From contig CAKOGP040001903.1 of NCBI GenBank assembly GCA_933822405.4, forward strand, positions 217,743 to 281,742: a stretch of DNA of 64,000 nt, given 5' to 3'. How positions within the stretch are numbered: position 1 is the first letter of the stretch; every line of letters starts with the position of its first letter. This document shows, one piece after another, positions 1 to 64,000 of this stretch. The stretch comes from Cylindrotheca closterium. Lineage: Eukaryota; Bacillariophyta; Bacillariophyceae; Bacillariales; Bacillariaceae. The notes under the pieces were generated by a model, which was given only the letters and a program-made list of their open reading frames with translations, did not search any database and had not been told where the DNA came from. Made by a program: the position numbers and the translations under genes.

Positions 1-1206
1 TTTTTGGTTCCGTCAGAATAATGAGAGAAAGACCAACTCCCACACCAGCCATTCCACAAAAGGTTCCCATGTTTGGCGGCGTCAGACATATTCCGGTTGC
101 ATCTTCAGCAGTATTTGCACAATCTCGAGCGGTATGCAAGGCCAGCAAAATGACTGTCAGCACAACAGCAGACACTGGTTGCAAGACGGTGTAACTCATG
201 ACCAAAGTTCCGGTTGCATATTGATTAGCCCAATTGATCAATCCGTAGGCTCCTGCCGAACTGAAAAAGACAAACCAAATCATAGCAGGAAGCGCATCCA
301 TTGGCGGTAAAATGGAACCATGAGACCAAACCCACATGGGATCTTTGGTGTTGTCCATCGAATAATTGCTATTGGAAGTCACAAGGAGTGATATTATTGT
401 CGCAATTCCCATGTAGGTAGCCGACACAAAGTAGGAGACTGCCGTGACCATCAGTGGTGAAAAGGCATCCAACAGTCGCTTGGAGACCAACACGTACGAC
501 GGATCACTCAAGCAGTTGATAAAGAACAGAAAGTTTCCAGCCCAAAAAAGAGTAGATTTGGACACGGATGCTCCACTGTCCGCGTCTTCATCAGGCGCAT
601 GAGGCGACAGTACCACCATGATTATGCAGCCACAAAAAGCCATAGCGACACCAATCATACGTTTCGAATTCCACGGTTCCCACCCCATAATGTAACAAAA
701 AAATGCCATGAGAATTGGTTGGCTTGGTTGCCACACACCAGCTGTGACTGGTCCTGCGAGCGTAATTCCAATCAAGAAACCTGGGCGTAGTTGTCAAGAC
801 CAAATAATATGAGATTCAAGTATACCAAGCATTGGATACGAATAGCACGATGCAGAAACATACCAAACTGACTTCCAAACAAGGTAAGACCCAGCAATGC
901 GAACGTTTTGCGATGGGTCTTAAAGTCAAAGGAGGGAGTTCGCCCTGGCTTGGATAGCTTCGTATAGTCATTAGGATATGCCTCCTCATCTTTCAGCTGT
1001 GAATTCTTTGAAGTATTGGGTGATTCCTTTGTTGCTGATGCTCCCATCAGCAATACCAAACCAGACAAGTATTGCCGAATCGTCAAGAAGGCCAGTGGAT
1101 GAGTCGTCGACATTCCCAGAGCACCCACCACGGCCCCAATCCCCCAAAAGGAATTGGAAAGTAATAAAGCCAAGTGTACTTTGGCTTTTCGATTGCAGGG
1201 ACCCAT
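1..1206 (-). CDS. EamA/DMT-type transporter, 3' part missing at window edge
   Basis: Integral membrane protein of the drug/metabolite transporter superfamily (EamA, plant WAT1-like group), expected to move a small metabolite across a membrane; the substrate cannot be told. Exon 1 is 1206-864, intron 863-781 (83 nt, GT-AG), exon 2 runs from 780 off the left edge. Splicing joins ...LFGSQFG to FLIGITLAGPVTAG, which restores the conserved EamA helix and the following A-G-V-W-Q-P-S-Q-P-I segment. Hydrophobic helices alternate with short loops on both sides. A hydrophilic loop of about 40 residues (SATKESPNTSKN region) separates the second and third helices. The end of the second EamA repeat is visible (NMGTFCGMAGVGVGLSLI); about 374 residues lie in the window. 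The start is the first ATG before the first helix. Confidence 0.85.
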
Positions 1207-2247
1207 ATCCTAGCGTTGGGTGTATATAATTCGTGCGCTTAGTAGTTGCTGTTAGCTTGATTCAGAAGGCAGCGTCACTATGATGTCAGTAGTGATAATG
1301 TCTGTTGTACTCCTCCTCGTTCTTTCACTTAAAAGTACAATTGATTAAGATTCAGCTAGACAGTTCCAATGTCATATCGTGCCCAAGTCCATCAACGGAA
1401 GAGTTTTCACCTTGGATGGTCAATTGATTTTCAAGTTTTTGTTGCAGTCATTGTGAAACCATCGCAGTTTTTGTCGAGAGGTATATGGTTTGTTGACACG
1501 CACTTATAATATTTTGGGTGTGGAGTGTGGGGGATATTCTATAAGGGGCAAAATTGAAACTATAAATGTTCCCAAGTTTCATCTAATAATATAACATATA
1601 GTACAGTACGAGCACTATGTAATATGCTCGCAAGCTATTCTTGTTTGGCTCAAGGAACGTTTGATAACGTTCCCTCTCACCTTTATGCATTACCGTATCA
1701 TCTATGGCCTTCTGCCTCGACTTTTTCGTCCTGTGGCTGTGATATATTTTAAAAGCAACCGCAATAATGACAACGACAGTTTTACGTTCGCTTGAAGCAA
1801 GTCTAATCGTGATGATGAACTTCAATTTGCTACGTATGCATTCGTGGTCAATCAATGTGCGGGGGTTTGACCCTGTGAAAATAAGTGGTCGCGCCGGATG
1901 GAACGCATTTCGCACATTTCGTGTTCGGTCTCTTCATTTTAGAGTACCAGTATGCGAAACTCAATAAGCGGTTCTAATAATGCTAGTAGTGGCCAATAGC
2001 GAAAATATGTGAGTTGCAAAGCTGGACTTTGCAGAACGCCCTGAAAAGTGCCATGACGGAACTAGGGATAAATGTTCGACGAAAGTATCTCTATATGTAA
2101 CGAGAAGATTGGCAACGCGATATTTTCATCACATCCCCGGTTCGTTTGAGCAGAAGAAAATTAAGTTTACGTGGAGCATCCCCCACGTCGTTTTGTACCT
2201 ATCGTTGGAACGCTATTTGATCTTCCCTCATGATCACATTGTGGCAG
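1207..2247. other. Spacer upstream of transporter and family member A
   Basis: No convincing gene. The 5' flank of the transporter lies at its left side. From about 1700 onward the sequence resembles the flank of member B (for example the CTCGAC-TTTTTCGTCCTGTGG stretch at 1711 and its relative near 3310, and the CGATATTTTCATC-ACATCCCC stretch at 2117 and its relative near 3822). The tandem duplication unit therefore includes about 500 bp of upstream DNA. A TTTGAGCAGAAGAAA element lies at 2145-2159 and recurs before members D and E. Confidence 0.5.
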
Positions 2248-2257
2248 TCTCACAATT
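2248..2257 (+). promoter_or_regulatory. Family upstream box, member A (TCTCACAATT)
   Basis: Ten-base box ending 17 nt before the ATG of member A. The same box precedes all nine family copies on either strand. Its short distance and TCA core suggest an initiator with a very short 5' leader (inference). Confidence 0.55.
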
Positions 2258-2274
2258 CCCGAAACAAACAAAAT

Positions 2275-2739
2275 ATGAAAACTTCAGTTCCGAGCCTACA
2301 ACAGCAAAAGGTGCCCAGTCTCGTCTTTGGAGCCCACTCGTCTTCCAACAGTCTCGTATCAATCCTGTCGTTTGAATCGCGAAAGGATGTCGCTCCACGG
2401 GTTCCCAAGCGCAAGTCATCCAGTGACTTGTTCGTTGGATACAGGAGCACCAGTGACCAACAGTGTGAGAATTCTTCTTCCAATGCCAGATTCGAAGATG
2501 GCTGCAACAGCGAGAGCCTTGTTGGATCTACTACAACGATGGCATCGCTGATCGATGGATTGGGTTGCCTTTCTCCTGTTGCCAAAAAGAAGAGCTCGAT
2601 GAAATCAATTACATCCTATCGCCTAATGGATGACCTAACCACAAAATCGGATACACCGCCAGCTATCCCACAACGAGAGCTCTCTACCGAAAACAGATGG
2701 GCCATTCGGGAGTTCTATTTCGAATGCGCAACAGAGTGA
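2275..2739 (+). CDS. Small PxxPxR-family protein, member A
   Basis: A 154-residue protein of a family I do not recognise, repeated nine times between 2.2 and 20.8 kb. Order of features: N-terminal block VPSLVF (about residues 13-18), a serine-rich stretch with SNSLVS, motif 1 DVAPRVPKRK (about 36-45), a central block with NARFEDGCNSESL and MASLIDGLGCLSP, then motif 2 KSDTPPAIPQRE near residue 130. Both motifs have the spacing PxxPxR, which is the class II SH3-ligand pattern; binding is inference only. No signal peptide or membrane segment is visible, so it is probably cytosolic or nuclear. The ATG was chosen because it directly follows the family box at 2248-2257; an earlier in-frame ATG at 2230 lies before that box. 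Conservation of frame and motifs among copies supports coding. Confidence 0.7.
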   Translation: MKTSVPSLQQQKVPSLVFGAHSSSNSLVSILSFESRKDVAPRVPKRKSSSDLFVGYRSTSDQQCENSSSNARFEDGCNSESLVGSTTTMASLIDGLGCLSPVAKKKSSMKSITSYRLMDDLTTKSDTPPAIPQRELSTENRWAIREFYFECATE

Positions 2740-3940
2740 AGAAGTGACAGCACCCCATGAACTTTGACGGAAACATCCGCGACAAGCACTCCAAGTCACA
2801 AGACCACCTGGGAATCGGCCATATCCAAAAAGCTATCAGTCACATAGTCGTGCGATGACAAATGGCAGAGACACAAAAGACAGCTAACATAGAAAATAAA
2901 AGTACAATAGCTACAGTAGAACATCAAGCAAGGGCTCAATGCTCATTCAAAGCATACTTAATATTGGATCATTTGCCATCAACTCAATTGAAGCTATAAC
3001 TGTTCCTTCAAAGGAGAGCTGAATAGCCTCGAGTCCAAGGTGATGAACAAAACTGCTCGCAACCGGTAGCCTCACATATTTTACGACAAGAAAGAAGCAA
3101 ATGCTTACAGATCTCACCGGACTAAATCCTACTAGAAGCTACCAGTACATTCGTTTCATCCGTGGCACAATGGTGGATTCCTGCGCTGGCCCTTTCTCAT
3201 CCAGCGAGCGAACCCAAAACGAACGATATATATCGCATCTCGTGTCGTACCTGGTACCTCTGGTAGCGTTCCATCCCACATGTTCCTAGTCCTATTTGAT
3301 TGCAATCTGCCTCGACGTTTTTGACCTGTGGTTGATTGGGGCGGTTTGCGATTGATTGATTCATTGGCCTATATGGGTCATGTGCATCATTCACATCGCG
3401 TCCTTCTTCAGTACTGCCCGAAGCTGTCATGAGTAGTCTTATATATCCTTCTGTAGTACTAGCCGTAGCAGGTACCTGTTAACACATGCATTTGATCACG
3501 CTATGATGACATCGATGGTTTTCACATCAACTTGAAGTGCAATCATGATGAAGATGCTTTTTATTTCGATCGAACCAGGAACGTGTATATGTGCGTGCGT
3601 GGCCTGGAAGCTTCGAGTTGAAGCTGGTACACGTATATAAGTCCCTGCATGTTGTCAAACGCGACCGTAAGAAAAAATGATAACTACAGTAAGTCTCGGA
3701 GGAAGTTTGTCGCCGTTGGCATATTGTATATATATCAATCAGTTGCGAAGTTTTGATGGCAAACCGCCCCTTCAGTGCACTGATGGAACCAGGGATTAAT
3801 GTTCCAATACAATAAGTAATCGCGATATCTTTCTATCGCATCCCCGTTCGTTTGAGAAAGACTTCAGTATAATACGTGGAGCGTTCCCCACGTCGGCACC
3901 ATGGTTCTTGATTTCCCCGCACGCCATCACATCATGTTAG
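2740..3940. other. Spacer between members A and B
   Basis: About 1.2 kb with no gene I can support. The right half (about 3300-3900) is diverged duplicate of the flank before member A, including the ACGTGGAGCGTTCCCCACGTCG stretch near 3880 and its relative at 2170. ORFs here are short and share nothing with neighbours. Confidence 0.5.
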
Positions 3941-3950
3941 TCTCACAATT
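3941..3950 (+). promoter_or_regulatory. Family upstream box, member B (TCTCACAATT)
   Basis: Exact match to the box before member A; 12 nt separate it from the ATG of member B. Confidence 0.55.
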
Positions 3951-3962
3951 CTTGGACAAAAA

Positions 3963-4451
3963 ATGATGACAGCATCAGTTCCAAGCCTAAAGCAACAAGA
4001 GGTGCCAAGTCTCGTCTTACTTGGAGCTGCCGAATCGCCTTCCAACAGTCTCGTATCAACCCTGTCGTTCAAATCGCGAGAGGATATCGCTCCACGAGTT
4101 CCCAAGCGCAAGCCATCAAAAGATTTGGACAAAGTAAGTAGCAGCAAGCAGCAGGGTGATAATTTCGTTGCAAATACCAGATTCGACGATGGATGCATTA
4201 GCCAGGACCTTGGATCTAGCACTAGGATGGCATCGGTGGTAATGGATAGCTTGAGTTGCCTCTCTCATATTGCAAAGAAGGAGTGCAGGATGACATCAAC
4301 TAGTACATCCGTTCACCTGATGGATGACCTGACTACAAAATCGGATACATCACCGACAATCCCACGACGAGAGCCCTCTTCCGAAAGCAGTGGAGCTATT
4401 CGAGAGTGCAATGATGCATTTCGGATGTACAACAGAATCATGAAGAAGTGA
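3963..4451 (+). CDS. Small PxxPxR-family protein, member B
   Basis: A 162-residue family copy, closest to member A. It keeps the N-terminal VPSLKQQEVPSLV block, the SPSNSLVSTLSF stretch, motif 1 DIAPRVPKRK (near residue 40), the NTRFDDGCISQDL block, the LMDDLTTKSDTSPTIPRRE motif 2 region and a unique tail rich in N, R, M and K. Motif 2 reads SPTIPRR, so the first proline of the usual PP pair is replaced by serine but the PxxPxR core remains. The start has two adjacent ATG codons; the first is taken because it sits 12 nt behind the family box. Function unknown; no targeting signal or transmembrane helix is visible. Confidence 0.7.
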   Translation: MMTASVPSLKQQEVPSLVLLGAAESPSNSLVSTLSFKSREDIAPRVPKRKPSKDLDKVSSSKQQGDNFVANTRFDDGCISQDLGSSTRMASVVMDSLSCLSHIAKKECRMTSTSTSVHLMDDLTTKSDTSPTIPRREPSSESSGAIRECNDAFRMYNRIMKK

Positions 4452-5440
4452 TATCATGACGCAAATGGGACATACCAAATAAGCTGTTGCCATACTATAT
4501 ACTACTATGAGGCAACAGACAAGGGAGGTGACATAAAAAATAGAAAATAAAACAGACTTTGATCGAAAAGGCTGGAAAATTTGAAAGCACACTGTCAAAA
4601 CGCGGGACTATATAACCTCAATTGCGATTTACACGATAGTTTTATCCTTTCCCCGCGAAAATCTGGTCACTCCTGTCACTCTGTAGCGACCATGTTAGAA
4701 GACTTACTTAGTTTTTCATATTTGTTCTGGACCTACTACTGTACCGGAGATTGCGTCTGTCATGCGAAATAACACGACTACAACAAAATATAGAGTGTCT
4801 CATTCAAAGCATGTACTGCGAGGGGGTCTATCGAAGATTGGCGCCTACCGCCTGGTTTCTTCCGTGAGGGATTCTTTCTCGGTGTGACTTTGGTGGGTTG
4901 TGGTGTGAAGCTGGTCTTTTGGATTGCGCGCGAAGCGTGCTCTTCCAGAAGACCAGTCTTTGATACCCCCCGAAGCGGAATATCAGAGACTTGCTTGCCT
5001 ACTAGGCCATGCATTGATGCAAATTATTTAATAAATAATTTGCATCAATGCATGGCCTAATAGAGATGTGGAGGGAGGTATTTCTTGATGTATACTCGCA
5101 CACAAGTTCGATAAATTGATCGGACTTGGTGTTGCGGAGCAATGCTGTTGGCGAAGTTTCATGAAAGTTGAAAACGGTCGCTCGACCGTCGTCAGTATGA
5201 TGAAAGGAATGAATCCAATGATTCGTTCTCAAGCTTTCGTCTACCGGTACGTTAGACCATGCATATTGAATGAATGATTATTATAATCATCACCAATCTT
5301 AAAAGATCGGAAGAGAAAAAGGTCATTTCCACCAAGGATGTTTCCACCTTGGACGTCACACCTATTTCAGTTCTTCTCACATTTCTCATGCAAAGACGAA
5401 TGAAGAAATTTGAAATATCACGAGACTGAGCGGTGTGAAG
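4452..5440. other. Spacer between members B and C, with long palindrome
   Basis: About 1 kb. It holds the perfect inverted repeat at 5003-5059 and a TACCGGTA site at 5242. The segment 4800-5250 is GC-richer than its surroundings and looks unlike the flanks of the other copies, which would suit an insertion, but no transposase or target duplication is seen. The end (about 5300-5440) again resembles the family upstream region. Confidence 0.45.
5003..5059. repeat. Perfect 28-bp inverted repeat with 1-nt spacer
   Basis: The left arm 5003-5030 (TAGGCCATGCATTG...) and the right arm 5032-5059 (...CAATGCATGGCCTA) are exact reverse complements, separated by a single A at 5031. It can fold into a 28-bp hairpin as RNA or a cruciform as DNA. 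No coding ORF uses it. Confidence 0.9.
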
Positions 5441-5450
5441 TCGCACAATT
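5441..5450 (+). promoter_or_regulatory. Family upstream box, member C (TCGCACAATT)
   Basis: One mismatch to the box of members A and B, 18 nt before the ATG of member C. Confidence 0.5.
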
Positions 5451-5468
5451 TGAGAAACGAACGAAACA

Positions 5469-5987
5469 ATGGACAAGCCAGTTCCAACACAACTACAACA
5501 AACAGTACCCAGTACCATCATGGGAGTTAGCTATTCTTCCAACAGTCGAGTATCAATCTTCTCATTCCAATCAGCACGGAAGGATATCGCCCCACAAGTT
5601 CCCAAGCGCAAGTCATCAAGAAAGGACTTGCTGTTTGGACGATCACGCAGGCGTCATGCAGAGCGTGATGAATCCGCGGCAAATGCCAGATTCGACGATT
5701 GTTGTGGTGGTCAGAGCATTGTGTTTATAACCATGATGACATCCCTGACCGATGGATCCTCTTGTGACACCGAAAAGAATAGCATCCTCCTCCCCTTGCC
5801 TGATATATGGACGACTGGGCTCCTAAATCGGATTCGCCACCGAGAATCCCTAAACGAGAGCCATTGTTGTTTCTTACTGACCAAGAAGGAGACAAACGAC
5901 GAGATACTAATACCGCACTACATCGAACGTCACAGGAGCAAGTGTTCGGGCCGTTGGAAATTTCATAGCTATCGATTTGTACTATGA
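5469..5987 (+). CDS. PxxPxR-family member C with an internal out-of-frame segment
   Basis: An open frame of 172 residues. The N-terminal half is normal for the family: VPTQLQQTVPS, SSNSRVSIFSFQS, motif 1 DIAPQVPKRKSS and the NARFDDCCGGQSI block. Around 5780-5870 the conserved motif 2 (SDSPPRIPKRE) is present in the DNA but in another frame, so the open frame reads an unrelated sequence there. The frame then returns to the family at LLTKKETNDEI, comparable to SLTKETNENI in member D. This pattern fits a one-base deletion plus a compensating change, compared with member E (AGCACATCTTCC... versus AGCATCCTCC...). The protein would keep length but lose motif 2. It may be a decaying copy, a diverged functional one, or a sequencing error. 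Confidence 0.55.
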   Translation: MDKPVPTQLQQTVPSTIMGVSYSSNSRVSIFSFQSARKDIAPQVPKRKSSRKDLLFGRSRRRHAERDESAANARFDDCCGGQSIVFITMMTSLTDGSSCDTEKNSILLPLPDIWTTGLLNRIRHRESLNESHCCFLLTKKETNDEILIPHYIERHRSKCSGRWKFHSYRFVL

Positions 5988-7452
5988 GTAATGATTATGA
6001 ACTGAACATCACTGGATTGCGATTGGTCCGACTAGAGCATCAAAGAAAGCAATCCTAATTTTTTTAAAAGTAGACGTGACTACAAAATACAATGCACCTC
6101 CGACAGTCCCACACGATGAGAGCCCTTCCGGGAAACCTATTCTTCATCATTAATCAAGGAGAGTATCAGAGTTGGACATGAGCTTTCTTGACAAAACCAG
6201 CTACCATTCAATCAAAAAGTCACAAAAGCAAAAGTATCTGCAATACTACGACGACCGCGTGTTGGTGCTTGTTTGACGGGCTGATGGTGCGGACATCACA
6301 AAGATGTCATGGTGGAGTGCTGGGCATTTGATGCGCAGCACTGATTTATCACACGAATGACGGAGATAGAATACTTGGTGCGGCCGTGGCACCAAACTGC
6401 TGGTAATATGTACTGTGCCAAAAGTGAGAGATGTCGTAATCGGTACGAACGTTAGAAGATTATGATGGCATTGCTGAATCTTTATATGCGTGCTTGAATC
6501 ATCAATACAATACCTCGCATTCAACTATCGAGATTCCAAGATTCCAAATGGCTATTTCACTGTTGACAAGTGGCACGTTCACGAGGGTAATTAAGCACAA
6601 GGGCTTGCCTGCATTCTATATTCAATCTTCCTTCAAAGCCTTGTAATGATTTGCAATTGTTGGGAATCATACCGCACGTGGTAGCAATGGTAACATCTAG
6701 CTAGGGTCAATTTTGGGATCATTTGAAAAGTCTCACAATCACCAGCATCGAATTGTTGCAGCATTCCCGAAATCAGATACTGTAGTGTATTAGGGACCAC
6801 GTTGTGCTTGGCCACTCAGCCAAACAAGATCAGGTGTGAACATCACCGCTTCGCCCTGTCAAAGGGTCTCGTGGTTGGAAGTGTTTAAAAGTGTTTCTAC
6901 GTGCGTTCCTTTCAATCTCACAATAAAAGCCACTCGTCTTGACGACGCTAAAAACACTTTCCTCATCTACATTCGACGGTGCGTACCACCAACATTAGCA
7001 ACATGATTTTTACCAGAGAGTCGAGCAGAAGAAAATGATTCTGTATTGGCATTTATCGTCTGTGAAATCGAAAACTTCGAACGCGATAGATTCTCCCAAT
7101 TCCCACAGGTGATGCTGACTATCAGACTGACGTCTAGCGCGATCAAATGCGAAAACAATAATTGTGCGGTTCAGGTTAGATCTTGGTTGGAGCATCCCGC
7201 CTTCCTATTGTTTCGACTTGTTTCCTAAATGTTGGTCACTTTCTAGGTTTCAGTGCTCAGACACTTTTCTTCGAACCGAACCACAGAAAGATGCTCCAAG
7301 AAGATACATATTGGACCCGTGCCAATATTCAATATCTCGAATTCCACCGGAGTGAATGAGCAGAAGAAAGTATTGATATCGTACTCGCGGCTTTTTGCGC
7401 TACAAGCCATCGGTGTTGGGAGCTCGGTTGGCCCGTGAGATCGAATCCATAG
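5988..7452. other. Spacer between members C and D, with family relic
   Basis: Contains the relic at 6074-6238. Otherwise no gene is supported. A CGAGCAGAAGAAAATG stretch near 7018 matches the element before members A, D and E, suggesting that parts of a further flank copy are present. TCTCACAATC near 6730 and CTCACAATAA near 6916 look like relics of the upstream box without an ORF behind them. Confidence 0.4.
6074..6238 (+). pseudogene. Relic of a member-D-like 3' end
   Basis: This stretch aligns with the 3' part of member D (about 7797-7980). It encodes a broken version of the motif 2 region (TTKYNAPPTVPHDE, in-frame stop and shifts) followed by SELDMSFLDKTSYHS, against AELDMNFLDKISYHS in member D. 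It follows directly on a sequence that matches the 3' flank of member E (TGGATTGCGATTGGT, then a T-rich run), so the left part of the copy was lost in a recombination or deletion that joined two units. No promoter box or start remains. Confidence 0.7.
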
Positions 7453-7462
7453 CCCCACAATT
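7453..7462 (+). promoter_or_regulatory. Family upstream box, member D (CCCCACAATT)
   Basis: Two mismatches at the left end against the box of members A, B and E; the CACAATT core and the following CCC are kept. It lies 21 nt before the ATG of member D. Confidence 0.45.
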
Positions 7463-7483
7463 CCCAAAAAAAACTATACGAAC

Positions 7484-8062
7484 ATGAAAGTTCCCAGTCT
7501 CATCTTTATTGAAGCCGCCGAGTCTTCCAACAGTCTCGTGTCAACCCTGTCATTACAACCGCGAAAGGATCTCGCCCCACGAGTTCCCAAGCGCAAGCCA
7601 TCGAGAGACTTGATCAAAGAAAGGAGCAGCAAGCAGCAGAGTGATAATTCCACGGCCAATGTCAGATTCGACGATGGTTGCAGTAGCCAGAGCCTTGCGC
7701 CGACTACCGTTACGATGTCGTCGCTGATCGATGGATTGGGTCGCCTCTCTCCTCTCGCAAGAAATCCAATGACACCGATACAAATATCCTCTCACTTGAC
7801 TACAAAATGCGATACACCGCCAACTATCCCACAACGAGATTCCTCCCGAGAAAGCTATTCGTCGTCATTAACCAAAGAGACAAACGAGAATATCTTGTCA
7901 CATATGAAACTAGCTGCAGAATTGGACATGAACTTTCTCGACAAGATCAGCTACCATTCAATCGAAAGTCGCAGAAGCAAAAGTACAAGGAGCAATAGGT
8001 CAATTCTTGCTTGCCCTACACAATTGATATGCCAAAGCCGCCATGACATGCGGCAACACTAA
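7484..8062 (+). CDS. Small PxxPxR-family protein, member D (longest)
   Basis: A 192-residue copy. It starts immediately with MKVPSLIF, so it lacks the 8-10 residues that precede this block in A and B. Then follow ESSNSLVSTLS, motif 1 DLAPRVPKRKPSRDL, NVRFDDGCSSQSL, SSLIDGLGRLSPL and motif 2 KCDTPPTIPQRD. It alone has a long tail with KETNENI, a hydrophobic helix-like stretch AAELDMNFLDKIS (resembling LALSMFNKIS in member I) and a basic serine/arginine end (SIESRRSKSTRSNRS). The tail also exists as a relic at 6074-6238, so it is ancestral to at least part of the family. Function unknown, no signal peptide. Confidence 0.7.
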   Translation: MKVPSLIFIEAAESSNSLVSTLSLQPRKDLAPRVPKRKPSRDLIKERSSKQQSDNSTANVRFDDGCSSQSLAPTTVTMSSLIDGLGRLSPLARNPMTPIQISSHLTTKCDTPPTIPQRDSSRESYSSSLTKETNENILSHMKLAAELDMNFLDKISYHSIESRRSKSTRSNRSILACPTQLICQSRHDMRQH

Positions 8063-10623
8063 GCGTGATCACGACTTCAACAGGGGAGGAGGGATGAATG
8101 ATGGAATACTCCAAAACACTTGAATTGCGCTGGTGCGATTAAGTGGCATAGAACGACCCAATTCCCATACAACGATGCAGTGGAGTATTGATAGAATTAA
8201 ACAGTATTTTAAAAATAGATCATTTTTACAAAGTAATGGGAATCGGATAAAATAGTAGAGCCGACGAGATTCCGATTGGTATTTTCACTGTTGAGATCTT
8301 TGGCATATCATTCGCACAGGTCCCGTGACCCTCGACGCAAGAAGGAACCGGAGCATACGGTATGCTCTAGTTCTCCACACCGGCCACTGTGCACGCTCCT
8401 TCTGCATAATACAAGACTAAAGTGTAATGCGTGTTTGGTCGCTGCCTGTTTCGGTGTTTCCCGCCGTTTTTGAAAACCGAAGTCAGTTTAAAAAAATCCG
8501 TAGCCCTGCTATTATACAAAAAATTACGATCGATCGAGTCGGAATTGGACTAAATCGACTACTCCTCCGACCGACATTCTGGAACAAAAGGCAAGAGCCC
8601 CATCTTGTACGATATGACCTTCTTTGTTTACATATCTTAAAATCTGAATATGTACTATTTGCCTACAGTGTATAGACTAGAGGTGTATCCATTTTAAATT
8701 CCAAATTTTGGTCTAGAATGCATGGAATTTCGAAACATTCAATCAAGTCACCAGAAATGTTGGGAAGGGGTCAACGGGAAACCAGAGCCAGGAATCTCAT
8801 TTCTGCAGCACACAAAGTCGAAATAGATAGGTATATTGAAAACTTTTGGTCTGGATACCGACACGGTGACTGGGATAGATTCTTGGCTACTTCTGGATTG
8901 CATGCCAAATTGACAACAAAGATCAAGTAGGTGCAATTCAATCACTTCTACCTTAAAATCTCAGATTCCAAGCCGCCAAACCTTGTTAGATATACCCATG
9001 GACGACGAATAAGTGTCAGACCAAGGAAGTTTGAGGAAATTAGGCCAAAAATTCGACAATTCAAGAATTTTCAACCAACTTACCTCTTTTCTGACCTCAT
9101 TTTGGCCTCATGATACTTAATGTAGGCCGAATCATTGTCTCGGTCCCGAAAAATCGAAGCCTGATGTATTGGTGAATGGATTGATAGCTGTCTCAATGGT
9201 GGCCACAGGGACATTCAGAGCGGCTGAGAAACCGCGACAACACCCAAGAAGGAAATCTAAAAATCTTCGCAAATCAAACAAATAAAGTAAATCAACAATG
9301 CTCCGCCGTTGTAATAGATATCAATAAAGCAAACGGATAGGTGGGGGCGCATTTGCAACTGTTGCAAAGTAGGCGGTGGTGCCATTTTTGGTTTGGCCGT
9401 AGAATCCTTGAGCATTCGCACTTTCACTGTCAATGTTTACCAATTTGGCAATTGATAGGGCAACTGCACGACCAGGTCTGCTTTCGTTGGCTCAAAGTCG
9501 AAGGAATTTCCACCAAAGTGAATGGTCAACTTCAACCAGTTCGTTTGTGACCTCCATCGCCGTTGGTATGTAGGATGCAAAAGTCGGACGTTGTTCAACA
9601 CAGCAGCGGTTTGCTTTGCTTTGCTTTGCTTTGCTTTGCTTTGCTTTGCTTTGCTTTGCTTTGCTTTGCTTTGCTTTAGATTGGACTGGCATTTGCTTCC
9701 GGTCGGAAAATTTTTCGGCAATATCCTGCCTTATTGTCTATGGAAGGGATTCGTTGACAAATTTCCCGATCGGAGAGGCTTCTTGGACGGTAACAAGCCT
9801 CCAGAAGGTTGACAGTGTAAACATTATGGTGTTGCTTTTTTAGCCATGAATTGTTGACAAAGCCTACCAGAGACAATATATTTCTACGGACTTTCTACAG
9901 CGTGTTTTCAAAAACTGACGCGAGCTGTATTTGTAGTCATGGATCGAGCCTACATAGATCTTCCTCCACTGTGTAGTCAATGTTAACGTGTCCATTCTAT
10001 CGCAACAAAGATTCAACTCCCTCCACAAAAATATTCATCTTTGTGTGATTCATGCAGCAGCCTGGTATCTTCTAGCGACGACCCAAGGAAAGATAGCATA
10101 CAGCGATACTCGCCGGCTTCTTATTCGTTTGATGTCGATGACGACTACAAGGACTGCGCGCGATGGCATCGATAGTGCTGATGCGCACTTGAAGTGTAGT
10201 CGTGATGCTGTTATTTCACCATGCTTCGCGTGCCTGTAGCTAGTGATCTGGTCATGATGTATAAAAGGAATGGGTTCTCTATGGCACTTTTCCCTAATCG
10301 TGATATTGTGATTTAGGTACTGTATGAAGAAAGAGGTAATTGTATGAACGCTTCGTAGTGAACTTCGTAGAATCCCACCATCTCATGTTCAGTCCGTCTG
10401 CAAAATTCAATAGCTCTTGGTGAACCCCTGCGGTATTGATAAAATATATTTCTTTAAGTGGAAATTTCCCGGTACACTGTTGAAACGCCCCTCCGAAATA
10501 CAAACAAACATCACTTAACCGATAATTTCATCCTTTCCCTGTGAAAATCCGAGCAGAAGAGAAAAACAGACTACGTAGAGGTCATTTTCACGTCTCGGTA
10601 CCACCAAAAGTGGAAATTTGAAA
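8063..10623. other. Large spacer between members D and E
   Basis: About 2.6 kb. The part to about 9300 is AT-rich and without a recognisable gene. A (TTTGC)13 array lies at 9610-9677. Just to its left, on the minus strand (about 9560-9310), one frame with a single stop reads like protein (ALSIAKLVNIDSESANAQG, FYGQTKNGTTAYFATV), possibly the remnant of an unrelated gene. From about 10000 the DNA resembles the upstream flanks of members A and B again. Confidence 0.4.
9610..9677. repeat. (TTTGC)13 microsatellite
   Basis: Thirteen uninterrupted TTTGC units from 9610 to 9674 and a partial unit. On the minus strand it translates as repeating S-K-A-K-Q, which creates spurious long ORFs. Confidence 0.97.
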
Positions 10624-10633
10624 TCTCACAATT
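10624..10633 (+). promoter_or_regulatory. Family upstream box, member E (TCTCACAATT)
   Basis: Exact match to the boxes of members A and B; 33 nt before the ATG, with a purine-rich AAGAAAGAAAGAAA leader between. Confidence 0.55.
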
Positions 10634-10666
10634 TTCAGGGAAACAAACAAGGAAAGAAAGAAAGAA

Positions 10667-11152
10667 ATGAACACGCCAGTTCCAGCTTTAATACAACAAA
10701 GAGTACCCAGCCTCACCATGGGATTCACCGGACCTTCCAACTGTCTCGTATCAACCTCACCACTCCAATCGCGAAAGGATGTCGCCCCACGAGTTCCCAA
10801 ACGCAAGTCATCCAGCGAGGACTTGTTGTCGTTGTCGTTGTCGGTTGGACGATCGCCACTCAGGAGCCATAAGCAGTGTTATAGATCCACGGCAAATGAT
10901 AAATTCGAAGGTTGCTGTGGTAACCAGAGCCTTGGGTCTCAAACTACGATGACATCGCTGACCGACCGATTGGGTTGCCTTTCTCCTATCACTACTAGTA
11001 CTAGCAGTAGCTCCTTGATGATGATGACACCGACAAGAAGAAGCACATCTTCCTTCCCTCACCTACCCATAGACGATTGGGATCCTAAATCGGATTCTCC
11101 ACCGACAATCCCTAAACGAAGACCATTGAATGAAGCTACTCTTTCATTCTGA
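10667..11152 (+). CDS. Small PxxPxR-family protein, member E
   Basis: A 161-residue copy and the last of the plus-strand block. It has MNTPVPALIQQRVPSL, PSNCLVSTSPLQS, motif 1 DVAPRVPKRKSSSEDL, a serine/leucine insert (LLSLSLSVGRS), the DKFEGCCGNQSL block, TMTSLTDRLGCLSPI, a serine-methionine low-complexity stretch and motif 2 DWDPKSDSPPTIPKRR near the C-terminus. Compared with member D it stops early (NEATLSF); the DNA behind the stop still resembles the longer tail of member C. The two PxxPxR motifs are intact. Its stop is 323 bp from the stop of the kinase gene on the other strand. Confidence 0.7.
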   Translation: MNTPVPALIQQRVPSLTMGFTGPSNCLVSTSPLQSRKDVAPRVPKRKSSSEDLLSLSLSVGRSPLRSHKQCYRSTANDKFEGCCGNQSLGSQTTMTSLTDRLGCLSPITTSTSSSSLMMMTPTRRSTSSFPHLPIDDWDPKSDSPPTIPKRRPLNEATLSF

Positions 11153-11475
11153 CTACAAAGGATGCAAAGAACGCCTAGGAGATAAAGTACAACCGAAAAA
11201 AAGCCTCAACAACCTGAGCTCGTATCACTAGAGCAGATGGTAATCCAAAGAAAAGCAAAAGCAGAAGAGTTCAGCCCGTTGGAAATTTCACAGCTATCAT
11301 TTTATACTTTGAGTAATGATGATAAGCTCAACATAACTGGATTGCGATTGGTGTGACTAAAAAGCATCAAAGAAACCGATCTTCAGTCAATTATTTATTT
11401 TTTAAAATAGGTGATTTTGATCACTTTAACATTATTTTTAAAGAAAAGATCAAAAGCATCCTGTAAGATGTTTGT
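11153..11475. other. Convergent spacer between member E and kinase
   Basis: The 3' flanks of two converging genes. It contains the TGGATTGCGATTGGT stretch shared with the 3' flank of member C and T-rich runs that could serve 3' end formation. No gene. Confidence 0.5.
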
Positions 11476-12988
11476 TTACCAAAGCCACCCCTTCTTTTCT
11501 GGTTCCGGACCAATGGGTTTGGCATGAGTAGGATTGGAATTGGAATTGGTATTTGTCGTTTCCGCGAGTTCGGTTTTTGGTGCTGCCTTGGTTGGTGTTG
11601 TCCTCTTTGGTTGCTTAACAGTTGGACACTTGTCCAGTTCTTCCACTATCTTGGCCATGGTAGGTCGTTCCAATAGGTGATCGGCCCCTTTTAGGCAGTC
11701 GCCCATGACATGACGTAGCTCTTTTGACCATTCTGTGGGAATGTACTTGTTTTCGGTACTCCAATCGCGAACCGTGGTACTAATGGGAACCTCTAGAGTC
11801 AAGAGTTGATATACCAAAATCCCGAAACTGTAGACATCTGCCGAGCAATTGTACTTTTGGTCTTTGAGTTTGATTTCGGGAGCCATGTACCGTGGGGATC
11901 CCACATTGTTGGTCATTTGAAAGAGGTCGTCGCCACCATCTGTAGGTGGTGGTGGAAGGACCCGAGCCAGATCAAAATCAAAGACTTTCAAGACCCCTTC
12001 TTGATTGAATCCAATGTTTGCTGCAATATATACGACAAGAGAATTTGAGTGAGTGAGATAGTGATGTTGTGCATGCATTCGTTCATTGAGTCATACGGAT
12101 ATAGTATAGCATAAGATTCATATTTTGACCGTTGTCACTTGACTTACCTGGCTTTAAATCCCGATGCAAGACTCGATGTTGATGCAAGTGTTCCAATGCC
12201 CTGGCCATTCCCAAGATGTACCGACACTTTTCAGCCAATATTTTCAGGTATTCTGGTTGAGTCGTTTCTTCGTAGACATAATACCACATGCTAGTGGATG
12301 CCAGCTGCCAAGATTCGAATTTCTTGTCCAACGTTTTGACGAGTAGTTCCAGCACTAGTGAACAATTGTCGGGATTCCCTTGCAAGTAATCCGATATCAT
12401 GTTGGGACCAGACCACGCGTAAATGTCAATTATATTTGGCTGAGCTGTTCCAATCAAGTGTAATATTTGTCCTTCCTGGATCAAATCGGCAGCACATGCG
12501 GCAAAGAGGAGTGGATTCTCCTTGACTTTGGGACTCAATTGTTTCAGAATTTGCTTCTTGTGGTTTTGGTGGTTGTTATTGGTACCGTTGGTAGGACTTC
12601 CGTGGCTACTGTTGGTAGGACTACTAGCATTGTTTTTGTGGCTGTTGTGTTTCATCTTTATTCTGTTCCTTTGTTTGTTGATAAAACTGATACCTTTCCC
12701 TTCTTTGATTTCGTAGGCAGACGAATAACTCCCATGTCCCAATAGTTTGCCCAACTTTAGTTCCGACAGAGCTACTTGCGGCAACTCAAGCTGACCATCT
12801 GCTATTGGAATGGATGTCGTAGTCTTGCTTCGACTCTCTGCAACTTGTTTGGCTCGAGCGGCAATGGCAGGAGGCACTGGACCTCCCTTTTTATACACAT
12901 ACGGAGTTCCTTTATTGTTGGGACTTATTGTCGACGTTGTGTACGACGGCGATGATGGTTTCACCTGCTTATTGACAGGGCTCTTCAT
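11476..12988 (-). CDS. Protein kinase with DFD in place of DFG
   Basis: Eukaryotic protein-kinase fold, 461 residues, two exons: 12988-12148 and 12020-11476, intron 12147-12021 (127 nt, GT-AG). Splicing creates HRDLKPANIGF (275-285), the catalytic loop. The glycine loop GHGSYSSAY is at about 84-92. An Asn/Lys/Ser-rich insert (110-145) separates it from the likely ATP-binding lysine K149 in ILKQL. The C-helix glutamate is probably E172, and the APE motif 327-329 (GSPRYMAPE) and DVYSFG follow. The metal-binding motif reads VFDFDLA (295-297), so the usual glycine of DFG is aspartate. All other catalytic residues are present, so it may be active with altered loop flexibility. It resembles the tyrosine-kinase-like Ser/Thr kinases common in heterokonts. 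The C-terminus is Thr/Asn/Pro-rich. It is divergent from the BspA-like gene. Confidence 0.88.
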
Positions 12989-13539
12989 CTTTCACAGCAG
13001 TATGTGTGGTGCTGTGTATTGTCTTATTGTCTTTTATTATTGTACCTATTCTGTGGATGGGGACAGTTTCTATGATGCACAGTTACTATACAGTATGAAG
13101 AAACGCTACTCCACCTGTCATTTGCCTTATTTGCCTATACAGGTATATACCGGTACTGTTGGCTGGCAAAGAAATCGAAGCAGAATAATTTGAATCAGTC
13201 CCGCTACAAATATTGATTCATTCCCGATTTGCGCTCCAGTGAAAACGCACATAATCTGCGCATGCCGTGCGACAGAAAAAGACTTCTTCCTTCCCCCAAA
13301 CCGCCAACCCGCTCGATCCAACAATGCCAGGCGCAGATTAGATTGCCAAACACGAAACGGTTATCTGTTGTGTTATTGTTGTTGTGCATTCCGAACCAGA
13401 TACTCATCACCATCAGCTCATCCACTGGTTGCTACAGTATTGATTGTGCATCATCTTCTGGCTGACTTTATTGTATCATCACTGAAGCAGCATATAAACT
13501 CTGACGTAACGCAAGCAAGGAAGCAGGCAAGCTACAAAG
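12989..13539. promoter_or_regulatory. Shared divergent promoter region of kinase and BspA-like gene
   Basis: A 551-bp region between two opposite start codons; it must contain both promoters. A TACCGGTA palindrome lies at 13148-13155. No TATA box is assigned with confidence. Confidence 0.45.
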
Positions 13540-15162
13540 ATGACCAAATCCACGGTATTTCTTTCAGTATTGTTGACAGTATTGTCATTTTGTTGTCAGA
13601 GTACGTCAGCCCAAAGGTGCTTTACATCGAACAATGAGCTCCTCGCAGCCACTCGAGTCCATTTTCAAGTCATGGGAGGGACTCAGGTCGATGAAGTTGC
13701 CTTTGATCAAATGACGCAAGAATATGGAACGATTGAAACTTGGTGCACTTCTCAATTGACCAATTTCTCGTCCGTCTTTTCCGTGGCAGCTCATCCCGCC
13801 GAGCTTACACCCGCCATCAAGGCATTCAGTCAAAATTTGGGTGGATGGGATACTTCAGCAGCCACCGACATGTCATTTATGTTTTTTGGTGCCGAAGCCT
13901 TCAATACCAACATTGTTTTGTGGCAAACGTCTCAAGTCACCAACTTTGAATCCATGTTTGCCGAAGCCAAGGCCTTTAATCAGCCCGTTGGGACTTGGAA
14001 CATGGAGGCCGCGCAAAATGTAAAGGAAATGTTTCGAGGGGCCGAGGCCTTTAATCAAAATTTGAATGGATGGAATACTCCCATGTTGTTGGAGTTGGCG
14101 GGCATCTTTAACGATGCCAAGGCATTCAATGGAGACATTTCGTCGTGGGATGTCAGTCAGGTCAAAGACTTTTCGACCGTCTTTCAAGGGGCTACCAATT
14201 TCAATTCCAACATTGCCAATTGGCAAACGAGCAATGCCCTCAATTTTGCACGATTGTTCATGCAAGCGTCGACCTTTAATCAAGATATTTCCAGTTGGCA
14301 GACTGGACAAGTCACCGACTTTTTGCATATTTTTGATGACGCCACTAGCTTCAATCAACCCATTGGCAATTGGGATACCGGATCGGTCACCAACATGGCC
14401 AATGCCTTTCGGGGTGCTTCGTCCTTCAATCAAGATGTCAGTGGCTGGGACATGTCACAAGTGAGCAAACATGACAAAATGTTCATGGACGCCATCTCCT
14501 TCAATCAAGATTTGTGTGCCTGGGCAGATGTCTTTCAATATTCCGAAGTGGGAAACTTGTTTACCAACACGGCCTGTGTTTTTACGGAGGATCCAGAGGC
14601 TGACGTGATGGGACCATTTTGCAAGGAAGGTTGTTCCAATATGGTTGGACCGGGGCCGGATTTTGCCGATCCTCCAATCACTTCTCCACCAGTCGGTGTT
14701 CCAGTCGATGGGGAACCCGGCATTGGTGGCGGCGTTGGCGGGGCTCCAACCAGATTTCCCACACCGCCACCCACTCCGGCAGGAGGATCAGCAGTTGGCG
14801 GTCCTTCGAGATTCCCAACCCTACCACCCAATTCCTTATTTGCTCCCACACCGCAATATGCTACCATCAAGAAGCGAGAACCCATGGACGATCAAACCAA
14901 GGCTTTGATCTTTGGGATTGGCGGGGCTGTTATTCTGGCAATTGTGGCTTTGAGTACGGCCTGTTGTGGGGAACCGGCGGGATCCAAACAGTATGAAATG
15001 GAAATGGGAGACATGGCTCCGGCGGATCCCAATGCCTTACCAGCAGATCAAGAGTATTATGGCGAGGAAGAAGATGGTGGTCATTCTGGAGATTATGGTG
15101 GTGATGATGATGGTGATGATGATTATTCACAAGAATCGGATGGGAGTCCAGAATTGGTATAA
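13540..15162 (+). CDS. BspA-like (DUF285) repeat membrane protein
   Basis: A 540-residue type I membrane protein, single exon. Residues 1-25 form a signal peptide (VFLSVLLTVLSFCC then STSAQ). From about 85 to 340 there are some ten 25-residue repeats with the pattern F-N-x4-W, then V-x3-F, then MF-x-A-x-x-F (for example FNQDISSW, FNQPIGNW, FNQDVSGW), the DUF285/BspA leucine-rich-like repeat first seen in bacterial surface proteins and abundant in diatoms. A cysteine pair and a Pro/Gly-rich stalk follow, then one membrane helix (ALIFGIGGAVILAIVALS, about 450-475) and a short acidic Asp/Gly/Glu tail inside the cell. A cell-surface adhesion or recognition role is the usual suggestion for such proteins, not proved here. 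The ATG is the first before the signal peptide. Confidence 0.88.
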   Translation: MTKSTVFLSVLLTVLSFCCQSTSAQRCFTSNNELLAATRVHFQVMGGTQVDEVAFDQMTQEYGTIETWCTSQLTNFSSVFSVAAHPAELTPAIKAFSQNLGGWDTSAATDMSFMFFGAEAFNTNIVLWQTSQVTNFESMFAEAKAFNQPVGTWNMEAAQNVKEMFRGAEAFNQNLNGWNTPMLLELAGIFNDAKAFNGDISSWDVSQVKDFSTVFQGATNFNSNIANWQTSNALNFARLFMQASTFNQDISSWQTGQVTDFLHIFDDATSFNQPIGNWDTGSVTNMANAFRGASSFNQDVSGWDMSQVSKHDKMFMDAISFNQDLCAWADVFQYSEVGNLFTNTACVFTEDPEADVMGPFCKEGCSNMVGPGPDFADPPITSPPVGVPVDGEPGIGGGVGGAPTRFPTPPPTPAGGSAVGGPSRFPTLPPNSLFAPTPQYATIKKREPMDDQTKALIFGIGGAVILAIVALSTACCGEPAGSKQYEMEMGDMAPADPNALPADQEYYGEEEDGGHSGDYGGDDDGDDDYSQESDGSPELV

Positions 15163-15708
15163 TGTGAATCAAATCCATTTACACAAAATCTAGTGGGCGC
15201 GACGATATATTGGGGAAATGACACGAGCATTATTTTATAAGAACAAGACTGCATCGTGTACTAATGCTACATGATGCTTTGTATCGTATTTGATACGTCT
15301 GTGTGTGTTTCTCTCATCATTTCGATATTGACAGCCTCTGTGTTTTTTAAACATTAAAATAATTCTATCAGCATTCAACAATATTTGGTAGCCTTTACAA
15401 TGTTTTAGTGCTATCACCATTGACCAATAATGGATGTTTTGGATGCCACGTCGCAACCGTCTCCTGTTTTGGGTACCCCAAGCACTCCTTGTGGGCCTAG
15501 TCGGCGTGTTTGAAGCATGATATGATTATGATGGCTTCTATTCAATGGTCACGGTATTTGTGCCGTCCAATGGAGTCGTCGAGCCTTTCTTTCCTGTACT
15601 GCAGCGGCTCCTGGAAAGTTTGATAAAGCAAGCAACCGAAGAGCTTTCACATTGCAAAATGTTTGGCTGCTGGAAGAGCATTCTTCTTCCTGTTATTGGG
15701 TTCGCTTT
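15163..15708. other. Convergent spacer between BspA-like gene and member F
   Basis: 546 bp holding the 3' flanks of both genes. No gene and no repeat of note. Confidence 0.5.
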
Positions 15709-15933
15709 CTAGTAATCATATCTTCGTTTTGGCATAGTTGGTGGTGAGTCACATCTTGGGTGCGACGATGTAGGGAAATCTGATGATCGTGTTGCCTTGT
15801 GTCTTGGCTTTCTTGGTGCAACATCCATTTGTGGTGACCCAGAGCAGGAGAGGAAGGAGTCCAGAGATGGCGGGAGACTACTGGAAGAGCACTGGTCTTG
15901 GTTGACAAACAAAATGAGAGTTGGAATTGTCAT
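15709..15933 (-). CDS. Small PxxPxR-family protein, member F
   Basis: A 74-residue member of the short minus-strand subfamily. It has the N-terminal block IPTLILF, a serine/leucine stretch (SLPPSLDSFLS), motif 1 in a weakened form (DVAPRKPRHK, where histidine replaces the arginine of PxxPxR), and ends with motif 2 CDSPPTMPKRRYDY. The central RFDDGC block of the plus-strand copies is missing, so the two motifs are only about 20 residues apart instead of 85-95. The ATG follows the box at 15982-15973. Frame and ending are the same in F, G and H, which supports coding. Function unknown. Confidence 0.65.
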   Translation of the reverse strand: MTIPTLILFVNQDQCSSSSLPPSLDSFLSCSGSPQMDVAPRKPRHKATRSSDFPTSSHPRCDSPPTMPKRRYDY

Positions 15934-15972
15934 GTTGTCTTTTTGTTAGCGTTGTCAACTTTGAAGTTTGAG

Positions 15973-15982
15973 AATTTGTGAG
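15973..15982 (-). promoter_or_regulatory. Family upstream box, member F (CTCACAAATT)
   Basis: Same box on the minus strand with one extra A, 39 nt before the ATG. A second shared element, TATCTATTTGCCCGACTAC on the minus strand, lies at 16029-16011, about 28 bp further upstream. Confidence 0.5.
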
Positions 15983-17643
15983 GAGAACTGAACCGTACAG
16001 TAACTTGTCTGTAGTCGGGCAAATAGATATGACCTTTTCGGAATGTGCGGTGTATTCTTTCGATTTGGACGGGGGCACTAGTAAAAAGAAATATAATGCG
16101 TGGCAGTACCTGCTGGTAACAGGTACCCTCCCTCCCGTGGTTATTGATTGATGAAATTTCGCTATGATATAATATATTTAGCTGTCTTCGTTCGACGACG
16201 CTATTGAAACTATCAATGCGTTCGTTATTACTTAACCCCAACCCTAAAGTCAAGTGCTTTTTGGTTGCGTATCCAAAATCGGGACTGTGGACAGGACAAA
16301 TTACCATGTCTAGTAGAATAGTTACTGTAGATGTGACCTTTCGTGCGGCGTATTCTTTCGATCGGGGATGATATTGCGTGGCGGCCGCCTGAAGTGTTTC
16401 GATTGATGGAATTTCACACGATTTTACTTCCAAAAGCAGTGAAACTCATCTATTTTTTGCTGGTCTCAGCTGCTTCAACACCGCCACCGTTGCCCGCTGG
16501 CAACCGTGACCAGCTCAAGCTCAAGACGATGCGAAAGGGCCAGCCAGTCCTATCCCAGCTTGTAGCAAGGATATTGGAATATTTTTCTATGATATTCTTG
16601 AATATTGCATAGGGGCTATTTTTTAAAATAATAATATATAATATGTTCTTCTGTATTGATGATTTACTGTGGTTGTTCTTTAAAACGTTTTTCCCCAGCT
16701 GTTCTTGTATCTGTATCGTAAAATTTGAACGTTGATGCATTGGCTCAAACGACAGGATCTAAGATAATCGGCGTAAATTTCTTGTCTAACTACCCGCACT
16801 CATTGAAAACACATGAAACCTGAAGGGATTTCGGCTGAAGTCTTTGCTGCACTGATTCGCGTGCGAAGCGTAAGATATCAGCTCCCCACTGTCCAACAGC
16901 AGCAAAGGTTCGAGTTGGTCGAAGGTAGTAAACTATCCCAGCTCGCAATCTATGATATTGAAATGTTAACTCATGAGATCGCTACTGTACGGGATGAGTG
17001 AGTCAGTCGTCAAAGTTGGTGTGTAGGCTGGTCCTCGTTACTATGATGCTATGATCATTCGTCAAAATATAAAGTGTTCGTTGCGTACTGTCGTTGACAT
17101 CATATATAAAAATCGTCGAGTAAAAGTTTGAGCACTAGTTGAAGTTTGGTCGCGTGGAAGGGGGGGGGGGGACTAAATACCATGTTAGCTCATGGGGAAC
17201 ACATGGAACCGCCTGATTGGAATACCTCTCGGCTGAAGTTTTCTCCCATACTGTATCAGTTTACAACAGGATCGTCTGCCGTCGTCGTCCTCGGCTCGAG
17301 CTGAAGTCGCGCAATCGAAAGAAAGCGTGTCACCGCTTGAATTTTGCGTGTCGAAACAGTTGTCGGTGTTGTTGAAACGCTGGAGACAGACAATCCCAGC
17401 CAGCCAGCTAGTAGCGTATTGAAATGTAGTAGTTGCAATGTTTGTTCTATGTATTTATGCTGTACAGTGATTCAAAGTGTTTCCATTTTTTGCCATTTTT
17501 AATAGCATCATATGCGTTGTTATCTTGCTGTGTCGCCTAAGTGATTCTTCCATCTTGTGCCTTATTAACTGGAATAAGCTGAAAAGCTCCGCATCACCGA
17601 TGTTTGCTGATAGGGAAGATTATTCTCCTGGGAGTTCTTTAGT
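15983..17643. other. Spacer between members F and G, with internal duplications
   Basis: About 1.66 kb without a supported gene. The segment near 16026-16160 (TAGATATGACC, TGCGGTGTATTCTTTCGAT) recurs in diverged form at 16326-16410. The segment at 16804-16870 (AACACATGAAACC, TTTCGGCTGAAGT) recurs near 17199-17245. These look like old local duplications of the family flank. A run of 12 G lies at 17160-17171. Confidence 0.45.
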
Positions 17644-17871
17644 CTAGTCATATCTTCGTTGTGGTAAAGTCGGCGGTGCATCGAATTTTGAGTGCGACAG
17701 TTTCGGGAAATATGATGATGGTGCTGACTTGCGCTTTGGCATTGTTGGTGCAACATCCGTCTGTGACCGAGAGGAGGAGTCCAGGGATGCTAGACTACTG
17801 AAAGAAGACTCATGGGTGTTGGCAAAGAAGACGAGAGCTGGAATCGTTTGTTTTGATTTATGGATTTCCAT
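17644..17871 (-). CDS. Small PxxPxR-family protein, member G
   Basis: A 75-residue short-subfamily copy. Features in order: TIPALVFF block, serine-rich SSFSSLASLDSSSRS, motif 1 DVAPTMPKRKS, a short SSYFP linker, and the C-terminal motif 2 KFDAPPTLPQRRYD at the very end. Both motifs fit PxxPxR. The open frame extends upstream to an ATG at 18024, but that extension runs through the conserved box at 17915-17906, so the ATG at 17871 behind the box is preferred. It is closest to member H. Function unknown. Confidence 0.68.
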   Translation of the reverse strand: MEIHKSKQTIPALVFFANTHESSFSSLASLDSSSRSQTDVAPTMPKRKSAPSSYFPKLSHSKFDAPPTLPQRRYD

Positions 17872-17905
17872 TGCGGCTATTCCCAGTGCTTTCTTCCTTT
17901 TTGAG

Positions 17906-17915
17906 AAATTGTGAG
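17906..17915 (-). promoter_or_regulatory. Family upstream box, member G (CTCACAATTT)
   Basis: 34 nt before the chosen ATG and followed by CTCAAA exactly as in member H. The second element (TATCTATATTTACCCGAGTA on the minus strand) lies at about 17964-17944. Confidence 0.55.
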
Positions 17916-19242
17916 CAGAGCTGAACTGCAACCAAATATCGTCTACTCGGGTAAATATAGATAGGCTCTTGGGATCATACGCTGTCCGATCGGAAATGGT
18001 GGCACGAATTAAATTGTGAGGCAAAGGCCCCCACCTTAGATAGATCTTTCTCTTTTACATATCGTTTTTCGTCTGATAAAGCGTCGTATCATTCGGTGTC
18101 ACGTATACCGGTACCCAGGTATTCGGTACATGTACAAAATGGGAAGCACTGCCAATCCGAAATAGAGTCGAGCTTTCTTTGGTGCGTCTACAAGCGGGTT
18201 CAACACATAATGTGCAACGCTATAATATCTATTAAGCTTATAAATATCCTGATGAATGTGCCTTTGGCTCTGAGCCTATCAAAACCATAGAGGAATAAGA
18301 GAACTCACAGACGACATCATGGAACGATGTAGGAGTTATTGCCTCTCTCGTCGAACTATGAACTCACTCGCGGGTGAGGACGACTCACTCGCCGACTTAC
18401 TTTTCCCCCAGAAGAAGTGCAATTCAGACACGAACATCATGATTCAAAGACTACCGGTATGATAGCCAGAGCGAAACAAATGTAGACAATAGACGCCGCA
18501 CAGAAAATAAATTATCGCAAATGGAATTGGAGCTGATGGAATTGCCTCTATCAGCGGCCGAAAACAATACCGTCCCGGTCATGAATAACACATTGAAGTA
18601 AGAATATAGAATACACTTGACTGAAGATGACATTGAATGCAAGCTCACGGGGAATGCCCCCCTTCTCCAACCATTGACTCGTATTCGCTCGTGAAAACAA
18701 GACCAGCAGTTCAGTACTTTCCACAGTCCCAGCTCGCGCCAGACGCAACTTGTTTCTAATATTGGAAGATCCTTTGACTCGTCACGCAGTAGTCGACTGA
18801 AGTAGTTGTGCAGGGGACAGATCGTCTGTTTGAAACATCACGGTGATCGCAGATTGAAGAAGTTACAGGCGTCAGATTTGGCTAGAATAGTCAGCTCATC
18901 GAATGTAAGGTATTTTTAGCTGTGTAGTAGTAACATTTGTTTTATGTATTTATGTTGTGATGTTGGTCGCTGTTGTCGCTAGAAAGTGTTACCTGTCTAC
19001 GGTCTAACCATGTCTTTCCACTTTGATCATGATCATGCAGTAGTGTTTGGAGGAGTACAGTGCAGTGCCTGCTGATTTGTCATCCTGTGAACCGACTGCA
19101 TCGTCGAGCTTCTGCATCATTGACTTTGGCCAAAGTGGTGGTTTGTGTTGCTCCTTAGCTCTTTGCGGAACTGCTGTTTGCTGAGAAAGAAGAGTAGTAG
19201 CCCTCTTCTGTGAATTGGTTTCGGTATTCGCAGCATTATTGT
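17916..19242. other. Spacer between members G and H
   Basis: About 1.3 kb. Two TACCGGTA sites (18106, 18452). No gene is supported; ORFs in this stretch are short and overlap each other in several frames. Confidence 0.45.
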
Positions 19243-19464
19243 CTAGTCATATCTTCGTTGGGGCATGGTTGGAGGTGCATCACATTTTGAGTGCGACGAT
19301 GTGGAAGAAAAGGATGATCGTCCTGACTTGCGCTTTGGCATTGTCGGTGCAACATCAATTTGTGAAGGCGAGGAGGAGTCCAGGGATGCGAGGCTGCGGG
19401 AAGACTCGTCGTTGACAAAGAAGATGAGAGTTGGAACCTTTTGTTGTGATCGTTGGATTGCCAT
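19243..19464 (-). CDS. Small PxxPxR-family protein, member H
   Basis: A 73-residue short-subfamily copy and the cleanest example. It reads MAIQRSQQKVPTLIFF, a serine-rich SRSLASLDSSSPS, motif 1 IDVAPTMPKRKS, the linker GRSSFSSTSSHS, and motif 2 KCDAPPTMPQRRYD at the C-terminus. The ATG at 19464 follows the box at 19506-19497; the open frame continues upstream to 19620 through the box, and that extension is not counted. The MAIQR start is shared with member I. No signal peptide, membrane helix or cysteine pattern suggests export. Function unknown. Confidence 0.7.
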   Translation of the reverse strand: MAIQRSQQKVPTLIFFVNDESSRSLASLDSSSPSQIDVAPTMPKRKSGRSSFSSTSSHSKCDAPPTMPQRRYD

Positions 19465-19496
19465 TTTGAATTTTCCTTTTTTATCTTGAGTTTGAG

Positions 19497-19506
19497 AAAT
19501 TGTGAG
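19497..19506 (-). promoter_or_regulatory. Family upstream box, member H (CTCACAATTT)
   Basis: 32 nt before the ATG. The second element (TATCTATTGACCCGACTAG on the minus strand) lies at 19548-19530, again about 25 bp upstream. Confidence 0.55.
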
Positions 19507-20350
19507 TAGAGAGGGAGATCCAACATCAACTAGTCGGGTCAATAGATACGTTACTGGGGCCATCGTACCGGGCTCCTCTTCCGATCGGACATGTTCACAT
19601 TGTGGTGGAACAGCCCCCATTGAGATTCTGAATTACACCGAATTTATCTTCTATGACGCTTTTTCGGTTGAAAAATGTCCTGTTCTATAATATTTTCTTT
19701 ACATAATGAAAAAGGGAAGCGCGGCGAATCCTAAATTTTGTCTATCGTTTTATTTGTCGAGTTGACTGCAAAAGAGTAGATAGACGTGTGTCTCAAAAGA
19801 AAGTCGGGATCGTTAGTTGCAAAATAGACAACGAACATGAGCAGATCGCGTTGTACTTGCACTTGCATGGAACGAACGCAAGCTTACAGTCCATGATGAA
19901 AGTACCTCTTCCACTGAGCTTTTTTCATATTCGCGACGCATCATTCTTCTTCTAATATTATATGCTACGACAGACCCTTTTACCTCTGGATCGCGCGAAG
20001 CCAAGTACTCGTAGCACTACAAGAGGTATTTTAGAAAAATCCGTTGAAACAGCGTCTATACTGTACCGGTACGGCGGGTACAACAGAAGCAAGGGGAGAA
20101 CCAGCAACATTGCAACTCTAAAGAGATGAAAGCGTCGTCAGGTAGAAAGGCAATACAAGCAGCTAGAATTTTGCAAATGGATTGAATGTATAGTAGCTTG
20201 TTGTTATTTACATATTTTGTCTGTCTAGTGTATATTATTTAGTATGCTGGGGGCAGCTGGTGGTAGATCATCTGTCGTTTTTGGAAGGCGTGTTTCCATA
20301 CTCCGGGCAAATCCCTGTGATCTATGTTTGTTTTGCCCGTTGGCTTTGAT
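19507..20350. other. Spacer between members H and I
   Basis: 844 bp. A TACCGGTA site lies at 20064. No gene supported. Confidence 0.45.
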
Positions 20351-20761
20351 TCATATTCTCTGCAGCATAGCACGATGGCTATTGGATCGCCATTGTTGCG
20401 ATCGGGCCATTGTCGTTGTTCTTCTGTAACCTCCTCCTTGTTTTTGCGATCCAGCGGTGCTGATTTTATTGAACATGCTGAGAGCAAGCTTTGCAGTTTG
20501 GCCATTTGGATGAATATACCCTGACAATGTAGAGCTTTCTTCTTGGAACTGCTTTCTTTGTGGAAGAGCTGGTGCAGAATCGCGTCGTCTTTGGGGCATG
20601 GTTGGTGGTGGGGCATCTCCAATGGATTGCTTGCGTCTTGGAACCGTTGGTGGAACATCCTGTGATCGAAAGGAGTCGTCGATGGATGCGGTATTGTCCG
20701 AAGGCTCGATGGCACAAAAAATGACACTTGGGACCTTTGGATGTTGTCTTTGGATTGCCAT
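20351..20761 (-). CDS. PxxPxR-family protein, member I (three motifs)
   Basis: A 136-residue copy. It starts MAIQRQHPKVPSVIF like member H, then has three PxxPxR motifs close together: DVPPTVPRRKQS, DAPPPTMPQRRRD and SAPALPQRKQF, between about residues 34 and 70. The third is absent from the other copies. The tail contains TAKLALSMFNKIS, which resembles LDMNFLDKIS in the member D tail, and an Arg/Gln-rich end (GGGYRRTTTMARSQQ). It links the short and long subfamilies. The ATG follows the box at 20800-20791. It is divergent from the lumen-protein gene. Function unknown. Confidence 0.66.
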   Translation of the reverse strand: MAIQRQHPKVPSVIFCAIEPSDNTASIDDSFRSQDVPPTVPRRKQSIGDAPPPTMPQRRRDSAPALPQRKQFQEESSTLSGYIHPNGQTAKLALSMFNKISTAGSQKQGGGYRRTTTMARSQQWRSNSHRAMLQRI

Positions 20762-20790
20762 TTTGCTGTTGAGTTCTTTTCTAAAATCTA

Positions 20791-20800
20791 AAATTGTGAG
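20791..20800 (-). promoter_or_regulatory. Family upstream box, member I (CTCACAATTT)
   Basis: 29 nt before the ATG, identical in its ten bases to the boxes of G and H. A weak relative of the second element (CGGGTGAACATAG on the plus strand) is near 20854. Confidence 0.5.
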
Positions 20801-21367
20801 AAAAGCTAAAGATACAGTCTCGTTCAAAATGTCGGCGTAGCTTTGTGCCACACGGGTGAACATAGCCGCTCAACATATATTGAATATATATTCTTCTATA
20901 TCATGGGACGAAACATGTGTCAGATCAACATCTCGTTCAACATCTACTTTAGGTGGGAGACTTATGGGTCCATCAAGTTGAAAATTTCAAAACGGTTTCG
21001 TGTGGTCATACTTCAATTCCGGTAGTATACAAAATAACGATCTTAGACGGATCGTAGAACACCTCCAAGGCAGGAGAGATTTTCTATTACTCCGGATTTT
21101 GATTTTTAGAGTAGTCGGACGGATCATGTATCTTTTCATGCGTCATCCATCGCCCGCCCGCGTATTTTGATCCACATCACGATTTTTGACACATCACACT
21201 GAAAACACCGCATGCCTCTCAACTACCAGGTACTTCCGAACCGAAACGATCATCCATCCATCAGACATTCAACACGTTGCAGTCAGTCTTGTTTTCGTTT
21301 GATACACGTCAATACTGTACGGTACATAATAGTATACATCACAATACATCACGAGTTATCAATCAAT
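20801..21367. promoter_or_regulatory. Divergent spacer between member I and lumen protein
   Basis: 567 bp between opposite starts; holds both promoters. Nothing else seen. Confidence 0.4.
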
Positions 21368-21859
21368 ATGAAACTGTCTCTTTCCAGTCTCCTCCTCTTG
21401 CTCCTCAATTTGGCTCTTTGCGTGTCTTCCGGCCAAGCACTTTCTCTTGAGACATCCCACGCAGGCCGTCGTTCGCTATTAGGTTCGGCGTTGATTGCCG
21501 CTTGCGGTGTGGCTGCCTTGCCATCGTTTGCCGATGCTGTTGGTTTAGGAAAGGTCGGTGGAGATCCTTCCGTCTTTTGTGGAACTTACTCGGATCCCAT
21601 CAATCACCCTGGTGGCAAGCGCACCATTACCCTGTTGGAAGGCAAGACTGGAGATTATCAATTGGCTCAAGTGCAAGGTGGCGGTGGTATTGGAGAGCCA
21701 GACAACTACATTTTACCAGCAGTGATCTTGGGAGACAGGAGTATCATTATTGATTTTTCAGCAAAGGGTGGGCCCCGTGATTTTGTGGGGGTATTGGATG
21801 GCAAGACTAAGGATATCAAATTCCTCAGAGATGGCAATCGTTGGCCACGAGTCTCATAA
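21368..21859 (+). CDS. Predicted thylakoid-lumen protein
   Basis: A 163-residue protein. Residues 1-24 are a signal peptide (LLLLLLNLALCVSSGQA). A twin-arginine segment follows, GRRSLLGSALIAACGVAALPSFADA (residues 33-57), ending in an A-D-A site as in lumen proteins exported by the Tat route. The predicted mature part (58-163) has CGTYSDPINHPGGKRTI, IIIDFSAKGGPRDFVGV and a final FLRDGNRWPRV. I recognise this as a pattern shared by small lumen-type proteins of photosynthetic stramenopiles (DFS-x-KGGP and DGN-x-W); its biochemical role is not known to me. The residue after the signal peptide is leucine, not the phenylalanine usual for diatom plastid entry. The start was moved from an upstream ATG at 21212 to the ATG before the signal peptide. 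Confidence 0.75.
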   Translation: MKLSLSSLLLLLLNLALCVSSGQALSLETSHAGRRSLLGSALIAACGVAALPSFADAVGLGKVGGDPSVFCGTYSDPINHPGGKRTITLLEGKTGDYQLAQVQGGGGIGEPDNYILPAVILGDRSIIIDFSAKGGPRDFVGVLDGKTKDIKFLRDGNRWPRVS

Positions 21860-21905
21860 AGCAGATAAATCAGTCGTTCAGTCTATTGTTATAGCATAAC
21901 ATATT

Positions 21906-23703
21906 TTAATCTTCCTTCTTTTCCTCCTGTACCCCGCAAATATCATTGCCAACCTCGGTTGCATTCGGTTCCTTCTCTACAAACAAATCCGGTCGACTCG
22001 CCTGCAACTTGGGCCACCACGCTTGATACAATTCCGGTTCGGCTTCTTGGACTGCTTCTTGTAAGAGTGACAAGCGGGGATATTCCGATGCATAATTGTG
22101 GGTAATGGCGACAGTATCTTCCAAGTTCAAGACCAGATGTGGCCATCCAGCTGGCACATAGACTGTATCTCCCGGTCGTTGCAAAACCTCAATGGCACCC
22201 TTATAGGTTGTTTGAAATTCTTTTTGAAGACGAGGGTACCATTGCGCAAACCAAATGCTCGATGGAATTTGAGGATCTTGCATGCCGATGGAAGCTTGGT
22301 TTGTATCAGCTGGAAAGAGAACCCATCGTTTGCAACCTTCCACGACAGTCACCCACGCATGTGTACCAAGGGGGTCGACGTGCAAGCCAGTTCCTAATGT
22401 TTCAGAAATGGAGTATTATACTGCTGGTGAGTGGTGGGAAGAAAACGTATCAATGATATGGATAGCTTATTTCGCGAGACGTACCTGATCGTGCGGGTCC
22501 CATTAGGATCCACCGATAGGGTGGAGGACTCGGACCTTCCAAACTGGAGGTGCTGCAATTGTCTGCAGATGAGTCATTGTCGCTATCGGCATCATCGTCA
22601 TTATTATTTTCAGTCTCTTGTGGTTGCTGATGATAGTGGTTCGTTTCGCCAGATTCATTATCATCATCATTAGTCTCCCCCCCTTGCTCCACCAACATGA
22701 CATCTTGAAACAAATCCATTCCATCAAAACAGGGAGGGACTTCATAGTCGTTTAGTAACTGAACCCGTTCGTCCAAATGCAATTGCGAATCGTAGACGGC
22801 CAAGGGGGCATCATCAGTCAATCCTTCCATAGACTTTGTGTATTTGGTATAAGTTTCCAGCGACATGCAAGCTCCATGAGTATCCGAAAAGCGCCATTGA
22901 TAGTCCCCATATTCCTTGAGTAAATTCTGCCAAGTACAGGTCTCCATGGCCTTCCAAGTCTCGGTGCATCCTTCCAAAATGACCGGCACGTTTTGTTTTT
23001 CAAACCAAGGATGAGAACCGGTCAATCCTTTGGTTTCTTGAGGTGATAATCGAATCGCAGCGGATCTTCCATCCACTATTGATAGAGAAGGTCCACCAAA
23101 AGCAGTACCCGGAAGACTGGGCGGTTCTTCAAATAATTTGGCTTGCAATTCTTTCCATGCCGACTGTTGCAACAGTTTGTTCGATAAACATGCCGATAAT
23201 TCAGATTCTCGACGCATTAAAGTACAACCCAAACCCACGTTCAAAATTCCTTGCTGATAGGGATGATGCAGGACGGAATCTTGAGATAAAATCAGTCCTT
23301 CCTTTCTCCAACCGGGAAGGTCACATCCATCCAATAATGGGAGTGGCAGGAGTGGCAGTAGACTATTATCGTCGTTTGTTTCATCATCACTATTGTCATG
23401 TTCACCATCGTCATCGCCGTCTTCATCTTTGTTTCTGATTTCTTTTTTCTTGAGGGAAGTATGTGTAGAATCATCATCAGCATCATTGTCATTGGCATGA
23501 GCATCATCATTGCCATTGTCATTGCCATTATCACAAGAGTATTGCAACAAATGAGGTCGTTCTTCTTGCTTTACGTTCCAAACATCAAAGCGCTCGTCTG
23601 ACGTCAGAAAGATGTCTCTTGTATCAATCTCGTCATGACTGATGGATGATGATGATGAGGATGATGAGGATGCTGATGATGAGGATTCGTCTATACAAGT
23701 CAT
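21906..23703 (-). CDS. JMJD6-like JmjC-domain 2-oxoglutarate oxygenase
   Basis: A 568-residue protein in two exons: 23703-22485 and 22393-21906, intron 22484-22394 (91 nt, GT-AG). Splicing creates [20 protein letters not shown], nearly the human JMJD6 signature, with iron ligands H411 and D413 (HxD) and H492 in VYVPAGWPHLVLNL, then VAITHNYAS. The family uses Fe(II), 2-oxoglutarate and oxygen to hydroxylate lysines or demethylate arginines, usually in the nucleus. The N-terminal 100 residues are Ser-, Asp- and Asn-rich. An F-box-like region may lie between (LPGTAFGG, LEGCTETWKAMETCTW fits the JMJD6 N-part). An unusual acidic Asn/Asp/His/Gln-rich insert of about 60 residues stands directly before the catalytic strand. 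A cofactor-binding basic partner is not assigned. Confidence 0.85.
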
Positions 23704-24266
23704 TGCTAAGTTGGATTCTTGGTTGGGTTGAGGAGATGATGATGGTGAGACGATGATGAGCGATGCTTATGATGATGAGCGCGTTATATTGGTTGAAAAT
23801 TTTAACAATGGAGAACTGCATGCAATCCCGCCTACCGGTATATGAACCAGTCATCTTTCATCCGTACCAAGACAGACCAATCTGCATGTACTCATGGATC
23901 ATATCACATAAAATAATATTCAATATTGATATACCTACCGTATATGAAATAGAAATCAGAACAAGAATACAGAAAGAAAAAATTTGGAGTTCCTACAGTA
24001 AAAGGAAGTGTAATGTACATTAGTCTTATTGCTTGGTCCCTGTACCCAAAATGTATAGAAGCATGCAGTTGACAATATTTGAAATCGACTTGACTAGAGG
24101 ATTCAAAGAAAAATAATGCCACTGACACTGCAAAAGTGGATGGGCAATCATGGGGCATCGCTGGCTGGCTGGGCAAGTGGAAGAAAGGTATGGACTCGCT
24201 GGTGAATGTAGTACACATGTGCAATACAATCGCAATGATTGTCTCTAGAACATTTTGTAGTGTCCA
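23704..24266. other. Spacer between JmjC gene and 25433-24267 gene
   Basis: 563 bp, promoter of the JmjC gene and 3' flank of its neighbour. TACCGGTA at 23833. ATG-rich GATGATGAT runs near the JmjC start. Confidence 0.45.
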
Positions 24267-25433
24267 TCATTTGTAGCCAAACTCAATGTATGCTTTCCGC
24301 AGTAGGCCATCTTCATTCCGAATATCGACATTGTGTGATGAATACGAAGCCAGGAATCGTTGTACCCCGTCTTTCCATGTAAAGTCATTAATTTGCTCTT
24401 GTGATACACTGGTCGCCACAATTTGTGCATCTCGCAAGGCATCGGATGGTTCCAAGCCCAGTCCTAGTAAAGCTGTAAGGGCTGCCGCGACATTTGGACC
24501 ATTATTTTTTTTGTTCAGTGATGGTGAATCATCCTCATTCTGCAGCAAGGAACTATTACAGAATTCACGGCTTGGGCATGCCAAAGGATCCGTGCCACCA
24601 AATGGATTGTTCCAATCGTACAAGTACTCCGCCAAAATACTCCTACAGCCTTCACCTTTGGTGTGTTCTTGAAGTACATGAAACAACTGGCGGTTCGTTC
24701 TCGTTTTGGGAAGGCAATTGGCTCGTAGCATGGCAAGATGCACTGGCAAGTCTAGTGACATGACAATGGTCAGCGGCTGATCATTGGTAGGGGTCATCGT
24801 TTCCGTAGCATCCAGAATTTCTTGCAGCAGACCACCAACACGTTGCGCAGTTTCGGGTGCCACGATCACCATTTTGTTTTGTTGTTGTTGTTGTTGTTGT
24901 TGTTGTCGCTCGCTGGATGATGACGCACCAAGCACCACATGAATGCCCAAACAAGTCACTGAATCCAACCTTGGTAGATTCATTATAAGATTTTCAGCGT
25001 CTTCTTTTCCTTGTAATAATGTATGAACTGTCTCAAATGATGAACCATTGTCGTCGAATGATAATGAAAAGGAAGGCAACCATGATACCGTTGGGTGCAG
25101 AGAAAGTTTAGAATCATTGGCCTTATTGTCGGTCCCACCTCCTTTTCCATTCGCCCCATTTACCAATGAGACTCCAAAGGAAACTGTCGGATCTTCAGCT
25201 ATTACCAACGTGGACCAAAGACAAGACGTTGCTGAATCACGGTGCTGAAAAGAGGTGATGGTCTTTGTGGTGGAAGTAGGTCCTCGTGGCAGATAATACT
25301 GTTGAGACTTATTGGCGATAGGTGAGATTTCGTGGACAACTGATCTGATGCTGCCAAATGATTGAAAGGCGACGCTCCGTGTGATCACTAGGAGAAGCAC
25401 ATGAAGTTTCAGATGATCTGAGGAATGCATCAT
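24267..25433 (-). CDS. Plastid-type protein of unknown function
   Basis: A 388-residue single-exon protein I do not recognise. The N-terminus (LHVLLLVITRSVAFQSFG) is a signal peptide followed by an AFQ site, the diatom plastid-entry pattern (phenylalanine after the cleavage point), so import into the complex plastid is likely. The body contains SFGVSLVNG, a segment LDSVTCLGIHVVLG, a polyglutamine run of nine near residue 180, then VIVAPETAQRVGGLLQEIL, and a conserved-looking C-terminal half (AEYLYDWNNPFGGTDPLACPS, NVAAALTALLGLGLEPSDAL, FLASYSSHNVDIRNEDGLLR). No catalytic motif is evident. Two adjacent ATG codons are possible starts. It is divergent from the MATH-domain gene. Confidence 0.72.
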   Translation of the reverse strand: MMHSSDHLKLHVLLLVITRSVAFQSFGSIRSVVHEISPIANKSQQYYLPRGPTSTTKTITSFQHRDSATSCLWSTLVIAEDPTVSFGVSLVNGANGKGGGTDNKANDSKLSLHPTVSWLPSFSLSFDDNGSSFETVHTLLQGKEDAENLIMNLPRLDSVTCLGIHVVLGASSSSERQQQQQQQQQNKMVIVAPETAQRVGGLLQEILDATETMTPTNDQPLTIVMSLDLPVHLAMLRANCLPKTRTNRQLFHVLQEHTKGEGCRSILAEYLYDWNNPFGGTDPLACPSREFCNSSLLQNEDDSPSLNKKNNGPNVAAALTALLGLGLEPSDALRDAQIVATSVSQEQINDFTWKDGVQRFLASYSSHNVDIRNEDGLLRKAYIEFGYK

Positions 25434-26158
25434 TCATTTTCTGAATTTTTATTATGATTGATGACGTTTTATATTATAAAAAATATGATGATTTATTTTG
25501 ATTTTGTCAGATCGGATTCATTCCTCCGAACTTGCCTCGAGTTGGGCTGCCCGCGCGGTACCATAAAAGCTACGCAGCATATCATGTACAAATAATACCG
25601 TGGTGGATTTTCAATTTGAACTATCAATGCGCCTATCTTAGTACTGGTACATCACGTATCTACGATGTAACAAAAAATACGAATTCATAGCATCCACTGG
25701 TTCATTCCACAATACCAGAGCTACAAAAGGCAGAACAAAGAAAATAGTTTGAAATAATGACAATAAGACATGCCAATCTAGTACTGTGCCACTAGTAGTA
25801 AGAATCCTAATTTTAAAAATGGTTTTCAGACGCCGCTGCTCCCTTTGTTGTGATGTCGTCCAGTCCGGTGTCATCCCGAAACTGCATGCACCACCGAGCA
25901 TTGCCAATAAAATATGTGCTATTGGCAACGGGGGCTAAAGTGCATTGAGAAAATCAAGTGCATGAAGTTGAAAACCCAAAATAGACCAATTTGACTCGAA
26001 CCAGAACTATACCCCTTCGCTTGGCGAAGTAGAGAGTAGCAGTGAAAATCAACACGTGTCAAAACTGATATTCGAATTCAGAACACCAGCAAGCAAGTAT
26101 TGCTACTACACATCAACGTCTCTATCAGAATTCACGTGAATTGGATCCAACACATAGG
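25434..26158. promoter_or_regulatory. Divergent spacer before the MATH-domain gene
   Basis: 725 bp between opposite starts; promoters of both genes. No further element identified. Confidence 0.4.
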
Positions 26159-28075
26159 ATGAGTTTGCCGCCAAATCGCCATGCCGGATCAACTTTTGTC
26201 ATTTCGGTGCTGATCGTTGCTGTCCTCTCCGTAGAGTCCTCTCTGGCCTTTCTCCAATCGAAGGCGTATGTCTTTCCATCATTGTCTCTGAAGGATATCG
26301 AAAAGGATCCTATGACAGGATTCTATGGCACCAATCATCACCATGCTTCTAGCCCAACAAGTCTCTCAGCAACCAAGTCCCCTACCGAATTCAGTGTCCT
26401 TGATATTGCCACCGATGCCCTCTCGAACCCAAGCTACCCACTCCATACCAAAAACCCCCTTCCATTTGAAAACCCGGAGATATACCGGGAGAAGAATCCT
26501 TTCTATCGGTCCACCAAGGCTGGTGCCTCCAAGTCCGAGACCACGACTACCACTGGCAGCAAGTCCACCTTCAAGTCGCAACTGAATGGATACCAACCCT
26601 TTTGGATGAAGACAGAAGCCAAGCCAGAAGTACCCACTACTGCTACTGCTGCTGCCGACACTTCTACTCGCCAAACCCAAACCATTGATCCCAGCTCCCA
26701 TAATGTGATGATGTCCTCTGAAACGTCATTTCCATTCAGCACCATGCCTACTCCAAAAGTTTCCAAGAAGACTTTCGCCATCCCCAAGCCTGACGCTGTC
26801 CTTATGTCATTCAATGGCAGTACCAACCGTCCAAGTGAGGAAACAAGTTCAATCGATTCTGGACTAAGCAAGAACAATCCACCCAAGCATTCTGAGATGC
26901 CTCGCGCATCATTGTCCCCACCTTCTGAAATGTCCAAGAACTTTTCCAAGTCCCCTTCTAATTCAGCTTCGTTACCATTCAAAGGCACGAATAATGTCCA
27001 TGTCGCTTCCGCAGCAGGCGACAAGGGTATCAATGAGATCCAATGCAAGTACAACGATCCCAAGACAGACACCAACAACAATAAGGATCCACCTCGAACG
27101 AATGGAACTCGGGAAATTAAGAAACAGTGGCACTCTGAAATTCCATCCGCCGTTGCCTCGACAGGCGCAAAGGTGGTCGAGACACTGGCCAAGGCGTATG
27201 CTCATCCAAGTGCAACAGAATTGTTGCCATCTGAAACGGCTTCTGCCGTTGCTCCAGCATCACCGTCGAGCGGTGATTCCAATAATGCTTATTCTATTGA
27301 TTGGGAAAGTCGTCTCAAGGCACTCGAACAAGCAGTGACTTCTTTGGCCCAAGGCAATTCTTCAGCTGAAACAAATGTTTCGGTGGATATCAAGGATACC
27401 TCTATCGCACCACAAGTTCCTGTTGCGTCAAGAACCTCCTCGCCTCTTATTGTTGTCCGAAAGGGGGAAAAGAAGAACAACGATTGGAACATTATTAAAA
27501 AACTGCGCAACCAAGTCGAAGTCTTGCAAGATACCCTTCATGATATGCAACACTACGAAACTAAAACTATTCACTGGAGCATCCCAAGAATTGACAAGCA
27601 TCTTCGACTGTCGTCGTCCACGACGTTTCGATCGGAAACTTTTAATGTTGGATCCATTCCGTTTCATTTGGAAATAAAAGTCCAAGAGGCGAGTGGAGAA
27701 GACGACGATCAATCCGTCAGTTTCTTCCTTTACCACAATCACCGTGATCGCTACCATTCGAATCCGCAATCACAATATTTTCTCCGGCCCTTTCAAAATG
27801 AAAGGTCTCGCAATAAGCCGATTGGTTCTGCAGCTGCTCCAATTCATATAGGTGGTTCCAAATTGAAAATTGGTGAGTTTGAATATGCTTTTGGTGACTC
27901 AGCTTTTATTCAGCTTGGGAAGCAAGACGGCTGGGGTTGGCAACATCTCATGAGTCTCAAAGATTTGAGAGAATACAAATGCATCAAGCGGGGACATTTG
28001 GATATGCAATTCCAAGTTCGCATGGAACGTGAGAATCATGACAGTAGCAGAGTAGGTGTGGCAATGATTTCGTAG
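26159..28075 (+). CDS. Signal-peptide protein with C-terminal MATH (TRAF-like) domain
   Basis: A 638-residue single-exon protein. Residues 10-33 form a signal peptide (TFVISVLIVAVLSVESSLAFLQ), with an AFL junction that may direct it to the plastid or secretory path. Residues 40-400 are low-complexity, rich in Ser, Thr, Pro and Asn. Two short coiled-coil segments follow (WESRLKALEQAVTSLAQ and IIKKLRNQVEVLQDTLHDM). The C-terminus from about 470 to 625 has the MATH fold signature: IHWSIPRIDKHL, a SETFNVGSIPFHLEIKVQE strand pair, SFFLYHNH, and the end WGWQHLMSLKDLREYKCIKRGHLDMQFQV. A coiled coil before a MATH domain is the TRAF arrangement, where the coil trimerises and MATH binds peptides. An extracytoplasmic MATH protein is unusual. 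The first ATG at 26159 is used. Confidence 0.78.
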   Translation: MSLPPNRHAGSTFVISVLIVAVLSVESSLAFLQSKAYVFPSLSLKDIEKDPMTGFYGTNHHHASSPTSLSATKSPTEFSVLDIATDALSNPSYPLHTKNPLPFENPEIYREKNPFYRSTKAGASKSETTTTTGSKSTFKSQLNGYQPFWMKTEAKPEVPTTATAAADTSTRQTQTIDPSSHNVMMSSETSFPFSTMPTPKVSKKTFAIPKPDAVLMSFNGSTNRPSEETSSIDSGLSKNNPPKHSEMPRASLSPPSEMSKNFSKSPSNSASLPFKGTNNVHVASAAGDKGINEIQCKYNDPKTDTNNNKDPPRTNGTREIKKQWHSEIPSAVASTGAKVVETLAKAYAHPSATELLPSETASAVAPASPSSGDSNNAYSIDWESRLKALEQAVTSLAQGNSSAETNVSVDIKDTSIAPQVPVASRTSSPLIVVRKGEKKNNDWNIIKKLRNQVEVLQDTLHDMQHYETKTIHWSIPRIDKHLRLSSSTTFRSETFNVGSIPFHLEIKVQEASGEDDDQSVSFFLYHNHRDRYHSNPQSQYFLRPFQNERSRNKPIGSAAAPIHIGGSKLKIGEFEYAFGDSAFIQLGKQDGWGWQHLMSLKDLREYKCIKRGHLDMQFQVRMERENHDSSRVGVAMIS

Positions 28076-28521
28076 GTATCGTGTTTGGCTTTTTTTTCTT
28101 AGAGATGTCATGCTGAGAGGTTGGACGAAAAAAGAAAATGAATGGTTGACAGTGACATTACCATCACATATCTTCGCGTGCGTCATCACTCTATCAATAA
28201 CGATAGCGAATCAATCCATACAGAAATGTTCATTTTTCCTCATCTTCGATAGTACAGCTCGCAGTATGCAGCCTCTTTGTTCTTGTTTCCATAGGAGAAG
28301 CGTCTGTGGCAAAGTGTTGTTGACAGACGAGGGTAGACGACATTATATAGTGCCATGGCGATGATGGAAGCATTTTATTTTTTTTGGCGGATGTGAGCTT
28401 CAAGATAGCTTCTAGATCCGGGTTGTTTTTCGGAAAAATATCCGCAAACCGCAGATACGATTATCGCATAATAAAGCAGAACAATACACCATAGGTACAA
28501 GCCATACCTAAAAACTCAATC
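28076..28521. other. Spacer between MATH gene and DUF4336 gene
   Basis: 446 bp, same-strand neighbours. No feature beyond a run of T near 28378. Confidence 0.45.
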
Positions 28522-29406
28522 ATGGACAGCGGCAACTTGACAAGATATGCTATTGGCGGCATTGCTTTGATTGGTGTTGTTTTCGTGGGCAAGGCCATGA
28601 ACAAACAAGAATCCTCGTCAATAAGACGACCTGAGGAACAACAAGATACCTTTGAATCTCATGTGACACAAGATGATGGGAATGGACTCGTGGAGCTATC
28701 CAAGGATTGTCTTTGGCATGTTACCACCAAATTCAATGGCAATGGTCCTCCTTGGAGGCGCATGATTATTTACTGTCCTCCCAAGACTACATCTTTGCTA
28801 CTAGTTTCTCCAACAGCCGCACGAGACGACATTATGCAACAGATTGAAGCCTTGGGCAGTGTGGACTATTTGATTATTCCCAATGCTTATCATCGAGCCG
28901 ATGCAGCTGTTTACCATAAAAGGTATCCAAAGGCCAAGGTGGCAACCTTGCCGGATTGGGTCCGCAAGAAGGTTTCCGAAATCGTACCTGTGGATATGAA
29001 TGTGAGAGAACTTGCCAATATCTTTCATGATTCGATCAAGGTGCTTCGGATAGGTGGCATGGGGGATCCTAGTAAAGAAGAGGGCGATTTTGAATATGCC
29101 TACGAGTTTCGTTGTTCCGATCAAACGTTGGCCTTTTATGTGACGGACGCCCTATTCAATTTTCAGGACAAGAGCACGGCGAATTGGATTTTTGGTACTC
29201 GAGGGATTGAACAGATGGACGGATGTTGTACTCCAGTGATGGGAAGAATATCCAAGTACATGGCCTTTGATAAGAAATTGGTGAAAGAATTTTACAGTGG
29301 ATTGGCCAAACGAGAAAACATTTCCATGATTCTCATGGCACATGGAGATGTCTTTGTCGGAGATACCCAGAAGCCTTTTCAGGATATTGCTGACAATCTC
29401 AAATAA
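28522..29406 (+). CDS. DUF4336-like metallo-hydrolase-fold protein, membrane-anchored
   Basis: A 294-residue single-exon protein. Residues 8-26 form one hydrophobic helix (YAIGGIALIGVVFVGKAM), likely an N-terminal anchor. The domain begins near residue 55 with GLVELSKDCLWHVTTKF and goes on with RRMIIYCPPKTTSLLLVSPTAA, then IEALGSVDYLIIPNAYHRADAAVYHKRYPKAKVATLPDW. This is the DUF4336 pattern (L-W, R-M, L-V-x-S-P, A-x-L-G-x-V, P-N-x-x-H), a family related to the metallo-beta-lactamase fold but with most metal ligands missing. One histidine (in NAYHRAD) remains. Late parts read YEFRCSDQTLAFYVTDALFNF and SMILMAHGDVFVGD. Activity is unknown. Compartment cannot be told. Confidence 0.75.
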   Translation: MDSGNLTRYAIGGIALIGVVFVGKAMNKQESSSIRRPEEQQDTFESHVTQDDGNGLVELSKDCLWHVTTKFNGNGPPWRRMIIYCPPKTTSLLLVSPTAARDDIMQQIEALGSVDYLIIPNAYHRADAAVYHKRYPKAKVATLPDWVRKKVSEIVPVDMNVRELANIFHDSIKVLRIGGMGDPSKEEGDFEYAYEFRCSDQTLAFYVTDALFNFQDKSTANWIFGTRGIEQMDGCCTPVMGRISKYMAFDKKLVKEFYSGLAKRENISMILMAHGDVFVGDTQKPFQDIADNLK

Positions 29407-29989
29407 CTATAATAGGTATGAATATAGCTGTACTATAAACAATGTCTCTATGTCTTGAGACGCTCAATAGATACAGGGATGCGAAGTTGTCAAACGATTG
29501 ATGGGTTCACTCATTCAGACTAGTGCACACGAGCCTTGTGTTGTGTAATATGCAACATTGCAGTATCGCAGGTATCTTTCATAATAATTTCCGATGATAG
29601 TTAGAATCACTTTTCCATGCAGAATAGCACGGAAACGTTGGCTTTTGATGCTCTGAGGTGCGAAATTGTGAATTGGTTGAAGGATTGATTCACTCATTGA
29701 GAACAGAGTGGAAATCATTTGCCTATAAAAGCGCGGCATCAGGTCGATTGATACAATGACAACAGAACGATAGACAAGCAACGCAAACAAATATATATAT
29801 GTAAAACAAATCCGGCGCTATCTTGTAAGTTTAGCTGCCCGTGACATGTTGTTATTGCTTCCTTCTCACGGCCAGAAAGGTCAACCTCCTATATCTTTTC
29901 ACTAATAATCCCAACCAACCAACATATACAGACTATGCTAAAAGTCGCTCATTCAATTTCAATTGACTGAACATCATTTCATTCAGATT
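29407..29989. other. Convergent spacer
   Basis: 583 bp between two converging genes. A diverged pair of about 40 bp (near 29485 and 29660, both with GATTCACTCATT-like ends) is the only internal repeat noticed. Confidence 0.4.
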
Positions 29990-30552
29990 TTACTCAGCCT
30001 TGGGGGGCTTGGTGGAGTCCATAGGTCTAGACAAGACCATAAGCAAAGTTCCAGTGTTGTACTTCATGCCTCCCTTGACACTGTCGTGAATGACATTCAT
30101 GAGATCAACCCAGTGCTTTTCGTCTTCTCGGGACATGCGAGCGTATCCCTTGTTGGCAATGTAGTTGAATGCCTGAAAGATTGAATTTGGGATTGAAATG
30201 AATGTTTCGATGGGATTGAATTCAGAATCAGAATTAGTTTGTTTCAGATGATGAATATGTGTTGAAACATTCATTGAAGTAAAGGATAACGATGAAAGAA
30301 CAAAAATTGAGAATGTGTTGTCCGCCACAATGCAATGCTCATGTATTCACATTCAAAGTGTAAGGTAGAAGCAAAGATGCCCAAGATGCCCAACTGTGCA
30401 TTTATGCACTCGCAAACACGACATACCTCTTCGAAGAAATCAAAGTAAACGCGGTTTCCTTGCTCTTCTCGGACAAGGAAATCTCCCTTTTCGAATCCAG
30501 CAGAAATGGTGGCAATGTTCATGGGGGTGGGGGCGGCAGCAGCTTCGGTCAT
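29990..30552 (-). CDS. Small 102-residue two-exon protein, unrecognised
   Basis: Exon 1 is 30552-30427 (42 codons) and exon 2 is 30172-29990, with an intron 30426-30173 (254 nt, GTATGT...TTTCAG), long for this window. The spliced protein is compact and without low complexity: MNIATISAGFEKGDFLVREE, then GNRVYFDFFEEAFNYIANKGY across the junction, then MSREDEKHWVDLMNVIHDSVKGG and a C-terminal TGTLLMVLSRPMDS. It looks mainly helical and soluble. There is no signal peptide. I do not recognise the family. The clean splice phase (0), the good donor and acceptor, and the uninterrupted amphipathic sequence argue for a real gene. Both exons were read through in ORFs that overrun the splice sites, which are artefacts. 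Confidence 0.75.
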
Positions 30553-31699
30553 TCTTGAAATTGAATTAGATTTACTGTAGTGTGTACCGGTACAAGTAAA
30601 GGTTTGTGTGTGATATACCGGTTGCAAGGATGATAACGGATGAGAGATTTGGAGTGTGTTTGGACTGCTGGCCGGCGGTGACGCATTTATTACAATTCCT
30701 CAGACGTGAAGATTATATATGTCATTCAAACTACCGAAGGTGCGACACGCGCAGACGACCGTTATGTGTACGTACACGTACCGGTCCCGATAAAAAATAC
30801 CACCATCAAATTGTCGATCCGCTACTTCATTCTTCTAATACAAATTCCAACTGCATAATATATTATTGAATGGATGCGATAATGAAGAAAACCTGATGTT
30901 AGTGCATTTTTGTATCCATACTGTTATTAAAATAGCAGAGGACTGCATTAATCAATTCCCCTTGCCATGATAATCCTACAAGGAGTCTAAAGATGAAAGT
31001 GATGAATGACTATCAAGCAAGCAGTTACCTTTTGATTTAGAACGCGATCGTCATGCTCATTATTGTTCTCGTTATGACAAATGATGATACCAGAAGGTCA
31101 ATCAGCGATATTTGCCACCATTCTATCTTCAGCAAAAGAGAGGGACATTCATGGCATCAATAATCTTCGGCTCGGAGTCATCTGAATCCACCGCTTAGCA
31201 ACCTGCCTGGCTGACAAGAATAGATGATGATGATTCCAAGTGGCAACCATACCACAATTGTTCCATCTCTTGTTCTCTGTTGATTGATAAATCAATTCAT
31301 CGATCCATCATCAATATGTTGAAGCACCAGAATCGCTATGACGACAACCAATTACACTGTACATTTCGTTTCATCAGCCAGAAACGAATGAAGAAGGGAA
31401 CCACCATCCCATTATCAGCCTCATCATCAAGTTCACATTCATCTTCTTCGCCACGCGCTCCGCCAAGTGGCAGTGAGCATTTTATAAATGAAGTCCTCGT
31501 CAATATTATAGTTGCGATGTATATATTCGGGGTTCTGATACGAGTCGACTCATGGTATTAATAAAAGAGTGTACTTTTGGCACCCGTGATTTAAACGACG
31601 GTGTCAAATTTTAAACCGCATACTCGTACATAAAATATCCAAAATACAGAATCATAAAGACCACCTTACATAACTTTTTGCAACGAGTCTTTCCGAACC
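30553..31699. other. Spacer with relic of DUF1996 gene end
   Basis: 1.15 kb. TACCGGTA lies at 30585 and near-matches (TACCGGTT, TACCGGTC) just after it. The relic at 31100-31385 is described separately. No intact gene. Confidence 0.45.
31100..31385 (-). pseudogene. Decayed copy of the 3' end of the DUF1996 gene
   Basis: Matches in diverged form the end and 3' flank of the gene at 32858-34539. GTTGAAGCACCAGAAT, CGCTATGACGACA at 31318-31346 corresponds to the codons for the C-terminal VVVAILVLQYL segment (near 32889-32920). GCGATATTTGCCACCATTCT at 31106-31125 corresponds to GCGATACTTATCACCATTCT near 32626. CAACCTGCCTGGCTG corresponds to CAACCTGGCTGGC. In-frame stops (TAG in the hydrophobic segment) and indels show it is not translated. 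The upstream DUF1996 domain is absent. Confidence 0.7.
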
Positions 31700-32131
31700 A
31701 TGACGACTTCCAAACATTCCTCCAAGACCACTCTGCTCATGATGCTGGGTCACTTGGCAGTTCTGCTGTGTTTCCAGAATAATATTAATGACAACAACAA
31801 CAACCTGGCGATGATGATGGCCAATGCCATCGCTCCCCCAAAATTTGGAGCCATCACCACGATGCAATCCCGTCGTCCTGACTTTGCTGCTGTACCACAA
31901 GTCCTGAGTTTGGGCGACAGTACTACTCAAAACTTATTGACGACACGGGGAGGTGATACTCTGGTGATTCGCAGGCGTCGTTACAGGGCGGTGGATCTCG
32001 GCGTCTTGGCCATTTGTATTGTGGCATTGCCGACGGTAACCATTCCGATTATTCGCCTTGGGGCGACCATCGTCGTGGCCGCCGTGGTTGTCAATGCCTT
32101 GACGGGTCATGGCTTTGTGGTCATTCGTTGA
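31700..32131 (+). CDS. Small predicted membrane protein, unrecognised
   Basis: A 143-residue single-exon ORF. The N-terminus has a hydrophobic segment (LLMMLGHLAVLLCFQ) that could be a signal peptide, followed by an Asn-rich stretch and a NAIAPPKFGA junction. The middle is polar with RRRRYR. Two adjacent hydrophobic helices end the protein (LGVLAICIVALPTVTIPII and ATIVVAAVVVNALTG), with HGFVVIR as the last residues. A membrane location is likely. No family recognised; it could be a plastid membrane protein, but the A-F site is missing. Confidence is moderate because the protein is short and unconserved by eye. Confidence 0.5.
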   Translation: MTTSKHSSKTTLLMMLGHLAVLLCFQNNINDNNNNLAMMMANAIAPPKFGAITTMQSRRPDFAAVPQVLSLGDSTTQNLLTTRGGDTLVIRRRRYRAVDLGVLAICIVALPTVTIPIIRLGATIVVAAVVVNALTGHGFVVIR

Positions 32132-32857
32132 AAAGGACAAAGAAGATGAATACGCCATGATTTCAAAACTAAAAGCTTATCATAAGTCAGCCAATATTTA
32201 AAATGATTGTGTTACTGTAATAGTGATAACCATCACACGGCGCTGTACTTGTTTTTAAGTTCTTCATCCAAGCAGACTCCGAACGACATTGAAACAGCGA
32301 ATTCCGACAATGTCGATGTCGACAGTCTACCCAACGACATCTCTGCTGGACTCTTATTGCCATGATGATGATCAGACGTCACTCATTCACTGCCTCTATA
32401 TCTTTGTTGACTCTTCCAATACACCATAAGAGTACAATACCATTTATAGTGGGAAATTAAATACGTACTCTCTAGTATCAACACGAAAGTAGTGATATTT
32501 GAACAAGGGTTCTATACTGACGAAAGACCACAAAGCAATTGCCTTTTGAAGATGGTGTGGCAAATGGATGAAAGAAGTTGCCATCAATGATCCCTCTTGT
32601 TTCATACGAGAAGTAAGTATATCTGCGATACTTATCACCATTCTGCCTTCAGTAAAAGCGAGAGACACGCATGAGATCGAGAGTCTTCTGGTTTGAATCA
32701 TCATATTCTGAATCCATCCACTGGCCGGCAACCTGGCTGGCAAGTAGGTCAGATAATTCCACTGCGAGATATGGAAATCAAATATCCGTTTTACGTCTCC
32801 TTCTATGTGGCAGTAAGAAAGTCCAAGATGTTTCTTCGTGTCCATCCGAAAGATGCA
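32132..32857. other. Convergent spacer, source region of the 3' flank duplication
   Basis: 726 bp. The part from about 32600 is the 3' flank of the DUF1996 gene that also exists in decayed form near 31100. No gene. Confidence 0.45.
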
Positions 32858-34539
32858 TCAATCAATCTCAAAGTATCCGTGTTCCAACAAGTATTGAAGC
32901 ACCAGAATGGCTACGACGACAGCCAACGACAATACGTTTCGTGTCACACCGGAATGGGGCGTACTGTGTTGATGAAAGTCACCTTTCTTGCCATCATTTT
33001 CACGATCCCCAGAGTAGTTTCCACCAACAGGCGGTGTGCATTGAATAATATCATCCGGAAGGTGGGTCCAAGATTTGGCAATCAGCAAGTTGGTCTTGGC
33101 GGAACCATCTTCTTGACAATTAGAAGAAGCCCCAAACGAAAGTCGACCAGTGACGATATCAGGAATAGCTTCGTCCATGACAAGTCTTCGAATATCCGAG
33201 TCGCAAACCGCACCGGCCATTTCGGTATTCTTGGTCAACTTTTCTTCGGCACAGGAACAAGGTAGGTCCTCTCCAATGTCGATATTTTGGTCTGGTTGGC
33301 AAGTATCAATCAATTCTTGGAGCTTGCCTTCCTTCCAACCACTAAATGGTATACACATGGAGTACCAAAAACATTGATGAGTATGATGATTCCAATAGGG
33401 GTGTTTTGGAGCATTGGCTGCACTGCTAAGTACAGTACTACTGCACTTACTTGAAAAAGTCAACATGCCAGCTTGTAGATGCTCCATTGCTCAACTGGTA
33501 GGTTCCTCCTTGATAATTTGCAATTCGGACAACAAGTTCCACGTGAGGAACTCGCTTGGTAAAGCCGGAGGGACAAGGACCATTGATTTCTCCATTGCGA
33601 GTATACGCCATGTGCGATTTGTGGTCATTGTCGTCACCCAAAGATGCTTCATTCCAACAGGTTGGCATGGCTGCGTTGATGTATATATATACGATGTATA
33701 GTGGAGAGGTATGGAACAGGAATATTTATAAGCGAATCAAACGATATATTGCCAACAGCAACATAAATAATCCAGCCCATTGGGTACTTACAAAAGGAAA
33801 TGTCCAACCAGCCACAAGGAAAAGTCGGAAAGTGAAGTTTGTTCCACGTCTCACAGTCGTCTTTGGCATCGTCGCGCATATCGCAACATTCTGTCTGTAT
33901 GTTCTGGCCACTACTTTCGCCAGGCATGCTAGCTCTGGTAGGTTCATATGATGAATGAGCAATCATTCGGAAACCAGGTGGGAATGCAACCGTTTCTGAT
34001 GCAGTAGTATTGCTTGTCCTGTCCCACCGATAATTCAGGGTGGATTGCAAGTTGCTGACGCTAGTATACTGGTAGGTCTGATCGTCTCCAGTATCATCCT
34101 CAATGAGCCGATAAATGGATGGGTGCTGTAATACAAGATGAAATGGAAACAAAAATGTCAAAAGAAAGAGTCAGCGCTATTTGCTTCCTCGTAGAATAAT
34201 GGCATCGTCTCATTGCATGGTACGATGACAATGTAATGTAAAACGAAAAATACTCACCCACTGAAGAGATTGATTTGCGACAAAGGGCGTCGTACTGAAT
34301 CTGGCAGGAGTCTCTCGAATATCTTCATAGCTCGTATTTGGATGAAGGTGTTGTGGTCCATAAAAGGTGTGAACCTGCCTTATTGAAGGACACTGCGGCT
34401 GATCGACAATGGGGTCACTCCGAGCATGACCACTCTCGTTGGGATAATCGAGACACATTTTTACCATTCCGTTGCCTCGTCCACTGACGCTGCTTGTCAA
34501 GAGAAGAAACGAGACAACGAATGAAGCAGAAAGCTGCAT
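32858..34539 (-). CDS. Secreted DUF1996-domain protein
   Basis: A 439-residue protein in four exons: 34539-34258, 34125-33792, 33670-33451, 33341-32858. Introns are 131, 121 and 109 nt, all GT-AG. A signal peptide (LSASFVVSFLLLTSSVSG) precedes the DUF1996 domain, whose landmarks appear in order: ARSDPIVDQP, QVHTFYGPQHLHPNTSYEDI, FPPGFRMIAHS, ECCDMRDDAKDDCETW, MPTCWNEASLGDDNDHKSHM, NGPCPSGFTKRVPHVELVV and SWHVDFFNGWKEGKL. The last motif appears only if intron 3 ends at 33342; nearer AG sites would give introns of 25-28 nt and lose NGW. The C-terminus ends in a hydrophobic segment (LSLAVVVAILVLQYLL), which may anchor it to the membrane or a lipid. The family is found in fungi and heterokonts, some with WSC domains; its function is not established. 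Confidence 0.85.
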
Positions 34540-36767
34540 GATAGATGTCGTTGTTTATTCAGAATGTATATACATATGGTGGTTTTGTTTTGATTTTATA
34601 TTTCGTTGTGATGCACTCTTGAGATGATATGATCCGTGACTCGGAGCTCGCACACTGAATTTTATCCTTGCAAAATAGGAACGATGATTGAGGAATACAA
34701 AGCAATTCAGTGGAATGGATGTCGCTACGACATTGGTGATCACGTCTAAACCGCTCGGTATTTCTTGTGCACTCTGATTTGACGTGTAAATGCAATGAAG
34801 GATTGACTATTTTGTTGGAATAAGTGCTAGTGTATTGGCTTTAGTTCATCGTCTATGTTAAAATCATGCCCATTCATTAAAATAGACTTTGGAAATAGCA
34901 AAGCACTAACATTGAGCTACGGAATGCAGTCGAGTTGATGTTCCATTTTCCATCCATTGAATATTGTCTCTAAAATAATAAATATTCATAATTCATCTTT
35001 AAAACTTGTTTTTCTGATTCAAAAGTTGCATCCTTCCTAATTCCGCGGTGTGATTGATTGATTGTTGTGTATATGATCTTGCCCACTGCAACTAAAATTT
35101 CATATTCGTGTTGCAGCAGAGGCACCGTCATATGCGGTTGCTCTCTTTTCCGCATCGTTCACAGAACGTTATGCGTACAGGCTATTGACGCAAACTTCCC
35201 AGATGCTACAGTCACACTCCAACTATACTTTCATATACGCGTTGTAGCAGAGGCCCCATCACCGGTGGCACTCGTTTAAGGATCAGCATCTTTCAGGGAA
35301 GGTTTGCACATACTTGTTGAAGGCCAGTATGTTTGCCGTTTTTCACATACACAGTCAAAACAAACGACAGCTCCCACGTGGAGCTGAAGCGGACCGGAGA
35401 GATAGCTCAATGCCAGTTATGCTCTCTCTTTGGGATATCGCTTACGGGGTTCCCCCAGCCAAAGAAGTATGTGTTCTGGATTTGAGAAGCACCGCCATCT
35501 TCATGGGGTTGCTCTCTCTTTAGAACGATCAGTGTCGTTCAAGGAAAGTTTGCACATCATACTTTTGTATGTATGTGCCTTATTCCCTTCACATCATGCA
35601 CAGTCAAATCAAACGACAGCTCCCACGTGGAGCTGAAGCAGGACCGGAGAGCCAGAAAATAATTCTCTCTCTTTGGGATATCGCTTACGGGGTTCCCCCA
35701 GCCAAAGAAGTATGTGTGTTGTGTATTGGGTTCAAAACGACTTACGCACTCACCTACTGCACGCCAAAACTCTCAGCCAAATACTCCAAGAGTTGGTGTC
35801 GCAGTAGTACTCTTGCATGCAAACCCCATAAGGCCTGTCTTACTGCAATCGAAGCACGGTAGCGGTCGAATGAACATTCGAGTAGCTCTCCTTTGGAGTA
35901 GCTCTCGTGACAAAATAAAGCCCCTGCTTTGATTTTGTGAGCATTTGGAGTGTGAAAAAAGTGAAATTAAAGGAAGGAGTTTAGAAACGGCCAAGACTGG
36001 ATCAGCGAAAAGTTTGACCACGTTTTCGGCAGGTTTTCAATTGTTCTCTCCGTGACCGTTTGCAGCTCCTCGTAATGATAGTTGTCGACTTACCTGGAAT
36101 TTCACAGCGAAATCAACCTAAGGCGGTGCTGTTCTTGGAACATTTGGTGCTGAGATTTGAAGGGACGAAGCTTTCAAAATGGGATGGACGGAAAAGAGGT
36201 TCATCATCATTGTCAAGAATTGCAATATATGTCATGGGGTTTTTATTTTATTTTCTCGCCGTTTGAAAGTTTGCTTTGGGACGACTACTGCGACTACGAC
36301 CAATATTATTGTTGACTGAACAAGTCGCAAAGGAACCATCATAGTATATGTCCAACTAAATAGTTCTATTAAGACACACATCCGATATAAGGGTTGGGAA
36401 TACAGTATAATACTAACCTTCAGCCGAACTACAATATCGTAGTAGCTGCCAGTTTCTCTTTCTCCACGGCCACAGGATGGACGTCACTCGTGACTCCAAT
36501 GAATATAATATCATAAACCCCCGACGTTTCTATTTCCGTTCCAAGTTTCACTCCACAGAGCAAACAAACAAACAAACAACACCAAGCCAAGAAAGAAAGA
36601 GGAGCAGCTATACTATACAATAAAATTGTTTCTAGATTTTTTAAATCCAATATATTCTTTTGAATCTTTTTTTCCTTCTTTCCTTCCAACTCGTCGATTC
36701 AATTTATTCATTCATTCATTCATGTCACGTCCATCCCTCCTCACAAAAGTTAGTTAGTTGATTTTCT
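34540..36767. other. Spacer with tandem repeat array
   Basis: 2.2 kb between the DUF1996 start and the SDHA stop. It holds the repeat array at 35095-35740. No protein gene is supported; the ORFs over the array (35314-35932) only reflect the repeats. Confidence 0.5.
35095..35740. repeat. Tandem repeat of about 250 bp with hairpin-forming core
   Basis: Two clear copies (about 35225-35480 and 35490-35730) and a partial one (35095-35180). Two blocks are nearly or fully identical in both copies. The first is AACGACAGCTCCCACGTGG plus GAGCTGAAGC (35363-35390 and 35612-35639), with CAGCTC/GAGCTG arms around a CACGTG. The second is CTTTGGGATATCGCTTACGG plus GGTTCCCCCAGCCAAAG (35428-35464 and 35671-35707), which can pair CTTTGG with CCAAAG around an inner GGGG-TT-CCCC hairpin. 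Sequence between the blocks has diverged, so the blocks seem constrained. Strand of any transcript is unknown. Confidence 0.8.
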
Positions 36768-39047
36768 TTAGTACACACGAGCCATTGGTGGAACGGTCTT
36801 GCACTCATCTTCATCCAGAGTGTAGTAATGAATTGGTCGATAATTCAAAGTGGTGCGCTTTCCATCAAAGTATGCCAACGTGTGCTTCATCCAATTTTCA
36901 TCGTCGCGATCGGGGCAATCTTCACGAGCATGAGCACCTCGGGATTCCTTGCGGTTTTCCGCACCAGTGATGGTGGTGGAAGCACAAGCCAACAAGTTCT
37001 TGAGTTCCAAAGTCTCGACCAAATCAGTATTCCAGACCATGGATTGATCTGCGACTTTCACATCGGAATTGAACTTGTCAACAATGGAATCGATCAAAAC
37101 CTTTCCTGTCTTCAAGGTTTCGTCTTCACGGTAGACAGCCGCATGTTCTTGCATGGCCACTTGCATTTCACTACGAATTTCTGCAGTAGATGTGCTGCCA
37201 GAAGAATATCTGAGAGCATCCAAATCACTCAAGGATTCCATACCTTCATCTTCTGGCATGGGAGCAATGGCTTCTCCTGGAGTATGATCTTCGGCAATCT
37301 TGAGAGCACAGGCTCTTCCAAAGACGACAATGTCCAGCAACGAGTTGGCGCCTAGACGATTGGCCCCATGGACCGAAGCCGATGCGACTTCACCAGCGGC
37401 ATACAAGCCAGGAACGACTTCGTCCTTGATGTGTTCACCAGTTTTTGGGTCAACAGTTGTGTTGAGGACTTGTCCATAATGGTTGGTTGGAACACCTCCC
37501 ATGTTGTAATGAACAGTTGGCAATACTGGAATGGGTTCCTTTGTGACATCGACACCGGCAAAAATGGCAGCCGTCTCTGAAATTCCAGGAAGACGTTCGG
37601 CCAAAAGATCAGCAGGCAAGTGATCCAAGTGCAAGTAGATCTGTATTGTATAAGAATGGAAAAGAACGGTTAGTCCACATTGATGACTTCATATTCACAT
37701 TCACCGCCCAAACAATAAACAAATTATTCCAACAAGCAAACAAGCAAACAAAATATTTTTACTCACGTGATCCTTCTTGGGTCCGACTCCACGTCCGTCG
37801 CGAATCTCCATGGTCATGGCTCTGGAGACGACATCTCTCGAAGCCAAATCCTTGGCGGATGGAGCATAACGTTCCATGAATCGTTCTCCTTCACTGTTTC
37901 GCAAGATACCACCTTCCCCACGGCATCCTTCAGTAATGAGACATCCGGCACCATAGATTCCAGTGGGATGGAATTGTACAAATTCATTGTCTTGATTGGC
38001 AAATCCCTTGCGAAGTGCCATGGCATTACCATCACCAGTACAGGTGTGTGCCGAAGTACAAGAAAAGTAGGTACGTCCATATCCACCAGTGGCCAAGACA
38101 GTATTCTTGGCCCGAATGCGGTGTAGGGTTCCATCTTCCATGTTGAGGCAAATGGCTCCCACGCATTCCTTGCCATCATCGGACATGAGTAGATCGAGAG
38201 CGAAATATTCAATAAAGTAGGTAGTATCAAAGGCAAGAGACCGTCCATACAAGGTGTGCAACATGGCGTGTCCGGTACGATCGGCCGCCGCGGCACATCG
38301 ATGGGCCTGTCCTCCCTTTCCAAATTCAAGGGACTGTCCACCAAAGGCACGTTGGTAAATCTTGCCTTCTTCGGTTCTGGAAAAGGGCATTCCAAAGGAC
38401 TCTAGTTCGAGGACGGCCTGGGGAGCCTCTCTACACATGTAATGAATGGCATCTTGATCACCCAACCAATCGGATCCCTTGACGGTATCGTACATGTGCC
38501 ATCTCCAATCATCCTTGGACATGTTTCCTATTGGAATTGAAGAGTGGGAAGAAGTGTGTGTGTGTGTGTGTGTGTGTGTGAAGAGAGCAGTAAGAGTATG
38601 GTTAGCCAAAAGATTGAAATCGGAAATGCAAATGGAAATGGAAAAAGAGAATCCAAGAATGAATGAATCATTCCCAAAGCGAACCATGCATGAAATCAAT
38701 CATCTTGCATGATACCGGTATGTCATCAATCTGCAATCAAATACATTATTTTAGTACTCACCCAATGCAGCATTGATACCTCCTTGAGCAGCAACAGTGT
38801 GAGAACGAGTAGGGAACAGCTTGGTGACACAGGCGGTCTTGAAACCAGCTTCGGACAATCCCATGGCCGCTCTCAAACCACTTCCTCCGGCACCAACCAC
38901 CAGAGCATCGTATTCATGATCGACAATGGTGTAGTCCCCCTTGAGTGATTCTGTGACGGATGCCAAGGACATGGACCGAGCCGAGGTCTTTGTTGCTACA
39001 AAAGGCACCCGGCGTTGAAGACTGCGAGAAATAACTTTGGAGAACAT
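36768..39047 (-). CDS. SDHA: Succinate dehydrogenase flavoprotein subunit (mitochondrial complex II)
   Basis: Oxidises succinate to fumarate with covalently bound FAD in the mitochondrial inner membrane complex II, feeding electrons to ubiquinone. 639 residues, three exons: 39047-38762, 38527-37767 and 37640-36768. Introns are 234 and 126 nt. An N-terminal Arg/Ser-rich presequence ([15 protein letters not shown]) fits mitochondrial import. Visible motifs: dinucleotide fold [14 protein letters not shown] (about 50-63), the FAD-attachment histidine H83 in [16 protein letters not shown], the substrate region [63 protein letters not shown] and the C-terminal THPY-like end ([18 protein letters not shown]). 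Junctions give [12 protein letters not shown] and KKDHIYLHLDH as in known SDHA proteins. Length matches the family (about 620-660). Confidence 0.97.
38554..38580. repeat. (GT)13 microsatellite in SDHA intron 1
   Basis: Thirteen GT units (CA on the coding strand) near the 3' end of SDHA intron 1. The same intron contains a TACCGGTA site at 38713. Confidence 0.95.
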
Positions 39048-39850
39048 TGTTCTGATTTATTGGTTGCTTTGTTTCTTGGTGTTTGTGTTTTGTTATTCGT
39101 TTGTTTGTCTTTGAGCGATGGACAGCTTGAAACGAAAGAGATGACAACTGCAAGAGATATTGCTTCCTTCTTTCTTTCTTTCTTTATCAATCTTATCTGC
39201 TTGCTGATGCAATACGACTTGCACAACAGCTGCTGTTCTTTGGTTAAAAATGGTGTTGTCACAACGCTTCGTTGGATCCAATCGATCGACCTGATTTTGC
39301 CTGGAAGCATTCTCTCTCTTTCTCCTTGGGCTTCGCATTTCTACACAAGATCCAGTACATGATTGCCGTTGATTGGAAAGAATCCGTGACCCACTATCAG
39401 TCCCATCGTTTCGGATTCCTTCGCCAACGATGACTCACTCACTCAAGGATACGTACCGGTACCAGGGTACTGTATTCGTTGGTTCGTTGGTCATGCATGG
39501 ATGATGGAGCATGCCCTGCTTGCGCGCGAGAGTCATTCGAATCCATTTGGGCACGCAGGCTGGCCATTTCAAAATCGAACGGACAATCTTGTCACTGGTG
39601 AGATTTTGTCAACTCTTCATCATCTTTTGGTTGGGTTATTTTTTAATATTGTCGTACAGTACCGGTATACCTTCAACATATAGATATATATACAGTACTA
39701 CGGTATGCACTAACTGACAGGCAGGCATCACAACCTTAGATTGCAATCATCAGCATCAGCATCAGCATCAGCATCAGCATCAGCATCAGCATCAGCATCA
39801 GCACTTCAGTTATTCAATTCAACCTTACCTTTGGGACGATAAAAAGCGAT
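39048..39850. promoter_or_regulatory. Divergent spacer of SDHA and repeat protein
   Basis: 803 bp with both promoters. Two TACCGGTA sites (39454 and 39660) lie here. A (CATCAG)9 array at 39748-39803 stands about 45 bp before the ATG of the repeat protein, probably in its leader. Confidence 0.5.
39748..39803. repeat. (CATCAG)9 hexamer array before the repeat-protein start
   Basis: About nine perfect units in the presumed 5' leader. Such hexamer or tetramer arrays also precede the coiled-coil gene (57228-57263) and the Cache gene (60244-60281). Confidence 0.95.
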
Positions 39851-42800
39851 ATGACATCACCTTTTACGTCATTGGATGTGAACATCAGCAAGAAGAATGA
39901 GGCGGTGATGAATGCATCATCAGTACCACTATCATCTACCGAGCCGACATCAGTACCTATCAGCAAATCGGATGGGATTGAGAATACTGTTCACAACCAA
40001 AACATCAGCAGCAACAATAGCAACAACAACAACAACAACAGCAACAACAATGGCAAATCATCATCCCACCTGTCATTGTCATCGTTCAGTAGCAAATCAC
40101 CTCTTCCGCCAACAACAGGAAGGATACACACAAAGACAACTACGCAGACGAACAGCATTGACAATAATGCTAATACTGCAGCTGATGAAGTCAACAAACT
40201 ATCCGTTTCTTTTGCGGTAGAAACGACGACACTTTCTTTCATGCTATCTGATGATGAAATTGATGATGACAACGAAGATGAGCAAGACGAATCATCACCA
40301 CATGCAACCATGACTACTACTACTACTACTACTACTATTACGACTACTAATTCACGTCGTCTCAGCGGCAGCAGCATTTTGGATGCGAATACTACCACTG
40401 ACGACGACGATGATGATGATGATGACTTTGGCAAATTGTATCGTCGACCCAGGCGTCAGAGACGATCCGTAGGCTATTACAAGTGGTTGGCGACCAATTC
40501 GCCCAATGAATACGTCGATATGAATGGAAATCCAAGGACTACCACTTTGAGTGGCAATAGCTCTCATTTGGACGATAGTATAGATACCAAATCATCATCC
40601 TCTGAATACGATGAAGAGGAATCCGAATATGTCTTTGATCATGATGAAGATTTAGATGACGATGATGTAGAAGAAAGAGAAGAAGCAACGAGTGTTATTG
40701 TGAATGGTGAAGATAAGACAATGGTGGAGCAGCCAGCTAGTGAGAATGATCCATCCAGTGCTACCAATGAAGCATCACCAAGTATGCCCGCATCTCCGAC
40801 AGTTGATGCAATGCCCCTACTGTCATCTAGTACATCCGAACAAGTGGCATCGCCGTCTAGCACTGGAATTCTGTCTGAACAAGTTGCAAAGAATCAAATC
40901 GTTTTGGCGACCCCACAGAGAAGATCTCCAAGAAAGAGACAGTCCATCATGCCGTCCTTGTCAGAACAAGGTCAAGTGCAAGTGCAAGTGAAAACATATG
41001 CAGATGCAGTCAAGAAAACAGCTCCAACTGCTGTACAATCACCGGTACCATCTTCCCCAGCAAGAATCATCCTATCGGAACCAATTGGACACAACATCCA
41101 AAGAGTGGTCATGACTACTCCAATTCGACGATCGCCTAGAAAGAGACGACCCATTCAACGAGATGAGACAAAGATGGCAATTGACCTTTTGCCTTCCATT
41201 GCGGAACCACCGCAACCGTCAAGGATGGACGAATCATGCAACGACACGAACAGGAAAGATACTTCCACAAGAAGAGCTACTGTCGCAACACAGGATGACC
41301 AACCAGAATCAACGACGGCAGGAACTCCCAAGAAGCAAGATTTAACAAGAGAAGCTTCGTCCACCAATGGAATTCTGTCACAGCCAGGTGGAAGCGTTCA
41401 CAGAGTCATTGTTACCACTCCAATTCGAAGATCTCCAAGAAAGAGACGTTCCATTCAAGGAGATGAGTCGTTCTCTGCAATGCCTTCCATTGCGGAACTA
41501 GCCCCGGCATCGCCAATTTCTGCAAAGAACCAACAACCAAGTCTGTCATCGTCCACTGAAGCAACTATTAATACCAATTCGGAAGGAAACATCGAAAGGC
41601 CGTCGTTTTCCAACGAAATCCTGTCCGAGCAACTTGGAAACCTGCAGAGAGTCATTACTACACCGCTTCGAAGGTCTCCAAGGAAGCGACAGTCCATGCA
41701 AGGAAATGAAACGATGGACTTCATGTCATCCATTGCCGAAGCAGCGCTATCGCCAATCGCAAAGATCTCTTCGCCAGCACAAGCCGTTCCGAATGCCAAA
41801 GGACAAACGTCCAAGGTCACTAAGGAAATGTCGTCAGTGACAAAGACATTGTCAAATGCTACGATCCAATCACCAGTAGACGCGGAAATGAATACTCCAG
41901 TGACTCAGTCACCATTCTCATCAACGTCCCAAGCAAATAGTTCTGCCAAGAAGCATCGAATCGTCACCACACCAACCCGAAGTTCTCCTCGCAAGAAACG
42001 AGCTGTGGAAGCAGGCGAAACCGAATGCGTCATGTCTCCGTTTGCTACAGCAGAATTGTCTCCGATCAAAAGAGAATCAACTTCGCCTACTGTGGCTACT
42101 TTTCAATCTCCCAAGGCTCCTTTCCTTTCACCACAGCAATTGCCGCCAACAAGTCAGAGTATTCAAGTCCAAGATTCGGCTGAATGCGAATCAGCATCCA
42201 CCTCACTGCTTTCTCAATTCACAAAGTTACCACCACCGCCGGAAACTGATACTTCTGTCACCATGGATGTTGATGAGACCATCAAGGTGATGAATGAAAG
42301 CGACTCCTCTTCTACCGAACAGGTGGAATGCACTACACGACTAGATCAAGCACTGGACCATGGCCAAGACAGTGTTGAAAAAGAAGAAAAATCCGAAGAA
42401 GATGATGATGGAAATGCAAGCGCAAGCAAGTCATTTGTACTCGAATACAGTCTCGAACATGATGATGTCCCAATCGATTCTGGTTCAGTACATGTTGATG
42501 AATCATCGACCTCTCCAGTATTGGCATTGGTACAATCCAAATGCTTCAAGGTTCGAATCGTCTACGATGAATCGCCACCTCCACTACCAAAAAGTATTCT
42601 CCGAAGAAAGTTGAGATATACCAAAGCGTATGGCAATGAAGAAGTGGAGATGGATAAGAAGCAAGACGATAAGGTGGAACATGAAGAGGTTGATGAATCG
42701 GACAACACTTCTTCGTATGGAATCACTCTGCCAGAACTGAGGCATCGCATGGCAATCCTTTTTCCAACGGACTACTCTGAACTGATCCAATCGGTAGGTC

Positions 42801-44485
42801 CTTATTGTGCTTGCTAAGATTCGATTGCAATTTAATTTTGCTGATCCTCTTCTTTTCTTACTTAAATTCCAAACCACCCGCAGTCTTGTGATTCAGCCCG
42901 TTTGATAGCATGCTTCACCTTATACAAAGACGCCTTGTTTGTTGAGAATGAATCAATAACGCATCCTCAGCAACAGCCAGCAAAGACTGCTGCTCGTGCA
43001 AGAACCCGACGACGAAGACTATCTTTGGAATGCAAAACTCCGGGAATCAATTACCTGCAACCGATCATGATATTGCTAAACGAACTTGTGCAGCTTGAAT
43101 TGGTTCAGTACCAGTCCATGTCCATGGCAAAAGAAACAAGTGATGCAGCGTCCAACAGCAGCAGCAGTCTGTCAGATGATAAGGAAGGGTCGCACCGAGT
43201 CCATTTTCCAGCGTTCGACGGTTCTGCCTTACAACCTCCCAGCGACGTCATTGTAGGATCCGATCGAGTGCGTGAGGAAAGTATCGAACAATTGACCAAG
43301 GTTGTGATGTCATCACAGTCTCTGTTTGGTAGCTTGATAGACGCAGAAGACCCACCATCTGAATCTTCAGCAACAAAGTTTGATGTCGGTCGCATGGCCA
43401 TTACTGTCCTGCAGAGCTTGGTACATTATCTTCAAACTGACTTTGTCACTCATGGCCATGCGGTTCCCTGTTCATGGTCCTTCCCCTTGCAATCCCATAC
43501 AGTTTCCCGAGTCGAGAAGGCTGCCCAGTCATATGCTCACGATTTGTCTCATGTTTTGAGAAATTCACGAACGGAAGAGACTCCAACATGCCTCACGTTC
43601 CCAAATCCGTCGCACGATGTATCTATTGCTTACCGAATGTCCCAATCCAGAGGTTGTGGCCCATGGGAATGCAGGCTGGCTGACACTGCGGGACAGCAGA
43701 TACGATACTGGCTTCGAACGTTATTGAATCCCATTCCCGATCGTGCTCCACCAAAAAGTGCGAGCAATTGCGCCAAGGCCAAGCAATGGAGACGCCGAAT
43801 CTGTGATATTGTCGCTCTGTGTGTTGAAGATGCTGAACAATCCATGGCCGTGGAAGATGGATCCATGAGTTCGCTTGTCAGTGATGCTCTAAGCTTTTTG
43901 CATGCCCTCTTTGGAGCGTCATCATGGGAAGATTTCATTGCAGAAGGTGATGATGGTTTGGGAGTTCCAGATGGTACCAATACAATAAGAGGCGACGTCT
44001 TCTTTTCGTCCACAATCTCTCTGCGACAGAATTTCATCCAAGAACACCAATGGAATGACTTGGAGGATGAATTGATTGCAGCCACTGAGTTCTTGGCAGC
44101 CATGAACGGTGTTCGCTTCCTTTACGAGCTCTTTTCCATTCTTGTGAAGGAACCAAAGTACTACAAGGTATGGAAGAAGACCATTCAAGAGCTTGCTGGA
44201 ACCTTGGCATTGGTGGACCAAGCATGCATTCAAGAAGAAGATGTTCAGTTGCTATTGTTACGAACTCCACTGGAGGAGATCTTGATAGTTTTGGAAAAGA
44301 TCTCGCAGCAACATTCTACCAAATACACCCAATGTCAGAAGCAGCTGAAGGAATTTTCCAAGCGCTTTGCCTTTGGCAAAAAGTCGAAACGGAAAAAGAG
44401 GCACCAACCCGACTTGAGTTATCTGGAGACTGCCTACGAAGAAACCATGGAAAAGATTAACTTTCCCAGAGCGATGAGACTATAA
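39851..44485 (+). CDS. 1514-residue protein with five TTPxRRSPRKR repeats
   Basis: Two exons: 39851-42793 and 42884-44485, intron 42794-42883 (90 nt, phase 0), joining LIQS to SCDSARLIACF. The N-terminal 330 residues are low-complexity (Ser, Thr, Asn, Asp, Glu). Five diverged repeats follow, with the basic core TTPIRRSPRKR near residues 352, 422, 522, 603 and 706. Each is preceded by ILSEQ-x-G-like sequence and followed by a MPSIAEL-x-P-like one. Each core contains SPRK, the consensus target of cyclin-dependent kinases, so cell-cycle-regulated DNA or chromatin binding is an inference. Near 910 is PPPLPKSILRRKLRYTKAYG. The C-terminal 500 residues are helical and conserved-looking (LVQLELVQYQS, CSWSFPLQSHTVSRVEKAAQ, LRNSRTEETP), with a final basic GKKSKRKKRHQPD. 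I recognise no family. Confidence 0.8.
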
Positions 44486-45179
44486 TAATAGTATTCATGT
44501 ATGTTGTTTCAGTAAATCCTATCATTTATTCTATTTCATTTTGTATTTTAATATTTACTATCGGTATTATTAGAGCATTCATTCTGCGCCTTGATACCTG
44601 CTTCCGAAAAATAAATTAAAATAAGTGATGTGGGTTCTCTGGTTCGACCACTTCGACAAAGAGTGATGGCATCTTTCTTCAAATCGTCTACATCATCATC
44701 GTAGAAAGAGGAGGAACGACAGCTCAAAGGACGAAGATCGATTGAAGATGATCATCTAATACAGTAGGTACAGTAGGTACAGTAGGTAAGGATCAATGAT
44801 TGATTTAGCATCTATTCATGTAGTCCTCCGATTCCCTCCAGTTGCCTTTTTTCTTTTCTCCATTGTATTTTTTCGAAAAGTTTGAACAAAGCGGGTGCAA
44901 CTCCATCCCAATATTATGCAACAACAACAACAACAACAACAGGAGCAGCGTAGGCAGCTAATACAAGTAAAGTAGTAGTTTTCGATAGTGAAATAAGTAT
45001 CTATACAAGTATAATGGTCTTAAGACTCTATCTGTGTAGCATTGCGACAAACAGTTGAAAGTTGATTCCAATTGAAGAATTTCGCCTGAATTCAAAATGG
45101 TGTTGTTTTGTTTTTTTGGTATTTCTTGTTCAGAAGTCTATTTTGTGTTAAGAGTATTGACAGACAAAGGAGAAACTGT
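44486..45179. other. Convergent spacer before psbW
   Basis: 694 bp. Three tandem TACAGTAGG units (about 44761-44789) and a (CAA)n run near 44920. No gene. Confidence 0.5.
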
Positions 45180-45539
45180 TTACTTCTTGACTCCAGTGTA
45201 GTCAATTTCTCCAAAGAAGTCGTCTTCCTCGTCGGCTTCTCCGAACTGTTGAAGCCACAAAGCAAGGATGCCCCAGTGAACAACGAAAAGAACTCCCAAC
45301 AGACGAAGATCATCAACTCCGAACCATTCTCCGGTTCCTTCAGTGGCGACAGCAGCGGTCGACATGAGAGAAGCAGGGACGAATCCAGCAAGAGTGGCAA
45401 GAGCACCCTTCTTGAATTCAGGGCTTTGCATGGCCATGGAAAGAGGAGCCACGGCTTGCTTGGCCAAGTTTTGGCTCACGGGGGCGAACGCAGAAGCGCT
45501 GGCGAAAAGGGCAAGGAGGGCGAAAACAGTCTTCATCAT
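45180..45539 (-). CDS. psbW: Photosystem II PsbW-like protein, plastid-targeted
   Basis: A 119-residue nuclear gene. Residues 1-17 are a signal peptide ([17 protein letters not shown]) followed by FAP, the classic diatom ASAFAP plastid signal. A short transit part follows, then a second hydrophobic segment ([21 protein letters not shown], about 45-65) that should direct thylakoid transfer. The mature protein begins near [12 protein letters not shown], has one membrane helix ([19 protein letters not shown], about 75-95) and an acidic end ([17 protein letters not shown]). The TEGTG start, single helix and acidic tail match PsbW, a low-mass subunit that stabilises photosystem II dimers. The start was placed at the MM pair, not at the ATG 27 codons upstream, because only this gives a proper signal peptide. 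Confidence 0.8.
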
Positions 45540-46091
45540 GGTGTCTTGTAAATTATTTTTTAAAAGTTGGAATAGTCTTTCAAAGGAATGTGTGTTTGAG
45601 GGGGCTTGGCTTGAATTCAATCGTCAATCGCAATCCATTCGATTCCACAGATGCCCGTTCTTTTCGTGCGTACATCTCTCGTAGCTTTGGTACTTACGTC
45701 CGTCATGATATGATTTCAACGATGCCCCTCGCGATCTTCTTGTTCAAGAAAGGAATTTGCTTCTGCAACGACCGTAAGTCCATCCGTATCCTTCCTCAAC
45801 ACCACGTAGATTCTGTACGTAGAATGTGGTTGGAAAATAAAATGACGACACGTAACATTCCAGATTCCACTATTTTTGCAGAACTGCTGACGTATGTCTT
45901 TTGACGACGTGACGGACAGGGATGGACGACTCACTGCAAAGGTCTAAAAGATACCTTATACTGTACATTGCCGTGCTGTGCTGTACTGTACCGACAGGAG
46001 CCACACTTCTCTTGTTAGTGCAATAATGTATGTCAAGTCTAACAAACAGTATTTCTATATCATATCATTTATGATATCGCATTTATCGAAT
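45540..46091. other. Upstream region of psbW-like gene
   Basis: 552 bp, promoter of the psbW-like gene and 3' flank of the HEAGH gene. Several ACTGTA/TACAGT words near 45955-45990. No gene. Confidence 0.45.
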
Positions 46092-47436
46092 TTATCGGCT
46101 CTCAAGGATCGCAATGCATTCTGGAACAGACTTTTTGGCCTTGAATGCTTCCACCAGTTCATCGTACTTGCTACGGTTCTCATTGATCAAGTTGTAACTA
46201 GCCAAAGCACCCCATCGAGTCAAGTCTTGTTGTTTTTGTGCTCCAATAAAGTTTTCACTTCGGCGAAAGAAGGAATCCAATTGAATCAAATCATTGTCTC
46301 CTCCCTTGGCATTACCCAAAGCCAATACTTCTGCGACTGATCCACTCATAGAGACGCACGAGAGTGCGGCAATTTCAGATTCCGAGAATTCACGTCCAGT
46401 GACGGGTCCTTCTTGGGACGGATGGAATTCGACGCATTGGACTCCATTTTCTCCAGTGGCATATCCAGCAATGGGTAGACCAGAGAGGTACCCGCAAAGG
46501 AAATGACCAGCTTCGTGGCGGCAGATGCGATCCAATTGTTCTTCGGCACTGTCGGAAGTTCCTCTGGTCGCTTGAATGGCGCCGGCAATCAATCCAGGTG
46601 CAGTGGATCCAACACCAAGGAATAGGATGGGAATCAATGCCATGAAGTAACAAACGGTAGCTCCAACGTTCTCTGGCAAAAAGCTCAGGGCCAAGACTCC
46701 CAATACACTTGCCCCCAACGTTACTCCGAGGGTGGCATATTTGAAATCGTCCAAGCTGACATCGAGCTCGCCACCAAATCCTAGATTCTCGGCTGTTAGT
46801 TTCCCACCCGTACGGCTTTCCAAATTTTGCAGAGAGACTGGGAACGGACGAAGGGCGACGGACGTGGCAGCATTGGCAGAGTTCCATAATTTCAAATCAC
46901 CAGATTCGACCAAGGCATCCAAGGCGGTGGTTTGACGTTTGGCAACATTGTTGTTGTTGTTGTTGTTGTTGTTATTATTATTATCGTCATCGCCAGAAGA
47001 ACCTTCTTGTTCGAATGGAATTCCTTGGACGGATTTCAAAAGATCATCGACCGAAGCAGTTTCCTTCACTTGGGTCATTGTGGCAGTGGCAGTCATGGAC
47101 TCGTCATCTTTTCCAAGTTCCTATTTATATATATAATGATACATGATATGTGAGATGTGATGATTGTGTGAGAGGGTTGGGGTTAGGGATGGCATAGTCG
47201 TGGTGTGGACAATGTAGTACTGCTACTAATACTAATAATAACAGGTATTGTTCTTTGACAGACAAGAAACCATCACATGCCGTTGACAAAATGACAACTT
47301 TGTGTCATTTTTTGTCACGGTTTGTCATTATTTCCATACTAAAACCTACCTTGGAAAGTCTGGCAGCATCTTCTCGTGCCTTGGCAGCTTGAGCACGGAG
47401 CTTATCCACTTCGGATTGTTGTTGTTGTGGTTGTGG

Positions 47437-47474
<38 letters not shown>

Positions 47475-47649
47475 GACCATCTTCTGCCATTTTCAAGGAC
47501 GACGAAGACGAGGATGGAATGATGTTATTGGATCGATGGTGGATGACCGAACGAAGAGATGACGATTGAGAAGAAGCCGGAGATTGAAAGGCAGTGGCAC
47601 AGCAGGTTGCTGTGGCAAGGAGAATGAGGGCGCTGCTTGTGAACTTCAT
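46092..47649 (-). CDS. Plastid membrane protein with HEAGH motif (FtsH-protease-like)
   Basis: A 442-residue protein in two exons: 47649-47350 and 47120-46092, intron 47349-47121 (229 nt, phase 0), joining ARLSK to ELGKDD. The N-terminus (MKFTSSALILLATATCCATAFQ) is a signal peptide with an AFQ site, so plastid import is expected. A polyQ run (13) lies near residue 60 and a polyN run (12) near 150. Two hydrophobic segments follow (about 229-250 and 254-272), then RICRHEAGHFLCGYLSGLPIAGY with HEAGH at 302-306, the zinc motif of M41 (FtsH-type) peptidases. No AAA ATPase domain is present, as in the plant chloroplast VIR3-like group. The C-terminus LDSFFRRSENFIGAQKQQDLTRWGAL fits the M41 helical part. 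Whether it cuts proteins is unknown. Confidence 0.82.
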
Positions 47650-48321
47650 GTTGTCTGTATTTTGTATTTTGCGTGTTGTAGGTATTATGACTTTCGATTT
47701 GCTTGCTTTCGGCTAACTGCTGACTGCTCTGACACTTTACGGTCACGTTGTTGCCGGAATGATGATTCGAATGATGTGTTGGTATGGGAAGAGGTGGTAT
47801 CTTAAGTGTGATACGTCACTCATCGACTCGAATGAGTCGAGTCGTCAATTCGAGAACTAAGCAAGGCGCAGTAGAGATAAGAAGAGTACCAGGTACAGTA
47901 TAGTGATGCTGAACTCCACTGTATTTCTAGTATGTGCATGCTGAATGAAATGTGATAGTGTCATTGCTTGATCTACTCTACCGTACTACATGATACAATG
48001 TTGGTTGCGCCGCATATTCCTATGCTTTCAGTATTCATTGCTTTGACTTTTTGCTCGTGGCCTATTCTTGCTCACGTCACAAATGACACCAATGGCACTG
48101 GCAGTCGTGCTATACTGTACAAGAAGAAGAACCCGGCTAGCTAGTACAGTACTGTAGCTAGGAACTGATGGTGTTGTGGTACAGTACTTGGGAGATATTG
48201 ACAATAAATTTACAGTCCTCGCCTCGCTTGATTATGCACATTCTTGTATCCGGTTCATTCATATATTATTCTCCCCGGGCAGCATGCGAGCACTAAGGTG
48301 GTTTTAGTTTTGGGTGTACTT
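47650..48321. other. Spacer between HEAGH gene and Gly/Met-rich gene
   Basis: 672 bp, promoter of the HEAGH gene. Clusters of TACAGTA-like words around 48110-48190. No gene. Confidence 0.45.
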
Positions 48322-49581
48322 TTACCAAAAACCCCCACCACCTGGACCACCTGGAAATGGCTCAGCACCAAAATGTTGTCCTTGTCCTTGCATTTGCATA
48401 GGATCCATGCCCCATTGTTGTTGTTGTTGTTGTGGCTGTTGTTGTCCAAAGCCTGCTCCTCCTGGTGGTGGACCGCCGTAACCATATCCTTCACGTCCCC
48501 AACGTTCGCCACCAGGGCCCATTCCCATTTGTTGGAATCCCCATTCTCCACCACGTGGCGGCATGTTCATACCCATACCCATACCCATGGTGCCGCCATT
48601 CATTCCAGGTTCCATCATACCATTCATTCCAGGTTCCATCATACCATTCATTCCGCCACCATTATAGGGCATGGGATATTCTTGTTGACCATATCCACCA
48701 GCACCACGGCCACCCATCATGCCTCCTGGTGGTGGCATCATTTCATTCATGAGAGAAGGAAAGTCATTCTCTCGCATGCCATAGCCACCGCCACCACCAC
48801 CATCACCATATCTACCACGAGCCCCTTGACCATATGGACGATCCATGCGACGGTCGCCAAAGTCACCACCATTCATGCCACCACCACCATGATTATTATT
48901 ATTATTACTATTGTAATAATTTTGAGCATTGGATTGAAAGGGCGGAATGCCTCCAATTCCATTGGTTCGCATATCTTGCATCGAAGGCATCGCTTCGTGA
49001 TCAATGACATCATTGCCCTGTGGAAAGCCATTAATGTCAGACCAATAGACATTCTGAGTACCGTAATCGGAATAGTCAGAAGAAGAAGACGACGACGACG
49101 ATGCTGCCGAAGCAAACGACGACGATGACGATGACGACGACGGTGAGGACCGAAACAACGGAGGAGAGCTCAACGAACGAGCCGATTTATGATGCGGAAC
49201 GCCCGCATCATGATAATAAGGTTTTGGCACTGTTCGGAATCTGTTTCCCAGCGACATTGGACGATCGTTGCTGTTATAATTGCCATGACTAGCGCCTTGA
49301 CTGTCCATGTGATCCAGGTTGGGATTGTGAAAGTGAAGCGACGTCAAAGAGTCGGACTTTGCTTTGTTGCTTGTGCCAATGCTTGTGCTTGTGCTAATGC
49401 TAATGCTTGTGCTTGTGCTTGTGCTTGTGCTAGGAGAAAGCAAAGCTGAAGCCAGTGTTGGCATCAAAAGGCTCAGAATGGCACATCTTGTGACGACTGT
49501 GATGACATTCATGTTCATGTTCATGTTCATGTTCATGTTGTTCATGTTCATGTTGTTCTTCTTTTGTTTACTTGACAACAT
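48322..49581 (-). CDS. Secreted Gly/Met/Gln-rich low-complexity protein
   Basis: A 419-residue single-exon ORF. The first 25 residues are an odd N-M repeat (from a CATGAA hexamer array), followed by a hydrophobic core (VITVVTRCAILSLLMPTLASA) that would act as a signal peptide if the start is further in. Then follow a Ser/Thr repeat, poly-Ser, an NNNNN stretch, and a long Gly/Met/Pro/Gln-rich part with tandem EPGMNGMM units, GMGMGMNMPPRGGEWGF, GYGYGGPPPGGAGFG and a polyQ run. It ends FPGGPGGGGFW. Composition is typical of structural or phase-separating secreted proteins; a cell-wall or silica-associated role is possible but not shown. The uninterrupted frame of 1.26 kb over varied repeats supports coding. 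Confidence 0.6.
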   Translation of the reverse strand: MLSSKQKKNNMNMNNMNMNMNMNMNVITVVTRCAILSLLMPTLASALLSPSTSTSTSTSISISTSTSIGTSNKAKSDSLTSLHFHNPNLDHMDSQGASHGNYNSNDRPMSLGNRFRTVPKPYYHDAGVPHHKSARSLSSPPLFRSSPSSSSSSSSFASAASSSSSSSSDYSDYGTQNVYWSDINGFPQGNDVIDHEAMPSMQDMRTNGIGGIPPFQSNAQNYYNSNNNNNHGGGGMNGGDFGDRRMDRPYGQGARGRYGDGGGGGGYGMRENDFPSLMNEMMPPPGGMMGGRGAGGYGQQEYPMPYNGGGMNGMMEPGMNGMMEPGMNGGTMGMGMGMNMPPRGGEWGFQQMGMGPGGERWGREGYGYGGPPPGGAGFGQQQPQQQQQQWGMDPMQMQGQGQHFGAEPFPGGPGGGGFW

Positions 49582-50088
49582 TGCGATAGTACAATCAATG
49601 GTGACAGTACAGTACTACTTACTGTACTCTGTACTCTGTATTTGTATTTGTATAGATCAGAAGAAGAGTTTTCTTGTCAAACGCACAATCTTCCAAAGAG
49701 AAGGAATTTTGCATCAAGCTGTTATCTTCAGCTTGCGCCCGCCAACTGAAAAAGATGAAAAAACATCACACAGATGTGCGTGCATGCAGGCGCATCAGAC
49801 AGGTGACAGAGGTGATGGATGCACGATGAGACGTTCGACGTGGCATGAAGAACAGTTCGGATGGACCAATGAGAACTGACCGCCAAAACAAAGAAACTAG
49901 TTCTGGACGTTCCGATGGACGCGACCTCAATTGCGATATATACACTTTCAAGACTGAAGACAAATCAAATGTTCATGGTCGCCACTGCGAGTTTTTTATC
50001 GCCAATCGAGAGAAAACACGAATACCCCCCCACACTCTCTCACACGATAACAATCTCCATCAAAATCACATACTTCCAAACCACAATC
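49582..50088. other. Divergent spacer
   Basis: 507 bp between opposite starts. Several TACAGTACTACT / ACTGTACTCTGTACTC words near 49605-49640. No gene. Confidence 0.4.
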
Positions 50089-50700
50089 ATGACAATGAAA
50101 CCAGAAAATGATCCAACTGGACCCATTGATATGGATACCTGTGAGCCATGGGAGGAAACAAACGAAAACGAAGAAGAGCAAAAACACTTAAAGGGTGATA
50201 ATCATCATGAGGAGGAGGACGAACCAAAACACCAACAACAACAACAACAAGTAATCAAGAAGAAAGAATACACCAAGACATCATCCCGGCCGTTTGGATC
50301 TGCTTTCAAACATTTGATCAAGACCAAGCGATTATCTATATTATTAAAGCGTATCACAAAGCATCATGTCGATCATGGAAACACCACGGACAGTGACATG
50401 TCCATGTCATCGGGACCAACTACGTTTGATCATGCTGAAGATCCTACTACTATGATTGAGAATAATGAACCACCCGTTTTCCATTACAAGGAAGGCATCA
50501 AGTCGCCCTTGTTGAAGAATGTGGACACAAGTCTATACGACAATAGACTGCTTTCTCCTTCCATTGTGGTCGATCAACAACAACAACAACAACAACAACA
50601 ACATCATCATCAACTAGGTATCAATAACAAGCAGCGTCAGCACCAGCAGCCATCATTCCGCCATTACCTGCCCATGGATGGCATGGTCGTAGCACTCTAA
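50089..50700 (+). CDS. Charged low-complexity protein, unrecognised
   Basis: A 203-residue single-exon ORF starting at the MTMKPENDPTGP methionine. It is acidic at the N-terminus (ETNENEEEQKH, HHEEEDEPKH), has a polyQ run, then a basic central segment FGSAFKHLIKTKRLSILLKRITKHH that could form an amphipathic helix, then DDS- and T-rich stretches with GIKSPLLKNVDTSLYDNRLLSPSIVVD, a second polyQ run and SFRHYLPMDGMVVAL at the end. No signal peptide or known domain. The ATG at 50089 is preferred because the upstream extension to 49915 has no coding character. Function unknown. Confidence 0.5.
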   Translation: MTMKPENDPTGPIDMDTCEPWEETNENEEEQKHLKGDNHHEEEDEPKHQQQQQQVIKKKEYTKTSSRPFGSAFKHLIKTKRLSILLKRITKHHVDHGNTTDSDMSMSSGPTTFDHAEDPTTMIENNEPPVFHYKEGIKSPLLKNVDTSLYDNRLLSPSIVVDQQQQQQQQQHHHQLGINNKQRQHQQPSFRHYLPMDGMVVAL

Positions 50701-51208
50701 AAGGTGCATAGATACGCTCTGATACGGTAGATGCACTATTCATAGCATCAAATGACTTCTCTCCCAAGAGCTGGGAGGCAGACTGGTCTATTTTTAACTT
50801 TTTTAGCAATGCAGCAATACGATGATTGTACAATACTATAGTACACGTGTACAGGGTACAGGCATACAAGGCCAGTGCACACATCAGCACATTATTCAAA
50901 TAGTCAATAATCCTGAAACATGGAACCAGCATGATATCTCAGAGACAATGTCACCGTGTCAATGTGGGCGGTAAGAAGCTCAAGGAAGGTATGCCAATCT
51001 TGGCGTTCATTTCAAAAATATACTGTATTCTATTATTATATTGTACAAAAGTTATTTACACATACCGGTATCACTCGATTTCGCCAAGATAATCGAATGG
51101 AATCGAATCGAATCGAACACTCACTTCAGGCGTTCAAGCGCCCGACTTCAGGAAAGGGTTTCCTGCATCTTCTTCTTCTTCTTCTTCAAAAAAAAGTCCT
51201 GCCAAAAC
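50701..51208. other. Convergent spacer
   Basis: 508 bp. TACCGGTA at 51063, a GAATC repeat (GAATGGAATCGAATCGAATC) near 51097 and a TTC run at 51170. No gene. Confidence 0.45.
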
Positions 51209-52426
51209 CTAGTGGTTCGAGGCACCAACGATAGAAGTTTCTACCGGTACGTCTTCCAGCATCTTCAACATGCATTTGTGATCCTGACAGTGCCGGATGC
51301 TGTGAAAAAACTTCATTGCTTCCTTTGACTCGGGACAATGTCGGAAGAAGGGTTGCAGGAGATGGATGATAAAGTTGTCAAAATCTCGTTCGATTCCAGT
51401 CAAATTCTTTCCTCGGCTCACCCGATCTGGCTTGTGAAACCATGACTCGGAGCACCAGTTGCACGCCTCTGCAATCTCAGAGGTACAGTTGTGGGAATAG
51501 TCAAATCCAGAATGGGTGTTGTCAAATAACATTGCCTGAGCATCCACGATAGTTCCATCCGTGTCTCGATTGACAATCAAACCAACATCTTCCATGTGGA
51601 TCCCTTGCAAGGATAGACCCAATCCAGCAGTATGCGCCAGTGCTCGAGCTGCTGGCAGGACTGTCTTGACAATTCTTGGAACATCCTTGGTAATATACTG
51701 CAACGTCTTTTCGTCAAGTGTATCAAAGACAGTCGCGATGCTGTCGCCAGAATTTAACGGAGTGAATTTGGTGAGCGGCAAAACGATTCCAATTACTTCC
51801 GGATCGGGGTGCGGTCGGCCAATCCATTCACTGTGATTGGAATGCGATGGCAATCCACCCTTTTTGTAAACGACACCCCAAACTGGAAGAATCCCATCGG
51901 TTGGAACTCCCATGCGACGGCGACTGGCAAAGGGAAGACCACCCATGTACTCTGAACCGAGATACGATTCTTGAATCCTATTCATTGCATTTGGTGCGAT
52001 GCAACTCAACGGGTCTCCGCCTGCAATTGGGTTGCACTTGTCTGTCTTGACGACCGCTTCACAGACGTTGCTTCTATGAGAACCGTACTGGATGAGCACT
52101 TTGGCAATGGCCCCATGATGACCAAGACCGATCAAATCATAGTTTCTTCTGTTCATAATCTTTTCGACAGGAATGTTCATCATCTCTTTCCGCAAGTCCC
52201 AGCATGTCCCTTCATCATCAACGATTTTCTTGTCTTGAGAGTCGCCATTACCAAACGCTTTCCAAAGCTGTTTGTGGGTACATGTTTTGTGTTTCTTGAG
52301 TCTTGTCCTATCTGGTGCGTCTGCTGAGTAGGACGGGACAGATTTCAACTCAATCAACTGCATGCATGTCAGCCAAACAGAGACCCAGAGTAAAAGGTGT
52401 TGTGAACAGAGGATGCTTGTAGCCAT
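51209..52426 (-). CDS. Secretory-pathway kinase-like protein (possible pseudokinase)
   Basis: A 405-residue single-exon protein. The N-terminus (ILCSQHLLLWVSVWLTCMQL) is a signal peptide or anchor, and three N-glycosylation sequons (NHS, NCT, NLT) and many cysteines suggest a lumenal or extracellular fold. LIGLGHHGAIAKVLI resembles a glycine loop, EAVVKTDKC a beta-3 lysine, and SLQGIHMEDVGLIVN a catalytic loop in which HRD is degenerate but the E-D-x3-x-V-N spacing remains. VDAQAMLFDN would be the DFG position, changed. It therefore resembles secretory-pathway kinases or pseudokinases, but similarity is weak. The C-terminus FFHSIRHCQDHKCMLKMLEDV is helical. The last codons contain a TACCGGTA site. 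Alternative: a wholly different diatom secreted family. Confidence 0.6.
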   Translation of the reverse strand: MATSILCSQHLLLWVSVWLTCMQLIELKSVPSYSADAPDRTRLKKHKTCTHKQLWKAFGNGDSQDKKIVDDEGTCWDLRKEMMNIPVEKIMNRRNYDLIGLGHHGAIAKVLIQYGSHRSNVCEAVVKTDKCNPIAGGDPLSCIAPNAMNRIQESYLGSEYMGGLPFASRRRMGVPTDGILPVWGVVYKKGGLPSHSNHSEWIGRPHPDPEVIGIVLPLTKFTPLNSGDSIATVFDTLDEKTLQYITKDVPRIVKTVLPAARALAHTAGLGLSLQGIHMEDVGLIVNRDTDGTIVDAQAMLFDNTHSGFDYSHNCTSEIAEACNWCSESWFHKPDRVSRGKNLTGIERDFDNFIIHLLQPFFRHCPESKEAMKFFHSIRHCQDHKCMLKMLEDVPVETSIVGASNH

Positions 52427-54238
52427 GATTGATGGAATGTGATGCTAGTGTACACTGGAAACAAGTTGAAAGTGTAGACTGGAGTGAAACGAGTAATGGA
52501 AGCCGAAACGTCGTTCTTTCCGAGACGAATACTAGTCCCACTCATTTTATATGGAAAATTGGCGTTTGCATGCTTTCGGCGAACAAACGTGTGCCCAACT
52601 TTTATGTAGAAAAACCTGAAACTACGGGTAAACTATGGTTAAGAAGACTCCGTTAACCTCTAACTTATTACGATGATTGAGCGAGTTTGTTCTTGTGGCA
52701 CTTAACACAGCAAATTTTCTAATTTTTTTTGGTCGACTCAACGACAATTTTGTGGTCGCGTGCAAGCCGGACAGCTAGGTCAGCGCATCCGAACCCACAA
52801 TTCGGATCGAAAATGAAAATCTTCGCCACATGTCGAAGAAAACCTTCTCTACTTCAAACGCCACAACCGGCTGCATTCAACAGCAGAAGATGAAAGGCAT
52901 TAGCGAGCCTCCTCCATTTTGCAGCTGCTCTGATCTGCAAAGACGATGGCTTCCAAATAGCGAAGCAAAGAGGACTTCCTCGTCCCGCAAGCAAAAGGGA
53001 AGACAGACAAGAGTAGCTTGCTACAACGGGTCAAGAGCGGACCAAAAGATTCCACCCCTGAAAAGTCATGCTGGTTTAGCCTCTTGACTAATGCCTTCTT
53101 GCCTCCATCCCTTTTGACAAAACCAATATCCCACGCAAAAAAACGGAGCGGGGACAAGCTGCAACATCTCATTGAAAAAAATGGGATGGCTTCAAAGGCG
53201 TTGTGAGCACTACAGCGAAATGCAATATCTTGATAGTGGTGGGTCGGTACCCTTCTGCCTTTGGTTGCAAGAAGAAGAAGACGAAGTTCCGAGAAACAAC
53301 CACGTCGCATCTAGAATCCATGGGTCTATAGCCATGGCGGATCGCTTGTGCCAATCTGGGATCCCGATTTGAATGAAGTAGCGTGTTGCAAGGGTAAATT
53401 GGATGGATAATTCTTTCAGGAAATCCTTTTGCAACCATAACCCTAACCCTAACCCAACCCTCTTTTGTCTTTCTGGTCCTCGCAAACCATTTCACCACCA
53501 ACAACAATAACCTGCCATTCAATGTCGCTACATGGATACCGAAGGTACGGACAAAGCGCTTAAATAGATGCGCTAGCAGTCCAAACGAAACCTTTCCATG
53601 AGCTTAAAAATAGACTCTTTTAGCAATATGATTGTACAATAGACAACAATTTCGCTCATCATTTCATTTTTTAAAATGTCCGGAGTATTGATTTCAAAAA
53701 TAGACTTTCCAATGGAACAGATGGGGGCGCCGCATCGATGATGCATAGAAACGTCCACAATAGTATTCTAGAGACGATTGGAAAGCATTCAACCAATTCT
53801 GGACGCTGATGTCAAATTCTGTCAATGGGTGAAAACTTCAAGAAGGGTGCAATTTTTGTGTTCCAGTCACAAACATATTATTTTGTAGAAAACTTACACC
53901 ATTCAATCCGTCATGATACAATCGAATACTCTCGCACGGCGTTGGGCTCCAGGAAGCGGTCACATACAAGTACCATGGTCAACTAGGACGGAATCTTGAA
54001 ATCCAATATGGTTCCAAGTAATCAAAGTACCTCTATTCAAGATGATGGAAATTACTAAATCCGGATGCCTAGTGCCATTTGTCAAGTGTCAGAAAATTCT
54101 TTTGGAAGCGAACCATGCACATGCGCACGCAAGTATCGCCCTAATGGAAGCAGATTGCGACGATCGCTTTGGAAGCAATAACCTACCACAGAACATTAAT
54201 CACAACTCGTCAGCTTCCTGAATAACAAACACAGAGTC
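52427..54238. other. Large spacer with telomere-like tract
   Basis: 1.8 kb. Overlapping ORFs at 52830-53522 on both strands have no recognisable features and are not counted. A short telomere-like tract lies at 53438-53455. The rest shows no gene. Confidence 0.4.
53438..53455. repeat. Short telomere-type tract (CCCTAA)n
   Basis: TAACCCTAACCCTAACCC, nearly three units of CCCTAA, followed by CAACCC. This is an internal tract; no terminal end is implied. Confidence 0.85.
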
Positions 54239-54961
54239 ATGATTCCGCGTCCGCGTCCCTACGACAGCATTGAATGTGCTCCAACTGGTAGATCCACCTG
54301 CCGGATCTGCAAGAAAAAGATCGCCAAAGGTGCTGCAAGAGCTGGGATTCACTCGCTGCACAAAAGAATCTACTGGAACCGCTACTTTTATCACAAAGAA
54401 TGCGTAAAGACCACCTCGGTAGGAATAAGTCTATGGAAACAAGCCAAGCTTCCACCAAATTTGTTGCTCAGGCAAAAAGGAGGGCACGATTTGTCTCGAA
54501 TGAGTCTGTTGGATTTGGGCGAAGCAAAAATCGAGAAACAGAAGAGAGTTTCAGACTCAACCATACGAGAACGATCAGATCTGAGAGAGAAGCTTCGAAG
54601 ACTTAGATTTGGGATTGCTCAGCGGCTGAACTATGAGCCGTATATGGTTTTTCCAAATAGCACGTTGGACGCCCTCGTGTTGCACTTGCCATCGAATCGA
54701 GAAGAACTGCTCAAGATCAGTGGATTTGCTGCCAAGAGAACGGAGACTCTTGGGCCATTCGTCTTGCCCATTATTCGTGACTACAAGAAGAAATTGACGA
54801 CTACCGACAGCAGCAGCAATAGCGACAAGGCCCGCGCAGCAGTTCCGTGTTTAGAGGAGGAGGAAGAGGAGGTTACAGTCGAACGAGAAGTTTCCGGAGA
54901 AGAAATAATCAATCGACTATTTGAAGAAGCTTATGAAAAAGGAGTTGTAATTACACTTTAG
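54239..54961 (+). CDS. PARP-type zinc finger plus HRDC domain protein
   Basis: A 240-residue single-exon protein. The N-terminal part has APTGRSTCRICKKKIAKGAARAG and FYHKEC, with C21-x2-C24 and H52-x2-C55 as zinc ligands, the pattern of PARP-type fingers that bind DNA breaks (the A-x-x-GR-x-x-C-x-x-C-K-x-x-I-x-K-G core is clear). The C-terminal half is an HRDC domain: LREKLRRLRFGIAQRL, EPYMVFPNSTLDALVLHLPSNREELLKISGF, then ETLGPFVLPII, as in RecQ helicases and RNase D. It ends in an acidic stretch (EEEEEEVTVEREV). Both parts bind nucleic acids, so a DNA-repair role in the nucleus is likely; no catalytic domain is present. The combination is not one I know. Confidence 0.78.
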   Translation: MIPRPRPYDSIECAPTGRSTCRICKKKIAKGAARAGIHSLHKRIYWNRYFYHKECVKTTSVGISLWKQAKLPPNLLLRQKGGHDLSRMSLLDLGEAKIEKQKRVSDSTIRERSDLREKLRRLRFGIAQRLNYEPYMVFPNSTLDALVLHLPSNREELLKISGFAAKRTETLGPFVLPIIRDYKKKLTTTDSSSNSDKARAAVPCLEEEEEEVTVEREVSGEEIINRLFEEAYEKGVVITL

Positions 54962-55213
54962 GCGCGAAGTGTGGGAGGGGGGTTTTAACACACACGCATG
55001 CGTGACCACTTGTACTATACTATTCGTGAAACAAAGGACTGATTTTGAAAACATGAATAGAAACTAAATTTACATTTGCATCAATTATATATCCAAAGCA
55101 AAGGACAATAACAAGGAACCAAATGGTTTACCATGACTATGACTATGACCATGACCATGCGAGTCGACTCTCAATCATAATCTTCGTGGTTCCAACCCCG
55201 CGGCTTCCGATTA

Positions 55214-57223
55214 TTACAACTGTGGAGACGGTGGCACGTCTTTCATTTTTCGTCTGTCTACAGTTTGTCTTCCACCCAACAAACCGGGCGATGCACGGGA
55301 TACGAGGCCCCACAATCCAGTTGCTTCTTCTTCCGGTGCTTCGCCATCAAGTGTCATGGTGCCTTCCTCCCCCGGCTCTGTGGATTTTTTCCGAGTGTAT
55401 GCAGCCTGTTTGGGCATCTTCTTTAGCATTTCGACCACTTGGTTTTGGAAGAACACGATCGTTTCTTCCTTTTGCTTCAATGCCTTTTGTTGTTCAGTTT
55501 CCATATTCTTCATCTTGGTCTCCAATTCGAAAATTTGGACACCTAGATTCTTGATTTCCTCGTCCTTTTGTTCGATGATTTCGGCGTTGCCCAATTGTTC
55601 GAGCTTTTGCTTCAGTTCTTTAATTTCAGCTTCCTGCTTTTGAATCCTATCATTTGATCGCAGAAGCAGGCCTTGCGTTTTGGCATCACCTCCCGCACTG
55701 TTGGTACTGTGCATGGAACTGTGGAGACTGTCCCTCGGCTGAGCAGCCCCCCCACCAGCTTCGAGCTTTGCCTCAAGCTCTTTGATCGTTTCATTTTTCG
55801 AATGTAAGGCTTCAGCATGTTGATCCACCTTGATGGACATGTCAGTCTTGAGCGTATTGATCTCTTGCTGCAACTCGAATATTTCGATTGGATCCGCTTC
55901 ATGCTCGATCACCTTGGGGTTGTCTTCCAACTCTTTCTTTTCCTGCTCCAACTCCTCCACCCTGTCCTCCAGAAACAAAAGTTTTCGGCTCAGCTCGTCA
56001 TTGCGCAACTGCTCTTCATCCAACTCTTTTTGGATTTCATTCTTGGCAATAATTAGCTCTTCCACCTTTCCTTCCGAATCATGAAGCTTTTGTTCAGTGG
56101 ATCGAAGCTTGGCGTCCAAAAAGTCATTGCTGTAGTGATCTTCGTCATCTTCCTTGATCTCGCCGTTGAGTTCTCCAAGAGCAGCTGATATCCTACCAAC
56201 GTTGAGGGATTCTCTCTTCTGGGGACTCGCTTCTTCTGTGTCGTCTTCCGTTTGAGTTTTCCAGATATCTGAAAAGCGCATAAGCTCCTGTTTGATGGGA
56301 TGTACTGGAACAGCATCATCGGAAGTTGGTGAAACCGGTGCAGCAGGCGATTTCTTCTTAGTCCCAGGTGACCCACTCGGGGACTTGGAACGTACTGGAA
56401 GGACCGGAACCTTCTTGCCACCGGGAAGAGGTGCAAGTTCATCCAGCTGTTCATCGTCATGGTCATCCGAAGAATAAGCGTCGGCTACTTCCATCTTCTT
56501 TTTCTTTTTCTTCTTGAACGAAGTTTCAGATTTTAACGAAGCATTACTGGTTTGGCGAGTCGGACTTTCGTCCCTGTCCTTGGCCTTTTTCTTCCTACCA
56601 CTTCCAACACTGCCATCAGATCTCTTGACTCTGTCTTTCTTCTTCTTGCGAGATTTACCAGATTTAGAAGACTTTGACGACTTTGAGGATTTGGTTGACT
56701 TGGCAGAAGCATCAGATCCATCAGAATCGTCTCCCGATTTACGGTACTTGATTTTCTTAATTTTCTTCTTCTTTTTGGTGGCTACAGCCGAGTCATCATC
56801 GTCGTCGTTCAAGCCAAGCTCTCCCTGCTGGCTTTCTGATAAAGGTTCCGTATACAGATCGTCGTCACTGTCCGCACCAGTATTGTCGTGGTGGGCGTGG
56901 TTGGGAGGACGAATGCTATATCCAGCCATATTTTGATCGTCTTTCTTCTTCTTTGCCCCGCCGCTACCAACAACGGTGCTATATCGCATGCTGCTTATAT
57001 CTGGATCATCATCGTCATCTGATTCTTCATAAAAGTTGGCAGAATTGCTGCGCTTCAGTTCTTTGCTCTTTTCATCTGACAATCCTTCTCGGATTCCATC
57101 TCTAGCGCCCTTGATGATGTCTGTTGTGCCATCTTTGACAAGATCGGCAGCTCCTTGAGCAAAGCGAGTAGTGTGCGCAACACCTTTTGTGACCCCTTTC
57201 TTCAGCTGCCGTAACGCTGACAT
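55214..57223 (-). CDS. Long coiled-coil protein, unrecognised
   Basis: A 669-residue single-exon protein. Residues 1-50 have an amphipathic look (ALRQLKKGVTKGVAH, DLVKDGTTDIIKGARDGIREGL). A long basic/serine region follows with KKKKIKKIKYRK, STKSSKSSKSSKSGKSRKKKK and RSKSPSGSPGTKKKSPAAP, then SDIWKTQTEDDTEEASPQK. From about 360 to 620 is a heptad coiled coil (ELIIAKNEIQKELDEEQLRN, FLEDRVEELEQEKKELED, ETIKELEAKLEAGG, IQKQEAEIKELKQKLEQLG). The C-terminus has a conserved-looking GLWGLVSRASPGLLGGRQ. Dimerisation and a scaffold role are plausible; no family recognised. A (TTTCAA)6 array lies just before the start. Confidence 0.75.
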   Translation of the reverse strand: MSALRQLKKGVTKGVAHTTRFAQGAADLVKDGTTDIIKGARDGIREGLSDEKSKELKRSNSANFYEESDDDDDPDISSMRYSTVVGSGGAKKKKDDQNMAGYSIRPPNHAHHDNTGADSDDDLYTEPLSESQQGELGLNDDDDDSAVATKKKKKIKKIKYRKSGDDSDGSDASAKSTKSSKSSKSSKSGKSRKKKKDRVKRSDGSVGSGRKKKAKDRDESPTRQTSNASLKSETSFKKKKKKKMEVADAYSSDDHDDEQLDELAPLPGGKKVPVLPVRSKSPSGSPGTKKKSPAAPVSPTSDDAVPVHPIKQELMRFSDIWKTQTEDDTEEASPQKRESLNVGRISAALGELNGEIKEDDEDHYSNDFLDAKLRSTEQKLHDSEGKVEELIIAKNEIQKELDEEQLRNDELSRKLLFLEDRVEELEQEKKELEDNPKVIEHEADPIEIFELQQEINTLKTDMSIKVDQHAEALHSKNETIKELEAKLEAGGGAAQPRDSLHSSMHSTNSAGGDAKTQGLLLRSNDRIQKQEAEIKELKQKLEQLGNAEIIEQKDEEIKNLGVQIFELETKMKNMETEQQKALKQKEETIVFFQNQVVEMLKKMPKQAAYTRKKSTEPGEEGTMTLDGEAPEEEATGLWGLVSRASPGLLGGRQTVDRRKMKDVPPSPQL

Positions 57224-57227
57224 TTGT

Positions 57228-57263
57228 TTTCAATTTCAATTTCAATTTCAATTTCAATTTCAA
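57228..57263. repeat. (TTTCAA)6 array at the coiled-coil gene start
   Basis: Six perfect hexamers beginning 5 bp upstream of the ATG of the coiled-coil gene; in its leader (TTGAAA on the coding strand). Confidence 0.95.
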
Positions 57264-58252
57264 CTGGTACGACTAGATAGCGTTAGCGTAACAGGGAAGA
57301 GTCTTCCTTCTAAGAAATTACTGCTGAAGATGTCAAGTAGTATTGTTGGTATTGAAATAAAGTAATACTGTGACAGCAGATTTGGTGCTTTCAGAGTTAC
57401 TGTATTGTCTCTCTAAGAATAAGATCAGATGATGATGCAATCCTACTAAAAAAGGAGAAACCAAAAAATGCATACAGGCGAGATTTTTACAGTGGATATA
57501 GGGGGAACAATTTTTTTAGCAAGTGACTTTTTGAGGATGACCGTTGATGAGAAGACTTATTCAGAACAATTTCAAATTAGCATGCATCGGATCCAAGCGG
57601 TCCATTTGATCCGCGCGAATACTTTTGCAGTGAGATATACTGTAGGTTATACACAATACCGGTATGAATATTTCAAGCACAACAAAACACTCACAGAGGG
57701 CAGAGGTGCGCGGATAGTCTTGTAGACTTGCATGTATGTCAGAGTCACACGCGTGCTACAAGTAAGAGCATCGATTCATGGCATGCCTGATGTACGACTG
57801 GAACCGCACAATCATGATAGCAGATTCGTGAGAGTGTCGCCATGATGGTGGTCGTGGCTAGTATAGTACAGCTGGGATTCCATGTTAGTAAGGCAATCCT
57901 AGTATCCAAGTCGTTAGGCTACTGACACAAGAAGACTGCCTAGCGAATTGCTTTCAATATTGAATCAATCACAAATGAGGACTCTGGAAAAACATTAACC
58001 ATAATCGTTACTAGTACAGTTCTGTTGACTAGCGCCATGCAACATATACACGGAATGTACTCCTCACAAGAAGCCGGGACAAAAAAATGGACATGGACTT
58101 CACAGAACCACGACGTTCCGATTCTGTGCTCTTTATATGGTGACAATTGCTGTCTCATTCCCAGTAAATGACTGACTTGTTGTCTGTGTTGTATACCTTA
58201 TATCTTCTTCTTCGAATTCTTCATTCAATTATGTGGTCGTCGAAGGAATCAA
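57264..58252. other. Spacer upstream of coiled-coil gene
   Basis: About 1 kb. An 85-codon ORF at 57468-57725 contains a TACCGGTA site (57657) and no recognisable features; it is not counted as a gene. Confidence 0.4.
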
Positions 58253-59645
58253 CTATCCCAGATACCATGTATTGTTCCGGCCAAGCATACGATGAGTAGC
58301 CTTGGTGACAATGCTATGGCTTGTTTGGATCATTTCATCATAGGCATCATCCGCATCTTCCACTGACGGGCGAGAAGAAATGGTGTGAGTCATATATACA
58401 TGTATTGGCAAGCAGTCGACAAATACAAAAAAAATCAAACACCAATGAACACGTACCGAATCCAACGTTGATGGCTTCCGCTGGTTTTCTCACCAGCAGT
58501 CGAAAGTCGCATTCGGTTAAGTCAATGGGATCAAATGGTGCACCCTTAGTAGACTCTTTCTTCATGACATCCACAGTCTCTCTCTTGACCCGTTCGTCTC
58601 TTTCATCTACTTCACCTTTGCTGGAATCCGCCTTGAAGCTTCCGATGACTTCACTCCGATCATCTTCCTCACCTGCAACAGGGGGATCCTTGAGTAAATC
58701 AGTGAGGCTTCCAAAGACGTTGGGAACAGCGGTCAGGGGATTCGAAATATTGTCAAAGGCATTGGCTGGACCATTCAAGCGCAATACTAGTTTCATGGCT
58801 TGTTCTTCATTTTCGACGTCTGTCAAATCGATGGCCGTGCTGAAAATGGGATCAACTTCTTGTGGTTCGTCGTCGTGCCGGGTTCTGTCCCCAGAGTTGG
58901 GTCGAATCCGACGACGACTGAAAGCACTCACGCTTCGTGCTCGTTCGCGGCTGCGGCCACGTGTACTTGATTCAGTCTCGGAAGCGAGATCTTCCGAAAC
59001 AATACCTCCTCCTCTCCTGGTACGTTGCTGCAAGGATGGCAGTTGCAAGGCAAGTTCAACGCCCAACCCTTCGGTATAGTGAGTAGTAGGTGGGTCGAAG
59101 CGACCGGGCACTCCCGATTGTTGCCGAAGTGATCGTGATTGCGGATAAAAGGCACTGTTGTCCATGGAAATGGGTGAAATGTTTCCAATCTGTGCATCAT
59201 AATCGGAAGGAACAACAACTTCCATAATTTCCATTCCCTTCGTGCCGGGAGCTTCCTGTTGGCGTCGAAAGATTTGCTCTGCAGTATAGTGTTCAGGGTG
59301 ATTGGGATTTGGGAGGACAGGAAGTCGGTGCAACGGAGAATCGACCGATTCCGGAGCAGTTCTTGGTGACAAGACATCGCTTGGTTTGCCTGCCGTCTGG
59401 TGCCTCGTCTTGCCGGTTGGAAGTTGCATGGCGGCGTCTTTGAGAGATACCTCGTCAGCATTTGGACTGAGATTCTTTTGCTGTTGCTTCTTTTTCTCCC
59501 AGAATGCCTTTAACTTTTTTGCGGCATTCTTCTTTTTCTTCCTTTTACTCAATCCGTCTCCTTGATCCATCGTTTGTTTTGTGACACCAGGTGGATCATG
59601 CTGTGTCGCTCGAATGGCCTTTTTCAAAGCCTTGATTCCTGCCAT
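58253..59645 (-). CDS. Two-exon protein of unknown function, basic N-terminus
   Basis: A 432-residue protein in two exons: 59645-58457 and 58362-58253, intron 58456-58363 (94 nt), joining AEAINVGF to VEDADDAYDEMIQTSHSIVTK. The N-terminus is strongly basic (KRKKKKNAAKKLKAFWEKKKQQQ), suggesting nucleic-acid binding or a nuclear signal. Then come HPEHYTAEQIFRRQQEAPG, a stretch MEIMEVVVPSDYDAQIGNISPIS, an Arg/Ser region (RGRSRERARSVSAFSRRRI), a segment TAIDLTDVENEEQAMKLVLRLNG, and a C-terminal GAPFDPIDLTECDFRLLVRKPAEAI that looks like a short conserved domain. DLT(D/E)xE-like motifs occur twice (AIDLTDVENEE, PIDLTECDF), reminiscent of SUMO-interacting motifs. Function unknown. Confidence 0.72.
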
Positions 59646-60245
59646 GGTTCGAGAGGAGGAGGAGGTATGCTTAGGGTTGATTTTTCTTTTGACTTTCTTT
59701 GATGGCCCTGTGATTGATGGATTGAAGTGTCAACTGATCCAAAGTTGATTTTTCCAACATTTGGTGGCCAAAAATTGTGAGCCAAGGTGCACCTCGTTGT
59801 TGGATCAGGAGGGTCGTTTGTGACACGTGAATGAAGTACCATTCGTGTTTGAATGAGGGTCGAGGGAGAGATAATAAAGGGGATGCAAAAGGAAGCACCG
59901 GTCTTCGAGACACTTGTCGGCGGTCATAGACAGTTCCACGATCCCACACACATAATCGAAATAGTACGCCCAATGGATCATCGAAGCTACAGTATGGTCG
60001 CGATTCAAAATCATCCATACCGCACGGTAGCAGATAAATAAAAATAAATCGTTGTCAATAGAAATAACATAAAACAGGCAGCAATATCACGTTTACTGCA
60101 CTTCCATTCATTGCTGCAGCAACATCGTAGGCAGAATATCTCTTGTCCAACCAAACAAAAGAAAGAGCTCATTGAAAAGGCTTATAAAAGGCACTGAAAA
60201 CCCCCGATCGATCGATCGATCTGTCACTGCTCATTTGTATTGGAG

Positions 60246-60283
<38 letters not shown>

Positions 60284-60305
60284 CACTTAAGTCTTCCGCC
60301 ACCCA
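59646..60305. promoter_or_regulatory. Divergent spacer before the Cache gene
   Basis: 660 bp between opposite starts; GATCGATCGATCGATC near 60208 and (AATC)9 at 60244-60281 in the leader of the Cache gene. Confidence 0.5.
60244..60281. repeat. (AATC)9 tetramer array before the Cache gene
   Basis: About nine units ending about 25 bp before the ATG at 60306. Confidence 0.95.
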
Positions 60306-63300
60306 ATGTTTTCACGCTGCCTAAAAACGTCCAATACTCTTCGCAGACAACTCTTTTCCACCTTTGGATCAGCGGCCTTATTTTCTCTGGCGCTTGTGGT
60401 GATTGCGGCAGGGTTGTCCATCTATAGTGCTGGAGAGATTGTGAAGGAACACTCGTCTAATTTGATGACAAATCATGTCGTGGACGCTTTAAAAACGTCC
60501 TCGAGACTCATGGCAGAAAAGCTGACGGCAAGATTGTCTGAGGTGGACAGTAGCGTTCAACTTATGGTGGAAAGTGTCCAAGATCGAATTGTGGGATATC
60601 CAACTCTGGAAGGCTGGGATGAATGCAAGTACGTGCCGTTTGTTGATTCGGAAACAGGGAATCGCAAGTATCCACTGGCCATGCCACCAGTGCCAATGGA
60701 TTGGAATATTTCATATACAAATATGCTGACCAGCAGTGATGGTGAAAGTGGTGAAGCATACGAAGCACACGACAGCCAGTACAATCGAACGCGAAACCAA
60801 TTGGGAAATCGATTGCCGTACTACAGGGTTACTTCGGAAAGGATTGAGCTGTCAGTGGATGTTGCATCTTATCACTTTTTGGGCTCGTGTGATCGTAATG
60901 CGGATCCAACTTCTTTGGATTGGGTTCAAGGATGCGTGGAATGGCAAACTGAAAATGATAATAACCAAACAATAGGAGGCACCCACTACCCTCCTCCGAC
61001 TCATTCTGGATTGTATCAAAGCACTGGAGACCTGTCGGTCTTCATGAAGCCGCTCTTTGAGAGTCGATTGGATGCGCTCCGAATCAATGTCTACCTTGTC
61101 AACAGTGGAGCCGGTGCCACCCTCTCATATCCAGCGAGTCGAGTAACGCCAATGTCAAACTTTAAGCAAAAACAGATTGGAGAGGACGGATTATTCTACA
61201 TTAGCAACGGTTGTGAGTGGATGAGGGATATCAATAGTCGAACGGGGAAGCCCTACGGATCAACCGAATTTTGTCACCCAAAGGGGGCCAAGGTGCCATA
61301 CACTGAATACAATCCTATGGAAGAGGAATGGGCCCCCTATTTCTTGGAGCAAACCGACAAGGTCGGATATTTCTCGCCTCCATGTAGTGACGATGATGAC
61401 AACCACGACTCCAAGATTCACCAACACCAGCTGTTGAAGGCAGGAAAGGCAATCATGGACCGATTGTAAGTATTCTAGTATTGCGGCATGCTGTTGCTGT
61501 CCATCATGCTTGCCATTGCATTTGCAAAACTAATGAATTTTGGACCTTTACATCTTTGCATCAATCGGTACAGAACTGGAGAACTAATTGGATTCACCAC
61601 CATTGATATTGCGGTTCAGTCCCTTGAAGATGGGCTTGAAGATGCGGCTGCCTGGTCGAATGCTACCGAAGTTTTCATTATTCGCAAGAGCGATGGACAA
61701 GTGCTAGGGGCAAGATTACCAGACGACAAGGAACACGGACACAATAATAGCCAGGATACCAACAGGCGTCTTTTGGAAATGGCCAAGAGTGGCGATGTGT
61801 TTGAATATGATGATCACCTTGTGTCGGCGAATCCCTTGGTGCCTTCCAAAGATTCAGAGTCCGGTGAAGATAATCATCATGATGACCACCCAGATACTTT
61901 TGTGCCACAATACTATGTCTTGCTTTCCATTCCAACATCCAACGTGCCACTGAAGGAAGAAATCAATGCTGCAATTGACAACGATGTCATTCGCAATGTC
62001 ATGACGAGTCTCATTCTTTTCCTTGTTGGATGTTTGGCTTTCTTTATCATTCTTGGAGGAGTCTCTTCAGCTCTCACCGATCCATTGCTCTGGATTGAAG
62101 ATGTCGCCCACAGAGTTCTACGAGATCAAAACAGCCATCGGCGGATCGTTCTAAATGGCGATCCTGTGAAAGGGAACCTTAGCAAAGTTGGAGCAGTAAG
62201 CTATGCCCCCAAAACAGAAGTATATTACTTGGTGAAGGAATTCCAGAGCGTTCTTTCAGGTCTGAGTGGTGAAGGTGTCAGTCGAGTTGCTTCTCCTACT
62301 CCAAATTCCACAAAGAATGGTCTCACCTACAGTAATGAATTCGAAAGCTACTATGGGTTTTCGGACGAGAGCGAGAAACAATTGCATTCATTTGATCCGG
62401 CTGGGATGAGAGAGGATGGGATGCGAAAAGAAAATTCCAAGTCCCGATTCACCCTGCCATCGATGGACGGAAATCGGATCGAGAATACCAGTGTTGTTGA
62501 AACTCCCTCGAGGAGAATCAGCAAGTATCCCAATCCTGGGCCAGTAATGAACGAAAGCCTTTTAGCGACCAAGCCAGTGCGCGAAATCAAAGGATCTGAA
62601 AGGATTTGCAAAAGTTCATTGTTTCGATGGATTGTGATTTTGATCATTATTCCATTGGTCTTGACCAATGCAGTCCTGGTGACATTGGTGACCAATAGTA
62701 TCACTAGCAGCACTCCACAATGGATTCAACTTGCGGAAGAAGGTTCAGAACGAATTGCAAGGCAGAATTTGCTTTTTGTTGCAAGAACAAAAGCGTCAGT
62801 CATGTCGTCGGTGGTCCGAAGAGTAACGCGAGATCTGCATTTTTTCTCCAGAGTGGTTGGATGGCTTTTCTTTGAGGGAATCACTCGGTCAGATTCATTT
62901 ACAAAAGGAAGATCTGGCTCAGCTGAAACGTGCAAGAATCATTCTGCCGAGGACCCCATCTGCCCTGTCTTTCCAGAGATCCCTTGCAGCTGCGATTGGG
63001 AGAGTCCTTGGGAAACGAAACCTTGGCCGGGATGCTCCATCTTTGAAAATGTCACGGATTCAAGGTTCCTTCAGGAGTTTCATTTGACTGGACAATTGAC
63101 AGACGCTGACAATACAACCGGGAATCGAAACTCCACTCTGAGCTTTCCAGAACTGGGCAGTATACCTGATACAACCTATTGGTATTCCAACCCAGCGGAA
63201 GCTCCAGGAGCCAGTAAGGGAACGAATGCATCGGGGGATGAAACCACCTATGATCGAATGCGAGTGTCTTCGGCTGCATCAGTTGTCTATTTTCCAATTT

Positions 63301-64000
63301 ATAACTATGCTACAAGTCTGGGAAAGAAGAAACCAATTCTTGGAACGTTCATAGGGTTTGAAAAGGATGGCATGTTTCATGGAGCAGATGGATGCTATGG
63401 TTTTGATGGAGAAATACCCCATGCTGTATCAAGCAAGGCCAATCGTGCAGCAGAAATTGCGCCGAATCTTTGTCCGGAGGGGAAATATGGCTATGATCCT
63501 CGATGCCGTGATTGGTTTGTTCACAAAAAGATGTTGCACTGCTTCGTATTCTGGAAGAATGCTAACTATTTTCCCCGTTTTCAGGTATGCCACTGGCAAA
63601 CGCTTGTACATGGAAGGGCAGGTACCTGTTCATGTCACATCACCATATACCTTCCAGACAACCACACTCACAATTGCAAGTGGTGCTACGTCTCCCATTG
63701 CCAACCCCAAGAGTGGTGAATATGTAAGTTGTCTTTCAGATGAATTGAAGCGTTGATTGGACCCGTCAAAGCTCACATGGTGCCCACGATCACTAGATTG
63801 GTCAAGTTCTATTAGACTTTTTCCCGCTCGGTTTGCGTGGTTCCATGGAGAGTGCCATACAGCAGCTGTCCTTTGTAATCACACCAGGAAAAGATATCAC
63901 TGGCGGCGACACGGTTATTGGACCAAACAAAACGGAAGGTTGGAAATCAGAGGCCATTTCGGATGCCTTGTTCCCACTGCTTGGCAATGATGGCGCTGAT
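60306..64000 (+). CDS. Large Cache-domain membrane receptor, 3' end beyond the window
   Basis: Exons: 60306-61465, 61574-63532, 63585-63723 and 63797 to beyond the edge. Introns are 108, 52 and 73 nt. The protein has an N-terminal membrane helix (AALFSLALVVIAAGLSIYSAG), then an extracellular sensor with cysteines and sequons, a second helix near residue 550 (VMTSLILFLVGCLAFFIILGG), a cytoplasmic-looking linker (Ser/Thr-rich, RISKYPNPGP), a third helix (WIVILIIIPLVLTNAVLVTLV) and a second sensor part. The latter carries GKYGYDPRCRDWFV, then MYATGKRLYMEGQVPVHVTSPYTF and ANPKSGEYIGQVLLDF, a double-Cache signature (YDPRxRxWY, VTxPY). Such receptors bind small ligands outside and pass signals to an enzyme domain; the output domain is not in the window. 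The 52-nt intron is needed to restore the VTSPY frame. Confidence 0.75.

Follow-up and report, generated by a model that had tools for sequence, protein, structure and literature searches.

Diatom genomes harbour many narrow tandem families without known function. One of these lies in a window of 64,000 nucleotides from Cylindrotheca closterium (the whole stretch of DNA that was analysed), where an earlier note described nine copies of a small-protein family with two motifs, both matching PxxPxR, and read them as possible ligands for SH3 domains or another proline-binding partner. The class II SH3 ligand pattern is PxxPx[KR]. The locus raises the question of what the paired motifs do, and whether the SH3 reading is the one that the family as a whole suggests.

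All nine loci were confirmed as homologous, A to E on the plus strand and F to I on the minus strand, together with one tail relic, and the homology goes beyond chance both in blastn among the copies (E down to 8e-98 for A and B, and 7e-54 for F and G) and in whole-genome protein searches (E 6e-41 from A to B, 6e-23 from G to F). The features are as follows.

2251-2257, plus strand: CACAATT, starting 24 nt upstream of the copy A ATG
2275-2739, plus strand: copy A, 154 aa, with VPSLVF, PRVPKRKSSSDL (motif 1), NARFED and PPAIPQRELS (motif 2); identical to database entry P0001
3963-4451, plus strand: copy B, 162 aa, both motifs; identical to database entry P0006
5469-5987, plus strand: copy C, 172-aa ORF with motif 1 in frame and motif 2 at 5840 in another frame
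6074-6236, plus strand: tail relic, a decayed 3' end of the family, 68% to D 7794-7985
7484-8062, plus strand: copy D, 192 aa, both motifs and a longer tail
10667-11152, plus strand: copy E, 161 aa, motif 2 without serine (PKRRPL)
15709-15933, minus strand: copy I, 74 aa, motif 1 degraded (PRKPRHK), C-terminal motif 2 PPTMPKRRYDY
17644-17871, minus strand: copy F, 75 aa, short form with both PxxPxR units
19243-19464, minus strand: copy G, 73 aa, short form with both PxxPxR units
20351-20761, minus strand: copy H, 136 aa, three PxxPxR units; identical to database entry P0002

Database entry P0003 starts earlier than copy G and ends with it. The CACAATT sequence begins 19-42 nt upstream of the ATG in eight of the nine copies (A-H), and copy I has CACAAAT. 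Either copy C itself is broken or modified, or the assembly has an error here; an intron was considered as an explanation for its frame, and no usable GT...AG was seen by eye in the sequence. A stretch common to C (5940-6054) and E (11265-11381) is 83% alike, compared with 71% and 79% for the main coding parts.

Expansion by local duplication, as proposed earlier, is supported, while the division into strand-specific subfamilies holds for the minus-strand copies (92/88 in the tree) and less clearly for the plus-strand copies, which reach only 50/61. Genome searches with A, G, P0005, c4, c5 and P0013 as queries place the window cluster as one branch of a larger family in the same genome, with four collinear relatives and more diverged neighbours on contig C517, one further member on C134 and a degraded relic on C26. 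Weak matches on C371 (E 0.5) and C223 (E 0.17) were also seen. The 23 family proteins analysed comprise 14 close members and nine wider relatives, two groups with marginal homology to each other (hhalign E 1.7e-4, probability 49%); against a profile of the close group, three of the nine wider members outscore all 1,800 shuffles. Among approximately 5.8 billion database proteins, in a search that requires shared 5-residue words and could miss remote relatives, the named relatives were all from Cylindrotheca closterium and the rest came from entries without an organism name, P0004, P0008 and P0014 being such entries. This is compatible with the expectation of relatives in related diatoms only, and so far the family appears confined to Cylindrotheca and to those entries. 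The literature search returned no title or abstract start that names the family.

No known domain was recognised in the proteins scanned. Pfam scans of all nine copies (E up to 1 for A, B, C, D, E, F, G and I; 0.01 for H) gave no family match, barring one possible, chance-level match (E 0.16) among ten proteins scanned, including A, B, D and E; H and four wider proteins had no match at E 0.01, and a PDB search by sequence profile A3 gave none at E up to 10. Hydropathy averaged over 19 residues peaked at 1.37 among the 23 proteins, which by this crude measure bears out the reported lack of a membrane helix. For C517 copy c1 the predicted model shows disorder (mean pLDDT 56), and its two best ten-residue blocks (77 and 75) coincide with motifs 1 and 2. 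A transposon origin was rejected: the scanned proteins hold no mobile-element domain and the clear matches are not dispersed, being limited to the two arrays, C134 and the C26 relic. The earlier note had named a match to a known family or a transposon-derived ORF as grounds for abandoning its reading, and none came from the Pfam, PDB profile or genome searches.

The first description of the motifs needs some correction. Motif 1 reads PxxPxR in eight of the nine copies, copy I being the exception, and motif 2 is in frame in eight, copy C being the exception. The spacing given earlier is roughly right, at 81-105 residues start to start in A, B, D and E and 25 in F, G and I; copy H differs, with 15 and 11 residues between its three units. 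In the short copies F, G and I the protein's middle part is missing, as is the standard serine of both blocks; F and G have a serine one place earlier in motif 1, and copy I has a threonine but no arginine. Across the close members the serine is missing from motif 1 in 3/14 (F, G and I) and from motif 2 in 5/13 (E, F, G, H and I).

The wider family as a whole retains P-x-R-x-x-S, mostly in two copies separated by N-A-x-F. This unit occurs in 9/9 wider members at 22 sites (shuffled mean 1.5) and in 11/14 close members at 19 sites (shuffled mean 2.0), and in the seven of nine wider members that were aligned P, R and S are invariant in both blocks. The triad PxRxxS - N[ATV]xF - PxRxxS was found in 15/23 family proteins (A, B and D in the window) and in 0/11,500 shuffled sequences. 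In the DNA examined, 12 of 149 ORFs of at least 120 aa carry it, all 12 being family members, the proteins from which the pattern was derived. Shuffles ignore common descent, and these comparisons therefore do not show selection. As a possible code used across the genome we also tried a strict DNA pattern for P-x-R-K-x-S-x-D-N-L; its single match in 47.6 Mb, in the C517 array, says little because the pattern missed at least one known instance (L050, with an AGC serine codon).

Constraint on both motifs was supported in the window copies, where they are better conserved than most of a fast-evolving chain. In A, B, D and E, motif 1 has a pN of 0.038 compared with 0.361 in the rest (2/116 equal blocks as conserved) and motif 2 a pN of 0.149 (14/116), and in the C517 array the second block is likewise among the more conserved (6/129). 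Motif 1 in C517 (37/132 blocks as conserved), the serine-bearing residues SSSDL in A, B, D and E (80/121) and the NAxF block (25/117 and 44/133) are not specially conserved. The N-terminal VPSLIF-like block, stressed in the earlier note, is conserved no better than average in the window copies (43/119, 33/60 and 32/54 blocks as conserved).

Taken together, the shared motifs look more like switchable phosphorylation or docking sites than plain SH3-binding peptides. We tentatively favour, with a probability of roughly 0.36, a reading of the family as intrinsically disordered, serine-rich adaptors whose paired basophilic-kinase phosphosites would act as a docking switch, and which grew by tandem duplication in two arrays. 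The shared plan begins with a hydrophobic motif at the N-terminus, VPSLIF-like in close members, and continues with P-x-R-x-x-S, N-A-x-F and a second P-x-R-x-x-S. The P-x-R-x-x-S blocks carry R at -3 and P at -5, frequently with an acidic residue at +2 and a hydrophobic residue at +3/+4, an arrangement that resembles CaMK/CDPK-type sites, and in most window copies both blocks additionally read PxxPxR. Both blocks would be putative basophilic-kinase sites, and phosphorylation may switch a two-point contact with a partner such as a 14-3-3 or a proline-binding protein. Of the window copies, F, G and I may be reduced forms: the standard serine is absent, PxxPxR stands in at least one motif, and any binding would not depend on that switch. 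CDPK, CaMK and MARK3 kinases are named in Phaeodactylum in a paper whose main text uses the word motif 0 times (PMC7408324).

That the proteins are bivalent class II SH3 ligands, with paired PxxPxR units that bridge or occupy SH3 domains, is possible but doubtful. The strict pattern is present in 14/14 close members (22 sites, shuffled mean 0.1) and is kept in F and G, both of which lack the serine, and motif 2 in F, G and H is tightly conserved (pN 0.045, 1/51 blocks as conserved). The suggested genome search for SH3 proteins did find two clear loci, C1:1022843 and C425:89578, over the SH3_2 cut-off, and a marginal one on C168, so that an SH3 partner could exist, though two or three loci make a small set. 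However, PxxP is kept at motif 2 in 0/5 C517-type proteins, and only 2/9 wider members have the strict pattern and 4/9 the loose PxxPx[KR]; PxxP is mainly a feature of the closer branch, and the SH3 reading is weakened accordingly. A further reading, which we regard as a long shot, is that the contact motif changed its reader, an ancestral phospho-switched P-x-R-x-x-S pair becoming a PxxPxR pair, and that F, G and I, at 73-75 aa, are motif-only microprotein competitors of the long forms that the cluster encodes on its opposite strand.

It is improbable that this is a young, weakly constrained array heading to decay, with little function and motif conservation due to shared descent, even though copy C is out of frame, relics lie at 6074-6236 and on C26, and pN/pS outside the named blocks of A, B, D and E is 0.76. 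Within the window subfamilies dS is 0.42-1.31, yet 8/9 frames are open through motif 2 and dN/dS, which the earlier note asked for, is 0.35-0.70; the two motifs are also better conserved than most other blocks and the upstream CACAATT is retained in all but one copy. Positive selection, and with it the conflict or dosage selection suggested earlier, found no support, with dN/dS above 1 in 0/21 computable within-subfamily pairs (of 22), one C517 pair being saturated, the other C517 dS values (1.6-2.7) being unreliable and copy C being aligned partly out of frame. Slightly harder still to credit is a role as nuclear regulators, in which PKRK-type basic stretches would be import signals tuned by flanking serines: NLS-like stretches occur in 9/14 close members (9 sites, shuffled mean 2.0) but in 1/9 wider members, below the shuffled mean of 2.4, and the conserved prolines and motif 2 are left unexplained.

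The family is unusually legible: the short motifs keep a set order in chains that otherwise change fast and appear disordered, and the motif of one array matches one type of docking site, that of the other a different type. With two clear SH3 loci and a single 14-3-3 gene, on C329, as the candidate partners identified, each could be tested in turn. Compared with known systems, both motifs of most window copies fit the class II SH3 ligand pattern, whereas PxxP is not retained at motif 2 in the sister array or in most wider members, and the analysis turned up no homologue with a known SH3 role. Doubly phosphorylated 14-3-3 clients are similar in being disordered with two RxxS sites; however, phosphorylation here is putative, the short copies lack the serines and the 14-3-3 pattern shows no enrichment among close members (29 sites, shuffled mean 38.5), while the wider group has 39 (shuffled mean 24.9, maximum 39). 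The benthic diatom Seminavis robusta has species-specific and tandem gene families (PMC7335047) which, in the passages that describe them, are similarly arrayed, of no known function and narrow in range; the main text mentions Cylindrotheca 0 times and those passages do not name the present family. Although F, G and I carry no folded interaction domain and competition by them is putative, they resemble MicroProteins as shortened relatives that keep mainly the contact motifs. The family could be used to ask how new signalling adaptors originate as a family and how long forms give rise to short ones.

The cluster belongs to a real diatom family. Within 2275-20761 of the window lie nine homologous ORFs, five on the plus strand (A-E) and four on the minus strand (I, F, G and H), and protein-database entries exist for at least four of the nine (A, B and H exactly, whereas the entry for G starts earlier). 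The strongest pairwise DNA match is A-B (blastn, E 8e-98), F-G reaches E 7e-54, and copy I joins the family through G (E 2e-29) and F (E 3e-27). The earlier note had described all nine as carrying paired PxxPxR motifs, which holds with two exceptions: motif 1 is PxxPxR in eight copies but PRKPRHK in I, and motif 2 is in frame in eight copies but sits in another frame in C. Copy H has three PxxPxR units. A protein kinase and a BspA-like gene were indeed found between the two subfamilies; these and a relic of the family lie in the window as follows:

6074-6236: family tail relic
11476-12988: protein kinase gene (PF00069), split across two ORFs
13540-15162: DUF285 (BspA-like) protein gene (E 1.7e-77)

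An inverted repeat of 65 nt in the B-C interval (4999-5063; 95% self-complementary) is perhaps a small mobile-element remnant. A stretch on the 3' side of C (5940-6054) and of E (11265-11381) is 83% identical, exceeding the main coding parts (71% and 79%). The window holds 20 occurrences of the word CACAATT, both strands summed, eight of them beginning 19 to 42 nt upstream of the A-H start codons; copy I has CACAAAT. Among the 300 nt upstream regions only A-B, F-G, F-I and G-I align (blastn, E up to 0.01). The placement of CACAATT suggests a putative conserved core promoter.

The family is larger than the nine copies, with more members on contig C517 and, probably, on C134 of the same 47.6 Mb genome, in which the window is C361:217743-281742. 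Genome searches with A, G, P0005 and C517 copy c4 together recovered, besides the nine copies, four further tandem copies on C517 (c1-c4, in stretch L029) and, on C26, a decayed fragment. P0005, a database protein assigned to Cylindrotheca closterium, is encoded on C517 (100% identity over its full length) and P0013, likewise assigned, on C134, so that the window comes from C. closterium or a very close organism; A, B, D and E are collinear with c1-c4 across the motifs. The C26 fragment (L031:1851-1992), with two stops and 68-79% identity to the central part of A, D and E, is a relic outside both arrays. C517 also carries proteins that share the family's short motifs and are overall hardly alignable, listed here with the C134 member:

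C517: c5 (P0007)
C517, L050:8687-9466: P0009
C517, L051:846-1613: ORF
C517: P0010
C517: P0011
C517:207321-207830 (in L059): P0012
C134: P0013, wider member with the middle motif altered

At L050:7554-8120 there are units resembling motifs 1 and 2 without the middle block, NAxF. Reverse-transcriptase-like ORFs, copia-type by eye, lie inside the C517 array (L051:2695-3945), and 3' of c2 a stretch of ~200 nt appears in two tandem copies, also by eye.

Profile searches of ~5.8 billion proteins, which require shared five-residue words and can thus miss remote relatives, matched beyond the window's own proteins only C. closterium proteins and P0004, P0008 and P0014, which have no organism assigned. 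The family was rightly called unrecognised, as the proteins scanned had no significant match in Pfam or PDB, and the literature searched gave it no name in titles or abstract openings.

We divided the family into a close group (14 proteins, including the window copies and c1-c4) and a wider group of nine more-diverged proteins. Homology between the two groups is borderline (hhalign E 1.7e-4, probability 49%, spanning the N-terminus to NAxF). With the close-group profile, three of nine wider members (P0008, c5 and L050:7554) outscored all 1,800 shuffled sequences; with the wider-group profile, three of 14 close members (c1, c4 and P0004) outscored all 2,800. Common descent of the groups is likely, given their neighbouring positions and shared motif order, but not proven. 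The minus-strand copies are tied more firmly to the close long forms (hhalign E 1.6e-8), although copy I by itself scored no better than shuffles with the long-form profile. In a tree of the 14 close members, which supports the strand-specific subfamilies previously proposed, the C517 clade (100/99) and the minus-strand copies (92/88) were recovered, but the plus-strand copies only weakly (50/61).

The motif plan is better defined than the first reading had it. The unit common to the wider family is PxRxxS (9/9 wider and 11/14 close members), whereas the strict SH3 pattern occurs in 14/14 close versus 2/9 wider members; in C517-type proteins motif 2 is PLxxPxR, with PxxP missing from all five. 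The triad PxRxxS - N[ATV]xF - PxRxxS, a pattern derived from the same proteins, is present in 15 of 23 family proteins (A, B and D in the window) versus 0 of 11,500 shuffles, which control for composition only, and copies also share motifs through descent.

Constraint on both motifs, as predicted, was found in the window copies. For A, B, D and E, pN was 0.038 at motif 1 and 0.149 at motif 2 versus 0.361 in the rest; for F, G and I it was 0.115 and 0.106 versus 0.250, and for F, G and H it was 0.045 at motif 2. In the window copies, neither the N-terminal block nor NAxF stands out in this respect. In the C517 copies, conservation is relatively high at the second block (6/129 blocks as conserved) but not specially so at motif 1 (37/132). 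Overall dN/dS ran from 0.35 to 0.70 within each window subfamily; five of six C517 pairs had 0.18-0.31, at dS 1.6-2.7.

An AlphaFold model of c1 is disordered (mean pLDDT 56, pTM 0.13), and its two best blocks (pLDDT 77 and 75) coincide with motifs 1 and 2, which is weak support because the alignment is so small (ten sequences). Two conserved basic-proline-serine blocks in a disordered chain would fit a two-point docking adaptor. We favour a switch in which a basophilic kinase would phosphorylate the block serine and so alter the docking contact, because the wider family keeps P, R and S. Counting against phosphorylation, the serine is missing from one or both blocks in the short copies, E and H; SSSDL shows no special conservation in A, B, D and E; and the close group has no enrichment of the general 14-3-3 pattern. 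The window copies may instead be SH3 ligands; among them, F and G retain PxxPxR even though they lack that serine. As for candidate partners, the genome searches found one 14-3-3 gene, seen as two adjacent matches on C329, and two clear SH3 loci plus one marginal. The clear ones (L052 on C1 and L053 on C425) are both large ORFs, and their SH3 domains resemble each other closely.
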